From the IMG/VR virus record IMGVR_UViG_3300035158_000865, positions 1 to 52,778 of that record: a stretch of 52,778 bases of DNA. The stretch is one strand, 5' to 3'. Below are positions 1 to 52,778 of the stretch, piece by piece. The notes beneath the pieces were generated by a model. That model was not told the origin of the DNA. It saw only the letters and a list, made by a program, of their open reading frames with translations, and did not search any database. Each line of letters starts with the position of its first letter. Position 1 is the first letter of the stretch. The translations under genes and the position numbers were made by a program. Source of the DNA: a virus.

Positions 1-12
1 ATAAATATCCAT
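1..12 (-). CDS. start of a gene that runs off the left edge
   Basis: Only the first four codons (Met-Asp-Ile-Tyr) lie in the window. The start is supported by a GAGGAG ribosome site about ten bases upstream, in the short gap after the kelch-like gene. It continues the minus-strand tail-fibre operon. Nothing can be said about function. Confidence 0.45.
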
Positions 13-35
13 TTGTTAATTGCTCCTCTATAATT

Positions 36-623
36 TTAGTATATTGGATAGGCTGCAAAGCCCTTAAAGTATGTTTCTCCATCTGTATATTTCTCTGTGG
101 TTCCAAGGTCTGGACCATTCCTTCCACCTGCAGTTATACCTGAATCTGAAGTCAGAGAGAATGCTGATAAGTATCTTCTCACTGTTCCCATGCTTGTTCT
201 AGAAGTCCAACTATTACCAGAATCAGAGTATCTCTCTGTGGTTCCAAGGTCTGAACCATTACTTCCACCTGCAGTTATACCTGAATCTGAGGTTAGGGAG
301 AATGCTGATAATAAATATCTCACTGTTCCCATGCTTGTTCTGGAAGTCCAACTATTACCACCGTCAATATGACCTAACAAACTTGTTAGATCAAGTCTTC
401 CTTCCATTGGAGGTGAACCAGGAAAGAAGTCATCTGGATGAGATACCACATCACCAACAAACTCGTCTCCAAAGTTAGATTGGTAATATCTTGTATCATT
501 CTCTTTTTTATAATTTAAAAGTGATTGTATATAATCCTTCATAGCATCTCCAATTAGAGGTGCTATAAGTTCTGTTCCTTTTCTTGTAAGTTCTCCTTTT
601 AAATCAATACCATAAAAATCCAT
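36..623 (-). CDS. small tail adhesin with two kelch-like repeats
   Basis: 195 aa. The first 90 residues are non-repetitive. Residues about 90-185 hold two near-identical 47-residue units, each with the core SLTSDSGITAGG followed by GTTERY. This is the look of the kelch-like/galactose-oxidase-like repeats common in phage receptor-binding and tail-fibre tip proteins, which build beta-propeller-type blades. Two units are too few for a full propeller, so trimerisation or partnering is likely. It is the promoter-distal member of the fibre locus and its neighbours are all fibre-like. Receptor recognition is inferred from repeat type and position. Confidence 0.6.
   Translation of the reverse strand: MDFYGIDLKGELTRKGTELIAPLIGDAMKDYIQSLLNYKKENDTRYYQSNFGDEFVGDVVSHPDDFFPGSPPMEGRLDLTSLLGHIDGGNSWTSRTSMGTVRYLLSAFSLTSDSGITAGGSNGSDLGTTERYSDSGNSWTSRTSMGTVRRYLSAFSLTSDSGITAGGRNGPDLGTTEKYTDGETYFKGFAAYPIY
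91..372 (-). repeat. two tandem 141-bp repeats in the kelch-like gene
   Basis: A 141-bp unit (91-231) recurs at 232-372 with few changes and encodes the two 47-aa kelch-like units. The high DNA identity suggests recent duplication or gene conversion. The differences include Ser/Arg and Ser/Pro changes in the loop after AGG. Confidence 0.8.
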
Positions 624-636
624 AGTTATAAACTCC

Positions 637-1272
637 TTAACCGGCTACTGTTATTTTTAAATTCACTGTATTTACTGGCATATAAACTTCTAATGTATTA
701 TTATCTATCAATTTTACTTTTTTAGGGACTATACTTTCGTTATTACTATTATTAAAACAACTCCATGAAATTCCGCTTGTACCTAAACTATGTGTTACTG
801 TGCTTACATAATCATCTCCACTAGGTGACCATGAATTAACTACTGTGGTATAACCACCACCAGTACCCACTTCTTTCCATTCATTTGCATCTCTATAATA
901 TAAAATCTCTTCATCTTCAGCATAAACAACTAAACCTTCAATACCTGTAGGCGCTGCAGAAAGTGTTGAGTAACTTCTTATACCATATCCACCACCAACA
1001 CTTAGCTCTTTCCATTCTCCACTATCTGCATAATATAATTTTTCTTCATCTTCAGCATAAACAACTCTGCCTTCATCACCAGAAGTATAGGTTGGTAGTG
1101 TGGATAATATTGTAGCACCAGCACTTGACCATCCAAATGCTGTACCTACATACATTGTATCTGTATCCTCATCATATAATATTCTACCTTCATCAACTGC
1201 TTGCCATGTAGGTAGTCCAGATACTCTTTGAATCTTTAATTTACCACGCATATCAACATTATGGAATTTCAT
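637..1272 (-). CDS. repeat-containing tail-fibre protein
   Basis: 211 aa. Three repeats of about 35-40 residues with a core like EGRVVYAEDEEKLYY and a following W-KE motif occupy residues 15-140. They resemble the short beta units (DEG-V-Y-D-D--L-Y-----W) of phage fibre shafts. The C-terminal about 70 residues resemble the C-terminal domain of the 1508-aa protein upstream (a HSLGT/HNLST core, then V-P-KV and a final beta strand), so both probably share a fibre-end domain. It has its own long leader and a possible late promoter. Confidence 0.6.
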   Translation of the reverse strand: MKFHNVDMRGKLKIQRVSGLPTWQAVDEGRILYDEDTDTMYVGTAFGWSSAGATILSTLPTYTSGDEGRVVYAEDEEKLYYADSGEWKELSVGGGYGIRSYSTLSAAPTGIEGLVVYAEDEEILYYRDANEWKEVGTGGGYTTVVNSWSPSGDDYVSTVTHSLGTSGISWSCFNNSNNESIVPKKVKLIDNNTLEVYMPVNTVNLKITVAG

Positions 1273-1405
1273 TTTTTCATAACCCCTTTAGATTTTTACT
1301 TGTTTTGGAGTCCTCAGTCTGTGCTTATGGTTCAAAAGAGGCGAGTGATAAACCATAGCCAGTGACAAGAAGTATCACTGTCAGAACCTAAGAACTATCT
1401 ACTGT
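1273..1405 (-). other. structured 5' leader
   Basis: About 130 bases without a gene lie between a possible late promoter and the start at 1272. On the minus strand the leader can form a 6-bp hairpin (CAGTGA/TCACTG) and a second 6-bp hairpin (ATGGTT/AACCAT). It is GC-richer than the surrounding spacers. I do not recognise a riboswitch class. Confidence 0.35.
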
Positions 1406-1413
1406 TATTTATA
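1406..1413 (-). promoter_or_regulatory. possible T4-type late promoter (TATAAATA)
   Basis: An exact TATAAATA octamer on the minus strand sits just after the terminator of the 1508-aa gene and upstream of the next gene. In DNA this AT-rich the octamer is expected by chance several times, so only its placement supports it. Confidence 0.3.
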
Positions 1414-1414
1414 T

Positions 1415-1451
1415 AAAAAAGGCCATCCATAAAAATTATATGGATGGCCTT
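1415..1451 (-). terminator. rho-independent terminator after the large fibre gene
   Basis: A perfect 12-bp stem (1419-1430 with 1440-1451) with a 9-base loop is followed on the minus strand by six T residues (1420-1415). It lies 16 bases after the stop codon of the 1508-aa gene. Confidence 0.9.
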
Positions 1452-1466
1452 ATTACATTAATACTA

Positions 1467-4400
1467 TTAGAATCCTATTATTACTACTCTTCCTGATACT
1501 TCATCCGTACCAAAATCAATATATACTTGATCATTACTATTAGCTTTTACTTGATCAGGAACAATTACTTCTGCATCTGCTCCTGTACCATTCCAACATT
1601 GTACTATAATATCATAAGTTGATAAATTATGATCAACCGTCCACGAAGTTGCTGCTGCTGTTACAGTTTCACTATGTGTAATTGTGGTTGCGTTAGCATC
1701 AACATAAGTTTTAACTGCTTGTTCTGTTGGTACTGCATTATCAGAATCACCTGCTAGTGTTCCGTCCGTAGAGAACTCACTAACTCTTGTACCAGCTGTA
1801 AATGAAAGACCACTTGCATTCCAAGTAGCTATATCAGAACCATCTGCTGATACTGTTATTGTTCCTGTACCTGTATCATCTACAAATACTCCAGAGTCAC
1901 CTTCATAGATACTATTTACAGAAAGTCCGGCCAATTCATTATCAACATAAGCTTTTACTGCTTGTTCTGTTGGAACAGCGTCATCAGAATCGCCTGCTAG
2001 TGTATCATCTGTAGAGAACTCATTTATTGATGTACCATTTGTTAGAATTAATGTACTTAGTGATAGTGCTGTACTCTTATCTGTCAACTCAGTTTCAGTA
2101 AAATACCTATTATCTAATTGACCATTATCAAGTTCTGTTTCTGTATAATATCTATCATCATGATTATGAACTGAGTCTGCATAAGCTGTATGAGTATGTC
2201 CTGGATCACTTCCACTTGTTACATTAGCTCCTTCAACTGTTGTTGCTGACATGGTTCCGACTACATTTACACCACTATTTGTTGTATTAAGTTTTTTAGA
2301 ACCATTATAATATATCTCTACTTGCTGATTAGCAACAAATCCTATTGCTGTCTTAGAGTTACCTCTCAAATAGAAAGCCTCTCCATCAGCACTGTCAATA
2401 TAATTATGGGTACCATCATGATAAAGGATAAGATCGGAATCTGAACCTAACCGTACTTCGTTATTATCATCCCAAGTAGTATTGGCAGATACAGAATCAT
2501 CCAAATCTGACCTTAAAAAACTAGTTGAATCTAAATTATCAAGTTTATCAGAATCAGCTGCTTTATCTCCAATTCCAAGATAAGTAGAATCATGGTTATG
2601 TAATGATGTTTCACCACCATCAGTCAAATTATTATATTCTGTTTGTGTCAAATGGTAATAATTTGATGAATTAAGATCAGATAAATTAGTATGGTTAACA
2701 GTAGAACCAAGTTTTACCCAATTAGAACCATTATACGTATATTGTATATCTTCATCTTCAACCCAAGTTGCCATACCTTCACTTGCTGAAGTTTCTACCC
2801 ATGTGGTTCCATCCCATTCATAGATGTTATTTTCTGTCCAACCACCAGCTGTAGAGGTTGCTATATATCTATTTCCTGTTACTTCTGATGCTGAACCTTC
2901 ATCAGTTCTATCTAACACACTATCTTGCCAATCAAGACCTTGTACTAAACCATCAACATAGGATTTTGTGGTCAAATGTCCATCAGAAGTTGGTGAAATA
3001 CCTGCTATTGTACCTGTAAATGCTCTTGTACCATCAACACGAATATATTGTGTATGATCATCATTTCCAAGGTTAGAAATTGAACTATGGTCAATTCCAC
3101 TATCTTTTACTGTTACAGCTCCACCACTTACTTCAAAGTCGCTTGTATCAAATGATGCTATACCCTTTGTGGTTGTTGTTGCATCAATATAGATACCACT
3201 ATCTAGTTGGTTAGCTGCTACTCTTTCATAGCTTGTACCATCAGGCATATCATCCAAGTTAACTTGTCCTGCACCTGAACCCCAATCAATATGACTATCT
3301 TTTACAGTGTCATTAGCATCCTGAATTGCTCCAACTTCTGAATAAGTTAAAGCATCTGCATAAGTCTTAACTGCCTTTTCTGTTGGTACTGCATTATCAG
3401 AATCATCTGCTAATGTTCCATCTGTTGAGAACTCATTAATATTTGTTCCAGAAGACATTGTAAGACCATTGGCATTCCATGTTCCAACAATATTTCCGTC
3501 TGCCGATACTGTTATTGTTCCTGTTCCAGAATCATCCACAAATACTCCAGAGTCAACTTCATAGATACTATTTACAGATAGACCAGCTAATTCATTATCT
3601 ACATAAGCCTTTACTGCTTGTTCTGTTGGTACTACTGAATCAGAATCACCTGCTAATGTATCATCTGTTGAAAATTCATCTATTGTAACACCATTGACTA
3701 ATCCTACTGCACTTAGTGCTAAGGTCAAAGAATTATTTGTTAATTCGGTCTCAGTAAAGTACATATCATCATGTGTATGTGTTGAAACTTCACCTGTAAG
3801 ACCAAGATTAGTTCTTGCGGTTGCTGCATCATCCAAGTCACTAAGATTATTAGCTTTTTGAAGATACCTATTATCACTTTCAGTCTCAGTAAAGTACATT
3901 CCATTGTGGCTATGTAGTGATGTATCACCACCACCAGTAAGTCCTGTATGTTGTGAGCTTGTTAAGTGATAATATTCGGTAGGAGTACCACCTTGGATAC
4001 CACTCAAGTTATTATGTGTAGAAGTAGAACCGAACGATACCCAACTTACATTGTTATATGTATATTGTACATCTTCATCTTCTACCCAACAAGCCATACC
4101 TTCACTTTTTATTGTAAAATTCCATGATGAACCGTCATATTCTGCTATATCATTTTCATGGCCAGCCCAATCACCTGTAGGACTTGAACCAATGATATAT
4201 CTATCACCAGCAGTTGCTCCTCCTGAAGGCGGAGAAGTAAGGTCTTTATCTAATACACTATCTTGCCAATCAAGACCTTGGACCTTACCATCAACATATT
4301 CTTTTACTGCTTGTTCTGTAGGTAAGGCATCATTAGAATTATCTCCTAAAGTTGTATCAGTAGAAAACTCATTAACCCAAGTACCATTGGCTAGTCTCAT

Positions 4401-5993
4401 ACCATTTGGACCAACTTGTGCTCTCCAAGTACCATTGGTTACAATACCAAGAATATCACTTCCTGCATCATAAAGTCCAGTAACACTAGAACCAACACCA
4501 ACACTAGGATTACTTTCCGTACCGGATATACCTGATGCTATACCATAACCATTAAACTCACCTGTTTTAACTCCGTCAGAAACAAGACCTACTCTACCAC
4601 TAGATATTCTATAAAGACCTGTATCATCGTTATCGGTAAATGCTAGACCAGGTGAACCTATAGTACCATCACCAAAATGAATACTACCTGATGTTTCTAG
4701 ATTCTCTGTTGTATCCTTCCAGTTAATATGTTCATCTGTATCATAATTTGTTAAACTATCATGGTCAATATCAGTAGTCAAATTATGTGTATTTGTTAAA
4801 CTATCATGGTCAATATCAGTGGTCAAATTATGTGTATTTGTTAAACTATCATGGTCAATTCCACTATCTTCTATTGTTACATGTCCAGATGATAAATTGA
4901 AATCACTTGATTCAAATGAAGCAACACCTTTATTAGCAGAACCTGCTCCTTCTGCTGCATCTTCTGTATCAATAGTTAGAGTATCAGAACCATCTTCATA
5001 TGTTAAGTCTATTCCCTCTCCTGCTACGAGAAGGTTATTTACTCTATCATCAACCTTTTCATCTGTATAATATTCATTTGTACCTTCAGGTATATCAGAT
5101 GTATCAACTTGTCCTGCACCTGAACCCCAATCAATATGACTATCTTTTACAGTGTCATTAGCATCCTGAATTGCTCCTGCATCTGAATAGTCTATATTAT
5201 GTGGATTACCTGTTGTGTTTCCAACGTGAGTATCAAGAGTACTACCATCTGCTGAAACATCTCTACCATCAACAGTTCCTTCCGTAGTAATGTTACCACT
5301 TGCACCATCAATTCTTGCAACTTCTGTACTGCCGGCATCAGAATATACTGCTAAATCTGCTCCATCATGTAAATTAGCCGTAGAAGTCTCACCACCAAGT
5401 AAAAAATATTGTGTATGATCATCATCTCCAAGACCTTGGAGTTGACCATGGTCCATGGTACTACCAAATCTTACCCAATTTGAACCATTATAAACATACA
5501 GAATATTTTCATCTTCAACCCAAGTTGCCATACCTTCGTTTTTAGCAGTGAAGTCCCATCCGGAACCATTATACTCGGCAATATTTCCATCTTGTCCGTT
5601 CCAGTCACCTGTGGCACTAGGAGCAACAATATATCTATCTCCTGTTGATTCACCACCTGGTGGTGCTGTCAAATCTTGGTCAATTACTGAATCTTGCCAA
5701 TCAAGTCCTTGTGCTACTGAATCTACATAAGATTTTCTTGCGGCATCGTTACTTGAGGAAGGACTTCCTAGGTTAGTTATTTTATTACCGTCAGCATTTA
5801 AATCGGAGCCTAATATTGCTCCACTATCTAAATCAACATTATCATTAAAAATAACTCCTCCACTTACTGCTGTTGAAGAAGCACTTACGGATAATGATGA
5901 TCCGTCAAATTTAAGTTTGGCGTCATCTGAATCACCAAAGGTAACTTGTTGGTTATCTTTTAGTTTCAGATCACCACTTCTAAATTTAGCCAT
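1467..5993 (-). CDS. giant modular tail-fibre protein (1508 aa)
   Basis: The largest gene in the window. Three copies of a module starting GLDWQDS lie near residues 94, 570 and 1017. Each is followed by a GDRYI---TGDW-----IAEY-G--W pattern and a WVEDE---YTYN--NWV-FGS stretch, as in DUF2793-like phage tail domains. Between them are many copies of a DDTLAGDSD-AVPTEQAVK-YVD motif and of a GSGAGQV---D-PDGT module shared with the 859-aa fibre at 8002-10581. The C-terminus (about 1440-1508) is a beta-rich HNLSTYDIIVQ domain like that of the next gene. It is probably the main long fibre shaft. The repeats suggest growth by internal duplication. Confidence 0.75.
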   Translation of the reverse strand: MAKFRSGDLKLKDNQQVTFGDSDDAKLKFDGSSLSVSASSTAVSGGVIFNDNVDLDSGAILGSDLNADGNKITNLGSPSSSNDAARKSYVDSVAQGLDWQDSVIDQDLTAPPGGESTGDRYIVAPSATGDWNGQDGNIAEYNGSGWDFTAKNEGMATWVEDENILYVYNGSNWVRFGSTMDHGQLQGLGDDDHTQYFLLGGETSTANLHDGADLAVYSDAGSTEVARIDGASGNITTEGTVDGRDVSADGSTLDTHVGNTTGNPHNIDYSDAGAIQDANDTVKDSHIDWGSGAGQVDTSDIPEGTNEYYTDEKVDDRVNNLLVAGEGIDLTYEDGSDTLTIDTEDAAEGAGSANKGVASFESSDFNLSSGHVTIEDSGIDHDSLTNTHNLTTDIDHDSLTNTHNLTTDIDHDSLTNYDTDEHINWKDTTENLETSGSIHFGDGTIGSPGLAFTDNDDTGLYRISSGRVGLVSDGVKTGEFNGYGIASGISGTESNPSVGVGSSVTGLYDAGSDILGIVTNGTWRAQVGPNGMRLANGTWVNEFSTDTTLGDNSNDALPTEQAVKEYVDGKVQGLDWQDSVLDKDLTSPPSGGATAGDRYIIGSSPTGDWAGHENDIAEYDGSSWNFTIKSEGMACWVEDEDVQYTYNNVSWVSFGSTSTHNNLSGIQGGTPTEYYHLTSSQHTGLTGGGDTSLHSHNGMYFTETESDNRYLQKANNLSDLDDAATARTNLGLTGEVSTHTHDDMYFTETELTNNSLTLALSAVGLVNGVTIDEFSTDDTLAGDSDSVVPTEQAVKAYVDNELAGLSVNSIYEVDSGVFVDDSGTGTITVSADGNIVGTWNANGLTMSSGTNINEFSTDGTLADDSDNAVPTEKAVKTYADALTYSEVGAIQDANDTVKDSHIDWGSGAGQVNLDDMPDGTSYERVAANQLDSGIYIDATTTTKGIASFDTSDFEVSGGAVTVKDSGIDHSSISNLGNDDHTQYIRVDGTRAFTGTIAGISPTSDGHLTTKSYVDGLVQGLDWQDSVLDRTDEGSASEVTGNRYIATSTAGGWTENNIYEWDGTTWVETSASEGMATWVEDEDIQYTYNGSNWVKLGSTVNHTNLSDLNSSNYYHLTQTEYNNLTDGGETSLHNHDSTYLGIGDKAADSDKLDNLDSTSFLRSDLDDSVSANTTWDDNNEVRLGSDSDLILYHDGTHNYIDSADGEAFYLRGNSKTAIGFVANQQVEIYYNGSKKLNTTNSGVNVVGTMSATTVEGANVTSGSDPGHTHTAYADSVHNHDDRYYTETELDNGQLDNRYFTETELTDKSTALSLSTLILTNGTSINEFSTDDTLAGDSDDAVPTEQAVKAYVDNELAGLSVNSIYEGDSGVFVDDTGTGTITVSADGSDIATWNASGLSFTAGTRVSEFSTDGTLAGDSDNAVPTEQAVKTYVDANATTITHSETVTAAATSWTVDHNLSTYDIIVQCWNGTGADAEVIVPDQVKANSNDQVYIDFGTDEVSGRVVIIGF
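4747..4859 (-). repeat. 45-bp tandem repeat inside the large fibre gene
   Basis: About 2.5 copies of a 45-bp unit, nearly identical at DNA level, encode a repeated 15-residue peptide (DIDHDSLTNTHNLTT). It is a probable slippage or recombination site that could change fibre length. Confidence 0.85.
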
Positions 5994-6021
5994 ATCTTTA
6001 CCTCCATCTAGATACTAGACC

Positions 6022-6045
6022 GCCTATCCGCATGTACGGATAGGC
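6022..6045 (-). other. GC-rich hairpin in the leader of the large fibre gene
   Basis: A perfect 9-bp stem (6022-6030 with 6037-6045) and 6-base loop lie in the 84-base spacer before the 1508-aa gene, about 20 bases ahead of its GGAGG ribosome site. No T-run follows, so it is not a standard terminator. It could be an RNA-processing or stability element. Confidence 0.5.
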
Positions 6046-6077
6046 CGAGTCAAGATCGCTATTTCCTTATTTTATTT

Positions 6078-7028
6078 TTAATCGTGTTCTGCTCTCCATT
6101 CTAATACATAGTTACCTGAATCCATTTCACCAGAAAATGTCATGGTGAATCCACTAGCATCTTTAGATGAGATTATATAACTATATATTGAAGGAGGAGA
6201 ATCACTTGTGTTTGTCAAAGTACCAACTAATGTATAATTAGCATCTGAAAATGCTGTACCAAAAGTAACCGATACATCTGAATCATTTAGACTCAATGAC
6301 TCCCTACCTTTCCTTACATTAGAAGGATTAACAGTGTTATTATCTACGTATTCTTTTATTGCATATTCAGTTACACATGCAGCAGTGCTAGCTGAAGAAA
6401 GAGTGGTGTCATTAGATATTTCTGAAATAGGGTCACCACTTTGTAATATCAGGTTGCCAACTATCTCTACATCTTGACCTGAATTACCAAGATTAAGTTT
6501 ACCTGATGTTCCAGCTCTTACAGTTATATCTTGACCTGAATCACTTTGAATTAGTATATTACCACCATCTTCTTGTAGTAATTCAGTATTGTTTACCCAT
6601 AATGAACCTGCACCAGTATGAACTTCTTCAGCCCATAAATGAGCTAGTCTTTGTCCAGATGCTCCAATGCTATGTACTGAAACATTACCCGAACCACCTG
6701 TCATATCAGGTAGGATGTCAGACTTAATATCAAGTCCACTACTATCCCACCTTGCAACTTCACTACCGTCAACTTCTACTGCTATATAACCTGAACCAGT
6801 ATCAACAACTTCAACTTTTGAATCGCCTTCAGTTATCTTATCTGCTCCACCTGTAACTGTTGAATCTACATAATCTTTTGTAGCTAAATGGTTGTTTAAA
6901 GTAGGTGTGGAACCACTCACAGGCTGAGAATATGAACCATTCTGAAAATGTCCTGAACCCCAGCGTTTGCTAAGTGTACCAATCCCACCTTCACCATTAA
7001 CTCTAGGGACGATACTTCTTGTTGACAT
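6078..7028 (-). CDS. tail-fibre/adhesin protein
   Basis: 316 aa. The N-terminus (RSIVPRVNGEGGIGT--KRWG) matches that of the 86-aa protein upstream (RNFVPRNDTEGEIGTATKRW), a short fold often seen at the start of phage fibre proteins. An HLATKDYVD motif follows, then beta-rich repeats with an S--CVTEYAIKEYVD segment. The C-terminal about 80 residues look like a compact beta domain ending YVLEWRAEHD. It lies in the fibre operon, 22 bases after the 86-aa gene. Receptor binding is inferred from context. Confidence 0.6.
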   Translation of the reverse strand: MSTRSIVPRVNGEGGIGTLSKRWGSGHFQNGSYSQPVSGSTPTLNNHLATKDYVDSTVTGGADKITEGDSKVEVVDTGSGYIAVEVDGSEVARWDSSGLDIKSDILPDMTGGSGNVSVHSIGASGQRLAHLWAEEVHTGAGSLWVNNTELLQEDGGNILIQSDSGQDITVRAGTSGKLNLGNSGQDVEIVGNLILQSGDPISEISNDTTLSSASTAACVTEYAIKEYVDNNTVNPSNVRKGRESLSLNDSDVSVTFGTAFSDANYTLVGTLTNTSDSPPSIYSYIISSKDASGFTMTFSGEMDSGNYVLEWRAEHD

Positions 7029-7049
7029 TTATTTTCCTCCCAACCTGTA

Positions 7050-7310
7050 TTAAGTTAATTCTACTTTTACTTGATCTCCAGAACCTCTCCTGAAAATTAT
7101 GTATACTTTATTGCTATCGTTAGTATCTATCCACATAGCCAACTTGTTATCTGTATCTAATGTTGGTTCTGAATCCTGTGAATATACTATAATAGTCAAT
7201 TCACCACCTACATTCATGTCACCACTAAAATTACCTTTTTTCCATCTTTTAGTTGCTGTACCAATTTCACCTTCGGTATCATTTCTTGGTACAAAGTTTC
7301 TTGTAGGCAT
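7050..7310 (-). CDS. short fibre-related protein
   Basis: 86 aa. The first 25 residues duplicate the N-terminal domain of the 316-aa fibre downstream. The rest is a small beta domain (DTDNKLAMWIDTNDSNKVYI) like a fibre-tip or trimerisation unit. It may be a truncated paralog or a separate short fibre. Good ribosome site and tight spacing on both sides support expression. Confidence 0.55.
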   Translation of the reverse strand: MPTRNFVPRNDTEGEIGTATKRWKKGNFSGDMNVGGELTIIVYSQDSEPTLDTDNKLAMWIDTNDSNKVYIIFRRGSGDQVKVELT

Positions 7311-7322
7311 ATTTTATCTCCT

Positions 7323-7934
7323 TTATACAAATGATCCGCCATTTACTCTTTCTAATTTAGGCATCACATTACCGTCGTCATCAATTTCAAAATCAGCGTC
7401 TATTTCACCATCTTCAGTTAATGTTATCTCGTCTGGATTATTAACCAAGTCAATGTCAAATATAAATTTAGAGCCACTAAATGGCATAAGATTATCATCT
7501 TCATCGGTCTCAAATAAATCTGCTTCTAATGATAATTCATCTACATAATTTTTTGTTGCAGCATCAAATGATCCGGAGGGTGTATTCAAATTGGTTAAAT
7601 TATATCCACCCATTGATTGATTAGCTTCAAAATCTCTAGAACCATCCTTCAATATAGCACCACTCGTTTCCTCTGTTACAAGGTTATCTACATAATCTTT
7701 ATTTGTTAAATGATCACTAGCGGTGGGTGCTACTGAGGATAAAATGTTTCCATCGTTATATTGTAGGTTATTATTAGATAATAAGTTCCAGCTAGTAGAT
7801 AAAAGAGACTTACCAAGACCGTTGCCAACATAGAGGCGCTTTGTATCTGTAGTAAATGCCATTTCACCTAAACTAAGTGAGCCGGCATCTAATTGTGACT
7901 GCGTACCTCTTTTTATCTTTATTATTTGGGCCAT
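7323..7934 (-). CDS. tail fibre with Mtd-N-like N-terminus
   Basis: 203 aa. Residues 4-40 follow the pattern KIKRGT-------LSLGEMAFTTDTKRLYVGNG, typical of the N-terminal virion-attachment domain of major-tropism-determinant and similar fibres. A DHLTNKDYVDNLV motif and a short beta region follow. The protein ends VNGGSFV, close to the C-terminal tags of its neighbours. No reverse transcriptase or template repeat was found here, so the Mtd-like start does not imply a diversity-generating element. Confidence 0.6.
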   Translation of the reverse strand: MAQIIKIKRGTQSQLDAGSLSLGEMAFTTDTKRLYVGNGLGKSLLSTSWNLLSNNNLQYNDGNILSSVAPTASDHLTNKDYVDNLVTEETSGAILKDGSRDFEANQSMGGYNLTNLNTPSGSFDAATKNYVDELSLEADLFETDEDDNLMPFSGSKFIFDIDLVNNPDEITLTEDGEIDADFEIDDDGNVMPKLERVNGGSFV

Positions 7935-7952
7935 AATTAGTTTCTCCTGGAA

Positions 7953-7983
7953 AAGGTACTCCCCTACAATAGAGGAGTACCTT
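7953..7983 (-). terminator. terminator after the 859-aa fibre gene
   Basis: A 10-bp perfect stem (7953-7962 with 7974-7983) and 11-base loop are followed on the minus strand by TTTT. It lies between the 859-aa gene and the next fibre gene. Confidence 0.75.
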
Positions 7984-8001
7984 ATTTCTAGAATTTACTT
8001 A

Positions 8002-10581
8002 TTAGCTAAATGAACCACCATCAACGGTGTCAACATATATTCTATAATCATTAGAACTATCAAGTTTGATGCTTGCATCATCAATCTTGAGATTGAGACC
8101 ACCAGAACCTCTATAAAGTGGGTTATTATTTGCAACATCTCCACTTGTTCTCTGTGTGGTATCCATGGCAGCTCTCATATTATCGCTACCATCATCTTCA
8201 AGACCATCACCTGCAAAGTCATCAGGTTCAACCTTCAACTCATTACCAACAAGTTTAATACCGCCGTTGGCTACTAAGTCGGCCCTAAAGTCATCACCAA
8301 CTCTTTCAACACCAAGACTTGCTGTTAGTGTTGAACTACCTGTACTAGATATAGCAACTATATCACCACTAGCATCTGTTGTTATTGTAATATCTTGACC
8401 TGCGGAAAGTGTTAATGTATCTGCTGTAGTATCTGCTACTACATCACTCTCACCCGCAACAGATATAGTTTTAAATGAATATGTAGATTCTTGTGCTGCT
8501 TCTAGTTCTTCAAGTGCGTCTTGGACGTTGGTTGCTGAACCATTATAAGTTCCACCAGAATCCATTGGTACGCTAGTTGCATCAACTTGATTAGAACCTG
8601 AACCCCAATCAATCAATGTTTCATCAATACCATCTGTTACTAGAGAAGCTAGACCTGAAGTTACTGAGAAATGATTACTATCGAATTGTACAATACCTTT
8701 ATCAGCTGTTGAAGCGTCAATATAATCACCACCAGTTACTTGGTCTGCGTTCAATCTTGCATAATTTGTACCATCAGGTACATCATCCAAATCAACTTGG
8801 TCCGCGCCTGTGCCCCAATTTATCATGGAGTCAGTAATACCATCTGCTTTTACTCTAATTTGACCAGAACCGTCAAATTCAAGACCACCAGTTGTTCCAT
8901 CATCCAAGTTTACTTGAATATCACCCCAGTTACTACCGCCAGAGGTTGTAAGACCTTTAGTTTGGTCAATAAGGTCAGACTCAACAACTCTCATTTCATC
9001 GTTACTAATATCAATACCAAGTCCTGTACCTGTACTTACATATAGTGTATTACCAGTCTTTTTAAGACCGTCACCAGCTGTAATCTGACCGGCACCAGTA
9101 AACTGTATCCATGCTGAGGTATCATCGTCATAAGTCCAACCACTATCCTCAAGAACATCAAGGGAACCATTTCTTGTTAGAAGTGCCCAGTTAGCTGAAG
9201 GACTTATTGATGTCCAAGCTGAACCATCATATTCATAAATTTTATGATCTGGTGTATATGTACCAGAATTACCTGTTGTATCACTACCTGTTTTTGTAAA
9301 CAAGTATCTATCATCTGCTGAAGGAGCTGTAGTCAAAGACCATCCAGAACTATATACATATAGTGTATCATCAGCAGTATTCAAACAATATTCATTATCT
9401 TCCCCTGTACCTGCAGGAGCTCCTGAATCTGTTTTTACATAATGTATAATGTAATCTACAGGATCTTTCCAGTAAAGACCACTTACTAAACTATCAACAT
9501 AAGTTTTATTTACTGCATCTGTACCAAGGCTAGGTGCTACTAAACTAGCAATTTTATTACCATTCATGTTTAGGTCACCTGTCAAGGCTCTTGTACCATC
9601 TGCATATAGATAATCACTTGCGAGTTTTGTGTCAGCGATACTACCTGCCAACATATCATTTGTTACACCACCATTCTTTACATAAAGTTGGTCGCCTGTA
9701 ACACCAATAGATGAATCATCATATTTTACATCTACATCGTCGGCATTAACATTGATAGCTGTACCTGCTCCTACTGCTAGAACACCATTAGTATGTGTAA
9801 GACCATCACCTGCTACTGCTGCTTCCAAACGAATACCTGTAGTACTATTATGTTCTAAACCACCGTTAGGGTCAAGATTTACTCTGATATTATTTGAATC
9901 TTCAGTTAAACCGTTAGCTGTATCAATAAAATCTGTTACATTTACGTCCACAGCGTCAGAATTGATCTCTAAACCATCACCTGTATTAACTGCAAATACA
10001 TTAGTAGAAGGTTCTATTAGACCGTCACCAGCTGAAAGCGATTGTGTTGATGCTGTGATTTCGGAATCAATCTTACTAGCTGACCAAAGATCAGTAACAC
10101 CTGTTCCACTATCATTGATTTCCCTATGCTTATCAGCATCATCAATATGAGTTCTAGCCTGACTGGCTGTAACAACATCTGAACCATCGTTAATTTGTGT
10201 TACTCTACCAGAAGAATCAACTTCTGTCGCTGCTACTCTCTGAAAATTTGTACCATCAGGTACATCATCAAGATCACCAGACAAATCAGAAATTTGATTA
10301 ACTCCTACTTTTGACCATGCTGATCCATCATCAATATACATATCTCCAGCGTTATCACCTGAAGTTATGAATATTAATCTACCGGCTACATTTGCACCAC
10401 CAGTTAGTGTTTGGAACTCTGTCCAAGTTCTCAAATAAGCTTTACCAACTAAGTGATGACTACTACCGTCACCAACATATACTTCATCGGTATCAGTAGT
10501 ATAACCAATTTCACCTTCAGATAGGGTGATAGAATCTAATGCTGTTTTAGTACCTCTTCTAATCTGAATTTTTTGTGACAT
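8002..10581 (-). CDS. long modular tail fibre (859 aa)
   Basis: Residues 3-42 carry the Mtd-N-like pattern (IQIRRGT, then LSEGEIGYTTDTDEVYVGDG). The remainder is built from repeated GDGL modules, a YWKDPVDYI module related to the GLDWQDS modules of the 1508-aa fibre, and GSG-NQVD modules shared with it. It ends DTVDGGSFS, a tag also seen on two neighbours. The shared modules suggest recombination between fibre genes. It is probably an alternative fibre or the proximal part of a fibre completed by the next gene product. Confidence 0.7.
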   Translation of the reverse strand: MSQKIQIRRGTKTALDSITLSEGEIGYTTDTDEVYVGDGSSHHLVGKAYLRTWTEFQTLTGGANVAGRLIFITSGDNAGDMYIDDGSAWSKVGVNQISDLSGDLDDVPDGTNFQRVAATEVDSSGRVTQINDGSDVVTASQARTHIDDADKHREINDSGTGVTDLWSASKIDSEITASTQSLSAGDGLIEPSTNVFAVNTGDGLEINSDAVDVNVTDFIDTANGLTEDSNNIRVNLDPNGGLEHNSTTGIRLEAAVAGDGLTHTNGVLAVGAGTAINVNADDVDVKYDDSSIGVTGDQLYVKNGGVTNDMLAGSIADTKLASDYLYADGTRALTGDLNMNGNKIASLVAPSLGTDAVNKTYVDSLVSGLYWKDPVDYIIHYVKTDSGAPAGTGEDNEYCLNTADDTLYVYSSGWSLTTAPSADDRYLFTKTGSDTTGNSGTYTPDHKIYEYDGSAWTSISPSANWALLTRNGSLDVLEDSGWTYDDDTSAWIQFTGAGQITAGDGLKKTGNTLYVSTGTGLGIDISNDEMRVVESDLIDQTKGLTTSGGSNWGDIQVNLDDGTTGGLEFDGSGQIRVKADGITDSMINWGTGADQVDLDDVPDGTNYARLNADQVTGGDYIDASTADKGIVQFDSNHFSVTSGLASLVTDGIDETLIDWGSGSNQVDATSVPMDSGGTYNGSATNVQDALEELEAAQESTYSFKTISVAGESDVVADTTADTLTLSAGQDITITTDASGDIVAISSTGSSTLTASLGVERVGDDFRADLVANGGIKLVGNELKVEPDDFAGDGLEDDGSDNMRAAMDTTQRTSGDVANNNPLYRGSGGLNLKIDDASIKLDSSNDYRIYVDTVDGGSFS

Positions 10582-10643
10582 TACTTCTTCCTCCTATTTT
10601 AATTTAAAAATATCCTATCCACTTTCTTTACTCCTCCTATTTA

Positions 10644-11060
10644 TTAAAAACTACCTCCGTCTATATTTTTAACGGTATCGGCTAACTCATCTAGTGCCTC
10701 TCTTACGTCATCTGGTGTATCTGGATCACCATCTGCATCCCAGTCACCATCATCTATAGGATCATAAGATACATCTCTAGCCGCATCACTTCTAAATATA
10801 TCTACTTTATTATATTTTTTATTATCTATAATAATATCAAATTTTTGAACAGAATCATAATCTTCCGGGTCAAACCATACTTCGAAATATCCATATTCAT
10901 CAGTTTCAACTTGTGGTGATGCACTAGTGGGAGTACCACCTGTTTCTTGATTATAAACTGTTGCAGGTGTTGAAGTATCAGCCAAATACATTTTTATAGG
11001 CTCTCCCTCTACAACATTACCAAAATTATCTCTTGTTCTTCCTCTAAAGACTAATCTCAT
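10644..11060 (-). CDS. fibre connector with Ig-like N-terminus
   Basis: 138 aa. Residues 1-95 look like a beta-sandwich connector (RLVFRGRTRDNFGNVV, then TDEYGYFEVWFDPEDYD), similar in style to BppU or carboxypeptidase-regulatory-like domains used to attach fibres. An acidic DGDWDADGDPDTPDDVREAL linker follows and the end is NIDGGSF. Its start directly abuts the stop of the 53-aa gene upstream. A structural role in the baseplate or fibre is inferred. Confidence 0.55.
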   Translation of the reverse strand: MRLVFRGRTRDNFGNVVEGEPIKMYLADTSTPATVYNQETGGTPTSASPQVETDEYGYFEVWFDPEDYDSVQKFDIIIDNKKYNKVDIFRSDAARDVSYDPIDDGDWDADGDPDTPDDVREALDELADTVKNIDGGSF

Positions 11061-11222
11061 TTATATATTTTCCCATTCTTTGAATCCATCAAGCATGTAT
11101 ATATACTCTAGCAGAACCCTATAGATTTCATACCTCTCATCATATTCTTCTAAAGTAAATTGCAGCCTAGTTGATGTGTTTTCAAATTGTAAAATTGTTG
11201 ATGTGTTTTCAAATTGTAGCAT
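11061..11222 (-). CDS. 53-aa protein with duplicated N-terminal octapeptide
   Basis: A small gene that exactly fills the space between its neighbours: it starts 2 bases after the upstream stop and ends at the base before the next ATG. The N-terminus contains LQFENTST twice in tandem (a 27-bp near-perfect DNA duplication), then an acidic, aromatic helix (LEEYDERYEIYRVLLEYIY). The function is not recognised. The repeat and perfect packing argue for a real, translationally coupled gene, though its ribosome site is weak. Confidence 0.6.
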   Translation of the reverse strand: MLQFENTSTILQFENTSTRLQFTLEEYDERYEIYRVLLEYIYMLDGFKEWENI

Positions 11223-11223
11223 A

Positions 11224-11511
11224 TTATAATTCCAATACTAATAAATCTGTTTTATGTTTGAATTTATACATATACCTTCTTATAGACCATAATATTTCAT
11301 ACTCACCAGGATTACCAGTGACTTTGGTTCCTATATATACATATATTTTATTTTCATCTATCATACAATTTTGAGTATCAATGATTTCACCGATTGAATC
11401 AAAAATTTCTACTACGGCTGCAGAAGGAGGATAAGGTTGGTTTAAATGATCATGTATGGTTATTTCAAGTGCCCTTTTCTCACCAACATACATGGTATGG
11501 CTTGTGTTCAT
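11224..11511 (-). CDS. small beta-sandwich structural protein
   Basis: 95 aa. The pattern (RALEITIHDHLNQPYPPSAA, then a GEYEILWSIR segment) resembles the Ig-like/BppU-N domains of phage baseplate and fibre-attachment proteins, which accept a ligand-like input and end with a strand leading into the partner. It opens the fibre operon after the 164-aa gene. A virion role is inferred. Confidence 0.5.
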   Translation of the reverse strand: MNTSHTMYVGEKRALEITIHDHLNQPYPPSAAVVEIFDSIGEIIDTQNCMIDENKIYVYIGTKVTGNPGEYEILWSIRRYMYKFKHKTDLLVLEL

Positions 11512-11513
11512 AT

Positions 11514-12008
11514 CTATACCCTCCTACCTTTTCTTCTACCCATAACGCTCTTAAACTTATCAAGTAATGATCTTTTTATTTTCTTACTGAAATCTTTTGA
11601 CCATGTTGATACTATTGCCTTTTCCATATCTTCAAAAGGAATTTCTCTTAGCTTGGTAATATAGTAATTAGGTTTGAAAAAATATCTACGTACAGCATGT
11701 TTAAGATAAGGATATCTTCTAACACATAATTCCCAAGTAAATCTTGTATTACCATTAGTTCTTTGAAATGTTTCTACCCAATCTTGTGCAAATTGTCTTC
11801 TTTGAGTTCTAGGTACATATGTGAAATTTATAGCTTGAAAGAATCTCCATTGATGTCCTGTATTAGGATGATTACCATCAAGAGCATACATTATTATTAC
11901 AGTTGGTGTTGGGTCATTCTCCCAACTTTTATACTTGAAAGTGTAGATATGGCCTGATTTTACCGTTACACCCGAATGTCTCTTTGAATATAATCTTCTA
12001 ATAGGCAT
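11514..12008 (-). CDS. conserved phage protein of unknown function
   Basis: 164 aa. I chose the start at 12008 because it overlaps the stop of the gp4-like gene (TAATG) and has an AGGAAGAGAAG ribosome site. The protein is basic and aromatic, with the striking stretch MYALDGNHPNTGHQWRFFQ and then a RRQFAQDWVETF helix. The C-terminus is strongly basic. In T4 the gene after gp4 encodes the wedge protein gp53, but this sequence does not resemble gp53. A head-neck or DNA-contact role is possible from position only. Confidence 0.55.
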   Translation of the reverse strand: MPIRRLYSKRHSGVTVKSGHIYTFKYKSWENDPTPTVIIMYALDGNHPNTGHQWRFFQAINFTYVPRTQRRQFAQDWVETFQRTNGNTRFTWELCVRRYPYLKHAVRRYFFKPNYYITKLREIPFEDMEKAIVSTWSKDFSKKIKRSLLDKFKSVMGRRKGRRV

Positions 12009-12475
12009 TATCTTCTCTTCCTGAATAGTTCTTTTTCTGTAAGTATCTTCCAAACATATCCAAATTTTTTACAGTAATCTTCTGCTGCCTTCCACTTAGC
12101 CTTATTAGTTAGATATGTTGTTTGTTCATACATTCTTGTTTTCTCAGATTTTCTTTTTGTTGATTTGGGAGCAATAGTTTCCTTATAGGGTTTAACCTCT
12201 ATAAGGAATTTTACAAATTTGTTCCTACTTGTTTTATATTTTATGGTGAAATCTGGATAATATCTTCTTGTCTTTTGTTTAACAGGATCATAGTAAGGAA
12301 TATATATACTCTCGCTTGACCAACTTACTACTTTTTGATTTGAATCACACCATTGACAATACATTCTTTCCCATTCTGATCTATATACTATTGGATATCT
12401 TCCCTTATATTTCTCTGGAAATCTTGGTACAAATTCTCCTCTTTTCTTACTATTCCTGCTTTTTATATAAGACAT
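12008..12475 (-). CDS. 4: head-completion nuclease (T4 gp4-like)
   Basis: 155 aa, close to the length of T4 gp4 (about 150). The sequence follows the gp4 pattern closely: YKGRYPIVYRSEWERMYCQW, then SSESIYIPY--P-----RYYPDF, then FLIEVKPYKET--P, then NKAKWKAAEDYCKKFGY and a final ILTEKELF. Asp in YPDF and Glu-x-Lys in EVKP form the PD-(D/E)XK-type catalytic site. In T4, gp4 acts with gp2 and gp50 at head completion, after packaging, so that tails can join. The start at 12475 sits just downstream of a basic virion-type gene. Confidence 0.9.
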   Translation of the reverse strand: MSYIKSRNSKKRGEFVPRFPEKYKGRYPIVYRSEWERMYCQWCDSNQKVVSWSSESIYIPYYDPVKQKTRRYYPDFTIKYKTSRNKFVKFLIEVKPYKETIAPKSTKRKSEKTRMYEQTTYLTNKAKWKAAEDYCKKFGYVWKILTEKELFRKRR

Positions 12476-12482
12476 TTTACAT

Positions 12483-12911
12483 TTATTGACTTCCTATTTG
12501 AGACTTTCTCCGTCTCATTGATATTTTTCTACTTCTTTTTATTTGAGTTTTCTTGGTTTTTCTTTTCCTTGCAGCTCTTATAGCTCCTTTCTTTCTCTTC
12601 AGCTTCTCTGCTGATTTCATTCTGACGCATCTACCATCAACAGCTCTATAACCAGGCCTACATATGACTTTTCTTCTCTTTTTACCACCCCTGATTACTC
12701 TCTTTCTTCTAACTTCTGAAACCTCATCTTCTTCATCTGATATTTCTAAATCTTCAATTATACCTAAAATTTTCTCTAATTGATCATCTGAAAGCGCTTC
12801 AGGGTCTAAATCAGCTATAAATTCCAACATATTTTCAAATATCTTTTCATTATAATCAACATCCATATTTTTGATTATATTAGAATCTAAGCCTAATAAT
12901 TTGCTATTCAT
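12483..12911 (-). CDS. acidic-then-basic virion-type protein
   Basis: 142 aa in two halves. Residues 1-65 are acidic and helical. Residues 66-142 are extremely basic (Arg/Lys tracts), with a small CRPGYRAVDGRCVRM loop holding two Cys. Such proteins are usual in phage structural operons as DNA-condensing or head/tail-internal proteins. It lies directly upstream of the gp4-like gene and its ATG overlaps the stop of the 63-aa gene before it. No known family recognised. Confidence 0.5.
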   Translation of the reverse strand: MNSKLLGLDSNIIKNMDVDYNEKIFENMLEFIADLDPEALSDDQLEKILGIIEDLEISDEEDEVSEVRRKRVIRGGKKRRKVICRPGYRAVDGRCVRMKSAEKLKRKKGAIRAARKRKTKKTQIKRSRKISMRRRKSQIGSQ

Positions 12912-13102
12912 TATAGTAGGCCTCCTTCTTTCAATCTTTCCACTATATCGTTCAACCTCTTATCCTTTATCTTTTTTATATTTTTCGGGTCTTCTAATAT
13001 TTTTTCCATTATCTCTTCTTCAGTATAGACCTCATCATTCATAACCTTATCATTATGTTCTATTTCTTTAGTAAATTTGTCTATACTTTCCAATAAATCC
13101 AT
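12911..13102 (-). CDS. small acidic helical protein
   Basis: 63 aa, mostly charged helix (EEIMEKILEDPKNIKKIKD). Its stop overlaps the next ATG, so it is translationally coupled to the basic 142-aa protein. Its acidic character could complement that basic partner, but the function is unknown. The first residues (MDLLESIDKFTKEIE) loosely resemble the recurring N-terminal motif of this genome. Confidence 0.45.
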   Translation of the reverse strand: MDLLESIDKFTKEIEHNDKVMNDEVYTEEEIMEKILEDPKNIKKIKDKRLNDIVERLKEGGLL

Positions 13103-13113
13103 ATCTTATTTCC

Positions 13114-13353
13114 TTAATATGTAAGAGTCTTTAGTTTTTCTCTAACCTCATCAAATTTTTTCATTTCTTTCCTAGAAAGCTTGTTATTTGTTATATACTT
13201 ATCTAATATATCAGTAGCTTCTTTAGAATTTTTACTAACAGAAGCTAAAGTTAATGCTATCTTCTTAGCATTTTGATTAAAGAAACCTTCAGGTGGTCTC
13301 CATTTGCCCTCATTAACGAGTATATGGTCTATTTTTTCTATTATATCTTTCAT
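13114..13353 (-). CDS. small protein with capsid-targeting-like N-terminus
   Basis: 79 aa. The N-terminus (MKDIIEKIDHILVNEG) has the amphipathic helix ending in hydrophobic-x-Glu seen on many proteins here and resembles the T4 capsid-targeting and prohead-protease site. The rest is a basic helical segment (NAKKIALTLASVSKNSKEA). It lies between two other virion-type genes. I infer an internal head protein. No family recognised. Confidence 0.5.
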   Translation of the reverse strand: MKDIIEKIDHILVNEGKWRPPEGFFNQNAKKIALTLASVSKNSKEATDILDKYITNNKLSRKEMKKFDEVREKLKTLTY

Positions 13354-13355
13354 AT

Positions 13356-13784
13356 CTATATCCTTATGAATAGTGGTATATCTCTTTTTGCTTTAGCCTT
13401 CCACATTTTATCTCTCTGTGGTTCAATTAGTTGTACACCTTTATCTCTTGTTACACAAATATTAATAGCATGTTCTAAATCCTTACCTGCAAATCTAACA
13501 CCCCATACTTGTCCAAAGGCCCATGCAAATCTTTCTTTTTCAGGAATTTTATTCAAGTTCTTATATCGTTCTTCAACAATATAAGCATGTAACACAAGAG
13601 CAAAATCATCACAGTCGAATATTGACCTTTGCCATTTGTACTTTTCAAATGCTGATTCCTTCAAATACTTTCTTACTTCTTTTTTCTTTGGCAACCAGTA
13701 GAATTCATCTGGCATTACAAAATTTCTGAAGTTGGGCCATACTCTATTAATCTCTCTTGCTACATCAATATGTGTAACTTTCAT
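13356..13784 (-). CDS. transglutaminase-like/cysteine-peptidase-like protein
   Basis: 142 aa. A DCDDFALVLHAY motif (Cys near residue 58), an EHAINI motif (His near 107) and LIEPQ (Glu near 121) give a Cys-His-acid order as in transglutaminase-like peptidases. W-rich segments fit that fold. Such proteins occur in phage structural operons, possibly for wall access. The lack of a clear signal peptide leaves the site of action open. The stop lies two bases before the next start region. The catalytic reading is inferred from motif order only. Confidence 0.45.
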   Translation of the reverse strand: MKVTHIDVAREINRVWPNFRNFVMPDEFYWLPKKKEVRKYLKESAFEKYKWQRSIFDCDDFALVLHAYIVEERYKNLNKIPEKERFAWAFGQVWGVRFAGKDLEHAINICVTRDKGVQLIEPQRDKMWKAKAKRDIPLFIRI

Positions 13785-13785
13785 A

Positions 13786-14010
13786 TTATGAACCGGCTCT
13801 CATCATATTGATTCCTATTTGTACAGCATCTTCTGTATCCTTAGGATTCTTTTTCTTTACAGCATTAATAAGTTTGTCAATAATACTGGTATCAGCTTTA
13901 CCGTGAATATCTTCAGCAGCATCTACCATTGCTTTTTTGACACCATTCCAATCAATTCCTTCTTCCCTAATAAGGAAAAGATCAATTCTCTCTAGCAGTT
14001 TCTTACTCAT
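13786..14010 (-). CDS. small protein with capsid-targeting-like N-terminus
   Basis: 74 aa. The N-terminus (MSKKLLERIDLFLIREEG) again ends in Ile-x-Glu and closely parallels MEILDRIDKVLNETG inside the DHH protein at 25171. The rest is helical (WNGVKKAMVDAAEDIHGKA). The protein lies in the head-gene cluster and has a good ribosome site. A packaged or core protein is inferred. Confidence 0.5.
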   Translation of the reverse strand: MSKKLLERIDLFLIREEGIDWNGVKKAMVDAAEDIHGKADTSIIDKLINAVKKKNPKDTEDAVQIGINMMRAGS

Positions 14011-14027
14011 TATTAAAACCTCCTTAG

Positions 14028-14549
14028 TTATATAGCAAATGGATTTCTTCTTGCTCCTTCTTTTTCATATTCTTCTGGATTTGTTTCTCTCCATTTATTC
14101 CAAGCTCTAACGAACTTACCACTCATTAGAAGTATCCAGAATATTGCATATATTAGTATTATTCTACCGCTTCCACCTGCTCCCTGTATCACTTTATCTA
14201 ATTCCATCCAACATTTCAATGCTGGGTAGAAAGCTAAAGTTGGGAAAGCTTCCTGTTTAAGCAAATCCCAGTAATGTGAAAAATCTTCTTTCAATGTACC
14301 TACTTGTTTAGGTCTACCTTTACTTATCTCTTCAAGACTTCTATAATTAGTTTTGAAATATTTATTGATAATCCTTAGAGCTTTATCCTCTAAGTTATTA
14401 TCCTTCAATATATCAACAAGCTTCTTCCATTCTTTTTGGAACATGCTCTTTATAGTATTGAAAGGTTTGTTAGCTATTCTTTTTAAGTCCTTAGCAACAT
14501 TACCTTCGTTTAGTATCCGTTCACCTTCTAAGTAGGTTTCAAAATTCAT
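14028..14549 (-). CDS. membrane protein with capsid-targeting-like N-terminus
   Basis: 173 aa. It begins MNFETYLEGERILNEG (Leu-x-Glu site), followed by a basic helical region and one hydrophobic segment near residues 127-147 (RIILIYAIFWILLMSGKF). An injected protein that enters the membrane, or a virion protein used in DNA entry, would fit. Function unknown. Its start overlaps the stop of the upstream 148-aa gene. Confidence 0.5.
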   Translation of the reverse strand: MNFETYLEGERILNEGNVAKDLKRIANKPFNTIKSMFQKEWKKLVDILKDNNLEDKALRIINKYFKTNYRSLEEISKGRPKQVGTLKEDFSHYWDLLKQEAFPTLAFYPALKCWMELDKVIQGAGGSGRIILIYAIFWILLMSGKFVRAWNKWRETNPEEYEKEGARRNPFAI

Positions 14550-14995
14550 TATCTCTCCTCTTTTTCCATCTTCACACTAATATTTATATTTTTAGTCTTT
14601 TTATCTGATAATTCTAATCGTATAGATGGTTTTATTTCTTTATTTTCCTCTATAAATTTAACCTCTACCGATTTATTAACTTCCCTATCTTCTTTCAATA
14701 CCGCTTTTATTGAATATGTTTCTCCAATTAAATCATAATCAACATGTAAAAGTTCTTGTATTCTATCATCAGGAAGTACAAATACCCTTGCTGTTCCTCT
14801 ATCTTCTAATGAAAAACGGTTTAGTTCTGGTATATCAAATACTATATTTTCACCATCCATATTGCTATAATTGAAATGTGCATATCCTTCACCTAGCAAA
14901 GGAAATAAAATATAAGCATCAAGTGTTTTCTTTACATTTAATAGAGTTACTCCGATAGATAATGAAAATCTCTTATTTGTTGGTAATCTTCTCAT
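14549..14995 (-). CDS. beta-rich protein of unknown function
   Basis: 148 aa, predicted mostly beta strands (FSLSIGVTLLNVKKTLDAYI, then IRLELSDKKTKNINISVKM). It is tightly packed, with its start at the stop of the 66-aa gene and its stop overlapping the next ATG. It resembles phage neck or tail accessory proteins in general style only. An internal TATAAATA on the minus strand (14588-14581) could be a late promoter for the membrane-protein gene that follows, or chance. Confidence 0.45.
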   Translation of the reverse strand: MRRLPTNKRFSLSIGVTLLNVKKTLDAYILFPLLGEGYAHFNYSNMDGENIVFDIPELNRFSLEDRGTARVFVLPDDRIQELLHVDYDLIGETYSIKAVLKEDREVNKSVEVKFIEENKEIKPSIRLELSDKKTKNINISVKMEKEER

Positions 14996-15195
14996 TAATC
15001 CTCATCAACTAAATCTATTTTTATTTTTGGTATATTATTCTTCTTCGCTTCGTTTATTCTTATTTTATTATCATAGTAAACAATGGGCCTTCTTTTCGGT
15101 TCAAACCAATCACCACCACTAAGGTCTCTAGGTAATGAACCTGTATCTCTTCTTCTACATATCATTCCTTTTGTAGCTAAACTTATAGCACTCAT
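14995..15195 (-). CDS. small basic protein, possible virion component
   Basis: 66 aa. Residues 1-35 (AISLATKGMICRRRDTGSLP, then GGDWFEPKRRP) are rich in Arg and Gly, and the end is acidic. It overlaps the upstream Ig-like gene by 4 bases and abuts the next gene, so it is translationally coupled. Not recognised. Confidence 0.5.
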   Translation of the reverse strand: MSAISLATKGMICRRRDTGSLPRDLSGGDWFEPKRRPIVYYDNKIRINEAKKNNIPKIKIDLVDED

Positions 15196-15707
15196 ACTTT
15201 AACCACCTTATAAGAAGTCATTGTGGTAGCATTTGACCACGTTGCTGTGACTTGATATGTAGCAATAACGCTATTATTAGAACCAACATCTGCTGAGTTA
15301 GAGTATATTCTTATTCTTCCAGAGGTCATATTATCATTACTATCCAATACTATTTGATCTAAATAATAGTTCTCCTGCATAAGACCAAGAGCACGTGTTA
15401 TCTCAACAGCGACAGAATCTATATCATTATCATATACTTTGGTTTCTCCTGCTTTACCCCATGGAAAATAATCATCATTATATAGAACTAGAAACCATTT
15501 GCCCTTTGAAATAGGAGTATATGATGCTCTGTAACCTCCACTTGTCATTTCAGTTATAGTAACATTTACAGTTGAGCTAACTTCACTACCACTAGGATCA
15601 AAAATGTTATAAGTAAAATCGCTAGCCGATAAAGAGGGTACAGGAGTATTATCGTAATCAACCACTGTAAAGTTTTCATATACTATTTCACCTACACGTG
15701 CAGACAT
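15192..15707 (-). CDS. Ig-like virion surface or baseplate protein
   Basis: 171 aa. The N-terminal about 95 residues have the pattern of a phage Ig-like/BppU-type beta sandwich (FTVVDYDNTPVPSLSASDFT, then GGYRASYTPISKGKWFLVLY). The C-terminal region has a second beta portion. It overlaps the phosphoesterase gene by 16 bases. A structural role is inferred from fold type and neighbours. Confidence 0.55.
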   Translation of the reverse strand: MSARVGEIVYENFTVVDYDNTPVPSLSASDFTYNIFDPSGSEVSSTVNVTITEMTSGGYRASYTPISKGKWFLVLYNDDYFPWGKAGETKVYDNDIDSVAVEITRALGLMQENYYLDQIVLDSNDNMTSGRIRIYSNSADVGSNNSVIATYQVTATWSNATTMTSYKVVKV

Positions 15708-16405
15708 GATTTATATCCTTTTATAATCTTAAATTTACGATCTTCAAACACTACATACGAGTTGTTTTCTATCCAATCACCGCAATTTATATAAACTATA
15801 TTATTGTTTTGGAGTATTCTAGGACAATGTGTATGTCCTGACACCACAAAATCATAATCCTTCTGATATTTGTTTATCATCTCTACATCTATATCATCAA
15901 CCAAATCATAATAATAAGACTTATTTGATTTATTACTTACAGAGTGATAAATTTTCTTGAACCATCTTCTCAAATTCAATCCAAATCTTTCACATATCCA
16001 ATATATTATGAAGAATAATTTAGCTAAGAAACTATACTTAATTATAAGGTCATCAAATTGGTGACCATGTATAAGAATATACTTATCACCATTTATATCC
16101 ATCTTTAATTTATCATATATTCTACATTTAGGAAATATTTTCTTTAGTTCTTTTATTGTTGGATCATGGTTTCCTCTGATTATATATACAGGTATTAGTT
16201 TAGATACCATATTTATAGAAGATATTATCATACCATTTCTTCTGTCTTTTATTATATCTTCTAAATCGTCTTCCCAAACATCTATTATATCACCTATTAG
16301 AAACATGTTATCACATTTTTCTACTATAGCATCTAACAAGTCATCATGATTTTTCTGTAAAGGACTTCCTAGATGTATATCAGATATGAATATGTGCTTA
16401 GCCAT
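15692..16405 (-). CDS. calcineurin-like metallophosphoesterase (LpxH-like)
   Basis: 237 aa, near the usual length of UDP-2,3-diacylglucosamine hydrolase (LpxH, about 240). The metal-binding motifs are in order: SDIHLG (residues 8-13), GDIIDVW, RGNHD, HGHQ and SGHTH. LpxH acts in lipid A synthesis; a phage copy could change lipid A precursors or act on another phosphoester. It sits between virion-type genes and shares overlapping ends with the papain-like gene upstream, suggesting co-expression as a surface- or envelope-related pair. LpxH versus a general phosphodiesterase cannot be decided here. Confidence 0.8.
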   Translation of the reverse strand: MAKHIFISDIHLGSPLQKNHDDLLDAIVEKCDNMFLIGDIIDVWEDDLEDIIKDRRNGMIISSINMVSKLIPVYIIRGNHDPTIKELKKIFPKCRIYDKLKMDINGDKYILIHGHQFDDLIIKYSFLAKLFFIIYWICERFGLNLRRWFKKIYHSVSNKSNKSYYYDLVDDIDVEMINKYQKDYDFVVSGHTHCPRILQNNNIVYINCGDWIENNSYVVFEDRKFKIIKGYKSCLHV

Positions 16406-16973
16406 TTTTACTCCATATAGTCATAAATATTTCCGACTTTTTTATATCATCAGGTGATACCCACTTTCCATTAGACCTCTTTATTCCTGGATAATCGTAA
16501 CAAAAGTCTACTAATTCAGTACAACTAAATTTTACAGAATCATCAAAATCAAACTCATAATCGTATTGTATTTTATCTATATATTTCATTTTTGCTTGTG
16601 CTACTGCTTTATCTCTTCTGATAGGAGCATCTTCACCAATGAATCTTAGAACTTCAATATCATCACAATCCATGAATGTTAGAATATCATTTTTCTCTAT
16701 ACCGTTACCCCTCATCTCTATAACTTCATCTTTACTTGTGCATATGGAAGCATGTGAAAAGTAACCTGGTATACCAATGTTGGTAATAAAACCATCATGT
16801 CTATTAAGTAAAATATCACCAGGTTCAATTACATTAAGTATTTCTCTTTGGTGGTAACCCTTAATACCGTTTTTTGTATCACCACCTAATATAATAAAGA
16901 AAGGATACTTATATACTTTCATGTTTGCTATTAGTTCTATTGATTTCCTTTTCATATTATATAATAATGACAT
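16398..16973 (-). CDS. YiiX/NlpC-P60-like papain-fold hydrolase
   Basis: 191 aa. The pattern PGDILLNRHDG, then SHASIC (His), and later SVKFSCTELVDFCY (Cys) is that of circularly permuted papain-like YiiX/C92 proteins, where His precedes the nucleophilic Cys. Such enzymes act on lipids or peptidoglycan-type amides. The start overlaps the upstream stop (TAATG) with a GGGAG site. Its coupling to the LpxH-like gene suggests an envelope-directed role. A second possible start at Met7 has a poorer ribosome site. Confidence 0.65.
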   Translation of the reverse strand: MSLLYNMKRKSIELIANMKVYKYPFFIILGGDTKNGIKGYHQREILNVIEPGDILLNRHDGFITNIGIPGYFSHASICTSKDEVIEMRGNGIEKNDILTFMDCDDIEVLRFIGEDAPIRRDKAVAQAKMKYIDKIQYDYEFDFDDSVKFSCTELVDFCYDYPGIKRSNGKWVSPDDIKKSEIFMTIWSKNG

Positions 16974-17947
16974 TATATTGTTTTCTCCCTAAACATAGTT
17001 AATATCATAGCAGCTGACCATTCATGATCTTCACCAAATGTTCTACATATCAATTTCATCCTCATACCATGTCCCATCATATCAGCATCTGCTGTTTGCA
17101 GTCTTTGAAAACCACTACCCAATAATGGTAACTTATTAGCAAATTTTACTAATGGTATCTCAGTTGCAAACATATTAAATAATCCATCACCATTAGGAGC
17201 AGGTGTTATATTTTCAAATTTACCTTCATCAGTATTCCAATCAGCATTCCAATAAGCTGAATCTCTTAAACCTGTATCACTACTAATTGGCATATATACT
17301 AAACCACCATCTGGTTGTGTTATATCTGAAGTTACTTCTATAGTACCATCTGCTGCTGCTGGTACTATTAGATAACCGTTATATAAATTATAATACGTTT
17401 CTACAGAAGACTCAACATTTACCGATCTTGTAACAATTTCAAAGTCTAGTTGATCAAAAACGGCATCTTTCCACGTTACATAACCTTCATGTACCCATGT
17501 TTCATTACTTATTGTATTAAAATCTATATACTCTACTTGTTCTAAAGAGTCACCTATTTCATGGTGTATAGATAATAAGTTACCACCACCAATATCGGTT
17601 ATATCTGAATGGTTATCTCCTGCACCAGTAAAGTATGTTTTAGTTCCTATTGGTCTTGATGTTTCATGGACAACATGTTTACCTGAATTATCTGTCGGTA
17701 CTCCTATTGTTACTTCTCCTATTAGAGAACTACATAACCTTATACCATCAGATGGATTTAAATCGTTAATACCGTCGTTTATTATTACTACTCCACTTGA
17801 TATCTTATCCACCAGATCATTTGAATTAGCAATTTCTCTTTTAGGTATATCAAGTGTTAAGTTTATAGAACCTGTTGGAGGTAAGCTTACTGAAATATCA
17901 TTTATATTAACTATGGTACTTGTAGAATTTTTAGCTATTACTGACAT
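16973..17947 (-). CDS. tail/adhesin protein with shared N-terminal domain
   Basis: 324 aa. Residues 1-75 (IAKNSTSTIVNINDISVSL, then SGVVIINDGINDLNPSDGI) match the N-terminal domains of the 477-aa and 733-aa proteins upstream, indicating a common virion-attachment domain. The middle is beta-rich. The C-terminal region (GHGMRMKLICRTFGEDHEWS) is distinct and probably specific to the attachment target. One of three paralogous fibres in this operon. Confidence 0.6.
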   Translation of the reverse strand: MSVIAKNSTSTIVNINDISVSLPPTGSINLTLDIPKREIANSNDLVDKISSGVVIINDGINDLNPSDGIRLCSSLIGEVTIGVPTDNSGKHVVHETSRPIGTKTYFTGAGDNHSDITDIGGGNLLSIHHEIGDSLEQVEYIDFNTISNETWVHEGYVTWKDAVFDQLDFEIVTRSVNVESSVETYYNLYNGYLIVPAAADGTIEVTSDITQPDGGLVYMPISSDTGLRDSAYWNADWNTDEGKFENITPAPNGDGLFNMFATEIPLVKFANKLPLLGSGFQRLQTADADMMGHGMRMKLICRTFGEDHEWSAAMILTMFREKTI

Positions 17948-17950
17948 ATT

Positions 17951-18283
17951 TTACTCCTTTTCATCCATTATATCTTGTGCATTACTAAAAAGTGATAAAG
18001 TTTTTAACCATTTATAACTTTGAGTTAAAATATTATTACCATGTATTTCTAGTGCATCAGGATGTAAAAAGGTTCTAAAATCTGAACCGGTACATTTATA
18101 TGATATTCTTATTACTTCTGGTTTCTTATTCAATCTTGCTTGTTGATCTTTATACACAAATACTGATACTCTAGCACTACCTTGTTCATTTACTTTGTTA
18201 ATATAATTTATCTCACATACTTTTATATAAGCATTATCCATTTGTATACCGTTTTCTAATGTTATATCTTTCTTTAAAGCCAT
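17951..18283 (-). CDS. small tail-associated protein
   Basis: 110 aa. It begins KKDITLENGIQMDNAYIKV, and a beta-rich core with VSVFVYKDQQAR follows. This pattern is frequent in small proteins encoded beside phage fibre genes. It lies between two paralogous fibre genes with short spacers. The function is not known; a fibre-associated or distal tail component is inferred. Confidence 0.55.
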   Translation of the reverse strand: MALKKDITLENGIQMDNAYIKVCEINYINKVNEQGSARVSVFVYKDQQARLNKKPEVIRISYKCTGSDFRTFLHPDALEIHGNNILTQSYKWLKTLSLFSNAQDIMDEKE

Positions 18284-18296
18284 ATTTCTTCTCCTA

Positions 18297-19730
18297 TCAC
18301 ATTCTCTCCATTAATAGCCAACTTTCACCACTTATTGTATCACAATCACTAAAGTCATCACCTTCTCTATTTGCCATTATCTCTATATAATCACCATCAC
18401 TCAAATCAACTAAAAATGTTGCTCCATTTGTTCCATTATCATGATCACTATTTCTTACATATGAATATGAAGTAGAAGGTACAATTCTAGTTGAACCGTT
18501 TTTCCTTGCATAACATCTTATATTTTTTCTACTACTATCTTGTGAATCATAAGATATGTTATATGTAACCTTATATGTGGCCGTTTGATTAACATATACT
18601 CTTGAAGCATTTGAGGAGGTACTATGTGTATAATCACTTCCTTTATGAGTTTCATTATCAAATGGAATAGGCGCTGCAGTAGAATTATTTACATCTATAC
18701 CACCTGTTCCATCAAATACCTGTAACAAATTTGCTGTAGAAGATGCTGAATTTACATTCACTGTTACTTGACCTCCGCCATTATCTGTAACAGTAACATC
18801 TCCTGTCATATTCAGAGTATCTATATTGTATGCTTTTGGAGTTTCATCTTCCCAAACATCTACGGTTGTACCACCTGGGTCACCTCTTTCACCTTTTCTA
18901 GTTTTTAGGCTTTGTATTGATAATATTGAGTCTTGAACAAGTGTTGTAGTATTACCATATTGTTCCCTACTAGCTTGTAAAGTTATGTGATCACCAGCTG
19001 TCAATTCTACTATAAAACATAAAGTTAATGAATGTGTTTCTCCTTCATAGAAATCTCCAAAACCCTGACTACCGTTGATAACAGTACTATCATTTACCAC
19101 TACTCTTGAATAAACTTCAGTTCTACTACTTCCACCATAATCAACATCAGCATTTATATTATAATTTATTATATAAGGTCCTGATTCTTTTATATTTATT
19201 CTATCATCATTAGTGTTGTCATGTTCTAGTATTTCAGTATCAATTTCCACATCAGTGATATTGAAACCTACATCTTGCCAGTTAGAATCTAAAGTAAGAT
19301 TAGTATCTTTTCTAGCTTGAACACATGGTTGATATGCACTGGCTCCAGAAGTCTGTAAACTATCAAGAGTCTCTAGTGCCGCTTGAACATTTGAATCACT
19401 AGGACCAAGATTATTACTAAAGTTAGATGTATCAACTGTTACAGCTGAGGCTGGAGGAGTATCAAAATAATCATCTTCATCATCTTGCCATTCAGATAAA
19501 ATATTAATATGCTTCAAACCATTTTCTATTGATAAATCACTGGTACCATCATTAATAACAATGGTACCAGCAGATACTAAATTTACCAAATCTTTTGAAC
19601 TTGATATATCAACAAAATCAAAAGTATCTGTGAGGTTCCTTTGACCCAAGGAAAGTTTTACAACAACACCCAAGTCTTCTATAGTCACATCACCAGAACT
19701 TACATTTTTTGCAATTACGATGTTTGACAC
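18297..19730 (-). CDS. tail fibre, 477 aa, GTG start
   Basis: The start is GTG (an overlapping ATG two bases upstream is in another frame and stops after five codons). The AGGAG site fits GTG. Residues 1-75 carry the shared N-terminal domain (VIAKNVSSGDVTIEDLGVVV, then VINDGTSDLS). Residues about 150-270 and 350-477 are two related beta-sandwich domains (YIINYNINADVDYGGSSR and YKVTYNISYDSQDSSRK), resembling C1q/TNF-like fibre-tip domains. A GERGDPGGTT stretch between them is a short collagen-like linker. Receptor-binding fibre is the likely role. Confidence 0.7.
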   Translation of the reverse strand: MSNIVIAKNVSSGDVTIEDLGVVVKLSLGQRNLTDTFDFVDISSSKDLVNLVSAGTIVINDGTSDLSIENGLKHINILSEWQDDEDDYFDTPPASAVTVDTSNFSNNLGPSDSNVQAALETLDSLQTSGASAYQPCVQARKDTNLTLDSNWQDVGFNITDVEIDTEILEHDNTNDDRINIKESGPYIINYNINADVDYGGSSRTEVYSRVVVNDSTVINGSQGFGDFYEGETHSLTLCFIVELTAGDHITLQASREQYGNTTTLVQDSILSIQSLKTRKGERGDPGGTTVDVWEDETPKAYNIDTLNMTGDVTVTDNGGGQVTVNVNSASSTANLLQVFDGTGGIDVNNSTAAPIPFDNETHKGSDYTHSTSSNASRVYVNQTATYKVTYNISYDSQDSSRKNIRCYARKNGSTRIVPSTSYSYVRNSDHDNGTNGATFLVDLSDGDYIEIMANREGDDFSDCDTISGESWLLMERM

Positions 19731-19745
19731 ATTGATTCTCCTATA

Positions 19746-21947
19746 TTAAGCTCTCCAAGCTATTTCTACCATAACTATCGGATCTTCAACATTACTATCT
19801 GAATCTAACCAAGCTTGTAGAAAATCTCCAGCTGATATATCTGTATCTATAGTTGAAGATGTATCATGTGCACCAACCTGACCGTTCATAACTTGTAATG
19901 ATTCTATATTTGTTGCAACATCATTTTTTCTAACGTAGAAAGTTGCGTTTCCTGCTGGTGCTGCTGCATCTAATTCAGCTGACATAGAAACTATTGTAGC
20001 ATTTCTAGGTACTCTTATACCACTATTATTAGATGTCATATCACTTCCATAAAATGATAAGTATTGGTCTCGTGTATTACCTCTCTTACCAAACATCAAG
20101 AACATTCTTTGTACAGATAGCCATTTACTTCTATCAGAATCATATGCGTAAAGAATACCATTAATTACTGCTAGTTGACCTGCAGCCGAACCTGTAGAAG
20201 GTGCAGATGCTCTATCTGTTAACTCTACAGGTGCATAATTTCCACTAGTAGAGTCAAGTTTTACTGAGCCGCTATCTACTGTTATAACTCTACCTGAACC
20301 AGAACCACCATTAGCATCATAGGCAGCATCTAGAGTATATGCGCTAACATTAGCTGATAAAGTACCTAAAGTATCATCTATATCACTTATAGCTGTCTCC
20401 AAATCCCCTGTACTAATATAGTTATATGTTCCTTCAACATCAATCTCTGAAGCATCATGTTTATTGGCTCCACCATCAAGGTGAGGATTCCAATATGTTG
20501 ATGCTGATGTCTCTAGAGAGTCAATTCTCGTATCTAAATTTCCAGCTGAGGTTTCTATATTTCCTAATTGAGTATCAATATCACTTATAGCTGTTTCTAG
20601 ATCACCAGTACTTACATAAGTATATGTTCCTTCAACATCAATTTCAGAGGCATCATGTTTATTAGCTCCACCATCAAGGTGAGGATTCCAATAATTGGAT
20701 GCTGATGTCTCTAGAGAGTCAATTCTTGTATCAAAATTTGCTGCAGATACTTCAATAGAATTGAGTTCTGTATCTATATCACTTATAGCTGTCTCCAAAT
20801 CCCCTGTACTAATATAGTTATATGTTCCTTCAACATCAATCTCTGAAGCATCATGTTTATTGGCTCCACCATCAAGGTGAGGATTCCATGAACTACTGGC
20901 TGAACTTTCAAGAGAACTAATTCTTGATTCATAGTCTCCAGCTGAAGTTTCTATATTTCCTAATTCAGTGTCAATTTCACCAATAACTGTTTCCAAATCA
21001 CCTGTTGTTAGATAAGTATATGTTCCTTCAACATCAATTTCTGATGCGTCATGTTTATTAGCTGTTCCATTAAGGTGAGGATTCCATGAATTACCAGCTG
21101 AAGTATATAGAGATGATAGGGAAGTATTTAAATCTCCAATAGCTGTTTCCAAGTCTGTTGGAGCACTTGGAAGATAAGTATATGTTCCTTCAACATCAAT
21201 TTCTGATGCGTCATGTTTACTAGGTCCTCCATCAAAGTGATCAGTCCAATCAATATCGGCAATTTTTTGCCATGTTTGGGTTGCTTCCTGCCATACATAC
21301 TGTGCTTGTTTTGTGTCACCATCATCTTTTACTAATACAGCATCGTTAGCACTTGGTGTATAAGTATGTGACCATGTTCCACTTGTTAATTCCCAAATAT
21401 CTTCTTTAGAATCATTAAGATTAATAACTCTATTACCTTCTGCTGCTGATACCGATACATTCCAAGTAGAACCATCATACTTGTATAGGTGATTATCATC
21501 CGTATCAACATAGAAATCACCTGAAACGGGGCTACCAGGAGAACCAGATGCAATATCTCTAACTCTAGCCAGTACTGGGTCTCTCCATCTAGGACTACCA
21601 AACTCAGGAGTATTTGTTATGTTATTCCAATGAACATTGGAACTTCCTGAGGTTTGTAACTCTGTTTTGTTATAGTATAAATCTTCTAAATCTTTAATAT
21701 TTTCTACAGTCAACCATTTTACACCATTAGCTGCTGATAGATCGGAAGTACCGTCATTAACTACCAGACCTGTCGAACTTCCTAGTGCTACTAAATCCCT
21801 TAAATCATCTGAACCTGCTATTTCTGGGTAAGTCAGCTGATCGGAAAGAGTTATTTGTGCACCATTATTGATGGTAAAACCCAAGTCTTCCACAACTTTG
21901 GATGTACCACTTACATTCTTTATGATAACTGTCCACATTGCTGCCAT
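19746..21947 (-). CDS. tail fibre with 66-aa repeats, 733 aa
   Basis: Residues 1-85 hold the shared N-terminal domain (VIIKNVSGTSKVVEDLGFTI, then LVVNDGTSDLSAANGVKWL). A DUF2793-like segment follows (SGSPGSPVSGDFYVDTDDN). The middle, about 245-530, has five copies of a unit with KHDASEIDVEGTY; the regular units are 66 residues with a coiled-coil-like tail (DTRIDSLETSAS). The C-terminal about 130 residues (SKWLSVQRMFLMFGKRGN, then a final VEIAWRA) match the whole 152-aa protein encoded just upstream. It is probably a trimeric fibre with a detachable tip domain. Confidence 0.75.
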   Translation of the reverse strand: MAAMWTVIIKNVSGTSKVVEDLGFTINNGAQITLSDQLTYPEIAGSDDLRDLVALGSSTGLVVNDGTSDLSAANGVKWLTVENIKDLEDLYYNKTELQTSGSSNVHWNNITNTPEFGSPRWRDPVLARVRDIASGSPGSPVSGDFYVDTDDNHLYKYDGSTWNVSVSAAEGNRVINLNDSKEDIWELTSGTWSHTYTPSANDAVLVKDDGDTKQAQYVWQEATQTWQKIADIDWTDHFDGGPSKHDASEIDVEGTYTYLPSAPTDLETAIGDLNTSLSSLYTSAGNSWNPHLNGTANKHDASEIDVEGTYTYLTTGDLETVIGEIDTELGNIETSAGDYESRISSLESSASSSWNPHLDGGANKHDASEIDVEGTYNYISTGDLETAISDIDTELNSIEVSAANFDTRIDSLETSASNYWNPHLDGGANKHDASEIDVEGTYTYVSTGDLETAISDIDTQLGNIETSAGNLDTRIDSLETSASTYWNPHLDGGANKHDASEIDVEGTYNYISTGDLETAISDIDDTLGTLSANVSAYTLDAAYDANGGSGSGRVITVDSGSVKLDSTSGNYAPVELTDRASAPSTGSAAGQLAVINGILYAYDSDRSKWLSVQRMFLMFGKRGNTRDQYLSFYGSDMTSNNSGIRVPRNATIVSMSAELDAAAPAGNATFYVRKNDVATNIESLQVMNGQVGAHDTSSTIDTDISAGDFLQAWLDSDSNVEDPIVMVEIAWRA
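20400..21230 (-). repeat. 198-bp tandem repeats in the 733-aa fibre gene
   Basis: Units of 198 bp, some stretches identical over more than 90 bases, encode the KHDASEIDVEGTY modules. Copies alternate between two variants, which suggests duplication in pairs. Unequal recombination could vary fibre length. Confidence 0.85.
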
Positions 21948-21953
21948 TATCTT

Positions 21954-22412
21954 TTACCTCCTCCATGCTACTTCTAATTTTAAAATTGGATAGTGTATTC
22001 TTCCACTATTGATAACCATATATGCCTGTAACCAATCATCTTTGTTAACATCTATATTTAGATTATTAGATGAATTACCATTAGAACCAATTGTTATAGT
22101 TATTGTAGCTAGGTTAGTAGATAAACCATTTCTTCTTATGTGAAAATCTGCGGTGGTAGGATTTACATGCTGTTTTACTTGAACTGATAGAGATGTTATT
22201 ATCCCATCTCTTGGAATTTTCACACCTGTTGTAATAGTTTCAACACTTCCTACTGATGCTAGCCACCAACTATCTCTTAAATTTCTACTATCCATACCGA
22301 ATAAATAATTATCTCTATTCACACTTAACCACTTACTTCTAGACTGGTCATAGAACCACATAATTCCATCAGAAGAAGAAAAATTCGGTATATTTTTTTG
22401 GTCAATAAGCAT
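21954..22412 (-). CDS. stand-alone fibre tip-domain protein
   Basis: 152 aa. It corresponds over most of its length to the C-terminal domain of the 733-aa fibre downstream (WFYDQSRSKWLSVNRDNYLF, then GVKIPRDGIITSLSVQV and a final LKLEVAWRR). It lacks the attachment domain and repeats, so it is either a separately expressed tip or a fibre that binds another shaft. It is the first gene of the minus-strand tail operon, starting about 30 bases after a possible late promoter. Confidence 0.6.
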   Translation of the reverse strand: MLIDQKNIPNFSSSDGIMWFYDQSRSKWLSVNRDNYLFGMDSRNLRDSWWLASVGSVETITTGVKIPRDGIITSLSVQVKQHVNPTTADFHIRRNGLSTNLATITITIGSNGNSSNNLNIDVNKDDWLQAYMVINSGRIHYPILKLEVAWRR

Positions 22413-22528
22413 AATAAATTTCCATATATTACTCTGTTAGTATTTATATTATTTCATCTGTATTAATTATAAAAATAAAATATTTTATATTTAATAAATA
22501 ATAGGTGAGAACTAGTTAGGAGAATAGT
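22413..22528. promoter_or_regulatory. divergent AT-rich promoter region
   Basis: 116 bases separate the leftward tail operon from the rightward operon. An exact TATAAATA on the minus strand (22448-22441) is well placed for the leftward gene as a T4-type late promoter. On the plus strand only AT-rich -10-like runs are visible. An AGGAG site precedes the plus gene. Confidence 0.4.
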
Positions 22529-23203
22529 ATGAAATTTTCAAAATTCTTAAATGAATTAGCAAATGAGAAGTATGGTAAGGGAATTACCTTTATAGATATT
22601 GATGAAACTATATTCCACACTTTCGCAAAAATCTATGTGATGAAAGATGGTAAAGTAGTAAGAAAGCTAAACAATCAAGAATTTAATACATACGAATTAC
22701 AGCCTGATGAATCTTTCGATTTTAGAGAATTTAGAAACGCTAAAATGTTTAAAAAAACATCAATACCTATACCTAAGACAGTTAAAAGAATAAAAAGAAT
22801 GTTACAAAATATTAAAAGAAGGGGTTCTAAGATTATATTTTTAACTGCTAGAAGTGATTTTGATAATAAGACTGAATTTCTAAGTACTTTCCAAAGACAT
22901 GGTATACCAATGGCTGATATATATGTAGAGAGAGCAGGTAATAGACAAGAAGGTACAGTAGCCAAGGCTAAGAAAAATATAGTCATGGAATATCTTAACA
23001 CCGGAGAATTTAGAAGAGTTAGGCTTATAGATGATGATATGACTAATTTAAAAAAGTTTCTTAGTATTGCTAAAAATATTACTCAACATATAATAGATAA
23101 AGTAAAAGATAGATATAATATAAAAGAAGGAGAAGTTGATAATATAATTGAATTTTTTGCTTTACATGTTAAAGAGAATGGAAAATTAGAGAAAATAAAC
23201 TAG
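22529..23203 (+). CDS. HAD-family phosphatase with capsid-targeting-like N-terminus
   Basis: 224 aa. It starts MKFSKFLNEL, the recurring motif. HAD motif I is FIDIDETIFH (Asp23, Asp25), motif II is FLTARSD, and motif III/IV is LIDDDM. This matches 5'-nucleotidase/polynucleotide 3'-phosphatase-type HAD enzymes. First gene of a rightward operon in which most members carry similar N-termini. If the first nine residues are a capsid-targeting tag, the enzyme would be injected with the DNA. The substrate cannot be read from sequence. Confidence 0.75.
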   Translation: MKFSKFLNELANEKYGKGITFIDIDETIFHTFAKIYVMKDGKVVRKLNNQEFNTYELQPDESFDFREFRNAKMFKKTSIPIPKTVKRIKRMLQNIKRRGSKIIFLTARSDFDNKTEFLSTFQRHGIPMADIYVERAGNRQEGTVAKAKKNIVMEYLNTGEFRRVRLIDDDMTNLKKFLSIAKNITQHIIDKVKDRYNIKEGEVDNIIEFFALHVKENGKLEKIN

Positions 23204-23209
23204 GAGGGA

Positions 23210-23422
23210 ATGATGGGAAGTAAAACATGCAAATATTGTAAAATGGAGCATGTTGTATTAAATAAATTGTTAACTTCTGGTATAGACGTTTTGATAAAGA
23301 AAATAAAAGAAAATGAAGGCAAAGATAAGTTTATTCTAGAAGTTGGTGTGGCTAAAGATATAATAAAAAACTTAGATTACCTAAGAAAATTTATAACAGA
23401 TTTTACATGTAATGGGGGATAA
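23210..23422 (+). CDS. small CxxC protein
   Basis: 70 aa beginning with two Met codons; the second (23213) has better spacing from the GGAGGG site. CKYCKMEH at the N-terminus could bind zinc with other residues. The rest is helical. It is packed closely with the HAD gene. Function unknown. Confidence 0.5.
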   Translation: MMGSKTCKYCKMEHVVLNKLLTSGIDVLIKKIKENEGKDKFILEVGVAKDIIKNLDYLRKFITDFTCNGG

Positions 23423-23425
23423 TTA

Positions 23426-23656
23426 ATGTTACAAATTTTAACGGATATATTTACTTTGATAGCTGATCCTGTTTATATAACTTTAATGATGATAATAGGT
23501 GTATTATTATTAGTTATCAGACAACTTTTCAAAATGCTTGATACTGAAAGAAATCATGTTCTTGATTATATAGAACAATTAAATGAAAACACTAACTGTT
23601 TAGGAAAGTTAACTACCTTGATAGAAATATTAGTCAACAGGAAAGAAAGACAATAA
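23426..23656 (+). CDS. small membrane protein with C-terminal coiled coil
   Basis: 76 aa. A hydrophobic segment (YITLMMIIGVLLLVIRQLF, about residues 17-36) is followed by a charged helix. The topology resembles small holin-like or antiholin-like proteins, but it is far from the lysis genes at 47-48 kb, so I do not call it a holin. Placed four bases after the CxxC gene. Confidence 0.5.
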   Translation: MLQILTDIFTLIADPVYITLMMIIGVLLLVIRQLFKMLDTERNHVLDYIEQLNENTNCLGKLTTLIEILVNRKERQ

Positions 23657-23699
23657 TTATAGATGTAGCTTGTAGATTTGTTAATAGGAGTGTTATAGA

Positions 23700-23882
23700 A
23701 TGATACTTAAAAAAGTAATAGAGCTTTTTAAAGAACCTCAGGAAAATGGTAAACACCTAGAAATTATTAAGAAAAGAAGTAGCAGGAATGAAAAAAAAAT
23801 TAATGAACTCTTTGAAAAGGTAAATGGTGGAAAAATTAATGAGGCTGAAAAATTTTCTTGCGGAACAAAGATCAGAGCCTAA
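23700..23882 (+). CDS. small basic helical protein
   Basis: 60 aa, mostly charged helix (KKRSSRNEKKINELFEK), with an AGGAG site ten bases before its start. It overlaps the next gene by 44 bases in another frame, so one of the two starts may be wrong; the next gene is better supported by its N-terminal motif. Function unknown. Confidence 0.4.
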   Translation: MILKKVIELFKEPQENGKHLEIIKKRSSRNEKKINELFEKVNGGKINEAEKFSCGTKIRA

Positions 23883-24393
23883 TAATCCCTTCTTAATATT
23901 TGAAGCCTTAAATTTGAATGAAGAAGTATCAGATAAAACATTCAAAGTACTAAAGAGGGCGGCTAAAAAAATAGGATTTAGGCTAAAAAGATCGGATAGT
24001 TTGATGGATTATATTAAAAGAGCAGGTAGTGGTATTGAAAATCTGCTTAGATATGCAACTTTGTATGCTTTTGCAAGAGATCCTAAACAGAAGAAGGAAT
24101 TTGTAGAGGATATGAGAAAATCCATGAAAACTATGAGTAAAAAGGAGGTTATCTCTTTCTTTATGCAATTAGATAGAGCAGCATTAGGTATTACTGCTAT
24201 ACCTAGACATGTTCTAATGAGTGTATTTGGATTAGAAATAGCTACTTATAATCAATGGATGGAAGATGTTGATTATATGAAGAAAGAGATTAAACATATA
24301 AGAAAAACTCTAAAAAGGATGGGAGATACCGAAGCTGAATTAAAAGCCTTAGATAAATTTGAGAAAAAAATATCAAAACTGGGAAAAGTATAA
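23839..24393 (+). CDS. helical protein with capsid-targeting-like N-terminus
   Basis: 184 aa if started at 23839, which gives MRLKNFLAEQ, the recurring motif with a Leu-x-Glu site. An in-frame ATG at 23824 would add five residues and hide it. A second Leu-x-Glu (LNLNEE) lies near residue 29. The remainder is basic and helical (VLKRAAKKIGFRLKRSD), as in phage internal or prohead-core proteins. The stop overlaps the next ATG. A virion-internal role is inferred. Confidence 0.55.
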   Translation: MRLKNFLAEQRSEPNNPFLIFEALNLNEEVSDKTFKVLKRAAKKIGFRLKRSDSLMDYIKRAGSGIENLLRYATLYAFARDPKQKKEFVEDMRKSMKTMSKKEVISFFMQLDRAALGITAIPRHVLMSVFGLEIATYNQWMEDVDYMKKEIKHIRKTLKRMGDTEAELKALDKFEKKISKLGKV

Positions 24394-24668
24394 TGAAAAA
24401 ATTAGATATTACTGTGAATAAGTACTTGAGCAATAATTTATTAAACGAGAAGAATCTGAAAAGTGTTGTTGGTATGCCTATAATAACAACCAGAGCAACA
24501 AAACTAAAGGATGGTACTAAGATACCTCCAAAGACTAGAGGTGTTGTGTTTAAAGATTTAGGTGATAAAGCAATGGTAGATGTTGAATTAGTAAAGGAGT
24601 ATGATGGTAAAGCTAAATCCTTTACTAAGAGGGTGGTAATGCCGAAGAAAGCGTTGGCATTAGGATAG
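24393..24668 (+). CDS. small basic protein with cleavage-site-like N-terminus
   Basis: 91 aa. The N-terminus MKKLDITVNKYLSNNLLNEK contains NKYL and ends in Leu-x-Glu. The rest is a small beta domain (VGMPIITTRATKLKDGTKIP, then DLGDKAMVDVELVKEYDG), SH3-like in appearance. It overlaps the upstream stop (TAATG), so the two are coupled. A packaged DNA-binding or core protein would fit. No family recognised. Confidence 0.5.
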   Translation: MKKLDITVNKYLSNNLLNEKNLKSVVGMPIITTRATKLKDGTKIPPKTRGVVFKDLGDKAMVDVELVKEYDGKAKSFTKRVVMPKKALALG

Positions 24669-24684
24669 TGGGGGATAAAAGTAT

Positions 24685-25017
24685 ATGAATATTGAAGAAA
24701 AAATGAATAAGTACTTGGATAGTGTTTCTTATAGGAGTATTAATGAAGATGGACCTATAAGTGAAAAAGGTGCGTTAAAGTTTGTTTTCAAGCTTCCAGA
24801 TGAAGGTAAATTTACTGCAGAGTTCCTAGACGGTACAAAAACTACTATTGATGTTGATCCAAAAGATAAATCATCTGGTAATTATGCCTTTATAGGTAAA
24901 GACCATGGAACCATTTTTCAAACATGGTCAAAAAAACCTTCTGCTGAAGAAGCAATGGATGTTTTAGCAAGAGTAAAATCTCCTAAACATGGAAAAGGAG
25001 TAAGTGATGAAGATTAA
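24685..25017 (+). CDS. small protein with cleavage-site-like N-terminus
   Basis: 110 aa. The N-terminus contains MNKYLDSV and then RSINEDG, giving an Ile-x-Glu site near residue 21. The body is a compact beta domain (GALKFVFKLPDEGKFTAEFL). It overlaps the next gene by 11 bases. Likely belongs to the same class of packaged proteins as its neighbours. No known fold assigned. Confidence 0.5.
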   Translation: MNIEEKMNKYLDSVSYRSINEDGPISEKGALKFVFKLPDEGKFTAEFLDGTKTTIDVDPKDKSSGNYAFIGKDHGTIFQTWSKKPSAEEAMDVLARVKSPKHGKGVSDED

Positions 25018-25168
25018 AGAAATTGTAAAGAAATATTTAGAAGAACAAGGTACTATAACAAAAGGGGTAGCAAAAAATTATACTGGTACTAAAACTACTA
25101 GTGCATCCAAAAAATTAAAGAAGAAAGAGAAGAAGAACAGAAAATCTCTTATGTATAGGAGAAAATAG
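25007..25168 (+). CDS. 53-aa highly basic peptide
   Basis: Starts inside the end of the previous gene with an AGGAG site seven bases upstream. It begins MKIKEIVKKYLEEQG, again with Leu-x-Glu, followed by a very basic tail (KKLKKKEKKNRKSLMYRRK). This is the composition of T4-type internal or DNA-condensing peptides. It ends two bases before the DHH gene. Confidence 0.6.
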   Translation: MKIKEIVKKYLEEQGTITKGVAKNYTGTKTTSASKKLKKKEKKNRKSLMYRRK

Positions 25169-25170
25169 AA

Positions 25171-26721
25171 ATGCCTTTACCAAAACCTAAGAAAGATGAA
25201 AGCAAGGATAATTTTTTGCCTCGTTGTATCTCCGAATTAAAAGATATGAAAGAATTTAATTCTCATGACCAAAGAGTAGCCGTATGTTATTCTCAATGGA
25301 AAAGGAGCAATGAATCAATGGAAATACTAGATAGAATAGATAAAGTACTAAATGAAACAGGTATTAGAAGAATAAAAGATTTATCTAAAGAGTATAAGAC
25401 TGCTGAAATTTACTTTCATAAAGATTTAGATGGTGTAACATCAGCAATAGGTATGAAAACTTATCTAAAGAATTATGGAATTAAAGTAGTTGATGCGCAC
25501 CCCATACAATATGGTGGTGAAGAATATGCGGTTCCAAAGCCTAAAGATAAAACTCTAGCAGTAATGGTAGATTTTGCTCATGGTAAACCGGTAATGCATA
25601 TACATACTGACCACCATGAAGGTCAAGTAGGTTTCTCCAAAACAGCTAGCACTTCATTTGTCAAAACTCCTTCTAATGCTGCATTTATATCACAAACTCT
25701 AAGTCCTAAAGATTTGTTCCCACCACAAGATACTAAAATTATAAGTACTGTTGATTCTGCTGATTTTGCCTCTCAAGGATTAACTCCTGATGATATAATG
25801 AGGGCAACATTTAAAGTAGATAAGGAAATAAATGTAAGTAAAAACCACAGAGCAATGGGTCTTGTTGTAAACAAATTAACATTAGCTTACAAAAATAAAG
25901 ACGGTTTTCTTAAAAGGTTAGTAATGGAAGCTAAACCGTCTTTGATGTCTATGTTTAATGTTTTAAAAAAATTAGCAAAAGAAGCAGGTTATAAACCTCC
26001 TGAAGAAGTAGAGAGTGGAACAAAAGAATATGCTGATGTACAAAAAAGTAAGATAAAAAGAAATGTAAATATAAAGAGTTTGAAGAGTGGAGAACAAACT
26101 ATTGTTGGTACTACTATTTTTCAATATGGTGGAGGCTCAATGTTTAAAGGTTATGATAGATACACACCTTTCAAAAATAATCCCGAAGCTGATTATTTAT
26201 GTATAGCATGGCCTATGGGTCTCCTTCAATTATCAAAGAATCCATTTAAAGGAGCCATAAATCCATATCATTTAGGTGATATAGCAAATAAAGTATTAAA
26301 GAAGTTTAAAAGTAAGCTAAAAAATATAGAAGTAACATTGAATTACTTGAAACAAACATTTGAAAGAGATATCCAGAAAAAGAAAATTAAAAACGCTATG
26401 GGTTTCACATTTGATGATTTAATAGCTCTCTATGAAAAAGACTTAAAGGGTTTAGTAGGTTCAAGAAGATGGAAAGATATGATAAAAGATATAACTAATA
26501 AACCATACAGTAGGTTATCACCAAAGCAGAAAGATGTTATGAAAAAAGTTAGTATTAATTTATGGGACTTGATAACTTCACAATCAGGAGGACATAAAGA
26601 TATTACTAACATAAGCGGATTTAATTTTGCTGGTAAAGGTTTTACTGATATTTTAAGAGATGTTCAAGCAGCATTCGCTAAAGAAATGAAAAATAAGTCT
26701 TTAGAGGAGAAAGAAAGATAA
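25171..26721 (+). CDS. DHH-family phosphoesterase with phage N-terminal extension
   Basis: 516 aa in three parts. Residues 1-45 (PLPKPKKDESKDNFLPRC, then QRVAVCYSQW) match an N-terminal module common on phage proteins. Residues 50-62 repeat the capsid-targeting-like helix (MEILDRIDKVLNE). From about 75 on is a DHH-type domain: HKDLDGVTSA (His83, Asp85, Asp87), VDFAH (Asp134) and TDHHEG (147-149). DHH enzymes include RecJ nuclease and oligoribonuclease or cyclic-dinucleotide phosphodiesterases. Cutting nucleic acid or signalling dinucleotides is therefore possible. Last large gene of the rightward operon. Confidence 0.75.
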   Translation: MPLPKPKKDESKDNFLPRCISELKDMKEFNSHDQRVAVCYSQWKRSNESMEILDRIDKVLNETGIRRIKDLSKEYKTAEIYFHKDLDGVTSAIGMKTYLKNYGIKVVDAHPIQYGGEEYAVPKPKDKTLAVMVDFAHGKPVMHIHTDHHEGQVGFSKTASTSFVKTPSNAAFISQTLSPKDLFPPQDTKIISTVDSADFASQGLTPDDIMRATFKVDKEINVSKNHRAMGLVVNKLTLAYKNKDGFLKRLVMEAKPSLMSMFNVLKKLAKEAGYKPPEEVESGTKEYADVQKSKIKRNVNIKSLKSGEQTIVGTTIFQYGGGSMFKGYDRYTPFKNNPEADYLCIAWPMGLLQLSKNPFKGAINPYHLGDIANKVLKKFKSKLKNIEVTLNYLKQTFERDIQKKKIKNAMGFTFDDLIALYEKDLKGLVGSRRWKDMIKDITNKPYSRLSPKQKDVMKKVSINLWDLITSQSGGHKDITNISGFNFAGKGFTDILRDVQAAFAKEMKNKSLEEKER

Positions 26722-26752
26722 AAAGAATAATAAGAGAGTTGGAATCATTATT

Positions 26753-27196
26753 ATGAAATTCAAAGAACATGTTGATATGTATGAAGTACCAATGATAAAA
26801 AAACATAAAGAGAAGAAACTTAATCCTAAAACCAATAGGATGAAGACTAGAAGAAGCACTATATATCATAAAACGAATATACCACCAGAAAAAAGAACAT
26901 TCAAAAACTTACCTAGATATTCCAATGATATGCCTAAAGTAAGATTTCAAGATTGGCTTCTTATAAAAAAGGGGGAGTTGCATGGTTCTACAGTAGACTC
27001 AATAGGAAAATCTGAAGCTGATGGTAAATGGTATGGTTGGAGCCATAGAGCTGTATATGGTTTCAAAAAAGGTGATAAAATTACAGCAAAAGACTACATA
27101 GGTAGAGATTTTATCAAAAAAGAACCACCTTTTACTATTGGAAACGAAAAAGAAGCTAAAGAAATGGCTATAGCTTTCGCTAAAGAGATTTCTTAA
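26753..27196 (+). CDS. protein with GKWYGWSHRAV domain
   Basis: 147 aa. The N-terminus MKFKEHVDMYEVP partly resembles the recurring motif and is followed by a basic stretch. The C-terminal half carries GKWYGWSHRAVYGFKKGDKI, a pattern I recall on many phage proteins of unknown role. Its stop overlaps, tail to tail, the stop of the 84-aa minus gene. A packaged protein is possible. Confidence 0.5.
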   Translation: MKFKEHVDMYEVPMIKKHKEKKLNPKTNRMKTRRSTIYHKTNIPPEKRTFKNLPRYSNDMPKVRFQDWLLIKKGELHGSTVDSIGKSEADGKWYGWSHRAVYGFKKGDKITAKDYIGRDFIKKEPPFTIGNEKEAKEMAIAFAKEIS

Positions 27197-27447
27197 TTAT
27201 TATTCTGTTCATTACTCAATTTTAGCAACTTGTTACACTGGTTTCCTAATTCAAGAGCATTTTCCAACAACATAAAGTTTAATATTGACATTTTACTATT
27301 ATAATCTGGAGCCTTTGATAATCTTCTTTTTATCTCATCTTGATATTTTTTCAAACCAGGTCTTTGTTCTAGAATCTTTTCAATTTCCTTCTCATATTCC
27401 TTTATTGTTTCTTCTCTATTTCTACAATCACCTTTGTTTTCACTCAT
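27193..27447 (-). CDS. small helical protein
   Basis: 84 aa, charged helices throughout (IKEYEKEIEKILEQRPGLKK), probably a coiled coil. It overlaps the opposing gene by four bases at their stops and follows the clpP-like gene by 13 bases. Function unknown. Confidence 0.5.
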   Translation of the reverse strand: MSENKGDCRNREETIKEYEKEIEKILEQRPGLKKYQDEIKRRLSKAPDYNSKMSILNFMLLENALELGNQCNKLLKLSNEQNNN

Positions 27448-27460
27448 ATACTAATCCTCC

Positions 27461-28009
27461 TTATCTACTCATAGTAAAACTGCTAATTACTTCATCACAT
27501 ACACCAATTTCTATTGCTTCCTCAGGAGAAAGATACTTATCACGATCTATCATTTCTTTAACCTGTTCTTCAGTAAGGTTACTTTTCTCAGATATTTCTT
27601 TAACCATTATTTCCTGACGCCTTCTGGTTTCAATAACATCAATTTCAACATCTATAACCGTACCCCTATAGCCTCCACTGATTTGATGGTACATCAACCT
27701 GGAGTTTTTAGTCATAAATCTTCTTCCTTTATCACCACAAGTAAAAATAAAAGCACCCGCTGACATTGCTTTACCTATACAAATAGTCCTAATGGGGCAT
27801 TGTATTATGTCCATCAAATCGGTTATAGCAAACATAGAATCAACATGGCCACCATAACTATCTATTATAATTGTTATTTCTCTTAGAGGATCTTCTTCCT
27901 GTAATTTTACTAATCTCTTATTAGTTGTTAAGCATGAACATTCATCTATCTTACCACTCAGAAATATTGATCTGCTAATTTCTTCACTGGAGTTATTATT
28001 ACTTGTCAT
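27461..28009 (-). CDS. ClpP-like serine protease
   Basis: 182 aa, close to ClpP length (about 195). It has SIFLSGKID at residues 14-22, IDSYGGHVD near 50-57, the nucleophile motif KAMSAGAFIF (Ser83) and MYHQIS (His108), with an Asp in the C-terminal third. It may work as a processing protease or with a host unfoldase. ClpP-type enzymes also serve as prohead proteases in some phages, but this gene lies in the replication region. Its ATG lacks a close Shine-Dalgarno: the nearest good site (AAAGGAGGAA) is over 50 bases upstream across a stable structure. Confidence 0.85.
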   Translation of the reverse strand: MTSNNNSSEEISRSIFLSGKIDECSCLTTNKRLVKLQEEDPLREITIIIDSYGGHVDSMFAITDLMDIIQCPIRTICIGKAMSAGAFIFTCGDKGRRFMTKNSRLMYHQISGGYRGTVIDVEIDVIETRRRQEIMVKEISEKSNLTEEQVKEMIDRDKYLSPEEAIEIGVCDEVISSFTMSR

Positions 28010-28014
28010 AAAAT

Positions 28015-28170
28015 TTAGGCGCAGGAAACCACGGCGGCTTGCCCCGTGGAGGAATGCGCCTTCCTCCTTTCAATTAAAGTTGTTGTTCTTGCTTTCAGTC
28101 TAATGCAATCTTTTTTTACATTGACTGACGGATTAATTACTCTTCCATCTATGTCTGATATTGCAAGGAT
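28015..28170 (-). mobile_element. relic of an IS200/IS605-type tnpB 3' end and right end
   Basis: A frame open without a start codon runs from the polB stop to TAA at 28015. Its last residues (ARTTTLIERRKAHSSTGQA) have the style of a TnpB C-terminus. The GC-rich tail (28018-28067) on the minus strand forms GGAGGAA/TTCCTCC around a GGCGCA loop that pairs with TGCGCC downstream, with an inner ACGG/CCGT hairpin. The GCGCATTCCTCC...GTTTCCTGCGCC layout is that of IS605-group right ends, which also form the 3' scaffold of omega RNA. No full tnpB is present. Confidence 0.5.
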
Positions 28171-28172
28171 TC

Positions 28173-29051
28173 CTATCCAAAAAATAATTTCAATGATACA
28201 TTTGAATCTCCATGTACTATATGTTCTTTACCCATAGGAGATAATAAAAATTTTATCTTTTTCACAAAAAATTTTTCTATCATAGTGTTATAATCAACTT
28301 GTAGTTCTTTATCAAATTCTTTTGGCCACCTAAGGAATGTAACAGTATCCATATTGAACTTATTTTTTCTCAAGTAAACCACTTTAGTTTTCACTCCATC
28401 ATAAATGTTTTCATATTCATTTTGTATATTTAATTCTTTGAGTAAAAATCTATAATTAGCAACTCCTTTTACATGCCATGGTGTACCTTTGATAGCTTTT
28501 CCATCCTTTATGTACTTATCTATATTTCTAACTCCTATACTAGCGGCAATTTCTTCTGGATAAACCTTCTTTAATTCCTTTTTATATTGTATGATCTTAT
28601 TTGTTATTTCTTCTTCTGATGCTTTCTTTAGTATCATTTGCATAACACTTTTTAGTCTTGTTCTTATAGCTTCAGAAGAATCAGACCTAACAACATCTAA
28701 ACCTGTAACATTGAGCTTGTCAACATCTGCACCTTCTTCATTAATACACCAATACGCATACTTCTTCTTTTTTATAAACAAAGAGGATTTTGCAACAATT
28801 TCCTGTTTAAAATTTATACGGAAATCTGTTATAGCAGAGTTATAATCTTTCCTCTGAGTGTTTCTATAAACTCTATCATTTACAAAGTCTTCTATTATCT
28901 TTGATAGTTTAATGATGATATTAATCTTCCTATCATCACCAAGACTATTCCACCAGTCTTCATCTATACCTTGATTAAATAAGAACTCTTCTATTGATAT
29001 AAAAAGAGAGTCTGTATCTATGTATTTTATATAATCAACTTCTTTCCTCAT
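28173..29051 (-). CDS. 43: DNA polymerase B, C-terminal fragment (palm motif C, thumb)
   Basis: 292 aa. It starts with polymerase motif C (YIDTDS, residues 10-15), which holds the catalytic Asp pair with motif A on the other fragment. A KKKYAYWC motif and thumb-like sequence follow. It ends SLKLFFG, resembling the C-terminal sliding-clamp-binding peptide of T4 gp43. The ATG overlaps the stop of the N-terminal fragment (ATGA), which ensures coupled translation. The two parts must assemble to give an active enzyme. The split falls between motifs B and C. Confidence 0.9.
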   Translation of the reverse strand: MRKEVDYIKYIDTDSLFISIEEFLFNQGIDEDWWNSLGDDRKINIIIKLSKIIEDFVNDRVYRNTQRKDYNSAITDFRINFKQEIVAKSSLFIKKKKYAYWCINEEGADVDKLNVTGLDVVRSDSSEAIRTRLKSVMQMILKKASEEEITNKIIQYKKELKKVYPEEIAASIGVRNIDKYIKDGKAIKGTPWHVKGVANYRFLLKELNIQNEYENIYDGVKTKVVYLRKNKFNMDTVTFLRWPKEFDKELQVDYNTMIEKFFVKKIKFLLSPMGKEHIVHGDSNVSLKLFFG

Positions 29052-30811
29052 ATCTTTTTATCCTTCAAAACTTCTATAAAATCCTTTAAAGGTTTATAAT
29101 TATCCGGCTTGTTTAATAACTCATTTGTATATTTTTCACCAGCTCTAATAGTATGTCTACCACATGATGTAATACCTTCTGCAATATTAGTATTGAAGTA
29201 TCTTGAATATGGTACTGCAAGAATACCAAACATAGCATTAAGAAGGATTTTTAAAGCCCATTGTAGATCAAATAATTGTACTGTCTTTTCTTTAGCATTC
29301 TCTAACTCTTCCCCTCTCAGGTCTTTTAGGGATTTTTTAGTTTTTATCATTTTATTTTTTACTTCTTTCCTTTTCTGAAAGATATTTCTTTGTATAGTTG
29401 ATAATATACCAGGATTCTTATTAGAAAACACAGAACCACAAGGAGATACACATAATAACCTTTTGGATAATGCTTGATTAAACTTGTCAAGTCTCTTACC
29501 TGTAAACTTTACAAGTCCAGTATCTTTTAACATATCAAATTTTTGGAAATTCCTACTTCTAGTAAAAGCTATTATTTTCTCCTCAGTAAAACCTAGTATT
29601 CTACCAAAGTACGTTTCTGGAGACATGTTTAGTGTTATAATAGCTGTGGGATATGATGAAGTTATATCAAGGTCAACAACCCAAGAATGCATACCTTTAT
29701 GCGGTTCTTTTACATATGCCGCTTCAAATGTTTCTTGTGTACCTCCTGAAAAGTGTGGAGCAACAAAATCATTTCTCCTATAATAAGTTAAAAGTGCCCC
29801 TTCTATTAGCTGTGTCATTGTATGGTAATATTTCATAGGAGCTTTAGTTAACAACGATAATGCTTGAACAAGTGATATAAAACCTAATTTTTCTTCAAGT
29901 TGATATACCCTTAAAGAATCAATTACATTGTAATCAACATACTTATTCCAGTCTTTTTCATAAAGATCATTGAGATTTTTATATTCTGAATAATCTAACT
30001 TACCTTTTTCCAACTCATGTTTTGCCACATAGTCAAGGCTATATGATTCAAGATTTGATGTTGAGTACCACTTATACAAATCCATGTAATCTAATATCAC
30101 AGTACCAGCAATATCAATGTTAATTTCATCATTTTTATAGGAATTCCAAACTCTAACAACATTTATAGGAGACATCTTTTTATATAAATCAGTATCCTTA
30201 CCAAACAAAACTTTACACCGTTCTATAAGGTAGGGTAAGTCAAATCCACTAATATTCCATCCTGATATAACATCACAAGGATGCTTATGTAAGAATCCGA
30301 AAAATCTAGTAAGTAGCTGTGTTTCAGATTTACAATGGACAAATAGTACATCTTTTCTATTACCACTATATTCTTTATCTCCAAATGTTATAGATTTTTT
30401 TCGTTTGTTATCATATATACTTATTAGAACTATGGGATACTCAGCACTTTTTATGGAGGGAAAACCATCACCATGGTAAATTTCAATATCAATGTTATAT
30501 ATTCTTAACTTTGGTACTTCTAACTCCTCATCAGGTATCTTATTATATCTCTCAGCTAAAAATTGTATTTCCGGTCTGACTCTATTTTCTAAAATAGAAT
30601 TGTTGTCCTTACAATAAGAATAATAATCAAAATAGGAAGAGAAAGTCTTTTTATCAGCACTTTCTCCATATATGGTTTTATACTTACCTTCTGAAGATCG
30701 TAAGAATACATAAGGTACCCATGGTATTTCAGTATATAAATTCTCACCATTTACTGTTTCCCATAAGTGTATAGTGCTTCTTTTAGTATTATAAAAAACG
30801 TTTCTGAACAT
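29048..30811 (-). CDS. 43: DNA polymerase B, N-terminal fragment (exonuclease, palm motifs A and B)
   Basis: 587 aa. 3'-5' exonuclease motifs: YNIDIEIY (Asp108, Glu110), NISGFDLPYL and YNVIDSLRV. Polymerase motif A is DLDITSSYPTAI, motif B is LKILLNAMFGILAVPYS (the usual N-x-x-Y-G is N-A-M-F-G). It stops before motif C. Joined to the next gene the total is about 880 aa, the length of T4 gp43 (898). It starts at the stop of the nuclease gene (TAATG). No intein or homing endonuclease lies between the fragments. Confidence 0.9.
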   Translation of the reverse strand: MFRNVFYNTKRSTIHLWETVNGENLYTEIPWVPYVFLRSSEGKYKTIYGESADKKTFSSYFDYYSYCKDNNSILENRVRPEIQFLAERYNKIPDEELEVPKLRIYNIDIEIYHGDGFPSIKSAEYPIVLISIYDNKRKKSITFGDKEYSGNRKDVLFVHCKSETQLLTRFFGFLHKHPCDVISGWNISGFDLPYLIERCKVLFGKDTDLYKKMSPINVVRVWNSYKNDEINIDIAGTVILDYMDLYKWYSTSNLESYSLDYVAKHELEKGKLDYSEYKNLNDLYEKDWNKYVDYNVIDSLRVYQLEEKLGFISLVQALSLLTKAPMKYYHTMTQLIEGALLTYYRRNDFVAPHFSGGTQETFEAAYVKEPHKGMHSWVVDLDITSSYPTAIITLNMSPETYFGRILGFTEEKIIAFTRSRNFQKFDMLKDTGLVKFTGKRLDKFNQALSKRLLCVSPCGSVFSNKNPGILSTIQRNIFQKRKEVKNKMIKTKKSLKDLRGEELENAKEKTVQLFDLQWALKILLNAMFGILAVPYSRYFNTNIAEGITSCGRHTIRAGEKYTNELLNKPDNYKPLKDFIEVLKDKKI

Positions 30812-31338
30812 TATGCCACCCTAAAAATAACATTGTGATTTTGCCACAATGTTGCAATTAACATACTTTCATCCTCACTCTTTGATGCATTTACTATTCT
30901 CTTTTCCTTAGATGTATCCAAGAAAAAATAAATGGTAAAATCATAACTATTAGAATATACAAGAGATTGTCCTAAACCTTCTCTAATTGAGCTTCCTCTA
31001 TCACCTTTCTTAACTTCTATTGCTACATTGAAATCTTTAAAATTCACTACCATATCCGGTCTATGGAAAGCACCGAGGAATAAAGTATTAGAAACGGTTG
31101 TATTCTTGTTACCTTCCCATAGAAGATTCTTTTTAGCTTTGTTTCTGGAATTCTTCTTTGAAACATTATAATGGTTTTCTAATATTTCAGTAACCTTTGA
31201 TAGTAGAGGATGATACATGGCTGTCTTTATATTATCCTCTGATTTGTTGGAATTTAGAATTGATACATCTTCCTCTAGAATGTTAACCAGTTGTTGTAAA
31301 ATAGTCATTCTACGGTTACTCTTATTCACCCTCCCCAT
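30811..31338 (-). CDS. PD-(D/E)XK nuclease-like protein
   Basis: 175 aa. The core AFHRPDMVVNFKDFNVAIEVKK gives Asp95 and Glu108-x-Lys110, the catalytic pattern of restriction-endonuclease-like folds, followed by a helix with Gln (GLGQSLVYS). Length and layout resemble Holliday-junction or restriction-like nucleases. The gene overlaps the polymerase start, so it is probably co-translated and used in replication or repair. Confidence 0.65.
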   Translation of the reverse strand: MGRVNKSNRRMTILQQLVNILEEDVSILNSNKSEDNIKTAMYHPLLSKVTEILENHYNVSKKNSRNKAKKNLLWEGNKNTTVSNTLFLGAFHRPDMVVNFKDFNVAIEVKKGDRGSSIREGLGQSLVYSNSYDFTIYFFLDTSKEKRIVNASKSEDESMLIATLWQNHNVIFRVA

Positions 31339-31353
31339 TATACACCATCCTTT

Positions 31354-31584
31354 CTAATTAAGCATTTCATAAATTTTAATATCTGTTTCATATTTAGTAT
31401 GCTTATCCAAAACAGATAAAATAATACCGGCAAATTTTACATTACTAGATGCTACTATGATTTTTGTTTTTGGTTTAAAGTATTTTTTTGATTCAAATGT
31501 TGCTTTGTCCCCTTTTGTTTTTACAATATTTCCATGTATACACTTATTACCGCAAAATATTCTAACTTTCATCCTCCTCTCCAT
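31354..31584 (-). CDS. small beta-rich protein
   Basis: 76 aa, beta-rich with Lys-rich loops (GNIVKTKGDKATFESKKYF). The first ATG is preferred: an AAGGA site lies eight bases upstream, while the alternative Met5 follows its purine run with no spacing. Placed between the DUF4338-like and nuclease genes. Function unknown; an OB- or SH3-like nucleic-acid binder is possible. Confidence 0.5.
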   Translation of the reverse strand: MERRMKVRIFCGNKCIHGNIVKTKGDKATFESKKYFKPKTKIIVASSNVKFAGIILSVLDKHTKYETDIKIYEMLN

Positions 31585-31598
31585 GGGTAATATCCTTT

Positions 31599-32714
31599 CT
31601 ACAGATGTATTTTTTTACATTCTTTCCAACTCTTACCAATTATATCATTATAAAAGAGTATTGTAAATTTTACTCTGTTATCTCTAGATAGGTTTTCAAT
31701 TCTCTTCTTCGCATATTTTTCTTTCCACAATTCTACAAGGGTCTCAACAGAATTATCAAATTTCCTTTTTCCTAAATCTTCTGTTTTTTTACATAGAAAA
31801 TCTCTAGTATTTTCAAATAGTTCACAAAAATACACACCTCTTGAAAAGTTATTAACAGGAGGTTTTATACCTAATTTAGTATATGCAAAAGCTAGTAATC
31901 TCGCTTTTGGTCTGCTCAGTATCTTCTTTTTGTTAATAGTTAGTTTCTCAAAGTCTTTTGGATAGTTATCTTTTACATACTCTCTTGTTTTTCTATAAAT
32001 ATCATCTGAAGGTTCAAGAGGTATCTCACCTTTAGTAGATTTACATTTTTTCCAGTACTTTAACCTATTGTATTGAGAAAATCCACCATATAAGCTAGTT
32101 GTGGTAAAACCTACTAAGGGTTCTTTATATTTAGCATTCCAAGAATTTTCAACTTTGTCAGAACATACTAGAAGTGATAGAAGCTTACCACCAACATAAG
32201 AAAAACCTAAGGGTTGGGTTGGAACAATACTTGATCCCATTGCTGTATATGCAAGCATTTTCTTTTTTATTCTATCATCATAACTCCAACCAATATAAGA
32301 ATCTCTACCTCCTAAAGAAATAAAATCAGATGCAACTGAAATTACACCTAAATAACAACCAGTGGCTTTATCTCTTATAAAGAACCTCATTATACGGCCA
32401 ACATTTTGTTTCCAAGTCATTCTAGAGGTAAAAATTCTCAAAATATTCCATATATTATTGGTTTCTTTATCATTTACCAAGACTACTTCTGGTTCTAGTT
32501 TTAGGTAATCATCTGGTTTTTTTGGTATCCATATTTTAGATTTTATTTCTGAAAGTTCAGGATAATCATCCACACTTGATAAATCAAAAAATGGATTTTC
32601 CTTCTTTTTTGGAGGGTACTTTTCGTTTATCTCCATCCACTTTCGATAAAGAGTATATTCCTTTACACTCATTCCTGATAAATATTTGAAATTTTCTTCT
32701 ATTATTTTTTTCAT
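31599..32714 (-). CDS. DUF4338/DruA-like protein, copy 1
   Basis: 371 aa. The central region follows the DUF4338 (DruA of the Druantia defence system) layout as I recall it: RFFIRDKATGCYLGVISVAS, then RDSYIGWSYDDR, then VGGKLLSLLV and TTSLYGGFSQYNRLKYW. It has an N-terminal YRKWMEI helix and a C-terminal basic region. A full paralog lies at 33214-34494, with a repair-type gene between. The biochemical role of DUF4338 is unknown; a DNA-modification or anti-defence role is possible. Confidence 0.6.
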   Translation of the reverse strand: MKKIIEENFKYLSGMSVKEYTLYRKWMEINEKYPPKKKENPFFDLSSVDDYPELSEIKSKIWIPKKPDDYLKLEPEVVLVNDKETNNIWNILRIFTSRMTWKQNVGRIMRFFIRDKATGCYLGVISVASDFISLGGRDSYIGWSYDDRIKKKMLAYTAMGSSIVPTQPLGFSYVGGKLLSLLVCSDKVENSWNAKYKEPLVGFTTTSLYGGFSQYNRLKYWKKCKSTKGEIPLEPSDDIYRKTREYVKDNYPKDFEKLTINKKKILSRPKARLLAFAYTKLGIKPPVNNFSRGVYFCELFENTRDFLCKKTEDLGKRKFDNSVETLVELWKEKYAKKRIENLSRDNRVKFTILFYNDIIGKSWKECKKIHL

Positions 32715-33214
32715 ATCTCAAAAAGGTTGTCTGGTAGACAATCCATCCCTATTTTATATTCTCCCCAATATTCAATCATTTTTTTATTTCTATAAGTATC
32801 CATTAACCCTGAAGGCCAGAAATAAGGAGCATCTATATCAAGATTATAATAATCATCAAAATACATTCTATAATAACTAGGATTTTTTCTTAACAAATTG
32901 GCCCTATGTGATTTATGAAGTCTTTCATCACCAAACCAAGTAGGGTATAATATATCTCTGTATATAACTAGAGGAGTCATAGTATTATTATACCCTCTCT
33001 CTACCCATTCACTTCTCATTATATTATAGTAGTGTGCAAGCGCATCTCTATAACCTTTCCACATCCTCACTGCTGGGTGGTTTCTCCATCTACTTAATTT
33101 AGATGTTAATGTTTCATATATCTGTTTTGCTTCTACTCTTTGTTTACCGAGCCTTGATCTGTCTAAAACTTTTGCAGATTTTTTGAAATCAGCATATGGT
33201 AAAAAGGTTTGCAT
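32711..33214 (-). CDS. pyrimidine-dimer DNA glycosylase/endonuclease V-like protein
   Basis: 167 aa. The N-terminus MQTFLPYADFKKSAKVLDRS is followed by RLGKQRVEAKQI, NHPAVRMWKGYRDAL, WVERGY and later GDERLHKSHRANLLRK. This matches the MSMEG_6728-type family annotated as pyrimidine dimer DNA glycosylase (related to T4 DenV). It would nick DNA at UV dimers. It overlaps both DUF4338-like genes by four bases or fewer, so all three form one translational unit. Confidence 0.8.
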   Translation of the reverse strand: MQTFLPYADFKKSAKVLDRSRLGKQRVEAKQIYETLTSKLSRWRNHPAVRMWKGYRDALAHYYNIMRSEWVERGYNNTMTPLVIYRDILYPTWFGDERLHKSHRANLLRKNPSYYRMYFDDYYNLDIDAPYFWPSGLMDTYRNKKMIEYWGEYKIGMDCLPDNLFEI

Positions 33215-34494
33215 TATCTACCCACATCTCCTAAATATACTTCTTTAGTTTCTTCCCAACTTCTACCTATCATTCTATCATAAAATAATGTATTTGTAGA
33301 GTATCTTTTTTTCTCTAGAAGGTTTTTCACTCTTTTCTTTGCATATTTCTCTTTCCAAATTTCTACTAAAGACCCAACAGAGTTATCAAACCTTCTTTTC
33401 AATTCTTCCTCAGTTATCTCTTTCCTCAAAAATTCACAAGAGTTTTCAAATAAAGTACAGAAATATATACCTCTTCTATGTGAAGATTCAATATATTCTT
33501 TTGGTATCTCTAACTTTCTATATATGAAAGATAAACTTCTTTGTTTATGGTCTCTTTTCAAAGGTAAACCTTGTGGATTCTTCGCTGCATACCATTCAAA
33601 ATATTTTCTAGGCTCTTTAGCTTTTAACCACTCTCTTGCCATAATTACTGTTGATGTTGTTGGTTCATATCTTATACTACCAGCACTATGTCCTCTTTTG
33701 TTCCAATATTTCAAATTTTGATATTGAGAGAATGATCCATATAAACTAGTTGTTGTATATGCAACCAACTTATCTTTATATCTTTTGTTCCATGCTTCTT
33801 CAGTAATATTAGATATTGTAAGTAAAGCAAGAAGTTTTCCACCTACAAAAGAGAAACCCAAAGGTTGTGTTGGAACTATAGTTGAACCTATGGTTGTATG
33901 ATTTATCATTTTTTGCTTAGTTTTTACTTCTCTAGACCAACCTATGTAGTTATCTCTAGGAGTTAAATCCATAAAGTCACTTGATAGACATATAACACCT
34001 AAATACTTTTTAGTTTTTTTATCCTTTATAATAAATCTTATATTCCTACCTATATTAGAATTATTAAGCATAGTTGAGGTAAATGTTCTTAATATATTCC
34101 AAGTCTTTATGTTTTTATCATCTGTTTGAATTAATGTAGGTTCTAATTTTAAATAATCTTCAGGTTTCTCTGGTATCCATATTTTTTTTCTTATGTTATG
34201 TATTTCTGGATAAGGTTTAACACTATTTTCTTTTTTCGTTTTCTTCTTCTTCTCAGAATCATTATGTTTTTTAAAGAAGAGAAAAACATTTTCTTCCTTT
34301 TCTTCCTTTTTATTCACTAGTGGATAATTCTCTGTTATTTCCCTCCACTTTCTCCATAAAGTATATTCCTCTACTGTCATAGAAGAAATCTCTTTTAATT
34401 CCTGCAATAACCTACTTTTTAATTCATCAGTGGAAATCTTTTTAAATTCTTGCTTTTCATACCATTCTTTATACTGTTCATCAACACTTTTCAT
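33214..34494 (-). CDS. DUF4338/DruA-like protein, copy 2
   Basis: 426 aa, paralogous to copy 1: RFIIKDKKTKKYLGVICLSS, RDNYIGWSREV, GSTIVPTQPLGFSFVGGKLL, TTSLYGSFSQYQNLKYW. It has about 30 extra residues at the N-terminus and a Lys/Glu-rich insert (residues about 60-90). Both copies keep the same conserved residues, suggesting both are functional and perhaps form a complex. The role is inferred only from family resemblance. Confidence 0.6.
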   Translation of the reverse strand: MKSVDEQYKEWYEKQEFKKISTDELKSRLLQELKEISSMTVEEYTLWRKWREITENYPLVNKKEEKEENVFLFFKKHNDSEKKKKTKKENSVKPYPEIHNIRKKIWIPEKPEDYLKLEPTLIQTDDKNIKTWNILRTFTSTMLNNSNIGRNIRFIIKDKKTKKYLGVICLSSDFMDLTPRDNYIGWSREVKTKQKMINHTTIGSTIVPTQPLGFSFVGGKLLALLTISNITEEAWNKRYKDKLVAYTTTSLYGSFSQYQNLKYWNKRGHSAGSIRYEPTTSTVIMAREWLKAKEPRKYFEWYAAKNPQGLPLKRDHKQRSLSFIYRKLEIPKEYIESSHRRGIYFCTLFENSCEFLRKEITEEELKRRFDNSVGSLVEIWKEKYAKKRVKNLLEKKRYSTNTLFYDRMIGRSWEETKEVYLGDVGR

Positions 34495-34690
34495 TTTTCC
34501 ATCCTTGGTATGGACATCTATTTGTCAAAGGACAAGGATGTATACCCTTATTAGCTATTCTAATTTTCAATATACTCAAATTATTATCTTCTCTAAATTT
34601 GGTATTACCAGCGGTACAATAAGGAATATAGAAAGTTCCATGCTTTGTCCCTTTTAACTCAAACATTACATGCTTACATTCATTTTTCAT
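34481..34690 (-). CDS. small Cys-rich protein
   Basis: 69 aa with Cys5, His7, Cys25, Cys53, Cys59 and Cys69 (HPCPLTNRCPYQGW), a likely metal-binding mini-protein. It overlaps both the NADAR gene upstream and the DUF4338-like gene downstream by 11 and 14 bases, so it is tightly coupled. Function unknown. Confidence 0.5.
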   Translation of the reverse strand: MKNECKHVMFELKGTKHGTFYIPYCTAGNTKFREDNNLSILKIRIANKGIHPCPLTNRCPYQGWKNEKC

Positions 34691-35111
34691 TTCTTAACTC
34701 CTCTCTAATTTTCATCAATATCTTACCTAGAAGATTCTGACCTGTATCATCCCTTCCACAACCCCAAATATAATCATTAGGAGAATCTTCTATAAGTATC
34801 TTATCTCCTGATTTCAACAAAAATTTTTTCAATTTCTCATTTTGTGTAAATTTAGCTCTTACTGCCTTTTCCATGAAGATAGCTTTAACACTATTCCAAT
34901 CTTTCCTTGCTTTACAACTTCTGCCTAATTTCTTAGCTAGATATGGAGATTCAGCTATAGTTATAGAAACTTTATCAACTGTATTATATGCCTTCATTGC
35001 TTGGAAGTAGTGTTCGGTTGTGGGGTAGGTTATATTATCTATTTCTACTTCAGATGGATAGAAGTTTGAGAAAGGATGCTCCTTACCATAAAATTTTAAT
35101 TCATTACACAT
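34680..35111 (-). CDS. NADAR-domain N-glycosidase (YbiA-like)
   Basis: 143 aa, full-length NADAR domain: FSNFYPSEVEIDNITYPTTE, then HYFQAMKA, WNSVKAIFMEKAVRAKF and the C-terminal DYIWGCGRDDTGQNLLGKIL. NADAR enzymes cleave N-glycosidic bonds; family members can reverse ADP-ribosylation of guanine in DNA. In a phage this would counter DarT-type ADP-ribosylating defence or process NAD-derived metabolites. It follows the uracil-DNA glycosylase gene. Confidence 0.85.
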   Translation of the reverse strand: MCNELKFYGKEHPFSNFYPSEVEIDNITYPTTEHYFQAMKAYNTVDKVSITIAESPYLAKKLGRSCKARKDWNSVKAIFMEKAVRAKFTQNEKLKKFLLKSGDKILIEDSPNDYIWGCGRDDTGQNLLGKILMKIREELRNEK

Positions 35112-35128
35112 GTTATATAGATAACCTT

Positions 35129-35692
35129 TTATAAAGATTTAAAAGCTTTTATACTTTCATACAATTTTTCTTTGCCTTTACTAGCATTATATAAAGACAT
35201 AGCAGGATGTACTGAATAAACAACAGGAACCTGAAATTCAAAACAGAATCCAGATTGTCCATTCTTGGACATTATACCTTTTTCACCTGTCATTGTAAAC
35301 AATGAATAATTACCAGAAATGATCATCTTTTTGGGTTGTAAAACTTTTATATATTTTCTCAACCAACATCTACATAAACTTAATTCCTCATCTGTCGGTT
35401 TAGCATTTTTATTTCCTTCTACAGGTCTACAATTTACGGAATTGATTATTAGAAAATCTTCTCTTTTTAAATCGAAGAAGTCCATGGTTTCCCATAATAT
35501 TTTACCAGCTTTGCCTATAACAGGAGTATTATTATCTATTTCATCTTTACCCGGTGCTTCTAGAATGATAGCATACTTAGACTCTTCTGACCAATAAGGT
35601 TTACATCTACCATTTCTATATAGATCACACAATGTACATCCCTGTATTTGGCCATCTAGCAATTCTAACATTCTTTTGGTTTTATCGTTCAT
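35129..35692 (-). CDS. uracil-DNA glycosylase, family 4-like
   Basis: 187 aa. Motif 1 is LEAPGKDEIDNNTPVIGKAG, and the uracil-binding His lies in VYSVHPA. Cys19, Cys22 (GCTLCDL), Cys88 (NSVNCRP) and Cys107/109 match the four-cysteine iron-sulfur cluster of family 4 UDGs. It removes uracil from DNA. Beside a dUTPase it would keep uracil out of phage DNA. Its start overlaps the dUTPase stop. Confidence 0.85.
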   Translation of the reverse strand: MNDKTKRMLELLDGQIQGCTLCDLYRNGRCKPYWSEESKYAIILEAPGKDEIDNNTPVIGKAGKILWETMDFFDLKREDFLIINSVNCRPVEGNKNAKPTDEELSLCRCWLRKYIKVLQPKKMIISGNYSLFTMTGEKGIMSKNGQSGFCFEFQVPVVYSVHPAMSLYNASKGKEKLYESIKAFKSL

Positions 35693-36114
35693 CCTGTTGA
35701 ACCAAAGCCTCCGATGCCTCTATCTGTATCCTTATTTATATTATCCTCTACTAACTCTATTTTTTCAACTTCCTTAAATATTATCTGAGCCATCTTGTGT
35801 CCTCTTGTATAAAACAATCTATCAGTGTTTAAATTCAGAAAAGGTACTTTTATATTACCTCTGTAATGTGAATCAATAGTTCCCACACCTATTGGTATTA
35901 TCACTCTATCTTTAGTAGCAATACCCGACCTACCTCTAACCTGACCTTCCCAACCTTCTGGTATTTCAAAAGCGACACCCATATCTACTAGTTTTAATTC
36001 ATAAGGTTCTAAAACAATAGAATATGGAATCCGAAGATCAAATCCAGAATCTGATTCATGTGCTTTTTGAGGTATATAAGCTTTGGAGTCTGTTCTCTCA
36101 AATTTTATTTTCAT
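35689..36114 (-). CDS. dUTPase
   Basis: 141 aa from ATG at 36114, which has an AAGGA site; a longer reading from TTG at 36138 is less likely. All five motifs are present: SDSGFDLRI, RGRSGIA, GVGTIDSHYRGNIK (catalytic Asp), GHKMAQIIF and RGIGGFGSTG. It hydrolyses dUTP to dUMP and pyrophosphate as a trimer. It overlaps the 131-aa gene upstream by 17 bases and the UDG gene downstream. Confidence 0.9.
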   Translation of the reverse strand: MKIKFERTDSKAYIPQKAHESDSGFDLRIPYSIVLEPYELKLVDMGVAFEIPEGWEGQVRGRSGIATKDRVIIPIGVGTIDSHYRGNIKVPFLNLNTDRLFYTRGHKMAQIIFKEVEKIELVEDNINKDTDRGIGGFGSTG

Positions 36115-36493
36115 TTTTCCTTTTTTCTCTCCACTCAATACATTTTTTCTTACCTTCTTCTAAGGCCTTAATAAAATCATTTATATGATCTTCTTCTCTT
36201 AAAAGAAAGCTTTCATTCATTTCTGCATATCCAGTAAATAGAATCTTTATACATGTACCTACTCTTCGCAGATATCTTTCAATCTTATCTAAAATGGATT
36301 CATTATATATATAAGGTTCATATAATTTTACAGTTTTCCAGAAGTAGAGATTTATATATCCTGTTCTTTTATCAAATTCCATTTCCATATCAACTTCATC
36401 ATCTCCACCACAATCACAACATGCTTTGTACCAAATGCTTTCTAAATCATCAAATTCATCTATAAACATAACCTTCTTAGATAACTCACTCAT
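36098..36493 (-). CDS. conserved small protein of unknown function
   Basis: 131 aa. It contains ACCDCGGDDEVDMEMEF with three Cys close together and a basic C-terminus. It lies between the two dUTPase-fold genes, overlapping the active dUTPase, so it is probably expressed with them. No family recognised. Confidence 0.5.
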   Translation of the reverse strand: MSELSKKVMFIDEFDDLESIWYKACCDCGGDDEVDMEMEFDKRTGYINLYFWKTVKLYEPYIYNESILDKIERYLRRVGTCIKILFTGYAEMNESFLLREEDHINDFIKALEEGKKKCIEWREKRKNENKI

Positions 36494-36494
36494 G

Positions 36495-37034
36495 TTAAAT
36501 CTCCTTTATACTGATGGGTTCTCTTCTTACAAATACCATAACTCCTATTTTAGTACCTACTTCAAGTTCTATAGCTGATTGACTATTATTATTCATAGGT
36601 ATTTTAATTGATTGACCATAATCTCTATTGATATGTGTTAGAAGTGTGCCACTAGTAGACCTTAACTGAATCTCATAATCTTCAGGTAAGTTTACTATAA
36701 CACCAGTATCAACAAGTTTAGCCTCACCAGCAGGTATTTCTTCAGCTTTATAACATTTCAATATATACTTGTTACCTTGTTTCTCCGGTGAGAATGCTCC
36801 TTCTTTCAGTTTTATCTTAATATCTCTAACTTTCATTGAGCCGTTTTCATCTTCTTCAATAGAATCGTTTAGTGCAGCAACCAAATGCTGATAGAAAATA
36901 AGATCATTTATTCTTTCTAGATCAGTACCCTTTATTTCAATAATCATAGTACTATCGGAACTATGTTCTATCTTTAAGTTCTGTATTCCTTTCTTAACTT
37001 TTTTCTGCTTGTTTGTTTTTGGTCTTGTTGTCAT
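36495..37034 (-). CDS. degenerate dUTPase-fold protein, probably inactive
   Basis: 179 aa. An N-terminal about 80-residue extension leads to a dUTPase-like core: IPAGEAKLVDTGVIVNLP, then YEIQLRSTSGTLL (a motif 2 relic) and a GTKIGVMVFVR segment in place of motif 4. The catalytic Asp motif (GxIDxxYxG) and the C-terminal glycine-rich motif 5 are missing. It could be a regulator or a partner of the active enzyme encoded 380 bases downstream. Confidence 0.65.
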   Translation of the reverse strand: MTTRPKTNKQKKVKKGIQNLKIEHSSDSTMIIEIKGTDLERINDLIFYQHLVAALNDSIEEDENGSMKVRDIKIKLKEGAFSPEKQGNKYILKCYKAEEIPAGEAKLVDTGVIVNLPEDYEIQLRSTSGTLLTHINRDYGQSIKIPMNNNSQSAIELEVGTKIGVMVFVRREPISIKEI

Positions 37035-37045
37035 TTAATCTCCTC

Positions 37046-38392
37046 CTACTCTTTTACTTTTCTTGAATCTCCAGATATCTTAGCTGAATCCATCCAATCA
37101 TCTAATTCTGTGCTATCCCACATTCTTAATGAATTTTTATCATAATATAACTTATCCACTTCTCCTACTCTACCGCCCAATCTATTTTTGACTATTTTAT
37201 AAAAAAGTTCTCCCTCATATATTATTTTATCTTCATCTGTTCCATATATGCTAAGAAAATCAGCTGTTGCGGGAACACCCATACTCTCAGAAGTATAATT
37301 GAAATCTACTTCATCAAAAGCAACAAAACTTCCTTCTCTATTAAGCTGACTTACTGAAACAACAGGCATTTCAAATTCAAATGACAAAGCTCTTAACTCT
37401 TCTGCTATTCTCTTTACATCTGAATACATATTACTACTTTTGTTGGTAATAGATGGTTTCATTAAATTTATGTAATCAACGTAAAGTATAGATGGTATTA
37501 TACCTCTCATTTTTAATTCTCTAAGGTAACTTTTTATATCAGCAGTGGAACCCTCACCTGTGGGAAACTGTTTGATAAAAAGATTACCTCTACCCTCTTT
37601 GTTTTTAATCTCTTTAAGTTTCTTAGCTAGTTCTTTAGTCACTTTTCTAGAAGTATATATTCTATTAATATTTAAATCTGTAAAAATACTATCAAACCTC
37701 TGTGCAAATGCATATTCAGACATTTCCAGACTTGTTAAAACAACATTCAAGCCGTTCAGAACTTGTCTAGCTGCAAAGTTAGCTAAAGTATTAGACTTGA
37801 AGCCATGTATTTTTGCTAGAATTACTGATAAAGTGAAGGGAGGAAAACCACCATTTATATATTCATCAAACTGTGGATAATAAGTAGGTACTCTAATATC
37901 TCCTTGTGACATTATTTTCTTTAATCTACTAGATAAGTTATTGAAATAATCTAGTCCTAAATCCATCTTTATGTCTTTACATAAAGCATCTTCAACAAGA
38001 CTTCTAATCTTATTTAAGTTTTCATATTCACCTTCTTCAATTATATCTATGGAATCCCTTATAGCACTTTTTATAGCCTTGTCTTTCAGAAATAAATTAG
38101 TATTGTCTATCAAAAAGTCATAACCACTTATTACATCAAAATCTATAGATTCCACTTCATCAAATATTTCTTTTATACCCTCCTTTTCTTTACCGAATGA
38201 GTTTATAACAACATCTTTTGAGGGTATATCATTATATTCATTTATATAATCAGAAATATATTTAAAAAGTTTACCTATATTTGGATCATCGAAATAATCT
38301 TCTTTTAAAACTCTAGATGATAAAACTAAGAAATCTTTATTGAGTAGTGAAGACTTTATTATTAATTTTTCTAAAAAATCATAATCCATCAT
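37046..38392 (-). CDS. 41: replicative DNA helicase (DnaB/T4 gp41-like)
   Basis: 448 aa. The N-terminal domain is helical. The RecA-like core has a non-standard Walker A (LAKIHGFKSNTLANF, Lys199 and Ser200), the LEMSE segment at 222-226, Walker B ILYVDYINLM (302-311) and SVSQLNREG (motif H4). It unwinds the parental duplex ahead of the polymerase as a hexamer. The odd P-loop G-F-K-S, in place of G-K-S/T, may reflect a divergent subfamily. It follows the Cys-rich 123-aa gene directly. Confidence 0.85.
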   Translation of the reverse strand: MMDYDFLEKLIIKSSLLNKDFLVLSSRVLKEDYFDDPNIGKLFKYISDYINEYNDIPSKDVVINSFGKEKEGIKEIFDEVESIDFDVISGYDFLIDNTNLFLKDKAIKSAIRDSIDIIEEGEYENLNKIRSLVEDALCKDIKMDLGLDYFNNLSSRLKKIMSQGDIRVPTYYPQFDEYINGGFPPFTLSVILAKIHGFKSNTLANFAARQVLNGLNVVLTSLEMSEYAFAQRFDSIFTDLNINRIYTSRKVTKELAKKLKEIKNKEGRGNLFIKQFPTGEGSTADIKSYLRELKMRGIIPSILYVDYINLMKPSITNKSSNMYSDVKRIAEELRALSFEFEMPVVSVSQLNREGSFVAFDEVDFNYTSESMGVPATADFLSIYGTDEDKIIYEGELFYKIVKNRLGGRVGEVDKLYYDKNSLRMWDSTELDDWMDSAKISGDSRKVKE

Positions 38393-38393
38393 A

Positions 38394-38765
38394 TTATACT
38401 TCCTCGAAATCTGGACATTTTAGTAAATCTATTTTTGAACTTTGTTTACATTCTTTAGAACACTTGATACATTTACTATTTAGTTTAGACCACCAGTTTC
38501 GTTCAAAGGAATCAGCATCTTTTTCTGATGTATCTAATATGTATACACTATCAGCTTTCAATTTGTCAAGACCCAAACTTCTTACCACAAGAGGATTATC
38601 CTTGTATTTCTTTAAAAATCTTTTCAGAGTTACATAATCAGACACGTTTTCCACGTCTGACAACCTCTTTATTTCCTGGCTCTTATAAAATCTACCCTTA
38701 CTAATTTTACCTGTGTACCATTTGTTTTTTCTTCTCACCACTGCTTCTATCTTTTTAGCTGACAT
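38394..38765 (-). CDS. small protein with C-terminal Cys cluster
   Basis: 123 aa from ATG at 38765, chosen because an AAGGAGAGG site lies just upstream; a longer reading from GTG at 38786 lacks one. The N-terminal 40 residues are basic. The C-terminus CIKCSKECKQ plus a later Cys forms a probable zinc site. First gene of the leftward replication operon, so its product may act early. No family recognised. Confidence 0.6.
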   Translation of the reverse strand: MSAKKIEAVVRRKNKWYTGKISKGRFYKSQEIKRLSDVENVSDYVTLKRFLKKYKDNPLVVRSLGLDKLKADSVYILDTSEKDADSFERNWWSKLNSKCIKCSKECKQSSKIDLLKCPDFEEV

Positions 38766-38797
38766 ATACCTCTCCTTACAAAACACAGTTTTTACCT

Positions 38798-38826
38798 ATT
38801 ATACACCCACAAATGTTAAAAGTAAA
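38798..38826 (-). promoter_or_regulatory. leftward sigma70-type promoter
   Basis: On the minus strand, TTTACT (38826-38821), a 17-bp spacer and perfect TATAAT (38803-38798) lie about 35 bases upstream of the Cys-cluster gene. It probably drives the leftward replication operon early in infection. Confidence 0.75.
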
Positions 38827-38828
38827 TA

Positions 38829-38857
38829 TTTACATGTAAGATTTTTTATTGTATAAT
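38829..38857 (+). promoter_or_regulatory. rightward sigma70-type promoter
   Basis: TTTACA (38829-38834), a 17-bp spacer and perfect TATAAT (38852-38857) lie 20 bases upstream of the exonuclease ATG and its AAGGAGGAGG site. Its -35 box is two bases from that of the leftward promoter. Confidence 0.8.
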
Positions 38858-38878
38858 ATAAAAAGGAGGAGGATAATT

Positions 38879-39430
38879 ATGTCTAGAAAAAGAGTAGATA
38901 AAATAGTAGTGGTTGACATAGAAGCAACTTGCTGGGAGGGTAAGGCTCCTGAGAACCAAAAGAATGAAATAATAGAAGTTGGAATATGTACACTAGATGT
39001 AAGTACTTACCAGATAGAAGATGTTGACGGTATAATTATAAAACCTAAGTATTCAAAAGTAAGTGAATTTTGTACCAGCCTAACAGGACTTACACAGGAA
39101 ATAGTAGATAAAGGATGTAGTTTTCAAGAAGCATGTAAAATCCTAAGGTCAAAGTACAGGACTAAGCTAAGAGCTTGGGGAAGCTGGGGTGATGCTGATA
39201 GGATGTACTTTGTTAGGTCTTGTGAATTATTTGGTACTAAGTATCCTTTCTCAGGCTCCCATATAAATATAAAATCTCTGTTTTCCATAACTAATAATAT
39301 ATATAGAGAATTAAGCATGAAGAAAGCTATGAATTATGCAAAATTGGATTGGGAAGGCAGACATCATTGTGGTAAAGATGATGCGAAAAATACTGCAAAA
39401 CTTCTAAAAACTATTCTACCTGAGAGATAA
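38879..39430 (+). CDS. DEDDh 3'-5' exonuclease (ERI1/KapD-like)
   Basis: 183 aa from ATG at 38879; an upstream in-frame ATG lies inside the promoter. Motif I is VVDIEATCWEG (Asp, Glu), motif II WGSWGDADRMYF (Asp), and motif III HHCGKDDA (His, Asp). The ATCW pattern resembles ERI1/KapD-type RNA-trimming exonucleases more than DnaQ proofreading subunits. It could degrade RNA or DNA ends in early infection. First gene of the rightward operon with UvsW. Confidence 0.8.
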   Translation: MSRKRVDKIVVVDIEATCWEGKAPENQKNEIIEVGICTLDVSTYQIEDVDGIIIKPKYSKVSEFCTSLTGLTQEIVDKGCSFQEACKILRSKYRTKLRAWGSWGDADRMYFVRSCELFGTKYPFSGSHINIKSLFSITNNIYRELSMKKAMNYAKLDWEGRHHCGKDDAKNTAKLLKTILPER

Positions 39431-39453
39431 ATAGTAAAGAGGTATATGATAAG

Positions 39454-39870
39454 ATGGATATTGATGTTGATAAAATATTAAATAAATTAAGAGAAGATTA
39501 TCCTATAGAGGAAGAAATAAAATTTTGTGAATTTGATTTACAAGATAAGTTAAAGGATAACTCTTTTAAAGTAATAAGATATAGAGACATATATGATAAG
39601 GAGAGAGCTAAATTAGAGTATATTGAGGAACTCATGGATAAACTAATAGGAGAAAGATATGATTATTATAGGTTTGATTATGATAAGGCATTAGATAAAA
39701 CAGAAATAAAGAATTATTATATTCCAAAGGACGAAAAAGTTTTAAGAATGAAGAAAATAATAAGAAAACAAAAAATAAAAGTTGATTTCTTTGATATGTG
39801 TATTAAGGCGTTACAGACACAAGGCTGGAATATGAAACACTTTTGGGAAACAGTTAAGGGAGGACTATAA
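39454..39870 (+). CDS. charged helical protein of unknown function
   Basis: 138 aa, highly charged helices with alternating acidic and basic residues (KLKDNSFKVIRYRDIYDKER). The stop overlaps the next ATG (TAATG), so it is coupled to the membrane/coiled-coil gene. No recognised domain. Confidence 0.5.
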   Translation: MDIDVDKILNKLREDYPIEEEIKFCEFDLQDKLKDNSFKVIRYRDIYDKERAKLEYIEELMDKLIGERYDYYRFDYDKALDKTEIKNYYIPKDEKVLRMKKIIRKQKIKVDFFDMCIKALQTQGWNMKHFWETVKGGL

Positions 39871-40235
39871 TGACAACAAAAACCGGAATTAATAAACGAT
39901 CTATAGCTATAATTACAAGTATACTTACTATTATAGGAATGATAGTAACAGGTGTTTGGCAACTAGATGCGAGAATGGATAACAAAATAGAGAAAGAATT
40001 GATAACTTTTGAACAAAAGGCTGGTATGGTTTTTGATAAGATCCAAAGAACACAAGATATAAGATATTACAATCTTATAATAACAACTCTTACTGAAAAA
40101 AAGGTTAGACTAGAAGAAGAAATAAAAATTGAACCGGAAAACCCAAATAATAAATTAAAAGAGCATAAGTTAGGTATGATAAATAAAAAAATTGATAGAT
40201 ATCAAGATAGACTTGACAGGTTGTTAGAAGAATAA
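39870..40235 (+). CDS. membrane-anchored coiled-coil protein
   Basis: 121 aa. A hydrophobic segment (IAIITSILTIIGMIVTGVW, about residues 12-30) is followed by a long charged helix. It is a single-pass membrane protein with most of its mass on one side. It is coupled at both ends by TAATG overlaps to its neighbours. An anchor or entry-phase membrane role is possible. Confidence 0.5.
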   Translation: MTTKTGINKRSIAIITSILTIIGMIVTGVWQLDARMDNKIEKELITFEQKAGMVFDKIQRTQDIRYYNLIITTLTEKKVRLEEEIKIEPENPNNKLKEHKLGMINKKIDRYQDRLDRLLEE

Positions 40236-41680
40236 TGGAAGAGATAAATATAGAAAAATTTGATGATTTGAGTATTAAAATAGATACAGATGACTATCAA
40301 TATCTCAATGATTTAAAAGAGTATTTTACTGATTATGTTCCTAACTTTCAGTTTATGCCACAATACCAATGTGGTGGCTGGAATGGTAAGACTTCAATGC
40401 TAAACCCTATGGACAAATCTTTACCATTTGGTCTATTCATGGACTTTCTAAAATTTCACAATAAGTACTATCCATTTAAAAAATTGAATATAGAGAAGGA
40501 TGTAAAAAATATTTTTAAAGGCTGTGAACCTGATTTTAAATGGGACCTAGAATTAAAGCCATATGATTTCCAGGAAGAGTGTATAAAAGCAGCATTGAAA
40601 TACTCTAAAGGTATTATACGATCAGCAACAGCTAGCGGAAAGTCTTTAATGATAACCTATATAATTAAAACTTTGAAAGAAAAAGGCTGTTTAGGTAAAT
40701 GTATTATAATTGTACCTAGTTTATCTCTGATAGAACAATTTGTTGGTGATATAAAGGATTATGGTTTTGAAATTGATATAGGTAAAGTAAATTCAAAGAA
40801 AAAGGAATGGGATAAAACTTTAGTTATATCAACATGGCAAACACTAGCTAAAAATCATGATGTTCTTAATAATTATAACACAGTAATAGTAGATGAAGTT
40901 CACGGAGCAAAAGCTCATGAATTGAAAAAAATTCTATCTAATTGTACTAGAGCTAAATATAGACTAGGTTTTACTGGTACTCTACCGACAGCTAAAGTTG
41001 ATTTATGGAATATAAAATCTTTTTTAGGACCTGTTATAAAAGACTATCCAGCAGGATATCTAGCAGATAAAGGTTATATAGCTAAATGTAATGTTAATAT
41101 GCTATATATAAATTACAATACCGGTTATAATGGTTTTTATGATGATATAAAAGATAATTTATTCCGAAATCCATATAGATTAGAAGTCTTGGATAATATA
41201 ATAAGGATGTTAGAAAATAAAGGTAATGCGCTAATACTTGTAGGTAAAGTAGAAAAGGAAGGTGAATTTTTAGAAGAATATTTGAAGACATCTAAGAATG
41301 AAAAAAAGTTAGCTTTTCTATCCGGTAAGGATGATGTTTCTAGAAGAGAGAAATGGAGAAGGAGATGTAATTATGGTAAAGGTATATGCTTGATAGCTAC
41401 TTATGGAATTTTTCAAGCAGGTATCAACATACCATCACTAAAGTATATAATAATGGCATCACCTTTCAAAAGTAAAATAAGAGTATTGCAAAGTATAGGA
41501 AGATCATTAAGAAAGCATGCTAGTAAAGCTAATGGAGCCCAAATTTTTGATTTGGTTGATGAGACAAAATATTTTTCAGACCATGGTTCAAAAAGATTAA
41601 GGTACTATAATTCTGAGAAATTTGATGTTAATGAAATTTTATTAGAGGAAGGAAATCCTATACAAATAGATAATATATAA
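40235..41680 (+). CDS. uvsW: UvsW-like superfamily 2 helicase
   Basis: 481 aa, near T4 UvsW (503). Motif I is SATASGKSLMI (131-140), motif II VDEVHGA, motif III GFTGTLPT, and motif VI SIGRSLRKH. The N-terminus resembles the UvsW N-terminal domain. UvsW remodels branched DNA and D-loops and helps switch from origin- to recombination-dependent replication. It starts at the stop of the membrane gene (TAATG). Confidence 0.9.
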   Translation: MEEINIEKFDDLSIKIDTDDYQYLNDLKEYFTDYVPNFQFMPQYQCGGWNGKTSMLNPMDKSLPFGLFMDFLKFHNKYYPFKKLNIEKDVKNIFKGCEPDFKWDLELKPYDFQEECIKAALKYSKGIIRSATASGKSLMITYIIKTLKEKGCLGKCIIIVPSLSLIEQFVGDIKDYGFEIDIGKVNSKKKEWDKTLVISTWQTLAKNHDVLNNYNTVIVDEVHGAKAHELKKILSNCTRAKYRLGFTGTLPTAKVDLWNIKSFLGPVIKDYPAGYLADKGYIAKCNVNMLYINYNTGYNGFYDDIKDNLFRNPYRLEVLDNIIRMLENKGNALILVGKVEKEGEFLEEYLKTSKNEKKLAFLSGKDDVSRREKWRRRCNYGKGICLIATYGIFQAGINIPSLKYIIMASPFKSKIRVLQSIGRSLRKHASKANGAQIFDLVDETKYFSDHGSKRLRYYNSEKFDVNEILLEEGNPIQIDNI

Positions 41681-41722
41681 ATACAGGTGGAAGTTGATAT
41701 TATAATAAAGAGGTAATTTAGC

Positions 41723-42268
41723 ATGATTCTAGATTTAGCAAAAACAAAGAGTATGACGTTCTCTTTAGATATTGATGGTGCTGATATCAAAGAACATAAG
41801 TCTTTCTTATCAATAGCAATGAATAATTTTAATTTAGAAATACCAATGGTTTTAGAAGAGGGTAAACTTAAAGTTTCTATACCTCCTCTAAAAGAGTTAA
41901 AAAACCATATACCAGAAAATAAAAAACTGAAATTTAAAATCTTCTCAATAATAGGTGAAAATTATTTTGAGCCTTATGAATCTGAAATGAAAGTAAAAGA
42001 AGAACCAAAACTTAATATAGAACCTGATGAGGAGAAAGAGGAGAAAGAAGAGAAGAAAACTATTGATGAGAAGAAAGAAAAGAGTGGTAATGAGAAAAAA
42101 GAAAATAAATCAGAGAAGAAAACTAAATTTAGAGCTGTTTTAGAAACAGAAAGGGATAGAAAAGAGAAGAAAAAAGAAATAGAAAAAGAGGAAGTGAAAG
42201 AGGAAGTGAAAGAGGAAAATAATAACAGAAAAGAAAAATCCAAGTTTTCTAGACTCCTAAAAGGATAA
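41723..42268 (+). CDS. possible prohead core/scaffold protein
   Basis: 181 aa. Residues 1-90 form a beta domain (FSLDIDGADIKEHKSFLSIA, then FKIFSIIGENYFEPYESEM). Residues 95-181 are almost entirely Lys and Glu (for example KEEVKEEVKEENNNRKEK), ending KFSRLLKG. This composition is usual for phage scaffold or core proteins. No relation to a particular T4 protein is established. Confidence 0.5.
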   Translation: MILDLAKTKSMTFSLDIDGADIKEHKSFLSIAMNNFNLEIPMVLEEGKLKVSIPPLKELKNHIPENKKLKFKIFSIIGENYFEPYESEMKVKEEPKLNIEPDEEKEEKEEKKTIDEKKEKSGNEKKENKSEKKTKFRAVLETERDRKEKKKEIEKEEVKEEVKEENNNRKEKSKFSRLLKG

Positions 42269-42274
42269 GGAGTA

Positions 42275-42328
42275 AAGGGCGATATAGAGAAACACACTTT
42301 GTTTCATAAAGAATAAAAAATCGCCCTT
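42275..42328. terminator. bidirectional terminator between convergent operons
   Basis: A 9-bp stem (AAGGGCGAT with ATCGCCCTT) encloses a 36-base loop that itself holds GAAAC/GTTTC. CTTTT follows on the plus strand; the minus-side flank is TTTACTCC. It ends the rightward UvsW operon and the leftward small-gene operon. Confidence 0.7.
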
Positions 42329-42331
42329 CTT

Positions 42332-42985
42332 TTATGCGTTTCCTACTTCTTCTGAGAATTTAATAACCATTTTCATAAACTTCTTATATACTTTATGGTT
42401 AGGTCCAAAGACTCTATAATATCTCTTTATTGTATGTGATTCTCTATATATTAACATTTCTATAACAGCATCTTGTGCTAACGCCTGTATCTCATGCCTA
42501 TCTGATAAATAATCTTCTTCAGAATATTCACCCTCAATACTACCTGTTTCAGGTCCTTCCCAAGATTTACCTTTAGATGCTTCTCCTTGAGATAAATGTA
42601 TTAGTTCATGGATAAACAATTCCCACATATTAGAGAAAAATAAGTTTGTTTCTATATTATAGAACTTTCTTAATTTTTGTGGGTCTCTATATCTTCTGAA
42701 AAATTTACTTGCTCCTTTTTTTACATAAAATAGTATATTTTTAGATTTTCCAACTTCTGCACCTTTAAACCATTTTTGTACTTCACCTTTTACTCTTGTA
42801 CGTTTAAATGACATATTTTCAGACTTAAATATACCATTAAGTATTTTTATTAGAGTATCATCTGTTACATCCCAATCATGTTTTTGCATTATTCTAGCCA
42901 TTTCACCAAGATGATCCTCAATAATACCTTTAGCTTGTTTCAAGGTAGGTTTTGTTATTTCATTTAGATACTTATTTAATCTCAT
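42332..42985 (-). CDS. zincin metallopeptidase with capsid-targeting-like N-terminus
   Basis: 217 aa. It starts MRLNKYLNEI. The zinc motif HELIH (126-130) lies in WELFIHELIHLSQGE; HE at 164-165 (SDRHEIQALA) could supply the third ligand. The rest is helical and basic. Last gene of the leftward cluster whose members share this N-terminus. A peptidase delivered with the genome could cleave a host protein early. The target is unknown. Confidence 0.75.
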   Translation of the reverse strand: MRLNKYLNEITKPTLKQAKGIIEDHLGEMARIMQKHDWDVTDDTLIKILNGIFKSENMSFKRTRVKGEVQKWFKGAEVGKSKNILFYVKKGASKFFRRYRDPQKLRKFYNIETNLFFSNMWELFIHELIHLSQGEASKGKSWEGPETGSIEGEYSEEDYLSDRHEIQALAQDAVIEMLIYRESHTIKRYYRVFGPNHKVYKKFMKMVIKFSEEVGNA

Positions 42986-43533
42986 TTTATTCTTCTTGAA
43001 AACTGTACCTTATGTTTTTTATTAAACAAAGAAATACTTTTCACTATTATTTTTGGTAACTTAACTCTCTCTTCTATTTCTGAAAGTAAACCTTTTGATA
43101 ATACATCTTTTTCTAATGTTATCAAACTTACATGAGGTCTCATTCCACCAGGAAAAGTCCTTATAGAATTAGGAATTTCACTATATATATCACTGAATAT
43201 ATCTTTATACTTCTGATTTGATTTATATTCTATAGCTATAAAATCTTTACCAGTTATGGAACCATATAACTTTACCAACTCTTTAGGTTTGAACCTTACT
43301 TGGATTTTTATATCTTGGATTATTCTATTAAGTTTGTCTTTTTCTATAGGTGATATTATTTGTGCAACACTTATATGTGGATTACCTGTAAGAACTTGAT
43401 GTTTTATGTCCGCATTGGTTAGATATTTACTTATTTCATTTTGAACACCTCTAAGCGTGCTTCCATCAACATCAAATGCTATTAAGGTTTTTTCCATTTT
43501 TTTAGCTTCTTTTATGTACTTGTAAAGCTTCAT
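42982..43533 (-). CDS. 2H phosphoesterase (2'-5' RNA ligase-like)
   Basis: 183 aa. N-terminus MKLYKYIKEA. The two signature motifs are PHISVA (His53, Ser55) and PHVSLI (His134, Ser136). The family includes 2'-5' ligases and cyclic phosphodiesterases acting on RNA ends, cyclic oligoadenylates or ADP-ribose phosphates. In T4-like phages such enzymes can cleave 2'-5' or cyclic signalling nucleotides. It overlaps its neighbours by four bases on each side. Confidence 0.85.
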   Translation of the reverse strand: MKLYKYIKEAKKMEKTLIAFDVDGSTLRGVQNEISKYLTNADIKHQVLTGNPHISVAQIISPIEKDKLNRIIQDIKIQVRFKPKELVKLYGSITGKDFIAIEYKSNQKYKDIFSDIYSEIPNSIRTFPGGMRPHVSLITLEKDVLSKGLLSEIEERVKLPKIIVKSISLFNKKHKVQFSRRIK

Positions 43534-43802
43534 TTTTTCTTCTTTTTACCTCTATAACCAGTCCAAAGTAAGTGTTTCCTTGCAAAGTATACTAAACCTT
43601 TAGGATGCTTCTTAGGTCTATCTATCTTCTTTAAATCTTTCGTATTCACAGTCATATACTTCTTATTCTTACCTTTCCAAGTAGCCACAACATTTTTATC
43701 ATTAGAAAGAGCAACAATAAATATTCCTTTCATACCATTAAATTCTACCCAATTACCTGCTTTGAAACCTCTACCAAGAGAGAAAAGTTCTCTCATCTTC
43801 AT
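43530..43802 (-). CDS. small basic protein in the tagged-gene cluster
   Basis: 90 aa, strongly basic with a Lys-rich end. The first residues (MKMRELFSLGRGF) do not have the Leu-x-Glu site of the neighbours. A beta core (NWVEFNGMKGIFIVALSNDK, then VATWKGKNKKYM) suggests a small SH3- or KOW-like fold. It overlaps the 2H phosphoesterase start. A nucleic-acid or ribosome-binding role is speculative. Confidence 0.5.
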   Translation of the reverse strand: MKMRELFSLGRGFKAGNWVEFNGMKGIFIVALSNDKNVVATWKGKNKKYMTVNTKDLKKIDRPKKHPKGLVYFARKHLLWTGYRGKKKKK

Positions 43803-43810
43803 AATATCAC

Positions 43811-44686
43811 CTATTTATACCATAAAAGTTTTTTGATTTCTGATAAATTATACATCAAAGAATTAACTAAATAATACTTCTTACATTTAAACATTATTTC
43901 ATTATCTGATTTTATTGCTTTAGATAAATTATTATTTTTATAACTTCCCACTATTTCTATAAATTTTCCTTCTCTTTCATTTCTTAATTCTTCTAACTTA
44001 TCAATCCACCAATCATCAAAACTCACGCTTGGAACCCATTCAAGATCATTATAAACCATATCCTCAGCTTCATCTCTTAATTCTTTTTTATTATTAAATT
44101 CCCAGTTTTCATTCTCCTCAAGTTCCCTCATTATATCATCTATAGCATCTTCTAATGTCTCATATTCATTACCTTGTACAAGGTAATGACCATCACCTGA
44201 TGCTTCACCATATTTACGTTCATATTCCTCATCATAATCTTCTGGATAAAATTCATCATCTGGAAAACTTGCAGCTTCTAATTCATCATATAGGTCTTTT
44301 ATATAAGGTGACCATATAAAATCAAATCTGCCTATAGGAAAAAACAAATAAACATCACCATAACCTGATGCCGTGGAACGCTTACCTGTAGCAAAAATAC
44401 CCTCCGATCTTACGTTCCAACCAAATTCTCTTCTGAATAATTCATCAAATTCATCATGTAATTTAATGGGTATATCAACTGGTTTTCTATCTTTTCTAGG
44501 TTTGATTTGATAAAGTCCATCCATAGGATGTGAACCCTTAACTCTTCTAACACCCCTATAAACAAAATCTTTTACTCTTTTTGTTTCTCGTAGAAATGGG
44601 TCACAATCTTTTCTAAGAATATCAGTTAATTGCTCTATATTACTACCATAATCTTTAATCTCTTTTAAATATTTACCTAATCTCAT
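43811..44686 (-). CDS. ADP-ribosyltransferase-like protein with capsid-targeting-like N-terminus
   Basis: 291 aa beginning MRLGKYLKEI. FVYRGVRRVK (Arg44) and GIFATGKRSTASGYG (97-110), followed by VYLFFPIGRFDFIWSP, recall the R-S-E order of ADP-ribosyltransferases (Arg, then the S/T-S strand). A third catalytic Glu is not clear. An acidic insert occupies residues 130-200. In T4 the internal protein Alt is a packaged, injected ADP-ribosyltransferase that modifies host RNA polymerase; this protein would fit that role. The assignment is tentative. Confidence 0.5.
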   Translation of the reverse strand: MRLGKYLKEIKDYGSNIEQLTDILRKDCDPFLRETKRVKDFVYRGVRRVKGSHPMDGLYQIKPRKDRKPVDIPIKLHDEFDELFRREFGWNVRSEGIFATGKRSTASGYGDVYLFFPIGRFDFIWSPYIKDLYDELEAASFPDDEFYPEDYDEEYERKYGEASGDGHYLVQGNEYETLEDAIDDIMRELEENENWEFNNKKELRDEAEDMVYNDLEWVPSVSFDDWWIDKLEELRNEREGKFIEIVGSYKNNNLSKAIKSDNEIMFKCKKYYLVNSLMYNLSEIKKLLWYK

Positions 44687-44994
44687 TTCTTTGCTATCTC
44701 GAAATATATAGTATTTGTTGGTCTCTCTACATCAGTCTTGAAAGTATAATCTTCCATATTATCTACCATATCTACAAGGAGGTTAGTGAAATTAAACAAA
44801 TCATCGTTATAGATAAATGTAATACCTTTTTTTCTGTTAGGAGAAGCTTCAACAGTAACTTCATCTTCATCATAAAAACCAACTTGTGATTTTAGTACAA
44901 ATGAAGTTTTTTTAGGTCTCTTTATTAACTTCTCTACCATATTCTTTTCTTTACTAGTTATTTTAGCCTCATTTAGAAAATTTCTAAATTTCAT
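44683..44994 (-). CDS. small protein with capsid-targeting-like N-terminus
   Basis: 103 aa beginning MKFRNFLNEA. The remainder is a small mixed domain (VLKSQVGFYDEDEVTVEAS, then ITFIYNDDLFNFTNLLVD). It overlaps the ADP-ribosyltransferase-like gene by four bases and follows the kinase gene closely. Function unknown; packaging inferred from the N-terminus. Confidence 0.55.
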   Translation of the reverse strand: MKFRNFLNEAKITSKEKNMVEKLIKRPKKTSFVLKSQVGFYDEDEVTVEASPNRKKGITFIYNDDLFNFTNLLVDMVDNMEDYTFKTDVERPTNTIYFEIAKK

Positions 44995-45005
44995 CTTAAC
45001 TCTCC

Positions 45006-45695
45006 TTAACTTCTATACCATATAGAAACAGTTCTCTTAATTTCATCCACAGAATGCAAATGGGGTGATAAGTACTTCCAACCATTTTCTCTCATAGTTT
45101 CTATATAGTGTTTACCTATAGTATTCTTTACATCTGAATTATAGAATGATGATAATTTTTTGAATGATTTCAATATCATATCATTATTTAATTCACCTTC
45201 ATCATTCTTCACTGTTACAAATACTGGAAATTTGGTTTTATAGAATGACTTCATTCTACTTACCTCATTATAAAACTCAATTATTACTTTCTCTGGAACT
45301 TTTCTATTCCTTTGTCTAACCCTCTCTATAGCTGTCTCTAAAGATGTCTCTACAAAAACCATAGCCATATCATATCCAAAAGATTCCAACAAACCATATC
45401 TCTTCAATACTGAACTTGGATTAGCTGATGTTCCATCAACAGCTAGAGGTAACATAGAATTTATATATAGAACTAATTGATTCTTAGTAAGTGTTTTAGC
45501 TCTATCAAGAAAACTTATATCATTATCAAAATGCTCAATAAATTTATCAGTGTTAACTACTCTTGGTTCTACCTGTCCAGACTTAATTCTATTCAAAGTA
45601 TAACTTTTACCAGAACCAGGATGTCCTGCCATAAAAGCTGTTTTGAATATACCAGCATCATTAATACCTTCGTTTATAAACTTCTCTAATTTCAT
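45006..45695 (-). CDS. P-loop kinase (zeta-toxin-like) with capsid-targeting-like N-terminus
   Basis: 229 aa beginning MKLEKFINEG. Walker A is GHPGSGKS (24-31), then VNTDKF and VDGTSANPSSVLKRYG, and a basic VRQRNRK lid, as in zeta-toxin or polynucleotide-kinase-type enzymes. The kinase could phosphorylate UDP-sugars or nucleic-acid ends. The tag would place it in the head. It overlaps the ParB-like gene by four bases. Confidence 0.75.
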   Translation of the reverse strand: MKLEKFINEGINDAGIFKTAFMAGHPGSGKSYTLNRIKSGQVEPRVVNTDKFIEHFDNDISFLDRAKTLTKNQLVLYINSMLPLAVDGTSANPSSVLKRYGLLESFGYDMAMVFVETSLETAIERVRQRNRKVPEKVIIEFYNEVSRMKSFYKTKFPVFVTVKNDEGELNNDMILKSFKKLSSFYNSDVKNTIGKHYIETMRENGWKYLSPHLHSVDEIKRTVSIWYRS

Positions 45696-46162
45696 TTAGA
45701 TATATCCACCATTAGAGCTTTTGGAATTACTCCTTTTATAAAAGCAACATCTAATCTAGTATTACCAGCCATTATCCACATATCTCTACTTCCTTTTAGT
45801 ATAATAGGGTAAGGAATTTTCTCATTATTCTCTATTCCTCTTTCTATCCTTTTAACATCTCTAGGTCTTTTATAATTAGATACTAAATCTTCCAATTCTT
45901 CTATAGAAGAAGTTCTACTTCTATTATTTATCTTTCTATCTAGAGAATCGGTAATAGTAACTACTCTAGCACCCTTCAGAGAATTTTTGAAATGCTTATA
46001 GTTTTCAAATATAGGAAATCTCGCTCCTATTATATCTACCCTTCTCAACCATTTAGTATTTTCCTTCTTTTCATATTCTCTAAAATCTTCTTTCATAGTT
46101 GATTCTGAAGGAAAAGACCAACTATTATATATATCCTCATTTAGAAATTTATTTAATTTCAT
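45692..46162 (-). CDS. ParB/sulfiredoxin-like protein with capsid-targeting-like N-terminus
   Basis: 156 aa beginning MKLNKFLNED. The C-terminal MAGNTRLDVAFIKGV motif, followed by ALMVD, resembles the GNHR/GNTR site of ParB- and sulfiredoxin-type nucleotide-binding folds, some of which are nucleases or NTPases. The middle is basic and helical. It starts at the stop of the isochorismatase-like gene. The enzymatic reading is moderate. Confidence 0.6.
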   Translation of the reverse strand: MKLNKFLNEDIYNSWSFPSESTMKEDFREYEKKENTKWLRRVDIIGARFPIFENYKHFKNSLKGARVVTITDSLDRKINNRSRTSSIEELEDLVSNYKRPRDVKRIERGIENNEKIPYPIILKGSRDMWIMAGNTRLDVAFIKGVIPKALMVDISK

Positions 46163-46746
46163 TAGTATACAAACTTCTTTACTAGCTTATAATTAATATT
46201 AAAAGTACTCATAAGTATCTCAATCTCTTTAAGACATTCGTTTCTACCACCACCGACTAGGTAAGAACCTTTCCATTTTCTTAACTTGTCAACTCTTATT
46301 GTTGGTGGTAAGAATATTGGATCATTTCTGAACTCATTTCTCCACATATCAGGAAATTTCTCTTCCCATTCTTCTTCTGGTATATCTCTAGAATCATAAA
46401 CTCTTTTTTCTAACATGAACCTAAGAGCTCTTTTTATATCTCTTTCATCAGCACCCATATCCATCCAGGCTCGAAAGAAACCATATCCTTTATCTACCCA
46501 AGTGAAATCTGGAAACCTCTCAGGCTCAAGACCATTATCTAGGTAAAATTCTAATATTTCCTCTTTACTATCTGATCCTACAGTATCAGGACCATTGAAG
46601 AAACAAAGTATCTTTTTGTTTTCGTTGAGAAATTCTGTAAATAAACCTAAGTTAAACGAAATATATTTTCTATATAATGGTTGAACATCAACCACTATAA
46701 CATTTTTCTTTGTTTCTTCATTTATTAAATACTTCTTTAGTTTCAT
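46162..46746 (-). CDS. isochorismatase-like protein with capsid-targeting-like N-terminus
   Basis: 194 aa beginning MKLKKYLINEE. VIVVDVQPLYRKY and a late GGGRNECLKEIEILMSTFNI segment recall cysteine hydrolases of the isochorismatase/nicotinamidase type (Asp near the start, Cys near the end). The middle diverges and has a Trp-rich region. NAD or pterin-like substrates could be cleaved. It overlaps the MscS-like gene by 29 bases. Assignment tentative. Confidence 0.5.
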   Translation of the reverse strand: MKLKKYLINEETKKNVIVVDVQPLYRKYISFNLGLFTEFLNENKKILCFFNGPDTVGSDSKEEILEFYLDNGLEPERFPDFTWVDKGYGFFRAWMDMGADERDIKRALRFMLEKRVYDSRDIPEEEWEEKFPDMWRNEFRNDPIFLPPTIRVDKLRKWKGSYLVGGGRNECLKEIEILMSTFNINYKLVKKFVY

Positions 46747-47077
46747 CTACCCCACCATATAGGTCTTTATATGTATCTCTTAATTTCCAATCATAATATT
46801 GCCATCTCTTCATAGGTATTATTATTTCACTACCATCTGTTGTTTTAATAAATATCCATCTTATATCGTAATTTATTATGATTCCCTCTTCACTTTTTAT
46901 TTTTACCTTAACTCCGATGCTGAGTCTCTTATTCATTAAAAATAATACATAAGATGTAATGCTTTCTAATATATTTTTCAATAACAAGAATATAACAAAT
47001 GCTATAGCAAGTTTAAAAAGCATTACCCATAGAATTGGCTGCATACCATTTATTATTTGTAATATTTGAGTTTCCAT
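46718..47077 (-). CDS. small MscS-like membrane protein
   Basis: 119 aa. Two hydrophobic segments (about 14-36 and 42-55, MLFKLAIAFVIFLLLKNILE and then YVLFLM) are followed by a beta domain (SIGVKVKIKSEEGIIINYDI, then TTDGSEIIIPM) that resembles the pore-lining and beta part of MscS channels. It could be a mini-channel or act in entry or lysis. It lies between the holin and the tagged cluster. Confidence 0.55.
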   Translation of the reverse strand: METQILQIINGMQPILWVMLFKLAIAFVIFLLLKNILESITSYVLFLMNKRLSIGVKVKIKSEEGIIINYDIRWIFIKTTDGSEIIIPMKRWQYYDWKLRDTYKDLYGGVDETKEVFNK

Positions 47078-47083
47078 ATATTA

Positions 47084-47707
47084 TTATAGATTCTTTAGAG
47101 CCTTATTTAGAGTTTTACCTAACATATTACCTTTTTCTTTTAGTTCTGGATGCCTCTTATCTACTGTTCGTGCTGCTGCATAACCAAGGTATGCTGTTGA
47201 AAATGTACCAAACAACCAACCACCTATCCATTCTACCATACCAATTATTGATGTTACTAATGCTGCTTGGACCCCACCAACAGACATAGCCACCAAGCAT
47301 AATGGGGCAAAGAATACATAAGCAGCACAAATAGTGAAAAGTCTCCTAAGTATCATTGGTCTTGTTCTTTTTACAAATTGATCATCTGATTTGTAGGCTT
47401 CGATTTCAAGATCCCTAACACCTTCCATATCATCGTAATCAAGTTTCTTCTCTTTATAGTCTAGTTCTCTCTCTTCTAGAGCTATTTCAGCCATTCTCTC
47501 TTTATGTTCATACATTAATTCTTTTAACTTAGTCATTTGTTCCGGACTTACTTTACCCATAGATATATCATTCATTATATCATCTCTAAGCTTAGCAGCA
47601 TCCTTCACAACTTCTGGTGTTTCTTTTCCGAATAAACTAGCTACTGATGACCATATTTCAGGTATCTTAGGTATTAAAGATAATCCTGCTGCAACTAAAG
47701 GTGCCAT
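47084..47707 (-). CDS. holin, GTA/3TM superfamily
   Basis: 207 aa. An N-terminal segment (APLVAAGLSLIPKIPEIW), a charged central helix, a FVKRTRPMILRRLF junction and then two to three membrane segments (ICAAYVFFAPLCLVA, AALVTSIIGMVEWIGGWLFG) match the 3TM holin family. It permeabilises the inner membrane so that the endolysin can reach the wall. Directly follows the endolysin gene. Confidence 0.8.
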   Translation of the reverse strand: MAPLVAAGLSLIPKIPEIWSSVASLFGKETPEVVKDAAKLRDDIMNDISMGKVSPEQMTKLKELMYEHKERMAEIALEERELDYKEKKLDYDDMEGVRDLEIEAYKSDDQFVKRTRPMILRRLFTICAAYVFFAPLCLVAMSVGGVQAALVTSIIGMVEWIGGWLFGTFSTAYLGYAAARTVDKRHPELKEKGNMLGKTLNKALKNL

Positions 47708-47726
47708 ATTTCAATCCTCCTTTTAT

Positions 47727-48311
47727 CTATCTACTAAAATTCACTCTTTTAAACCAACCTCTAACAAATTTTTCTTGATCAGGTGATTTAGTCATGAGTT
47801 GTATATAATGATAACCTTGTAAAGTATTCATTATTTTTACAAGTAAATCTGAGTTATCTGTTTCTAAATATATTTTTATAGCTCTTAGTGTCTTAGGACC
47901 AAATATTCCATCTTCTGCAATATCAGCATATAAGGTACCATTTCTATTTAGTTTATTTAAAGTTATTTGTAAAAACTCCACAGCTCTAGCTACACCCATA
48001 TTAACTGATATATCAAATAGTTCTAAAGCTATAAAATAATCAGTTACATCATCTCCCCAAAATCTATTCCAGTAATGATCTTTATAAAAACTCTTAACAG
48101 ATTCTTCTAATACATCACTACTTTTTAATAATTGATAGAAGTTTTCATCATTTTTGAGTTCATCAATTATTAACCAACCATTCCAATTAGGATGATGTTT
48201 TCTAGAAATACCTCTATAAGTTTCACCACCCCTATCAACTGGATCATTTGAGTAATATCCTTCATGATTCATAACTAAATTGAATACATTATCAAAAATA
48301 TTATCTGGCAT
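47727..48311 (-). CDS. endolysin, GH108 (ZliS-like) muramidase
   Basis: 194 aa. The signature NHEGYYSNDPVDRGGETYRG (16-35, catalytic Glu17) with GIS is typical of GH108. The C-terminal part (EDGIFGPKTLRAIK) belongs to the peptidoglycan-binding region. The lack of a signal peptide agrees with holin-dependent export. It is the first gene of the lysis operon and follows a long leader with a possible late promoter. Confidence 0.9.
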   Translation of the reverse strand: MPDNIFDNVFNLVMNHEGYYSNDPVDRGGETYRGISRKHHPNWNGWLIIDELKNDENFYQLLKSSDVLEESVKSFYKDHYWNRFWGDDVTDYFIALELFDISVNMGVARAVEFLQITLNKLNRNGTLYADIAEDGIFGPKTLRAIKIYLETDNSDLLVKIMNTLQGYHYIQLMTKSPDQEKFVRGWFKRVNFSR

Positions 48312-48358
48312 AGTTTTTACCTCCTACATTTTTATTCTACAAATTATCATTTTTTATG

Positions 48359-48386
48359 TTTACATCCTCGGAATATATGTTATAAT
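48359..48386 (+). promoter_or_regulatory. rightward sigma70-type promoter opposing the lysis operon
   Basis: TTTACA (48359-48364), 16-bp spacer, perfect TATAAT (48381-48386). It points away from the endolysin gene. A 7-bp perfect inverted repeat (GGAATAT 48370-48376, ATATTCC 48385-48391) overlaps the -10 box and could be an operator. Confidence 0.65.
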
Positions 48387-48474
48387 ATTCCTATGTCCGC
48401 GAGCGGAGAGAGAAAGGTTCCGGATTATGATACATGGAAATTTACTAACTCCAAATTCCAAAAATACTCATTAT

Positions 48475-48482
48475 TATTTATA
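48475..48482 (-). promoter_or_regulatory. possible late promoter for the lysis operon (TATAAATA)
   Basis: An exact TATAAATA on the minus strand lies about 165 bases upstream of the endolysin ATG and just after the terminator of the preceding gene. Chance occurrence is not excluded. Confidence 0.35.
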
Positions 48483-48510
48483 TAAAAGTTATTATAAAAT
48501 AGAAGCACAA

Positions 48511-48542
48511 AAAACCTCCTAATTTATTGGTTAGGAGGTTTT
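48511..48542. terminator. strong bidirectional terminator
   Basis: A perfect 12-bp stem (48511-48522 with 48531-48542) and 8-base loop have T-runs on both strands. It would end the minus-strand 90-aa gene and the plus-strand small RNA. Confidence 0.9.
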
Positions 48543-48549
48543 TATATTT

Positions 48550-48822
48550 CTAATCAAATTGTTTGAATAAAAGCCTTTTGCGGTACTCCTTTTTGATATG
48601 TTCTTGTATTGTATTAAGTACAGATTCCCTCAATTCACTTTCTAATAAATCAAAATCAATATAAACATTCCTATCATTTGGTTTTGATTGTTCCACTACT
48701 CTTATTTTTCTTGCTAGGTCATATACCTCGGAACTATTAAGTAAAGCATCTATTTCCACATTTACTTTATTTTTATCAGCTACTATGTTATAACCATTTT
48801 TCTTTATGAACAATTTAGGCAT
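48550..48822 (-). CDS. small protein of unknown function
   Basis: 90 aa. A short beta start (KLFIKKNGYNIVADKNKV) is followed by charged helices. Its stop lies 8 bases before the terminator. It is the last protein gene of the operon that contains the tRNA array. No family recognised. Confidence 0.5.
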   Translation of the reverse strand: MPKLFIKKNGYNIVADKNKVNVEIDALLNSSEVYDLARKIRVVEQSKPNDRNVYIDFDLLESELRESVLNTIQEHIKKEYRKRLLFKQFD

Positions 48823-48837
48823 TTTGTTATATCCTTT

Positions 48838-49041
48838 CTATACAAGTTTTGTTCCGATTGTATTTCTTATAAGTTTCTTAAACTCTTCCCAATCTTCATC
48901 CTTTACGATTTTCTCCATCTTTTTAATTTCTGCTCTTGATGCTTTTTTGTAGAATTCTACCATTTCTTGAAAACCAATATTATGAGGATAAGCAGATTCA
49001 TTTTTACTCAGGTGTTCTAAGATATGTTTTTCAAATTTCAT
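48838..49041 (-). CDS. small protein, weak capsid-targeting-like N-terminus
   Basis: 67 aa beginning MKFEKHILEHLSKNE, which has an Ile-x-Glu at residues 7-9 as in the tagged proteins. The rest is a charged helix (FYKKASRAEIKKMEKIVK). It lies between the tRNA array and the 90-aa gene. Function unknown. Confidence 0.5.
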   Translation of the reverse strand: MKFEKHILEHLSKNESAYPHNIGFQEMVEFYKKASRAEIKKMEKIVKDEDWEEFKKLIRNTIGTKLV

Positions 49042-49053
49042 ATTGTCTCCTTA

Positions 49054-49128
49054 TGGAACCCCCGCCGGGATTCGAACCCGGATACCTCAGCTTAGAAGGC
49101 TGATGCTAGTCCATTTAGCTACGAGGGC
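49054..49128 (-). tRNA. tRNA-Arg(UCU)
   Basis: 75 bases with encoded CCA. The cloverleaf pairs well, including a GCTA/TAGC D-stem and TTCGAAT T-loop. The anticodon TCT reads AGA, the major Arg codon of AT-rich phage genes. Confidence 0.95.
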
Positions 49129-49132
49129 TTTA

Positions 49133-49211
49133 TGGAACCCCTGACAGGATTCGAACCTGCATACTCACCGGTTCGTAGCCGGTGGCTCTGATTCCATTGA
49201 GCTACAGGGGT
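49133..49211 (-). tRNA. tRNA-Arg(ACG)
   Basis: 79 bases with encoded CCA. Canonical arms. The anticodon ACG (inosine-type) reads CGN codons. Only four bases separate it from the preceding tRNA-Arg. Confidence 0.9.
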
Positions 49212-49225
49212 ATAATTTATTTTTA

Positions 49226-49300
49226 TGGAGCGGGAGGCAGGAATTGAACACTGCACCGTATAGTTGGAAACTATACATTCTACCTTTAAAATACTCCCGC
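49226..49300 (-). tRNA. tRNA-Gly(UCC), copy with bulged T-stem
   Basis: 75 bases with CCA, anticodon TCC. The T-stem GCAGTG/CCTGC needs a bulged T to pair, and the D-stem (TTTT/GAAT) is weak. It may be decaying: a better tRNA-Gly(UCC) lies at 52144-52218. Confidence 0.7.
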
Positions 49301-49304
49301 TAAA

Positions 49305-49379
49305 TGGAGCGGGTGGTGGGAATCGGACCCACAACGACCACGTTGGCAACGTGGCATTCTACCTTTGAATTACACCCGC
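49305..49379 (-). tRNA. tRNA-Gly(GCC)
   Basis: 75 bases with CCA, anticodon GCC. The arms pair well. The T-loop reads TCCGATT, with C at the usual pseudouridine-55 position. Confidence 0.85.
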
Positions 49380-49381
49380 TA

Positions 49382-49744
49382 TTATATCACTAGTTTATTT
49401 ATCTCATCATCAGACCATGTAAACATAAAATCATTGTTTTGATTTTCTATATCGTATATTACAAGTTTCAGAAAATACATTGGGCCATTAGACCATATTT
49501 CACATTGTTCTTGTTCTCTGGCTACTCTTCCATCTTTTAGTTGATATTCGTATAGTGGAAAGCCACCTTCATCAATTATTGTATCAATGAAATCAAATTC
49601 ATTTCTATACAATTCTTCAAATTGCTCTAAATTTATAATTCCATCAGGAAAAGTTTTTCTTTTTTCAACTTTAACTTTCTTTGTATTCTTTTTTAGAAAT
49701 TCTAGAGCTTCCTGTGGTAAGCCCATATACTGGTTCATTCTCAT
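49382..49744 (-). CDS. small protein within the tRNA array
   Basis: 120 aa. Acidic, mixed alpha/beta, with a Lys-rich KKNTKKVKVEKRK stretch near the start and an end MFTWSDDEINKL. An AAGGAC site precedes the first ATG. The stop is two bases from the 5' end of tRNA-Gly(GCC). Not recognised. Confidence 0.6.
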   Translation of the reverse strand: MRMNQYMGLPQEALEFLKKNTKKVKVEKRKTFPDGIINLEQFEELYRNEFDFIDTIIDEGGFPLYEYQLKDGRVAREQEQCEIWSNGPMYFLKLVIYDIENQNNDFMFTWSDDEINKLVI

Positions 49745-49767
49745 ATTCTGTCCTTTCTCTTACAGTC

Positions 49768-50085
49768 TTATAGTCTTATATTTTTCTTCAAAATCAAATC
49801 TTTATCTGATAGTCTATTCAAGATTATAAATGGAAAGAAAATGAATGTAAACATTTTTCTTCTATCTTTTTTCACTCTATTTTTAAAGAATCTGTATTCT
49901 TTTAGTGAAAACATTTCTGAGGCTTCTAAGGTTCCTACTTCTACTCTTCTGTAGTAAAACAAAGGACTCTCTTTATATTCATCGAAAACGAGATGAACCA
50001 TTGCTTTACCCCATATAGAACGGTAATAAAGAGTTATGAGTTTTAATTGTATCCACTCTTTTATTTTATGTAGTTTATTTTTCAT
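49768..50085 (-). CDS. small basic membrane-associated protein
   Basis: 105 aa, basic with one hydrophobic stretch (FTFIFFPFIILNRL, about 79-92). It starts only ten bases after the 3' end of tRNA-Val and has no Shine-Dalgarno, so translation may be weak or coupled to tRNA processing. Function unknown. Confidence 0.5.
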   Translation of the reverse strand: MKNKLHKIKEWIQLKLITLYYRSIWGKAMVHLVFDEYKESPLFYYRRVEVGTLEASEMFSLKEYRFFKNRVKKDRRKMFTFIFFPFIILNRLSDKDLILKKNIRL

Positions 50086-50094
50086 TATTTTGTT

Positions 50095-50168
50095 TGGTAG
50101 GGGGTAACGGAATCGAACCGATTTCTTCTGCGTGTAAGGCAGATGTTGTACCAGTCAACTAACCCCCT
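50095..50168 (-). tRNA. tRNA-Val(UAC)
   Basis: 74 bases with CCA, anticodon TAC. The cloverleaf is good apart from one T-stem mismatch. Confidence 0.85.
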
Positions 50169-50174
50169 ATTATC

Positions 50175-50248
50175 TGGTCCTCCTGAGTGGAATCGAACCA
50201 CTATCACGGCCTTATAAGGACCACGCTCTACCGTTGAGCTACAGGAGG
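50175..50248 (-). tRNA. tRNA-Ile(UAU)
   Basis: 74 bases with CCA, all arms paired. The anticodon TAT reads AUA directly. Most bacteria instead use a CAU tRNA with lysidine, so this is an uncommon choice that suits an AUA-rich genome. Confidence 0.85.
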
Positions 50249-50253
50249 ATTTT

Positions 50254-50327
50254 TGGCTGGCCGGAGAGGAGTCGAACCTCTATACCATGGTTCAAAGCCA
50301 TGTGCCCTTCCATTGAGCGACCGGCCA
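50254..50327 (-). tRNA. tRNA-Gln(UUG)
   Basis: 74 bases with CCA, canonical arms. The anticodon TTG reads CAA. The next gene upstream stops at the adjoining base. Confidence 0.9.
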
Positions 50328-50744
50328 TTATTCATACTCACAATTATGTCTTAGTTTCCAATTATCTTTAAGTATTTTTCTTTGTTTCTCATTTAGAAAT
50401 TCCATGGCAAATTCGTCAGCTTCTTCTTCATCATGATATCCACATGCATGACCTATTTCATGGTATTTAGCTATTTTCCATTCATCTTCATTTAAATCAC
50501 AATCCACATTCATTACTACCATAGAGTCTTCTAAATTATCATCTTTATCATATAATGTAACTGTGAATGCCCTTTCATCTATATAATTTGTTACACCCAT
50601 TTTCTTAAATTCTTCTTGTACTTCAAAAAACGTTCCTTTATTCAAGTAAAGTAATTTTATTTCTTCTTCCCCCACAATGACTCCTTTCATCTTAACAAAA
50701 TTTTTCAGTATCTTTTTTCGTATTCTCTCTATTCCTTTTATCAT
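50328..50744 (-). CDS. ImmA/IrrE-like metallopeptidase
   Basis: 138 aa. KYHEIGHACGYHDEEEADEF gives the zinc motif HEIGH (95-99) and a downstream Glu108, as in ImmA/IrrE peptidases. These cleave phage or mobile-element repressors and stress regulators. An AGGAG site supports the start. The stop codon ends one base before tRNA-Gln. The target is unknown. Confidence 0.7.
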   Translation of the reverse strand: MIKGIERIRKKILKNFVKMKGVIVGEEEIKLLYLNKGTFFEVQEEFKKMGVTNYIDERAFTVTLYDKDDNLEDSMVVMNVDCDLNEDEWKIAKYHEIGHACGYHDEEEADEFAMEFLNEKQRKILKDNWKLRHNCEYE

Positions 50745-50826
50745 AAAATGCTCCTAGTGTAAACACAAGGAACAATTTTTAATTTGGTATAATTATTTAT
50801 CTTTTAGGAATAGTTTAATTTTATTA

Positions 50827-50912
50827 TGGAGGAGGGTAGACGAATCGAACGCCCAGGTTTCACCCCGCCCACGGGTTCAAACCGTGTTGCCGACCATTCA
50901 GCGGTACCCTCC
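50827..50912 (-). tRNA. tRNA-Ser(UGA)
   Basis: 86 bases with CCA and a long variable arm, as expected for Ser. Anticodon TGA. The discriminator base is T, where bacterial Ser tRNAs usually have G. Confidence 0.85.
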
Positions 50913-50917
50913 TTATT

Positions 50918-50991
50918 TGGTGGAGATGGAGGGAGTCGAACCCTCATTACTGACGTGCAAGGCCAGTGTTCTCCCATTAAACTACATCCCC
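50918..50991 (-). tRNA. tRNA-Ala(UGC)
   Basis: 74 bases with CCA, all arms paired, anticodon TGC. The third acceptor pair is G-U, the usual Ala identity element region. Confidence 0.9.
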
Positions 50992-50999
50992 TTTATTTT

Positions 51000-51075
51000 T
51001 GGGGCGACCGGAGGGAATCGAACCCTCGTTGTATGGGCCACAACCATACTCTCTGACCATTGAGTTACAGTCGCC
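51000..51075 (-). tRNA. tRNA-His(GUG)
   Basis: 76 bases with CCA. The extra 5' G (position -1) opposite C73, the mark of tRNA-His, is present. Anticodon GTG. Confidence 0.9.
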
Positions 51076-51080
51076 ATAAA

Positions 51081-51156
51081 TGGTGGGAGCCGCTGGAATC
51101 GAACCAGCATCTCCTGGGCTTCAACCAGACGCTATGACCACGTAAGCGAGACTCCC
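51081..51156 (-). tRNA. tRNA-Phe(GAA)
   Basis: 76 bases with CCA, anticodon GAA, canonical T-arm. Confidence 0.9.
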
Positions 51157-51164
51157 TTTGTTTA

Positions 51165-51380
51165 TTATAGATAACCTAAATCACGAAGAGTTTGTAAACC
51201 CATTTTTATTTCTTCTTCAGTAGGTTCAAAACCTTCTAATACATTTAAGCCTTCATCAGTTATCTCAAAAGCTTTACCTTCCATTATACCTTTCTCTACA
51301 AACTCATTCAAATCTTTAATGGTATAAAGAAGTATTTTACTTTCTCTAGTTATTTCATTTGTAGTTAAATCATCAAACAT
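51165..51380 (-). CDS. small acidic protein within the tRNA array
   Basis: 71 aa from ATG at 51380, preceded by an AAGGAGAAA site; a longer reading would run back into a tRNA. Contains a SKILLYTIKDLNEFVEKGIM helix and an EPTEEEIKMGLQTLRDLGYL end. No family recognised. Confidence 0.65.
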   Translation of the reverse strand: MFDDLTTNEITRESKILLYTIKDLNEFVEKGIMEGKAFEITDEGLNVLEGFEPTEEEIKMGLQTLRDLGYL

Positions 51381-51395
51381 GTTATTTCTCCTTTT

Positions 51396-51472
51396 TGGTA
51401 GGGGTGGAGGGAGTCGAACCCTCAAACTTGGAATTTTAAGTCCCAATGCTTTTCCAATTAGCATACACCCCT
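51396..51472 (-). tRNA. tRNA-Leu(UAA), class I variable loop
   Basis: 77 bases with CCA, all arms paired, anticodon TAA (reads UUA). The variable loop is only five bases, while bacterial Leu tRNAs have a long arm. It is either an unusual Leu tRNA or one charged with another amino acid. Confidence 0.8.
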
Positions 51473-51598
51473 TTATATAATCATATAAACCTCACCGCAT
51501 TTTTCACATACTACTATGTCAAATTCCTTATTATATGCTTTCTTTATTATATTACCACCACAATAACAAGTACCTGTTATTTCTTTTTCTTTTTTCAT
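51473..51598 (-). CDS. 41-aa zinc-ribbon protein between tRNAs
   Basis: An ORF with a strong AAAGGAG site. It encodes TGTCYCGGN and VVCEKCGEVY, two Cys pairs as in a minimal zinc ribbon. The stop codon directly abuts the 5' end of tRNA-Leu(UAA). Confidence 0.75.
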   Translation of the reverse strand: MKKEKEITGTCYCGGNIIKKAYNKEFDIVVCEKCGEVYMII

Positions 51599-51609
51599 AG
51601 GTTCTCCTT

Positions 51610-51694
51610 TGGTGCTAGAGGAGGGAGTCGAACCCTCATGTCTTTTGACACATAGACCTCAACCATGCGTGTATGCCAGTTCCACCACTCTAGC
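51610..51694 (-). tRNA. tRNA-Leu(GAG)
   Basis: 85 bases with CCA, anticodon GAG, with the normal long variable arm (TGTC/GACA stem). Confidence 0.9.
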
Positions 51695-51791
51695 TCTTAT
51701 CATCTTTGCCTTTTCCTGCTTCAAACAATTTACCTAGTATTATACCTGCTATTATTGAGACTGTAAACCAAAGTAATAAAAAATATCCCAT
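51690..51791 (-). CDS. 33-aa single-pass membrane peptide
   Basis: Starts at 51791 after an AAAGGAG site. It encodes a membrane segment (YFLLLWFTVSIIAGIILGKL) and a charged end (GKGKDDKS). Its TAG stop lies inside the first bases of tRNA-Leu(GAG). Confidence 0.7.
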   Translation of the reverse strand: MGYFLLLWFTVSIIAGIILGKLFEAGKGKDDKS

Positions 51792-51807
51792 AATGTCTCC
51801 TTTCTTT

Positions 51808-51879
51808 TGGTAGTGAGGGAGAGAATTGAACTCTCTTGTACCTGCATATGAGACAGAACACTTGACCACAAGCCTCACT
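51808..51879 (-). tRNA. tRNA-Met(CAU) with a shortened D-arm
   Basis: 72 bases with CCA, anticodon CAT. Only 15 bases lie between acceptor and anticodon stems (normally about 19), leaving a minimal D-arm (CTTG/CAAG). It may be elongator Met or, if lysidine-modified, Ile(AUA). Confidence 0.75.
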
Positions 51880-51889
51880 TCTTTTTGTA

Positions 51890-51964
51890 TGGATGGCGAG
51901 GTGGGGGTCGAACCCACGACAATCTGGTTAACAGCCAGACGCTCTACCACTGAGCTACTCACCA
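51890..51964 (-). tRNA. tRNA-Asn(GUU)
   Basis: 75 bases with CCA, anticodon GTT, canonical arms. Confidence 0.9.
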
Positions 51965-51969
51965 TCAAG

Positions 51970-52047
51970 TGGTAGCGGGGGAGGGAATCGAACCCTCATC
52001 ATTCTGGGATATGAACCCAGCGTGTTGACCTCCTACACTACCCCGCA
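51970..52047 (-). tRNA. initiator-type tRNA-fMet(CAU)
   Basis: 78 bases with CCA, anticodon CAT. It has an unpaired 1:72 position (T-T) and three consecutive G-C pairs at the bottom of the anticodon stem (CTGGG/CCCAG), the two marks of bacterial initiator tRNA. Confidence 0.85.
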
Positions 52048-52053
52048 ACATTT

Positions 52054-52131
52054 TGGTGTGGGTGAGAGGAGTCGAACCTCCAAAACCATGGGTCTAAGCC
52101 ATGTGCATATACCAAATTCTGCTACACCCAC
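52054..52131 (-). tRNA. tRNA-Leu(UAG), class I variable loop
   Basis: 78 bases with CCA, anticodon TAG (reads CUA). The variable loop is five bases instead of a long arm, like the UAA tRNA. The D-loop (AATTTGGTA) is Leu-like. Confidence 0.8.
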
Positions 52132-52143
52132 AAATATTTTTTC

Positions 52144-52218
52144 TGGAGCGGGTGGAGGGAATCGAACCCTCATAACCAGGTTGGAAGCCTGACACACTTG
52201 CCATTATGTTACACCCGC
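52144..52218 (-). tRNA. tRNA-Gly(UCC), well-formed copy
   Basis: 75 bases with CCA, anticodon TCC, good T-stem GAGGG/CCCTC. Complements the bulged copy at 49226-49300. Confidence 0.9.
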
Positions 52219-52227
52219 TTAACTTTC

Positions 52228-52464
52228 TTATCTTCTTTCTACTTCAAAATCGTAAAACTTTACTACCTGGTAATTTGATAATCTTACTTGGTATACTTTT
52301 CTATATGTTTGGTTTTTTATATAATCATATACATTAACTATCATTCCAATTTCACCTGTAATTAGAACTTTTACAAAATCACCCTCTTTTATTTCTTCTT
52401 CTTTTACATTTTTACAATTTGAACAACTATCACAACCAACTGTTAATTTTTCTTCTTCTAACAT
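52228..52464 (-). CDS. small SH3-like protein between tRNAs
   Basis: 78 aa. It has CDSCSNCKN near the N-terminus and a beta domain (EGDFVKVLITGEIGMIVNVY). An AAGGAAGGG site precedes the ATG. It ends ten bases before tRNA-Gly. Not recognised. Confidence 0.6.
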   Translation of the reverse strand: MLEEEKLTVGCDSCSNCKNVKEEEIKEGDFVKVLITGEIGMIVNVYDYIKNQTYRKVYQVRLSNYQVVKFYDFEVERR

Positions 52465-52488
52465 GTTATTACCCTTCCTTTCTTTTTA

Positions 52489-52562
52489 TGGCGCCCCGTC
52501 CCGGTACTGACCCGAGAACTGGAGAGCGACAATCTCCTATGATACCATTTCACCAACGGGGC
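52489..52562 (-). tRNA. tRNA-Asp(GUC) with an atypical T-loop
   Basis: 74 bases with CCA, anticodon GTC, discriminator G as expected for Asp. The T-loop reads GTCAGTA instead of TTCRANY, losing the conserved T54 and A58. Confidence 0.8.
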
Positions 52563-52657
52563 TATTCATTTATTAAACTACAGACAATTTTTTCAACTAC
52601 AAAAATTGGTAGTAAAATTACTAATGCTATATAACAAATTATTTTTTTGATGCTCAT
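52562..52657 (-). CDS. 31-aa hydrophobic peptide
   Basis: ATG at 52657 directly follows a GC-rich hairpin, with no clear ribosome site. It encodes a membrane segment (IICYIALVILLPIFVVEKIV). The TAG stop overlaps the first base of tRNA-Asp, as with other small genes here. Confidence 0.45.
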   Translation of the reverse strand: MSIKKIICYIALVILLPIFVVEKIVCSLINE

Positions 52658-52778
52658 CGGGCACCGCCCGACGATTCTAGTTGAACCGCCTTTTCGGAAC
52701 TCTGGTTTAGGGGGACCACCAATTGCCCCACGGTCGAAGCACTATGTCCAACCGTTTGCTTACAGAAAAAACGATTAC
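52657..52778 (-). ncRNA. GC-rich structured RNA, truncated by the window end
   Basis: About half G+C, against about 30% around it. On the minus strand it can form TCGGGC/GCCCGA (52657-52671), an 8-bp stem with wobble pairs (52670-52677 with 52683-52690) and a pseudoknot (GGGG 729-726 with CCCC in 714-710, and TTGGT 722-718 with ACCAG 706-702, all +52000). G-U pairs occur only on the minus strand, which supports that orientation. Not a tRNA. Large ornate RNAs such as GOLLD and ROOL are known beside phage tRNA arrays, but I cannot match the sequence. Confidence 0.4.

Follow-up and report, generated by a model that had tools for sequence, protein, structure and literature searches.

A common N-terminal leader on at least ten unrelated proteins, several of them enzymes, suggests that a T4-like phage carries a prepared toolkit into its host

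The stretch of viral DNA analysed here (hereafter the window; 52,778 nucleotides of IMG/VR record IMGVR_UViG_3300035158_000865) encodes a set of otherwise unrelated proteins that open with the same short N-terminal leader, and the recurrence of this leader is real. At least ten proteins carry it, several of them apparently enzymes, which suggests that this T4-like phage brings a prepared toolkit into its host. The reading that we favour, with a probability of roughly 0.86 from sequence comparison, is that the shared N-terminus is a T4-type capsid-targeting propeptide, and that it marks an expanded internal-protein system with partly enzymatic cargo. The leader would dock each protein onto the prohead scaffold core, a gp21-type protease would cut after the leader glutamate during maturation, and the freed protein would remain in the head and enter the host along with the DNA, where, ahead of all phage gene expression, its likely targets would be host RNA, proteins or defence signals.

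The strict form of the leader, M-[KR]-[LF]-x-x-[FYH]-[LI]-x-E or the same with one extra residue, opens 10 of 76 window genes (a set chosen manually from the list of open reading frames (ORFs)) when scored with the regular expression M[KR][LFIYWVM]xx[FYLWIH][LIVM]x(1,2)E; the count becomes 9 if only first starts are admitted, since the tagged start at 23839 is internal to the longest ORF, five codons after its first start (23824). Shuffling of residues 2-13 of each N-terminus gave an expectation of 0.085 strict matches and a maximum of 3 in 20,000 rounds, and internal 10-mers matched in 5 of 14,486 cases, equivalent to 0.026 per 76 genes. At the DNA level, the pattern occurs eight times in the window, whereas 100 dinucleotide shuffles gave 0.01 on average. 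Counting back from the glutamate (P1), P3 is leucine or isoleucine in all ten strict leaders, P4 is aromatic in eight and P7 is leucine or phenylalanine in nine. A preliminary description had stated that the codons of the leaders differ, and this was borne out: a different codon is used in 60 of 114 same-residue comparisons, so that it is the peptide, not the DNA, that is conserved. By the same description, tags on replication enzymes would speak against a packaging signal; the polymerase and helicase block (28173 to 42268) has 20 genes, all of them untagged.

The same description had listed 15 tagged starts, of which nine match the strict expression and three (13353, 14010 and 14549) were independently supported, whereas those at 25007, 24393 and 24685 keep a hydrophobic-x-Glu ending and gained no independent support. 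Not on that list are 49041(-), the tenth strict match, and a class-2 leader at 25318 (Table 1). Tagged genes adjoin long ORFs at 15-22 kb, presumed to be tail-fibre-like genes, and, at 47-48 kb, an endolysin gene and a possible holin gene. A nucleotide search of phage records with the central 25 kb returned no match. For the late-promoter pattern TATAAATA, shuffled sequence gave 17.9 sites and the window itself fewer, 10, so the late-promoter test was uninformative.

Table 1. Tagged and possibly tagged genes of the window, with further genes for reference
Position	Strand	Leader	Body and relatives
48838..49041	-	MKFEKHILE	Small; clusters with 2 other tagged ORFs
46162..46746	-	MKLKKYLINE (10-residue form)	Begins NVIVVDVQPLY..; tagged homolog in contig L081
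45692..46162	-	MKLNKFLNE	No assigned function
45006..45695	-	MKLEKFINE	P-loop kinase (AAA_33 / Zeta_toxin; PHROG polynucleotide kinase)
44683..44994	-	MKFRNFLNE	Small; 3 tagged homologs
43811..44686	-	MRLGKYLKE	phrog_11975 family; largest tagged cluster (39 sequences)
42982..43533	-	MKLYKYIKE	Two HxS motifs (residues 53 and 134)
42332..42985	-	MRLNKYLNE	No assigned function
28173..30811	-	Untagged	Split T4-like DNA polymerase; negative control and lineage marker
25171..26721	+	Class 2, MEILDRIDKVLNE, in frame at 25318	Probable DHH domain
25007..25168	+	Possible, MKIKEIVKKYLEE (sequence only)	
24685..25017	+	Possible, long, ending RSINE (sequence only)	
24393..24668	+	Possible, long, ending NLLNE (sequence only)	
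23839..24393	+	MRLKNFLAE	Start internal to longer ORF 23824-24393
22529..23203	+	MKFSKFLNE	HAD phosphatase (Acid_phosphat_B; PHROG polynucleotide kinase)
14028..14549	-	Variant, MNFETYLEGERILNE	Homolog in contig G024 begins MRLEEYLNE
13786..14010	-	Class 2, MSKKLLERIDLFLIRE	
13114..13353	-	Class 2, MKDIIEKIDHILVNE	
11514..12475	-		gp2-like DNA end protector and gp4-like head closure; homologs beside the G024 head module

Longer variants of the leader stand on up to seven further window genes. Within the fetched loci, a regular expression for the second class (MxILxxIDxYLNE-like) matched 47 times and its reversed order twice, the 47 including some that resemble other proteins and one ORF counted twice. 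The protein starting at 14549(-) aligns with its G024 homolog from residue 1 (41% over 165 aa), and in contig L158 an ORF with downstream residues similar to those behind 25318 begins at its own class-2 leader.

Comparison with phage T4 gives the leader its probable meaning. In the T4 record, ipII and ipIII begin MKTYQEFIAE, in agreement with the internal-protein start cited in the preliminary description, and gp23 contains ..SFLTEAEIGG. Mutagenesis of the T4 capsid-targeting sequence (CTS) has assigned residues 4 and 7 to targeting and residues 8 and 10 to processing, which cuts at L/I-x-E (PMC9026906, in excerpt); these four residues correspond to P7, P4, P3 and P1, the positions conserved in the window leader. 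The tag shares the residue classes of the T4 CTS at equal distance from the cleavage glutamate, both having a hydrophobic P7, an aromatic P4, L/I at P3 and Glu at P1, whilst the window leader is nine residues long (MKLxKYLNE) where the T4 CTS has ten, and its other flanking residues differ. As with T4 IPI-IPIII, a short leader is common to otherwise unrelated proteins, but T4 has three of these, and the window, a fragment of 53 kb, has 10-17 tagged genes; across the T-even phages, internal proteins number at least 10 (PMC12373910, in excerpt). Amongst HAD leaders (best 80 of 372 relatives), the non-anchored positions P7 and P4 are hydrophobic in 32/41 and 31/42, P5 and P8 in only 5/42 and 7/40. 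Kinase leaders (best 80 of 571 relatives) are without a clear position pattern (P7 26/50, P6 24/50, P4 27/50); 9 of the 24 P6 residues are methionine, and these relatives include MKTFxxLQE leaders and fused proteins.

The leader extends well beyond the window. A total of 204 loci (1.74 Mb), largely selected by the tag pattern itself, yielded 255 distinct tagged ORFs (247 without near-copies) against 2 for reversed order. Their tag-stripped bodies fall into 115 clusters, defined by BLAST similarity, 31 of which have at least two members and 84 of which are single sequences; the ten strict window proteins belong to separate clusters, and the repertoire of tagged bodies varies from contig to contig. 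The pattern matched 111 times across 22 IMG/VR contigs in 24 chosen records, and its reverse not at all; the five polymerase-fetched loci amongst these 24 were a favourable choice, since 7 of the 15 such loci (4-8 kb each) have no tag and 3 have a doubtful one only. When relatives were sought by body with the tag removed (best 80 of 372 for HAD, best 80 of 571 for the kinase, some on contigs already recovered by tag), the strict leader was present in 39/40 distinct HAD relatives and 27/39 distinct kinase relatives, compared with 100/403 other ORFs of the same loci, a control that contains many visibly tagged neighbours and a few unfiltered homologs. A looser expression matched 61/62 and 48/49 homologs but also 234/502 control ORFs, and was dropped for the stricter one. 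In HTVC008M, 14 translated genes from the neighbourhood of the kinase gene showed no clear strict tag, the kinase itself beginning MIPFILKE.

Homologs of 43811..44686 are also found in the phages Atu_ph07 and SCTP-2, both of which have gp21 and gp23. In Agrobacterium phage Atu_ph07 they form a tandem array of ten, gp53-gp62, linked by body similarity and all with an M[KR]WxxLxE start, and gp53 combines a domain of this family with a kinase domain behind a single tag. Three related SCTP-2 genes begin MKINELLNE, MRISQLLKE and MKIQDLILNE. By gene count the Atu_ph07 array corresponds to CDS 53-62, inside a virion-protein cluster (CDS 31-76, 46 genes) from which mass spectrometry of virions identified 29 proteins (PMC6102473, in excerpt); 17 of the 46 were not identified, so that possibly none of gp53-gp62 was. 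For a Sinorhizobium relative of this phage, PMC11242549, in excerpt, showed no virion proteomics. The tRNA nucleotidyltransferase of Atu_ph07 (gp18) is untagged, so this family is not tagged everywhere, and no HAD body was found in cultured phages at E<=1e-5.

A gp21-type protease, which the preliminary description had proposed to seek in the rest of the genome, was not found in the 52.8-kb window fragment, but gp21 occurs together with gp23 in 9 of 38 pattern-bearing contigs. Five of the nine look like one type, and all nine contain a tagged ORF. Neither gene was found in the other 29, all fragments, or in seven further fragmentary contigs recovered by polymerase or 43811 homology. One of the nine, G024, holds homologs of three window genes in conserved order (3 matching pairs between 12 window and 7 G024 proteins), the G024 genes in the positions of window 13114 and 12483 having no match to those genes. 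By raw count, L/I-x-E lies near the gp23 maturation site in 7 of 8 gp23s compared, T4 included; P4 is aromatic in only 4/8, one gp23 has Met at P3, and the [LI]xE sites fall in differing alignment columns.

Where the cargo can be recognised it is enzymatic, and a role on host RNA, proteins or defence signals is therefore likely. The kinase is matched by Pfam at E 3.4e-9 and 1.4e-8, and has 12 further tagged homologs and 571 viral relatives; the HAD phosphatase is matched by Pfam (5.7e-8) and PHROG (3.4e-8) and has 372 viral relatives, a profile search of the PDB giving nothing convincing. The DHH domain is probable (Pfam 1.1e-5, 26.1 bits, under the curated cut-off of 28.1). Ten tagged representatives were compared with Pfam: a PolyA_pol (tRNA) nucleotidyltransferase, a cyclic-phosphate receiver and a carbon-nitrogen hydrolase were recognised in relatives, four matched no family and one had weak sub-threshold matches only. 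DnaJ is a probable member of the relatives' cargo, and the body of 46162..46746 has no Pfam or PHROG match. The earlier proposal that the phage packages and injects effectors is partly supported: well so for the capsid-targeting leader, by comparison with T4 and with related phages, whilst the word 'effector' is inferred from the enzyme domains.

Two further bodies were examined by fold. An ADP-ribosyltransferase (ART)-like fold is possible for 43811..44686, whose structure model (pLDDT 90) found no Foldseek match in the PDB at E<=0.001; a second structural comparison gave a best Z of 5.9, to a protein of unknown function, and Z of 2.0-2.6 to several toxins that are ARTs, a range in which the tool warns that values under 8 may mean little. 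A PDB profile search with this protein gave nothing convincing. If ART-like, this largest cluster would recall T4 Alt, an injected ADP-ribosyltransferase, but unlike Alt the family is without sequence or Foldseek link to any ART and has been multiplied into the ten-gene array of Atu_ph07. The HxS motifs of 42982..43533 resemble a 2H-phosphoesterase pattern, an assignment that was not confirmed: the model is of low confidence (pLDDT 50), Pfam and PHROG gave no family match, a PDB profile search nothing convincing, and comparison with T4 57B no similarity.

Rival readings must explain the same leader. It is improbable, though less so than the other alternatives, that the leader targets the prohead and is cut but that its cargo are core or structural parts which determine head shape or occupy the head interior. 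In its favour, IPIII has an effect on T4 head assembly, gp22 and the T4 internal proteins purify together (PMC9026906, in excerpt), and the gp22-like scaffold and gp21-like protease of relatives likewise have N-termini ending in LxE-type motifs. Against this stand the domains of the cargo (kinase, HAD phosphatase, PolyA_pol, cyclic-phosphate receiver, CN hydrolase), an argument weakened by the many tagged bodies without known function, the four Pfam representatives included, and the change of tagged bodies between contigs, which is unlike a conserved structural part.

A signal for another destination (tail, baseplate, membrane or intracellular phage assembly) would suit the presumed tail-fibre-like and lysis neighbours, yet it leaves the positional match to the T4 CTS and the gp23 [LI]xE motif unaccounted for, and a terminal glutamate is required for prohead protease cleavage and not for those destinations; we regard it as highly improbable. 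Least credible of all is a shared start with no peptide function, acting as a translation-initiation signal in the mRNA or left by copying of upstream DNA. The leader is indeed rich in A and T and comes immediately after the ribosome binding site, and copying could spread it, but the codon differences, the untagged polymerase and helicase block, and the retention of P3 and P1 in lineages with MRWxQLTE or MKINELLNE leaders all argue against this, as does variation that keeps amino-acid class (though the pattern was selected for class).

The capsid-targeting reading, which we prefer, has parallels in other systems. T4 Ip1-3 reportedly inhibit GmrSD restriction enzymes, whereas the window cargo partly has enzyme domains. 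In the giant phages phiKZ, 201phi2-1 and SPN3US, as is proposed for the tagged proteins, many head proteins are cut after Glu by a gp21-related protease (phiKZ motif S/A-x-E; PMC9026906, in excerpt), but these phages are of another lineage and a uniform nine-residue start is not described for them in that excerpt. Polyvalent phage proteins likewise have diverse enzyme domains, for which entry into the host alongside the DNA has been predicted (PMC5512222, in excerpt); Atu_ph07 gp53 resembles them, whilst in the window and its relatives most domains form proteins of their own, individually tagged.

More speculatively, and with the odds against it, a broad T4-like group may load its capsids with a large, exchangeable enzyme set, an injected RNA-repair and host-modification kit that would weaken defences based on RNA cleavage or signalling before phage transcription starts, and four N-terminal positions (P7, P4, P3 and P1) would let this set be read from the genome. 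Proposed members are the kinase, HAD phosphatase, tRNA nucleotidyltransferase, cyclic-phosphate receiver and ART-like proteins. No account of such an expanded tagged set was found in the open-access literature searched by titles and abstract openings. If the capsid-targeting reading is true, the first dozen residues would show which of the many uncharacterised proteins of a T4-like phage are carried by the virion and are active from time zero. Amongst environmental phages, many proteins now labelled 'hypothetical', such as the 255 tagged ORFs (115 clusters, 204 loci), would become testable candidates for a part in counter-defence or in the early takeover of the host. Many natural leaders would be at hand for loading proteins into phage heads, and the T4 internal-protein idea, until now one of small restriction inhibitors, would come to cover an enzymatic payload.

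The preliminary description had proposed that many of the proteins encoded in the window share an N-terminal peptide, and this is borne out: a strict leader of the form M-[KR]-[LF]-x-x-[FYH]-[LI]-x-E, or with one extra residue (the tag), begins 10 of 76 genes hand-picked from the ORF list (for 23839, the start was placed five codons within its longest ORF), against a mean of 0.085 and a maximum of 3 when N-termini were shuffled 20,000 times, and 0.026 per 76 in internal stretches of the same proteins. At the DNA level, the tag pattern occurs eight times in the window where 0.01 would be expected. Counting back from the glutamate at P1, P3 is Leu or Ile in all ten tags, P7 is Leu or Phe in nine and P4 is aromatic in eight. 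Codon usage was said to vary between tags, and a different codon is used in 60 of 114 same-residue comparisons; the replication enzymes, suggested as a control, are free of the tag (0/20 genes from 28173 to 42268, polymerase and helicases included). The longer versions listed earlier fared unevenly: 13353 and 14010 carry a class-2 leader (MxILxxIDxYLNE-like) and 14549 has a homolog elsewhere that bears the canonical tag, whereas 24393, 24685 and 25007 are plausible at most. The class-2 expression gave 47 matches in the fetched loci (one ORF counted twice and some resembling other proteins) versus 2 in reversed order, and an additional such leader lies at 25318, within the DHH ORF.

The best reading of the shared N-terminus, at a probability of about 0.86, is that it is a capsid-targeting leader of the T4 type. 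In the T4 record, MKTYQEFIAE starts both ipII and ipIII, and gp23 contains SFLTE, which we take to be its maturation site. According to the available part of one review, the first ten residues alone are required for packaging of IPIII, targeting depends on residues 4 and 7, processing depends on residues 8 and 10, and gp21 cleaves after L/I-x-E (PMC9026906). Counted back from the glutamate, residues 4, 7, 8 and 10 correspond to P7, P4, P3 and P1, where the tags of the window and its relatives mostly have L/F, Y/F, L/I and E, respectively (239 nine-residue tags), although these frequencies are no evidence by themselves because the positions belonged to the selecting pattern.

An independent test of the leader positions was provided by profile searches with leaderless queries, using the best 80 of at least 571 relatives of the kinase body and the best 80 of 372 relatives of the HAD body. 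Among distinct relatives, 39 of 40 HAD and 27 of 39 kinase proteins bear the strict leader. For comparison, it begins 100 of 403 further ORFs of these loci, a group that includes many tagged neighbours; the loci overlap in part with contigs already found through the tag. Kinase relatives missing it have MKTFxxLQE-type starts or are fused proteins with the domain after ..SVEE. The kinase gene of a cultured relative, Methylophilales phage Melnitz, begins with MKTFAELQE. A looser leader pattern did not discriminate (61/62 and 48/49 relatives versus 234/502 control ORFs). Among HAD relatives, hydrophobic residues fall at P7 (32/41) and P4 (31/42) rather than at P5 (5/42) or P8 (7/40); this position pattern was not seen in the kinase relatives (P7 26, P6 24 with nine Met, P4 27 and P5 6 of 50).

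In scans of IMG/VR with the tag DNA pattern, the Lys form matched 76 stretches and the Arg form 93. The 204 loci collected (1.74 Mb), the majority selected by that pattern itself, hold 255 distinct tagged ORFs (247 minus near-copies; 2 in reversed order), whose bodies fall into 115 BLAST clusters, 31 with at least two members and 84 single, some of which chance may account for. Tags form arrays, with nine each in contigs G019 (11 kb) and G015 and ten in G028, the polymerase of which is 58% identical to that of the window. Across 24 chosen records, 111 matches lie in 22 IMG/VR contigs, with none for the reversed pattern; six of these contigs (27 matches) entered via polymerase or 43811 homology, yet were included for tags already noticed, and sequence is shared within G003/G005, G002/G006 and G012/G020. 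Among 15 polymerase loci, seven short ones lack the tag and three have a doubtful match only.

Peptidase_S77 (gp21) was detected in nine of 38 pattern-bearing contigs, with gp23 and a tagged ORF in the same nine; neither gp21 nor gp23 was found in the other 29 or in seven homology-found contigs, all fragments. Five of the nine (L112-L116) look like one near-identical head-module type, in which the tagged ORF MKLLKYINESFDKPYPF directly follows gp23. Contig G024 keeps three window-gene homologs in order, adjoining a portal, gp21, gp22 and gp23 module (its gp20- and gp22-like genes presumed from position). Near the gp23 maturation site, inferred by position and not in one shared alignment column, are FLTE (T4), FLME (G016, G020), YLTE (G024), SINE (G008), GMNE (G031), PLME (Atu_ph07) and MLKE (SCTP-2); as raw counts, P3 is L or I in 7/8 and P4 aromatic in 4/8. 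No gp21-type protease was found in the window, itself a fragment, and because the S77 search there was negative the ClpP-like ORF (see table) is not considered of that type.

Homologs of the 43811-44686 protein occur in two phages that both encode gp21 and gp23, Atu_ph07 of Agrobacterium and SCTP-2 of Salicola. All ten consecutive Atu_ph07 genes gp53-gp62 start M[KR]WxxLxE; their bodies are similar to one another and several directly to the window protein. The DNA pattern of this start occurs eight times in the genome, two outside the array (reversed, 0). In gp53 a 43811-family domain and a zeta-type kinase domain are one protein, whereas in the window they are separate tagged proteins. The SCTP-2 homolog begins with MKINELLNE; two other SCTP-2 genes, relatives of the Atu_ph07 set, have MRISQLLKE and MKIQDLILNE as their N-termini. 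The tag thus varies by phage, with Glu and a Leu at or beside P3 kept, and because the leaders of both phages differ the window's DNA pattern has no match in either record. In the available part of the Atu_ph07 study, 131 virion proteins were identified by mass spectrometry, 29 of them from CDS 31-76 (46 genes), a count for that gene cluster as a whole (Attai et al., PMC6102473); the array was equated with CDS 53-62 by gene order, and gp2, gp4, gp18 and gp70 match the published numbering.

Two of ten window proteins exceeded a Pfam family cut-off, and the DHH domain fell just under it; ten tagged representatives of relatives were also scanned, with nothing firm for five. The 43811 family has a predicted structure with pLDDT 90 that matched no solved fold by Foldseek; in a second comparison the best match, at Z 5.9, was an uncharacterised protein and several toxins of the ART class scored Z 2.0-2.6, so that an ART-like fold is no more than a lead. 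Two HxS motifs of the kind found in 2H phosphoesterases make the 42982 protein an unconfirmed candidate for that family. RNA repair as a role of the cargo is one possible reading of the domain list.

Features of the window and of tagged relatives
Feature	Coordinates	Strand	Details
P-loop kinase	45006-45695	-	AAA_33 3.4e-9, Zeta_toxin 1.4e-8
HAD phosphatase	22529-23203	+	Pfam 5.7e-8
43811 protein	43811-44686	-	
DNA polymerase, split	28173-29051, 29048-30811	-	two ORFs, 587 and 292 aa
tRNA gene cluster	49054-52562	-	n=17
phrog_19197 proteins	31599-32714, 33214-34494	-	function unknown; inside replication block
phrog_1017 protein	34680-35111	-	possible link to ADP-ribose chemistry; resembles a NADAR domain
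Small ORF	11061-11222	-	internal peptide repeat LQFENTST
Protease	27461-28009	-	PHROG matches named head maturation protease and ATP-dependent protease; read as ClpP-like
Atu_ph07 gp53 (locus L018)	13805-16141		tagged, 778 aa
Tagged relative			PolyA_pol and its RNA-binding domain, sub-threshold HD; PHROG tRNA nucleotidyltransferase 7.2e-80
Tagged relative			cyclic-phosphate receiver 2e-24
Tagged relative			CN hydrolase 7.6e-19
Tagged relative			DUF5662 1.2e-30
Tagged relative			DnaJ 2.9e-6, barely under cut-off

Judged by its gene content, the window (52,778 bases, one complete IMG/VR record) is a piece of a T4-like phage genome. It encodes two helicases, a gp4-like head closure protein, a gp2-like end protector and a polymerase whose closest cultured-phage matches are Pelagibacter phage Mosig and cyanophages (~31%); at the nucleotide level its central 25 kb matched no phage record. 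The polymerase gene is one open frame of 879-949 aa in four of five related records and of 590 aa in G028.

We infer that the tagged proteins are cleaved, packaged and injected. The principle of loading proteins via a leader is already known, from the T4 internal proteins, the polyvalent and ART proposals and a suggestion in PMC9026906. In the parts available of these sources, T4 Ip1-3 have the leader alone in common and each blocks different GmrSD enzymes, T-even relatives have at least 10 internal proteins (PMC12373910), it has been broadly proposed that multi-domain 'polyvalent' proteins are injected and that ARTs are packaged in the head (PMC5512222, PMC9503650), and the capsid-targeting sequence has been proposed as the route by which T4-like phages load various proteins (PMC9026906). 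As far as searches of open-access literature show, the novelty lies in the scale of the system, its enzymatic cargo and the lineages that carry it.

Follow-up and report, generated by a model that had tools for sequence, protein, structure and literature searches.

The window, as we call the whole stretch of DNA analysed here, is the 52,778-base virus record IMGVR_UViG_3300035158_000865, which may be a fragment. On its minus strand, a split T4-type DNA polymerase is followed by a gap of 163 nt and then by clpP (Table 1). The polymerase (28173-30811) is made of two ORFs (30811..29048 and 29051..28173) that overlap by 4 bases (29048-29051), and its larger part shares 31-32% identity with Pelagibacter and cyanobacterial phages among the best 20 of 2590 records. 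Upstream of it on the same strand, 30811-31338 gives weak nuclease-like matches only, and two DruA-like proteins lie close together in the phage at 31599-32714 and 33214-34494 (PADLOC DruA, E = 5e-17 and 5.9e-15). In addition, 16 tRNA genes are clustered at 49057-52218, also on the minus strand. When the clpP locus was compared by DNA with phages, the best match covered 14% of the query. E. coli genomes gave no match. Viral contigs yielded no relatives of the C-terminal part of the polymerase and, for clpP, one distant contig without this neighbourhood. With no near relative emerging from these searches, an empty site for clpP itself was not found.

Table 1. Features between the polymerase and clpP (window coordinates).
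Feature	Position	Strand	Basis
C-terminal part of the split T4-type DNA polymerase	28173..29051	-	phrog_262, profile positions 569-842, E = 3.4e-47
Truncated IscB-element end (almost certain)	28010..28172	-	fills the polymerase-clpP gap; DNA identity to the L023 and L053 iscB ends
Remnant of the iscB C-terminus, 51 codons then TAA	28015..28170	-	IscB HMMs, L023 identity, start codons
AGGAGG, Shine-Dalgarno (SD)-like, 5' of the hairpin	28063..28068	-	sequence
Hairpin: outer stem GGCGCA/TGCGCC, internal loop TTCCT/TTTCC, inner stem CCACGG/CCGTGG	28017..28061	-	fold and covariation
ATGA, target-side flank of the element and clpP start codon	28006..28009	-	flank position in copies
clpP, 182 aa	27461..28009	-	PF00574, E = 5.7e-46, residues 12-176

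An IscB-element end in the gap

The gap is almost certainly the truncated end of an IscB element of the IS200/IS605 superfamily. An earlier note on this DNA had described an open tnpB-like tail here. An open frame does run through the gap for 51 codons (ILAISDIDG...AVVSCA, followed by TAA), with no ATG or TTG and a single GTG five codons from its end, but the tail is that of iscB. A hidden Markov model (HMM) of three IscB sequences matches it at E = 3.2e-13, and one built from 16 IscB ORFs at E = 6.7e-8. Of the relatives found, the one that comes nearest is the terminal part of an intact IscB in viral contig L023, with 77% identity over 48 residues; the IscB end in L053 shares 71% over 49 residues. 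Both belong with L117 to the IscB proteins that score 336-350 bits on NF040563 (NCBIfam; cut-off 175). At the DNA level the gap is 80% identical to the iscB end of L023 and 74% to that of L053 (147 nt, from about 28164 downwards), and the short stretch from there up to the polymerase stop codon probably belongs to the element end as well. Among the ORFs of the fetched loci, all six non-self BLAST matches of the tail are IscB ORFs. A tblastn search of plasmids found four weak records (best E = 0.02), two annotated as iscB, one as an RRXRR protein and one as hypothetical. The 55-aa piece encoded in the gap has a family match in neither Pfam nor PHROGs, and a search for the TnpB TNB domain (PF07282), positive in 6 of 14 control genomes, gave no match in the window.

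The other part of the earlier description, an IS605-type end beside clpP without a transposase and with a GC-rich structured terminus, is borne out. The window contains a single copy of the end motif GCATTCCTCC-N-GGTTTCCTGC, on the minus strand at 28057..28021, and none of 100 shuffles contained one. GC content is 67% in 28015-28060 against 32% window-wide, and the hairpin has pair probabilities near 1 in the fold model. The Y1 transposase (PF01797) has no match in the window, the same search being positive in 5 of 14 control genomes. The element end does lie at 28015-28170, as proposed, and its true extent is slightly wider, 28172..28010. Compared with IscB (OMEGA) elements, the window shares the iscB C-terminus, the end motif, the hairpin and the ATGA flank, but differs in that only ~163 nt are left: the RuvC/HNH part of IscB was not found, a transposase match is absent, and no HEARO RNA (RF02033) is present in the window at gathering score. 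The HEARO omega RNA was presumably lost with the truncated part of the element. RRXRR likewise had no match in the window, in a weak search that was positive in none of the 14 control genomes. Many elements rely on a transposase from elsewhere.

Which end of the element survives

Copies of the end motif were collected from viral contigs (32 stretches) and from genomes (at least 120, a sample of those existing); 154 matches are listed, window included. ATGA follows the motif at 4-16 nt in 121 of the 154 listed matches, mostly at 8-11 nt, and the sequences diverge beyond it. The window has this conserved target-proximal end with its ATGA flank. An IscB ORF ends within 50 nt of the motif start in 16 of the 153 listed non-window matches, many of whose loci are short upstream. 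A HEARO omega RNA lies upstream of iscB in five of seven relatives scanned, and its 5' part is the guide, according to PMC9640706; the guide therefore belongs to the far end, which is lost here. In 16 of 17 further loci scanned HEARO was not found, so that some of these copies may be solitary ends or TnpB-type. The intact IscB of viral contig L023 (9363-10616) has no HEARO at gathering score either, and is followed by a 61-codon ORF that starts at ATGA.

In the three copies whose TnpB family membership was verified (L009, L013 and L031), tnpB is encoded on the opposite strand and points away from the hairpin end. The TnpB ORF starts beside that end in L013 and L031, and a Y1 transposase reading towards the end lies between it and tnpB in L009. 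These IS200/IS605 TnpB elements have the hairpin end and the ATGA flank in common with the window, whose tail, however, is not TnpB. The surviving end is the target-proximal one in the IscB and TnpB relatives checked. IS200/IS605 transposases recognise subterminal hairpins. The flank ATGA fits the NNRR TAM of OgeuIscB (PMC9640706), though not the G at position 4 preferred by engineered OgeuIscB (PMC13180657), and the OgeuIscB TAM may not be that of this IscB.

The clpP leader

The ATG at 28009 is taken as the clpP start, since from this codon the Clp domain match sets in at residue 12. With the SD rule applied to the 67 predicted ORFs of the window at a spacing of 3-13 nt from the start, 47 have an SD of at least 4 bases, and seven, clpP included, have none of at least 3 bases. 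The AGGAGG is 53 nt from the clpP AUG in line and 8 nt with the hairpin closed; at clpP, an SD beyond working distance is thus combined with a stable hairpin between SD and AUG. The gap as a whole folds at z = -3.8, with none of 200 shuffles equally stable, and the signal is weaker for the 71-nt hairpin by itself (z = -2.3, its stability reached by 3 of 200 shuffles). Covariation is seen among 54 representatives, each standing for one cluster. At the free inner pairs 3, 4 and 5, the two bases can pair in 51, 52 and 47 of them, with four or five pair types each, while randomly dealt partners give mean complementarities of 0.52, 0.50 and 0.37. In the model the SD of the window is unpaired with a probability of 0.24-0.40, varying with the stretch folded. 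An SD-sequestering switch in the window was considered and rejected, the competing pairing having a probability of just 0.004. Some iscB genes end at or just before ATGA, and termination-reinitiation could serve in intact elements. The tail in the window, having no ATG or TTG and only a late GTG, can hardly use it.

Similar ends before other genes

From the 154 listed matches, 33 without ATGA 4-16 nt downstream were dropped, and the removal of duplicates and contig-edge copies left 117 listed copies, window included, 110 of them with 40 nt upstream. In 62 of the 117 listed copies, the ATG that follows the end starts an ORF of at least 100 codons; for 8895 control ATGA from these loci the share is 17.8%. 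An SD, scored as GGAGG, AGGAG or AAGGAG at most 16 nt before the hairpin, directly precedes it in 42 of the 110 listed copies, the window being one of the 42; twelve other 16-nt bins have 0-6%. A long ORF (at least 100 codons) comes next in 31 of the 42 listed copies with SD and in 27 of the 68 without (Fisher p = 7.5e-4). Counted by cluster of listed copies, the fractions are 0.80 in 27 with SD versus 0.39 in 27 without (one-sided p = 4.6e-4), and with looser clusters 0.81 in 19 versus 0.40 in 26 (p = 0.0017). Locus-matched expectations are 0.23 with SD and 0.19 without. The listed copies without SD, 27 of 68 before long ORFs versus 13 expected from their loci, also exceed expectation, and tolerated landing before start codons therefore explains part of the pattern. 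Closing the hairpin brings the SD to 6-11 nt from the AUG in 37 of the 42 listed SD copies. In the fold model, the outer stem has a probability above 0.5 in 37 of these 42, and the SD is unpaired with a median probability of only 0.38. In nine of the 42, the outer helix at its full length would cover 1-4 bases of the SD.

The association was also seen in held-out copies, a small set of 29 drawn partly from the same genomes, with three matches lacking ATGA, already counted copies and contig-edge copies excluded: a long ORF follows 12 of 18 with SD versus 3 of 11 without (one-sided p = 0.046). Pooled with these, the listed copies give 43 of 60 versus 30 of 79. Strict-pattern scans found matches in 10 of 10 genomes that were picked for carrying the pattern, and in 1 of 151, 2 of 148 and 15 of 84 genomes, and a backward-read control gave none. 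A relaxed SD-hairpin pattern gave five matches in four of 194 genomes of one order: three are rho leaders, and the other two lack an ATG in range. Read backwards as a control, the pattern matched once in the 194 genomes. In viral contigs the relaxed pattern found 20 stretches, 4 known and 16 new, and the new ones, none with an ATG in range, were set aside as chance.

Ten SD-type copies were scanned first for the gene that follows. In the products of rho, carB and panB, and in a nitroreductase, an NmrA-like protein, 3-hydroxyacyl-CoA dehydrogenase and diphosphomevalonate decarboxylase, the family match begins at residue 2-9. It begins at residue 11 in a TldD-like protein, and only further in for a methylase (L031) and an enolase-superfamily protein (L050). 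Ten more SD-type copies showed a Pfam match in seven, one of them below cut-off, and none in three. These family matches mark the genes that follow the ends as real. Among five genomes of one bacterial family, three have an SD-hairpin leader before rho and two a plain one. The 1.5 kb before rho contain no IscB ORF in L188 and L190, and such rho leaders resemble the clpP case. The canonical hairpin is the best structure of the rho leader in L190 only; the SD has other pairing partners in L085 and L188. A search for 3-hydroxyacyl-CoA dehydrogenase covered 31 genomes (G005 included), and the end is absent in the 19 other loci fetched. Protein identity in those loci is 75-79%, so an empty site cannot be read at the base level.

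Discussion

Our data suggest the following course of events. An IscB-carrying element of the IS200/IS605 superfamily would have inserted directly 5' of the ATGA that opens the phage clpP. The rest of the element would then have been deleted up to the polymerase stop codon, with the target-proximal end kept, and the surviving end would have become the clpP leader. Ribosomes would bind AGGAGG at 28068..28063, the 45-nt hairpin would fold out, and the AUG would come to lie 8 nt away. From the missing normal SD, the spacing, the predicted fold and the recurrence of the layout before other genes, we consider it somewhat probable that the clpP leader is such a hairpin-bridged ribosome-binding site and that translation starts from it. 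Taken together, an IscB-element relic that also functions as the clpP leader is, on balance, the account we favour, and we infer that selection has kept the scrap.

Alternatively, the remnant may be neutral debris, and clpP may be translated weakly or by way of a leaderless mRNA or the A/T-rich TAAATTTT before its AUG. This plain relic is a real possibility, although a rather doubtful one. The relic differs from L023 at 30 positions, 19 of them third codon positions, so that the truncation looks recent and long selection on the scrap is uncertain. In addition, six other predicted ORFs of the window, besides clpP, also go without an SD, and the canonical hairpin is the best structure of just one rho leader out of three. 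Neutral debris, however, leaves unexplained the excess of SDs at one position and its link to downstream genes.

A transcription terminator or attenuator between the polymerase and clpP is unlikely. Two terminator-like sites occur in 27800-28500, both at this end, versus 0.1 expected, and the one on the minus strand is followed by CCTAAATTTT. That site, however, is an alternative 5-pair stem in the 3' half of the hairpin with an interrupted T run, the second site is on the plus strand, and the hairpin is already explained as a conserved element end. The proposal of the earlier note, that this is the right end of an IS605/TnpB element with the start of clpP as the guide of an omega RNA, left as a relic or domesticated, is very improbable: the GC-rich hairpin, the IS605-type end and the missing transposase match would suit it, but the tail is iscB, the end is the target-proximal one with the guide at the lost end, and an Rfam scan of the gap to E = 10 gave nothing except a chance snoRNA match under the cut-off, so that the guide-RNA reading was rejected and the scrap fits a translation-initiation leader instead.

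The hairpin-bridged site that we favour for clpP has a tested precedent. According to PMC3014915, RNA structure shortens the SD-AUG spacing from 22 to 5 nt in T4 gene 38 and from 27 to 11 nt in T4 gene 25, and initiation drops when mutations weaken the structure. In those split sites, as in the window (53 to 8 nt), a distant SD is brought close by RNA structure; unlike them, the hairpin in the window is a transposon end, and the split site is a prediction from sequence and folding. Our searches of the literature, which covered titles and the starts of abstracts, found no description of a transposon end that supplies a ribosome-binding site; one paper reportedly concerns a small RNA from IS200 tnpA. 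TldR and other domesticated TnpB-type systems are likewise relics of the same superfamily in phage, but the scrap in the window has neither protein nor omega RNA and is the wrong end of the element.

More generally, in many IscB and TnpB elements the target-proximal end may have evolved into a portable, hairpin-bridged ribosome-binding site, with ATGA doubling as the start codon, and such ends may persist as gene leaders after the element decays, as at clpP. We put this forward tentatively, as a proposition that could well hold but toward which we stay slightly sceptical. If true, elements can land before essential genes such as rho and carB without silencing them, and insertion at the start of a gene costs little for elements of the superfamily that holds the Cas9 and Cas12 ancestors, IscB being that of Cas9. 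The terminal hairpin of the element would then also serve translation, and a simple route would lead from a transposon end to a gene leader. It would also be a warning that the hairpin end of an IS200/IS605-type element is not always a guide RNA.

Two minor observations concern similar ends elsewhere. On the minus strand of viral contig L020, a lone SD-hairpin end lies at about 3907-4051, in a short gap between two ORFs of ~500 aa that have no PHROGs match, and the hairpin is not the preferred fold there. The SD itself also varies among similar ends. It reads AGGAG in 11 (L163, L178, L261, L265, L267, L269, L271, L272, L275, L279 and L281), with a long ORF after seven, and AGGAA in four (L264, L268, L270 and L280), with a long ORF after one. 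AGGAA may perhaps reflect decay of the SD where no gene depends on it.

What the first reader, a model, noticed from the sequence alone, without database searches (positions are those of the whole stretch)
42332..46746. An operon of eight overlapping genes that looks like an injected-enzyme cassette
Seven of eight genes carry the tag. They encode motifs of a zincin, 2H phosphoesterase, ADP-ribosyltransferase-like, zeta-type kinase, ParB-like and isochorismatase-like proteins. The substrates (nucleotides, NAD, proteins) suit disabling host defence in the first minutes. I know of no description of such a set with a common tag.
Basis: partly seen in the sequence, partly recalled or inferred. Interest (0 to 1): 0.85.

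Follow-up and report, generated by a model that had tools for sequence, protein, structure and literature searches.

The report
T4-style injected enzyme cassette, capsid-tagged
A distant relative of phage T4 carries a run of small enzyme-like genes that share one short N-terminal 'pack me into the head' label of the kind T4 uses for proteins it injects with its DNA, and related phages carry the same kind of cassette with other enzymes and their own version of the label.

Summary
Seven of eight genes at 42332-46746 (minus strand) begin with M[KR][LF]x[KN][YF][LI]xE; three more tagged genes lie at 22529, 23839 and 48838. A clear score gap separates these ten from all other window genes, and synonymous codons vary, so the tag is selected as protein. 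It closely matches the T4 capsid targeting sequence (about 10 residues, ending in the L/I-x-E site cut by prohead protease gp21). Relatives of the ART-like, zeta-kinase and ParB-like genes sit in similar tagged cassettes in many T4-like phages, each phage with its own tag 'dialect'. Enzyme assignments are uneven: the zeta/PSTK-type kinase is solid; 2H and zincin rest on motifs; the ART-like family has invariant R, R, E but no significant match to a solved fold; isochorismatase is unconfirmed. Best reading: an expanded, enzyme-loaded version of the T-even internal-protein system. Packaging and injection are strongly inferred, anti-defence function moderately; neither was shown here. The principle is known from T4; the multi-enzyme cassettes and dialects appear undescribed in the papers searched.

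The parts
46162..46746 (-). g8, 194 aa, tag MKLKKYLINE; VIVVDVQ...GGGRNECL, resembles tagged isochorismatase-like proteins of L008/L010/L011 (19-23% identity)
   Evidence: no family hit (6, 7, 101), AF2 pLDDT 50.7 (92): fold not established
45692..46162 (-). g7, 156 aa, tag MKLNKFLNE; ParB/Srx-like family with GNTR[LM]D motif
   Evidence: 59% identical homologue in L020 fused to the ART-like domain; 52 loci; domain also inside 1058-2789 aa proteins, one with MuF-like and ADPrib_exo_Tox domains
45006..45695 (-). g6, 229 aa, tag MKLEKFINE; zeta-type / PSTK-like P-loop kinase
   Evidence: Pfam AAA_33 3.4e-9, Zeta_toxin 1.4e-8; PSTK profile match 4e-5; homologues in L004, L020, L012, Atu_ph07, HTVC008M, Melnitz
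44683..44994 (-). g5, 103 aa, tag MKFRNFLNE; unknown, follows the zeta gene in L004 and L020 too
   Evidence: homologues in L020 (E 2e-8) and L004 (5e-5)
43811..44686 (-). g4, 291 aa, tag MRLGKYLKE; ART-like family, invariant R44, R93, E263
   Evidence: 55 members in the loci fetched, alignment, AF2 pLDDT 90; no PDB fold match at E<=0.001
43530..43802 (-). g3, 90 aa, basic, untagged member of the run
   Evidence: TATAAATA directly upstream, motif not enriched over chance
42982..43533 (-). g2, 183 aa, tag MKLYKYIKE then MEKTLIAFDV; 2H phosphoesterase motifs HISV and HVSL
   Evidence: (shuffle frequency 0.005), weak 2_5_RNA_ligase2 hit E 0.2
42332..42985 (-). g1, 217 aa, tag MRLNKYLNE; zincin-like HELIH...E
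   Evidence: motif only; no homologue found
22529..23203 (+). additional tagged gene MKFSKFLNE, HAD acid phosphatase family
   Evidence: Acid_phosphat_B 5.7e-8
23839..24393 (+). additional tagged gene MRLKNFLAE, very weak ADPrib_exo_Tox signal
   Evidence: E 0.055
48838..49041 (-). additional, weaker tagged gene MKFEKHILE, 67 aa
   Evidence: score 8.9
46718..48311 (-). upstream part of the same run: GH108 endolysin (47727-48311), 3TM holin-like (47084-47707), MscS-like (46718-47077); terminator 48510-48543 and a TATAAATA at 48475-48482 lie just upstream

Best explanation
This is an expanded, enzyme-loaded version of the T4 internal-protein system. Each tagged protein is made late; its first 9-10 residues act as a capsid targeting sequence that docks it into the prohead scaffold core. 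The prohead protease then cuts after the tag's L/I-x-E, freeing the enzyme among the packaged DNA, and it is ejected into the next host with the genome. There the enzymes (ART-like, zeta/PSTK-type kinase, 2H phosphoesterase, zincin-like, ParB-like) modify host targets or nucleotide signals before phage genes are expressed, most likely to blunt defence or take over host machinery. The tag is the fixed part and adapts to each phage's own scaffold and protease; the enzyme bodies are swapped in and out. Shown here: the tag, its dialects, cargo turnover, the kinase family. Inferred: late expression, packaging, cleavage, ejection and the targets.
For: Tag statistics and synonymous variation. T4 ipI begins MKTFKEFTS, and relatives carry MKTFKQYLFE, MITFKQFLSE (L012, L016) and MKTFAELQE (Melnitz). 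gp21 cuts after L/I-x-E, and IPIII targeting and processing reside in its first 10 residues (PMC9026906); 10 of 10 tagged window proteins have [LI]xE in the first 14 residues against 10 of 72 others (partly built in, since E is part of the motif). Same-genome different-family tags score 15.9 against 7.9 for different-genome same-family; permutation mean 0, sd 1.2, observed difference 8.0. Cargo turnover beside uvsW in L004 and L020. The L007 contig holds gp21, gp23 and the cassette together. A cultured phage, Slicko01, has eight tagged genes including a Pfam ART-PolyVal (E 2e-11) and a g7 homologue. The g7 domain occurs with MuF-like and ADPrib_exo_Tox domains in a 1241-aa protein. In Atu_ph07, 29 of CDS 31-76 were found in virions and the 11-gene tagged array is by count CDS 53-63.
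Against: No virion proteomics exists for this phage, and no prohead protease was found in the window, so cleavage could not be checked in its own genome. The Atu_ph07 main text does not say which cluster proteins were detected, and 17 of 46 were not. TATAAATA (late-promoter) motifs are not enriched in the window. Several enzyme assignments remain motif-level; the ART-like model has no significant PDB fold match. No target or defence system is identified.
Confidence: 0.78

Rival explanations
1. The tagged proteins enter the prohead core and are cleaved, but serve head assembly or DNA condensation rather than acting as injected effectors.
For: T4 core proteins use the same protease motif; a small ORF beside gp21 in the L007 contig has a similar start, MTRIDEKINKHLNE.
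Against: Cargo is enzyme-like and turns over between close relatives; catalytic-type residues are invariant in 42 ART-like proteins at 17% mean identity; T4 IPs and Alt are non-essential for assembly and are ejected (PMC9958956 and PMC9026906).
Confidence: 0.08
2. The tag is a different intracellular signal (membrane, replication-compartment or chaperone targeting), and the enzymes act in the producing cell.
For: The tag is short and basic-hydrophobic; in the g4 model residues 3-27 are helical.
Against: It ends in the gp21 cleavage motif and resembles T4 IP leaders; the g7 domain also occurs in a protein with a MuF-like head domain and an ART domain.
Confidence: 0.08
3. The shared N-terminus is a by-product of translation-start context or recent duplication, with no targeting role.
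For: Tightly packed genes with short overlaps.
Against: Synonymous codons vary, unrelated bodies carry it, and it is absent from most other window genes; it is genome-specific across families.
Confidence: 0.02

Closest known systems
T4 / T-even internal proteins IPI-III with capsid targeting sequence
   Same: About 10-residue N-terminal leader shared by otherwise unrelated, swappable proteins; L/I-x-E cleavage site; T4 superfamily; Ip1-3 are injected inhibitors of distinct GmrSD nucleases (PMC12373910)
   Different: The characterised T4 IPs are few and act as inhibitors; here seven in one run are mostly enzyme-like, and the tag sequence is a different dialect
T4 Alt (head-packaged, injected ADP-ribosyltransferase)
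   Same: Head-packaged enzyme cleaved by gp21; g4 is ART-like
   Different: g4 family has no detectable sequence or fold match to known ARTs here; many paralogues per phage in relatives
Polyvalent proteins and MuF-fused effectors (Iyer et al.; PMC9503650)
   Same: Overlapping repertoire (ART, 2H, Nudix) predicted packaged and injected; g7 domain found in such giant proteins
   Different: There fused into one large polypeptide or to MuF; here separate small proteins, each with its own short tag
P1 Dar system
   Same: N-terminal packaging signal delivers anti-restriction proteins in the head
   Different: No shared consensus among Dar N-termini (PMC9024508); unrelated proteins

Membership tests
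T4-type CTS-tagged internal proteins | Short N-terminal leader shared by otherwise unrelated proteins | tested here: met
T4-type CTS-tagged internal proteins | Leader ends at a prohead-protease site L/I-x-E | tested here: met
   (by sequence; cleavage itself not observed)
T4-type CTS-tagged internal proteins | Phage encodes a gp21-type protease and T4-type head | tested here: inconclusive
   gp21 not found in the 52.8-kb fragment; present with gp23 and the cassette in the L007 contig; window is T4-superfamily by PolB, UvsW, UvsY
T4-type CTS-tagged internal proteins | Present in the virion and ejected | not testable with these tools
   indirect only: Atu_ph07 virion cluster CDS 31-76
Zeta toxin / P-loop kinase (g6) | Walker A and Pfam model above cut-off | tested here: met
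   Zeta_toxin 34.9 bits, cut-off 22.3; AAA_33 37.6 bits, cut-off 27
ADP-ribosyltransferase (g4) | Match to a known ART family or fold | tested here: not met
   no Pfam family over cut-off, no significant PDB match; R44, R93, E263 invariant, so 'ART-like' only
2H phosphoesterase (g2) | Two H-x-[ST]-hydrophobic motifs at family spacing | tested here: met
   HISV 53, HVSL 134; Pfam model not over cut-off
Isochorismatase (g8) | Family model or fold match | tested here: not met
Zincin metallopeptidase (g1) | HExxH plus downstream third ligand in a zincin fold | tested here: inconclusive
   motif present; fold untested, no homologues
ParB-like (g7) | Match to a known ParB/Srx family or fold | tested here: inconclusive
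   conserved GNTR[LIM]D motif in a wide family but no Pfam or PDB match

The most novel reading that the evidence does not exclude
Across the T4 superfamily, capsid-targeting tags exist as phage-specific dialects, so reading each phage's tag identifies its whole injected arsenal: many enzyme families (ART-like, kinase, 2H, Nudix, SET, C39 protease, ParB-like) delivered as separate small proteins, a modular counterpart of polyvalent proteins.
Probability: 0.6. Interest if true: 0.8.

Novelty: new variant of a known kind. Interest (0 to 1): 0.66.

Why it matters
If right, a 10-residue sequence rule turns a large number of uncharacterised phage genes into a predicted list of injected effectors, including enzyme families with no known homologue. 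It would make the long-standing question of what large T4-like phages inject, and against which defences, directly testable by proteomics and tag-fusion assays.

Tried and rejected
Close-relative scans with g1 and g8 found nothing, nor did tblastn of g1, g2, g8 in cultured phages. AF2 of g8 failed. PDB fold search of g4 gave only insignificant matches; the top ones are OspC/CopC effectors (NAD users, from my own knowledge), but TM is about 0.2, so no claim is made. TATAAATA late promoters are not enriched. The g7-neighbour test is confounded by related loci sharing one dialect (16 of 40 loci in the top tenth), so it counts only as supportive. No paper in the library prints T4-like tag strings such as MKTFKEF.

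Full report
The window is a 52.8-kb virus record. It belongs to the T4 superfamily but is distant from cultured members: its PolB is about 31% identical to that of Pelagibacter phage Mosig and cyanophages, and it encodes UvsW and UvsY homologues (UvsW by my reading of the sequence, UvsY by Pfam).

Observation. All eight ORFs are present. Seven carry the tag M[KR][LF]x[KN][YF][LI]xE; the 90-aa gene at 43530 does not. A position matrix from the seven, tested leave-one-out, places each in the top 2-21 of 16,963 windows of the proteome; ten genes score 8.9 or more and the next 1.3. The extra three are 22529-23203 (HAD acid phosphatase), 23839-24393 and 48838-49041. Codons in the tag differ synonymously, so selection acts on the peptide. 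In g2 the tag is followed by a second Met that could be the start of an untagged ancestor (MKLYKYIKEAKK-MEKTLIAFDV). The run continues upstream into lysis genes: GH108 endolysin, 3TM holin-like, MscS-like, with junctions from 29 nt of overlap to 19 nt of gap. A terminator and a TATAAATA lie just upstream of the endolysin. Late expression is therefore plausible, but TATAAATA is not enriched overall.

What the tag is. In T4 the first ten residues of IPIII suffice to put foreign proteins into the head, and gp21 cuts after L/I-x-E (PMC9026906; PMC10229621). T4 ipI starts MKTFKEFTS. Tags in relatives bridge the two: MKTFKQYLFE and MITFKQFLSE in L012 and L016, MKTFAELQE in Melnitz. All ten tagged window proteins have [LI]xE within 14 residues, against 10 of 72 others (partly built into the motif). 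The L007 contig carries gp21, gp23 and a cassette tagged MSRLQKYLxE, and its capsid protein N-terminus contains ILDE.

Relatives. The g4 family has 55 members in the loci fetched, nearly all tagged and many in tandem: an array in Atu_ph07 (MRWxQLTE), several in LR756508, SCTP-2, L012, L016 and L020. Atu_ph07 fuses it to the zeta kinase, and L020 fuses it to g7. Beside uvsW, L004 and L020 keep zeta, g5 and ART-like genes but replace the rest with Nudix, C39/papain-type peptidase and extra ART-like genes. In Slicko01 eight genes share MKIDxLYESLLEE, including an ART-PolyVal and a g7 homologue. Unrelated proteins from one phage resemble each other in the tag more than homologues from different phages do (15.9 against 7.9; permutation sd 1.2). 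The single-linkage families merged g4, g6 and g7 through fusions, which makes that test conservative. g7 homologues occur as ORFs in 52 loci; in six they are embedded in proteins of 1058-2789 aa, one of which has a MuF-like domain (below the Pfam cut-off) and an ADPrib_exo_Tox domain. The RM378 homologue has no tag.

Enzymes. g6 is a zeta/PSTK-type P-loop kinase. g2 has the two 2H motifs and g1 one HExxH. g4 has R44, R93 and E263 invariant at 17% mean identity and a confident model (pLDDT 90) whose fold significantly matches only proteins of large phages such as Atu_ph07 and uncultured marine phages and nothing solved; it is ART-like, not a proven ART. g8 is unresolved.

Literature. T-even internal proteins are a diverse set sharing only the CTS (PMC3012670); Ip1-3 are injected inhibitors of different GmrSD systems (PMC12373910); ipIII is needed on ECOR17 (PMC9391042). 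[quoted passage not shown] the passages read there argue from MuF fusions and genome context, not from a shared N-terminal tag. In Atu_ph07 virions, 29 of CDS 31-76 were detected (PMC6102473); counting CDSs puts the tagged array at 53-63, but the main text does not name which were found, and supplements were not readable.

Verdict. Tag as capsid-targeting sequence: about 0.85. Injected effectors: about 0.78. Anti-defence as main role: about 0.6. The principle is known from T4; the multi-enzyme, dialect-tagged cassettes are a new variant.

Noticed in passing
28173-30811 (-): DNA polymerase B is split into two overlapping genes (587 aa with exonuclease and first polymerase part; 292 aa with the YIDTDS motif).
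   Followed up: partly
34680-35111 (-): NADAR domain protein (E 1e-39), an ADP-ribose-metabolism enzyme, with a homologue in L020; untagged.
   Followed up: no
13114-14010 (-) and 24393-25168 (+); L030 54-350: A second N-terminal pattern on small proteins (e.g. MSKKLLERIDLFLIREEG, MNIEEKMNKYL); in the L007 contig such a gene sits between gp21 and the scaffold-like gene. Possibly core proteins.
   Followed up: no
L055, L062, L008-L011: A MKYIKLFEEFLNE-type dialect on many neighbouring genes, including a SET-domain protein (L008:7003-7452).
   Followed up: partly
L063, L053: MKKSELRQLIREEI repeated at the start of up to five consecutive genes.
   Followed up: no
L091:6474-10199; L049:4527-10934: Giant proteins with an internal g7-like domain; one has a MuF-like and an ART exoenzyme domain, the other a VTC domain.
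   Followed up: partly
27461-28009 (-): Phage-encoded ClpP-type protease.
   Followed up: no
49054-52562 (-): Seventeen tRNA genes beside the lysis genes; in T4 ipI also lies next to the tRNA cluster.
   Followed up: no

Follow-up and report, generated by a model that had tools for sequence, protein, structure and literature searches.

In the transposon ISDra2 (PMC8612924), TnpA moves the element as single-stranded DNA, the reRNA derives from the 3′ end of tnpB together with the right end of the element and takes about 16 nt of flanking DNA as its guide, and cutting of the empty site has been proposed for TnpB; the known reRNA length given there is about 150 nt. TnpB itself processes the 5′ side of the RNA, as outlined in PMC10278001, and TnpB cutting can work as a gene drive in plasmids, as outlined in PMC11870625. 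Numerous transposase-free PATEs are described from Haloquadratum in PMC3119063. Judged by titles and the first lines of abstracts, no publication on phage elements that carry only an omegaRNA was evident.

Here, we report the analysis of a viral contig (IMG/VR record IMGVR_UViG_3300035158_000865; the whole stretch of 52,778 nucleotides is called the window) that stops within a mobile element. On sequence comparison, positions 52647 to 52778 (minus strand) are almost certainly the omegaRNA (reRNA)-bearing right end of an IS200/IS605 element, and there is a good probability that this is a right end with its omegaRNA in what is probably a miniature, nonautonomous copy beside a phage tRNA array. 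The window copy adds a further example to kinds that are already established (omegaRNAs, IS200/IS605 elements, and PATEs) and is no novel type of RNA. Two other copies are referred to throughout: L002, a miniature element of 298 bp in G001 (IMGVR_UViG_3300035158_000869), and L003 (IMGVR_UViG_3300005613_000092), in which the stretch forms the 3′ end of the gene for a 384-residue TnpB, with a Y1 TnpA adjacent. The features of the window are as follows.

52647-52778, minus strand: part of an IS200/IS605 right end, the element being cut by the contig end; 131 of 132 bases identical to L002 within the element
52647-52755, minus strand: predicted TnpB-type omegaRNA (reRNA) scaffold, matched by covariance models R1 and R2, both built without the window or L002
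52730-52755, minus strand: stem 1 hairpin (52755-52748 with 52737-52730), with two-sided changes in 8 of 8 pairs over 16 sequences
52710-52729, minus strand: stem 2 hairpin GGGG/CCCC (52729-52726 with 52713-52710), with two-sided changes in 3 of 4 pairs and one pair invariant
52702-52722, minus strand: possible pseudoknot of UUGGU (52722-52718) with ACCAG (52706-52702), pairable in 10 of 10 close sequences
52654-52674, minus strand: helix 3, the terminal right-end hairpin, TCGTCGGGC/GCCCGATGA (52674-52666 with 52662-52654), with two-sided changes in 4 of the 6 pairs tested, these being the outer six
52654-52770, minus strand: remnant of the C-terminal coding frame of tnpB, matching residues 347-384 of the L003 TnpB (tblastn, 71% identity over 38 residues), with its stop codon at 52656-52654
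52627-52646, minus strand: predicted guide, the first 16 to 20 nt of flanking phage DNA past the right end, by analogy with the ISDra2 reRNA as described in PMC8612924
52489-52562, minus strand: tRNA-Asp, the nearest tRNA, on the omegaRNA strand (ARAGORN)

Two viral contigs contained an exact 17-base pattern taken from the minus strand. The right boundary in the window, ...GATGAGCATCAA, is the point where similarity to the other copies ends, and ...ATCAA forms the terminus of the right end both here (52647) and in 17 of the 19 relatives whose ends were set (16 of the 17 by script, L043 by eye; L020 differs, and L036 is unclear). The minus-strand fold has a subterminal right-end hairpin, as in IS200/IS605 elements. 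By homology to tnpB-linked copies, the window end corresponds to the tnpB 3′ end and right end, the window itself showing the C-terminal frame of tnpB only; it holds just 132 element bases, and the left end and any tnpB would lie past the contig end. No direct end repeat of 12 to 199 bases was found in the window, and the exact flank pattern of the window locus had 0 matches in viral contigs, so that no empty site is known. The window end gave one 21-base match to phages (blastn, E 0.7) and none to plasmids, the peptide of its minus-strand frame had no match in phages and one in plasmids (E 9), and a promoter scan of the minus strand over 52450-52778 gave none.

The sequence-only reading had singled out 52657-52778 for its GC content, and the rise is borne out (52.5% against 32.4% window-wide, a level reached by 0.7% of all 122-nt stretches). 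Its stable minus-strand fold also held (52645-52778, -45.8 kcal/mol; z = -2.54; 0 of 200 shuffles as good); the plus-strand fold is at chance level (z = +0.17; 107 of 200 shuffles as good), so the strand was called correctly. The feature is real and cut by the contig end, with its edge at 52647 rather than 52657. The proposal of a structured minus-strand RNA with a possible pseudoknot is supported, but the label of an RNA without identity gives way to that of a transposon omegaRNA. The pseudoknot itself stands in part: UUGGU and ACCAG can pair in every close sequence, yet UUGGU is invariant, so the helix is without two-sided change, and ACCAG (by eye) falls in codons conserved in TnpB. ARAGORN agrees that the GC-rich end has neither tRNA nor tmRNA; the minus-strand frame is the TnpB C-terminus up to its stop. 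The end of a protein gene, named at the time as a finding that would count against an RNA, is half of the picture: in relatives the stretch is the tnpB 3′ end as well as omegaRNA, and the nearest relative has lost the remainder of tnpB. The suggested search for covariation in relatives found three stems with strong compensatory change over 16 sequences.

These sequences form alignment A3 (16 right ends, including the window and L002; three stems, 18 pairs), from which L009, L014, L016, L018, L019, L020, L034, and L036 are absent and in which L011 and L013 have the same element end and flanks. Pairing held in 94.7% of 283 cells (0 of 500 shuffles), and 80 cells carried a two-sided change (0 of 500 shuffles). 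The covariation score was 0.749, versus 0.201 in shuffles (0 of 500) and 0.063 to 0.132 with the partner slid; two-sided change affected 15 of the 18 pairs, a count matched by 15 of 500 shuffles. The stems were picked with the window and its relatives both in view, and the window thus had a part in the choice of helices. Covariance model R1, built from 14 right ends that include close relatives (about 90% identical), matched 52755-52647 with a score of 90.8 bits (E 1.3e-19); apart from this, a single window match was listed, with E 0.31. Model R2, built from the eight distant relatives alone, matched the same positions with 42.0 bits (E 3.1e-7), and here too just one further window match was listed (17.9 bits, E 0.074); L014 and L016 were unlisted with R2 up to E 1, and L018 reached merely E 0.25. 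By covariation and by both models, the scaffold structure is common to the window and its tnpB-linked relatives.

In the copies, TnpB matched NF040570 (150.5 bits; cutoff, 100) and TnpA matched NF033573 (109.6 bits; cutoff, 55), and the autonomous copies have the Pfam domains PF07282 and PF01797. Five close copies carry tnpB (L003, L015, L011, L013, and L010, the last cut at its 5′ side), with proteins 88 to 100% identical to that of L003; DNA identity to the window is 89.6 to 91.3%, with L004-L008 standing for them (L004-L008 and L027-L031 are the same places as these five, and L017 is the same place as L009). TnpB of L009 has 76% identity over 109 residues, that of L020 has 61 to 63%, and twelve more distant copies (L032-L043) have 47 to 69%. 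The left end follows ATG (seven rows) or TTG (L003) and then AA in 8 of 8 rows (L002, L003, L011, L012, L013, L014, L015, and L016, two of which have one flank in common), which makes the target resemble a start codon with AA after it. Near its terminus, the right end has an ATG of its own. A left-end hairpin was folded for L002, and its sequence is common to the seven other left-end rows.

Several variants of the family were seen in passing. At L014:10296-11288 (minus strand), a family left end, tnpA, and a right end occur with the tnpB core swapped in frame for a Cys-rich 208-residue protein, which keeps TnpB-like first and last residues and is HNH-like by eye only; it had no Pfam match above cutoff (one at E 0.015) and no NCBIfam match. 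At L016:6060-7235, family ends surround a TnpB about 25% identical to that of L003, which suggests nuclease exchange between shared ends; no Y1 transposase was found in the L016 record. L018:10112-10151 and L019:412-459 are right-end copies of 40 to 49 bp by BLAST, like terminal-only PATEs, with weaker full-length R1 matches (36 to 45 bits); the L019 copy starts shortly after an ATG. The contig of L020 (JAGVVH010000410.1), 4.4 kb long and with its TnpB aboard, belongs to a Bacteroidetes MAG, which hints weakly at the host group. For the L003 TnpB, 14 stretches in genome contigs fit a pattern, none of them confirmed, and a TnpB alignment at E 1e-40 found 2 of 296 genomes of the phylum of G011, G011 itself among them. 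Phage records with TnpB relatives numbered 342, with identities all below 60% and coverage of the query always under 80%; such relatives are common there, which makes a phage with a TnpB element nothing out of the ordinary.

Window positions 52644-52778 correspond to bases 166-300 of a 300-base query around the L002 element, with 134 of 135 bases identical. The L002 left end has 95.8% identity over 48 bases to that of L003, and other copies have left ends that match bases 1-51. The part derived from tnpB starts at base 136 when aligned to L003 (81.7% over 169 columns) or at 177 when aligned to L011 and L015; between the ends, no match to tnpA or tnpB was found besides the TnpB C-terminus at the right end. 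The miniature element consists of a left-end hairpin, an unrelated stretch, and a part from the tnpB 3′ end with the right end, and has neither tnpA nor tnpB. It starts at most 10 bases from a tRNA-Cys, the last of 11 tRNAs, with a tmRNA there too (ARAGORN). A second miniature copy (L012) opens G001 and is identical to that of L002 in 136 of 140 bases. L002 has both ends and no room for a transposase gene, as a PATE does; the window copy is visible in part only. Neither a Y1 transposase nor a TnpB TNB domain was found in the window or in G001. A promoter scan of the miniature element gave one weak match (1 found, 0.5 expected), and its comparison with phages gave 2 records of one phage (E 0.09).

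The window and G001 may be pieces of one phage genome split at the repeat, a reading that rests on the fitting orientation of the G001 start and on complementary gene and tRNA content. The window covers query bases 166-300 and the G001 start covers bases 1-140, leaving 25 bases missing between them. Among ten large proteins scanned per contig, the window has a DNA polymerase, a DNA helicase, and a DnaB-like helicase, and G001 has a primase, a clamp loader, a single-strand binding protein, an exonuclease, a ligase, and a ribonucleotide reductase; one of the 11 G001 anticodons (GTT) occurs among the 17 of the window. Tetranucleotide correlations with the G001 parts L021 and L022 were 0.89 to 0.91 for window parts 2 and 3 (0.88 between those window parts) and 0.78 to 0.81 for window part 1; the G001 part L002 gave only 0.55 to 0.81, and L015, from another contig, gave 0.83 with window part 3. 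With the correlations mixed in this way, composition is suggestive only. For the window against L021 and L022 (32.5 of the 45.3 kb of G001), none was found by tblastx at 1e-6 among the matches listed.

ARAGORN found only tRNAs in the window, and no tmRNA. In 5 of the 5 places where tRNAs were found near the element (window, L002, L003, L034, and L038), tRNAs and omegaRNA share a strand. A tRNA neighborhood is nonetheless no rule of the family, since 20 of 25 distinct element places had no tRNA in the DNA scanned (L011 and L013 counted as one place, the G001 copies L002 and L012 separately). Two tRNA-like stretches of the window are not in the ARAGORN list: 49229-49300 (minus strand; Rfam, 50.6 bits) passes the cutoff, and 51811-51879 (minus strand; 23.9 bits) is below it and may be a degenerate tRNA.

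GOLLD and ROOL RNAs are found near phage tRNAs, and they were the lead of the sequence-only reading. Tried against the GC-rich end, GOLLD, ROOL, RNase P, and tmRNA were rejected for want of an Rfam match (for tmRNA, of an ARAGORN match). A new GOLLD/ROOL-like or other phage RNA outside the known kinds would suit the adjoining tRNAs, yet the probability left to it is negligible: homology to transposon ends accounts for the stretch, models built without the window match it, and the Rfam scan of the whole window gave 16 matches at gathering score, all tRNA and none at the GC-rich end, where 52564-52778 searched separately had three chance-level matches, all far under their gathering scores. Nor is a protein gene at all probable, although a 96-codon frame running from the target ATG to the right-end stop is open in L002 and, as far as visible, in L012; it has no Pfam match at E 0.001 and no NCBIfam match at E 0.01, 4 of the 5 differences among the miniature copies alter a residue (by eye), and the RNA covariation in relatives is strong. 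With the stretch read as an omegaRNA-bearing right end, the question becomes what lay beyond the contig end. The window stops short of the content that separates the miniature from the complete form: its 132 bases lie in the tnpB-aligning part, and close copies share 14 or 15 of the first 20 bases. An element of the L002 subtype with all its genes would therefore look alike here, and the five close copies do carry tnpB. That a complete element of this subtype, with tnpA and tnpB just past the contig end, is present is nonetheless rather improbable, for the window shares 131 of its 132 element bases with L002 and 117 to 120 with the five close tnpB copies, and the second miniature copy, at the G001 start, fits the window's end. 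The identity places the window in the L002 subtype, which alone does not imply absence of tnpB; we consider it quite likely that the window copy is miniature rather than complete.

For such a miniature element, a mechanism can be proposed from the known systems. TnpA supplied in trans would move it as single-stranded DNA, transcription from co-oriented flanking genes would yield an omegaRNA with adjacent phage DNA as its guide, and TnpB from elsewhere, with this omegaRNA, would cut phage copies without the insertion, so that the element would be favored. By analogy, use of TnpB in trans by the miniature element is possible, at somewhat less than even probability; the intact state of the tested stems supports it, as does the length of the retained part, which exceeds that of the right ends detected by BLAST in L018 and L019. 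A phage element that acts as guide RNA only, keeping a working omegaRNA scaffold, with no transposase or nuclease of its own, transcribed with the tRNA operon and taking over a TnpB encoded elsewhere for homing into insertion-free genomes in coinfection, is a tentative proposal and the more doubtful of the two. The element may instead, at nearly even probability, be an inert relic without a TnpB user, its omegaRNA part persisting through the youth of the copies or the need of TnpA for a terminal hairpin. Right-end conservation could stem from recent copying and this same need; the miniature copies differ little (1 of 135 and 4 of 140 bases), too few differences to show selection on the RNA, and numerous transposase-free PATEs occur in Haloquadratum, as described in PMC3119063. 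Against an inert relic, the miniature keeps 122 to 163 bp aligning with tnpB 3′ ends (163 for L003; 122 for L011 and L015), about the length of the known reRNA (approximately 150 nt in PMC8612924), where L018 and L019 have BLAST matches of only 40 to 49 bp (with weaker full-length matches to R1), and the three tested stems are intact in both the window and L002.

The locus illustrates that a contig broken inside a repeated mobile element can pass for a novel RNA. The omegaRNA copy of the window goes unrecognized by Rfam, and its identification clears away a false lead to a new RNA class. In viral contigs the family comprises complete, miniature, nuclease-swapped, and right-end-only forms and is a ready case for testing the exploitation of TnpB in trans by omegaRNA-only elements.

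Set beside the known systems, the window RNA is unlike GOLLD and ROOL (PMC12286853) in being transposon derived, about 110 nt long, and without an Rfam match. Like the ISDra2 reRNA (PMC8612924 and PMC10097598), it spans the tnpB 3′ end together with the right end, has the stem 1 hairpin at its start, and ends a few bases past the tnpB stop, where the flanking DNA would serve as the guide; unlike ISDra2, its nearest copy is without tnpB, and the comparison is one of overall layout. The ISDra2-type pseudoknot of PMC10097598, between the stem 1 loop and the scaffold 3′ end, is fully pairable here in 6 of 10 close sequences and not in the other 4. The miniature element resembles the Haloquadratum PATEs (PMC3119063) in being IS605 related, with near-terminal palindromes and too little length for a transposase, but it occurs in phage contigs, and its retained part is identified as omegaRNA by covariation and by models from which it was left out. 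With the plasmid TnpB gene drive (PMC11870625) it would share the proposed logic of a guide that records the insertion site and cuts copies without the element; there, TnpB is the element's own, whereas here it would come from elsewhere.
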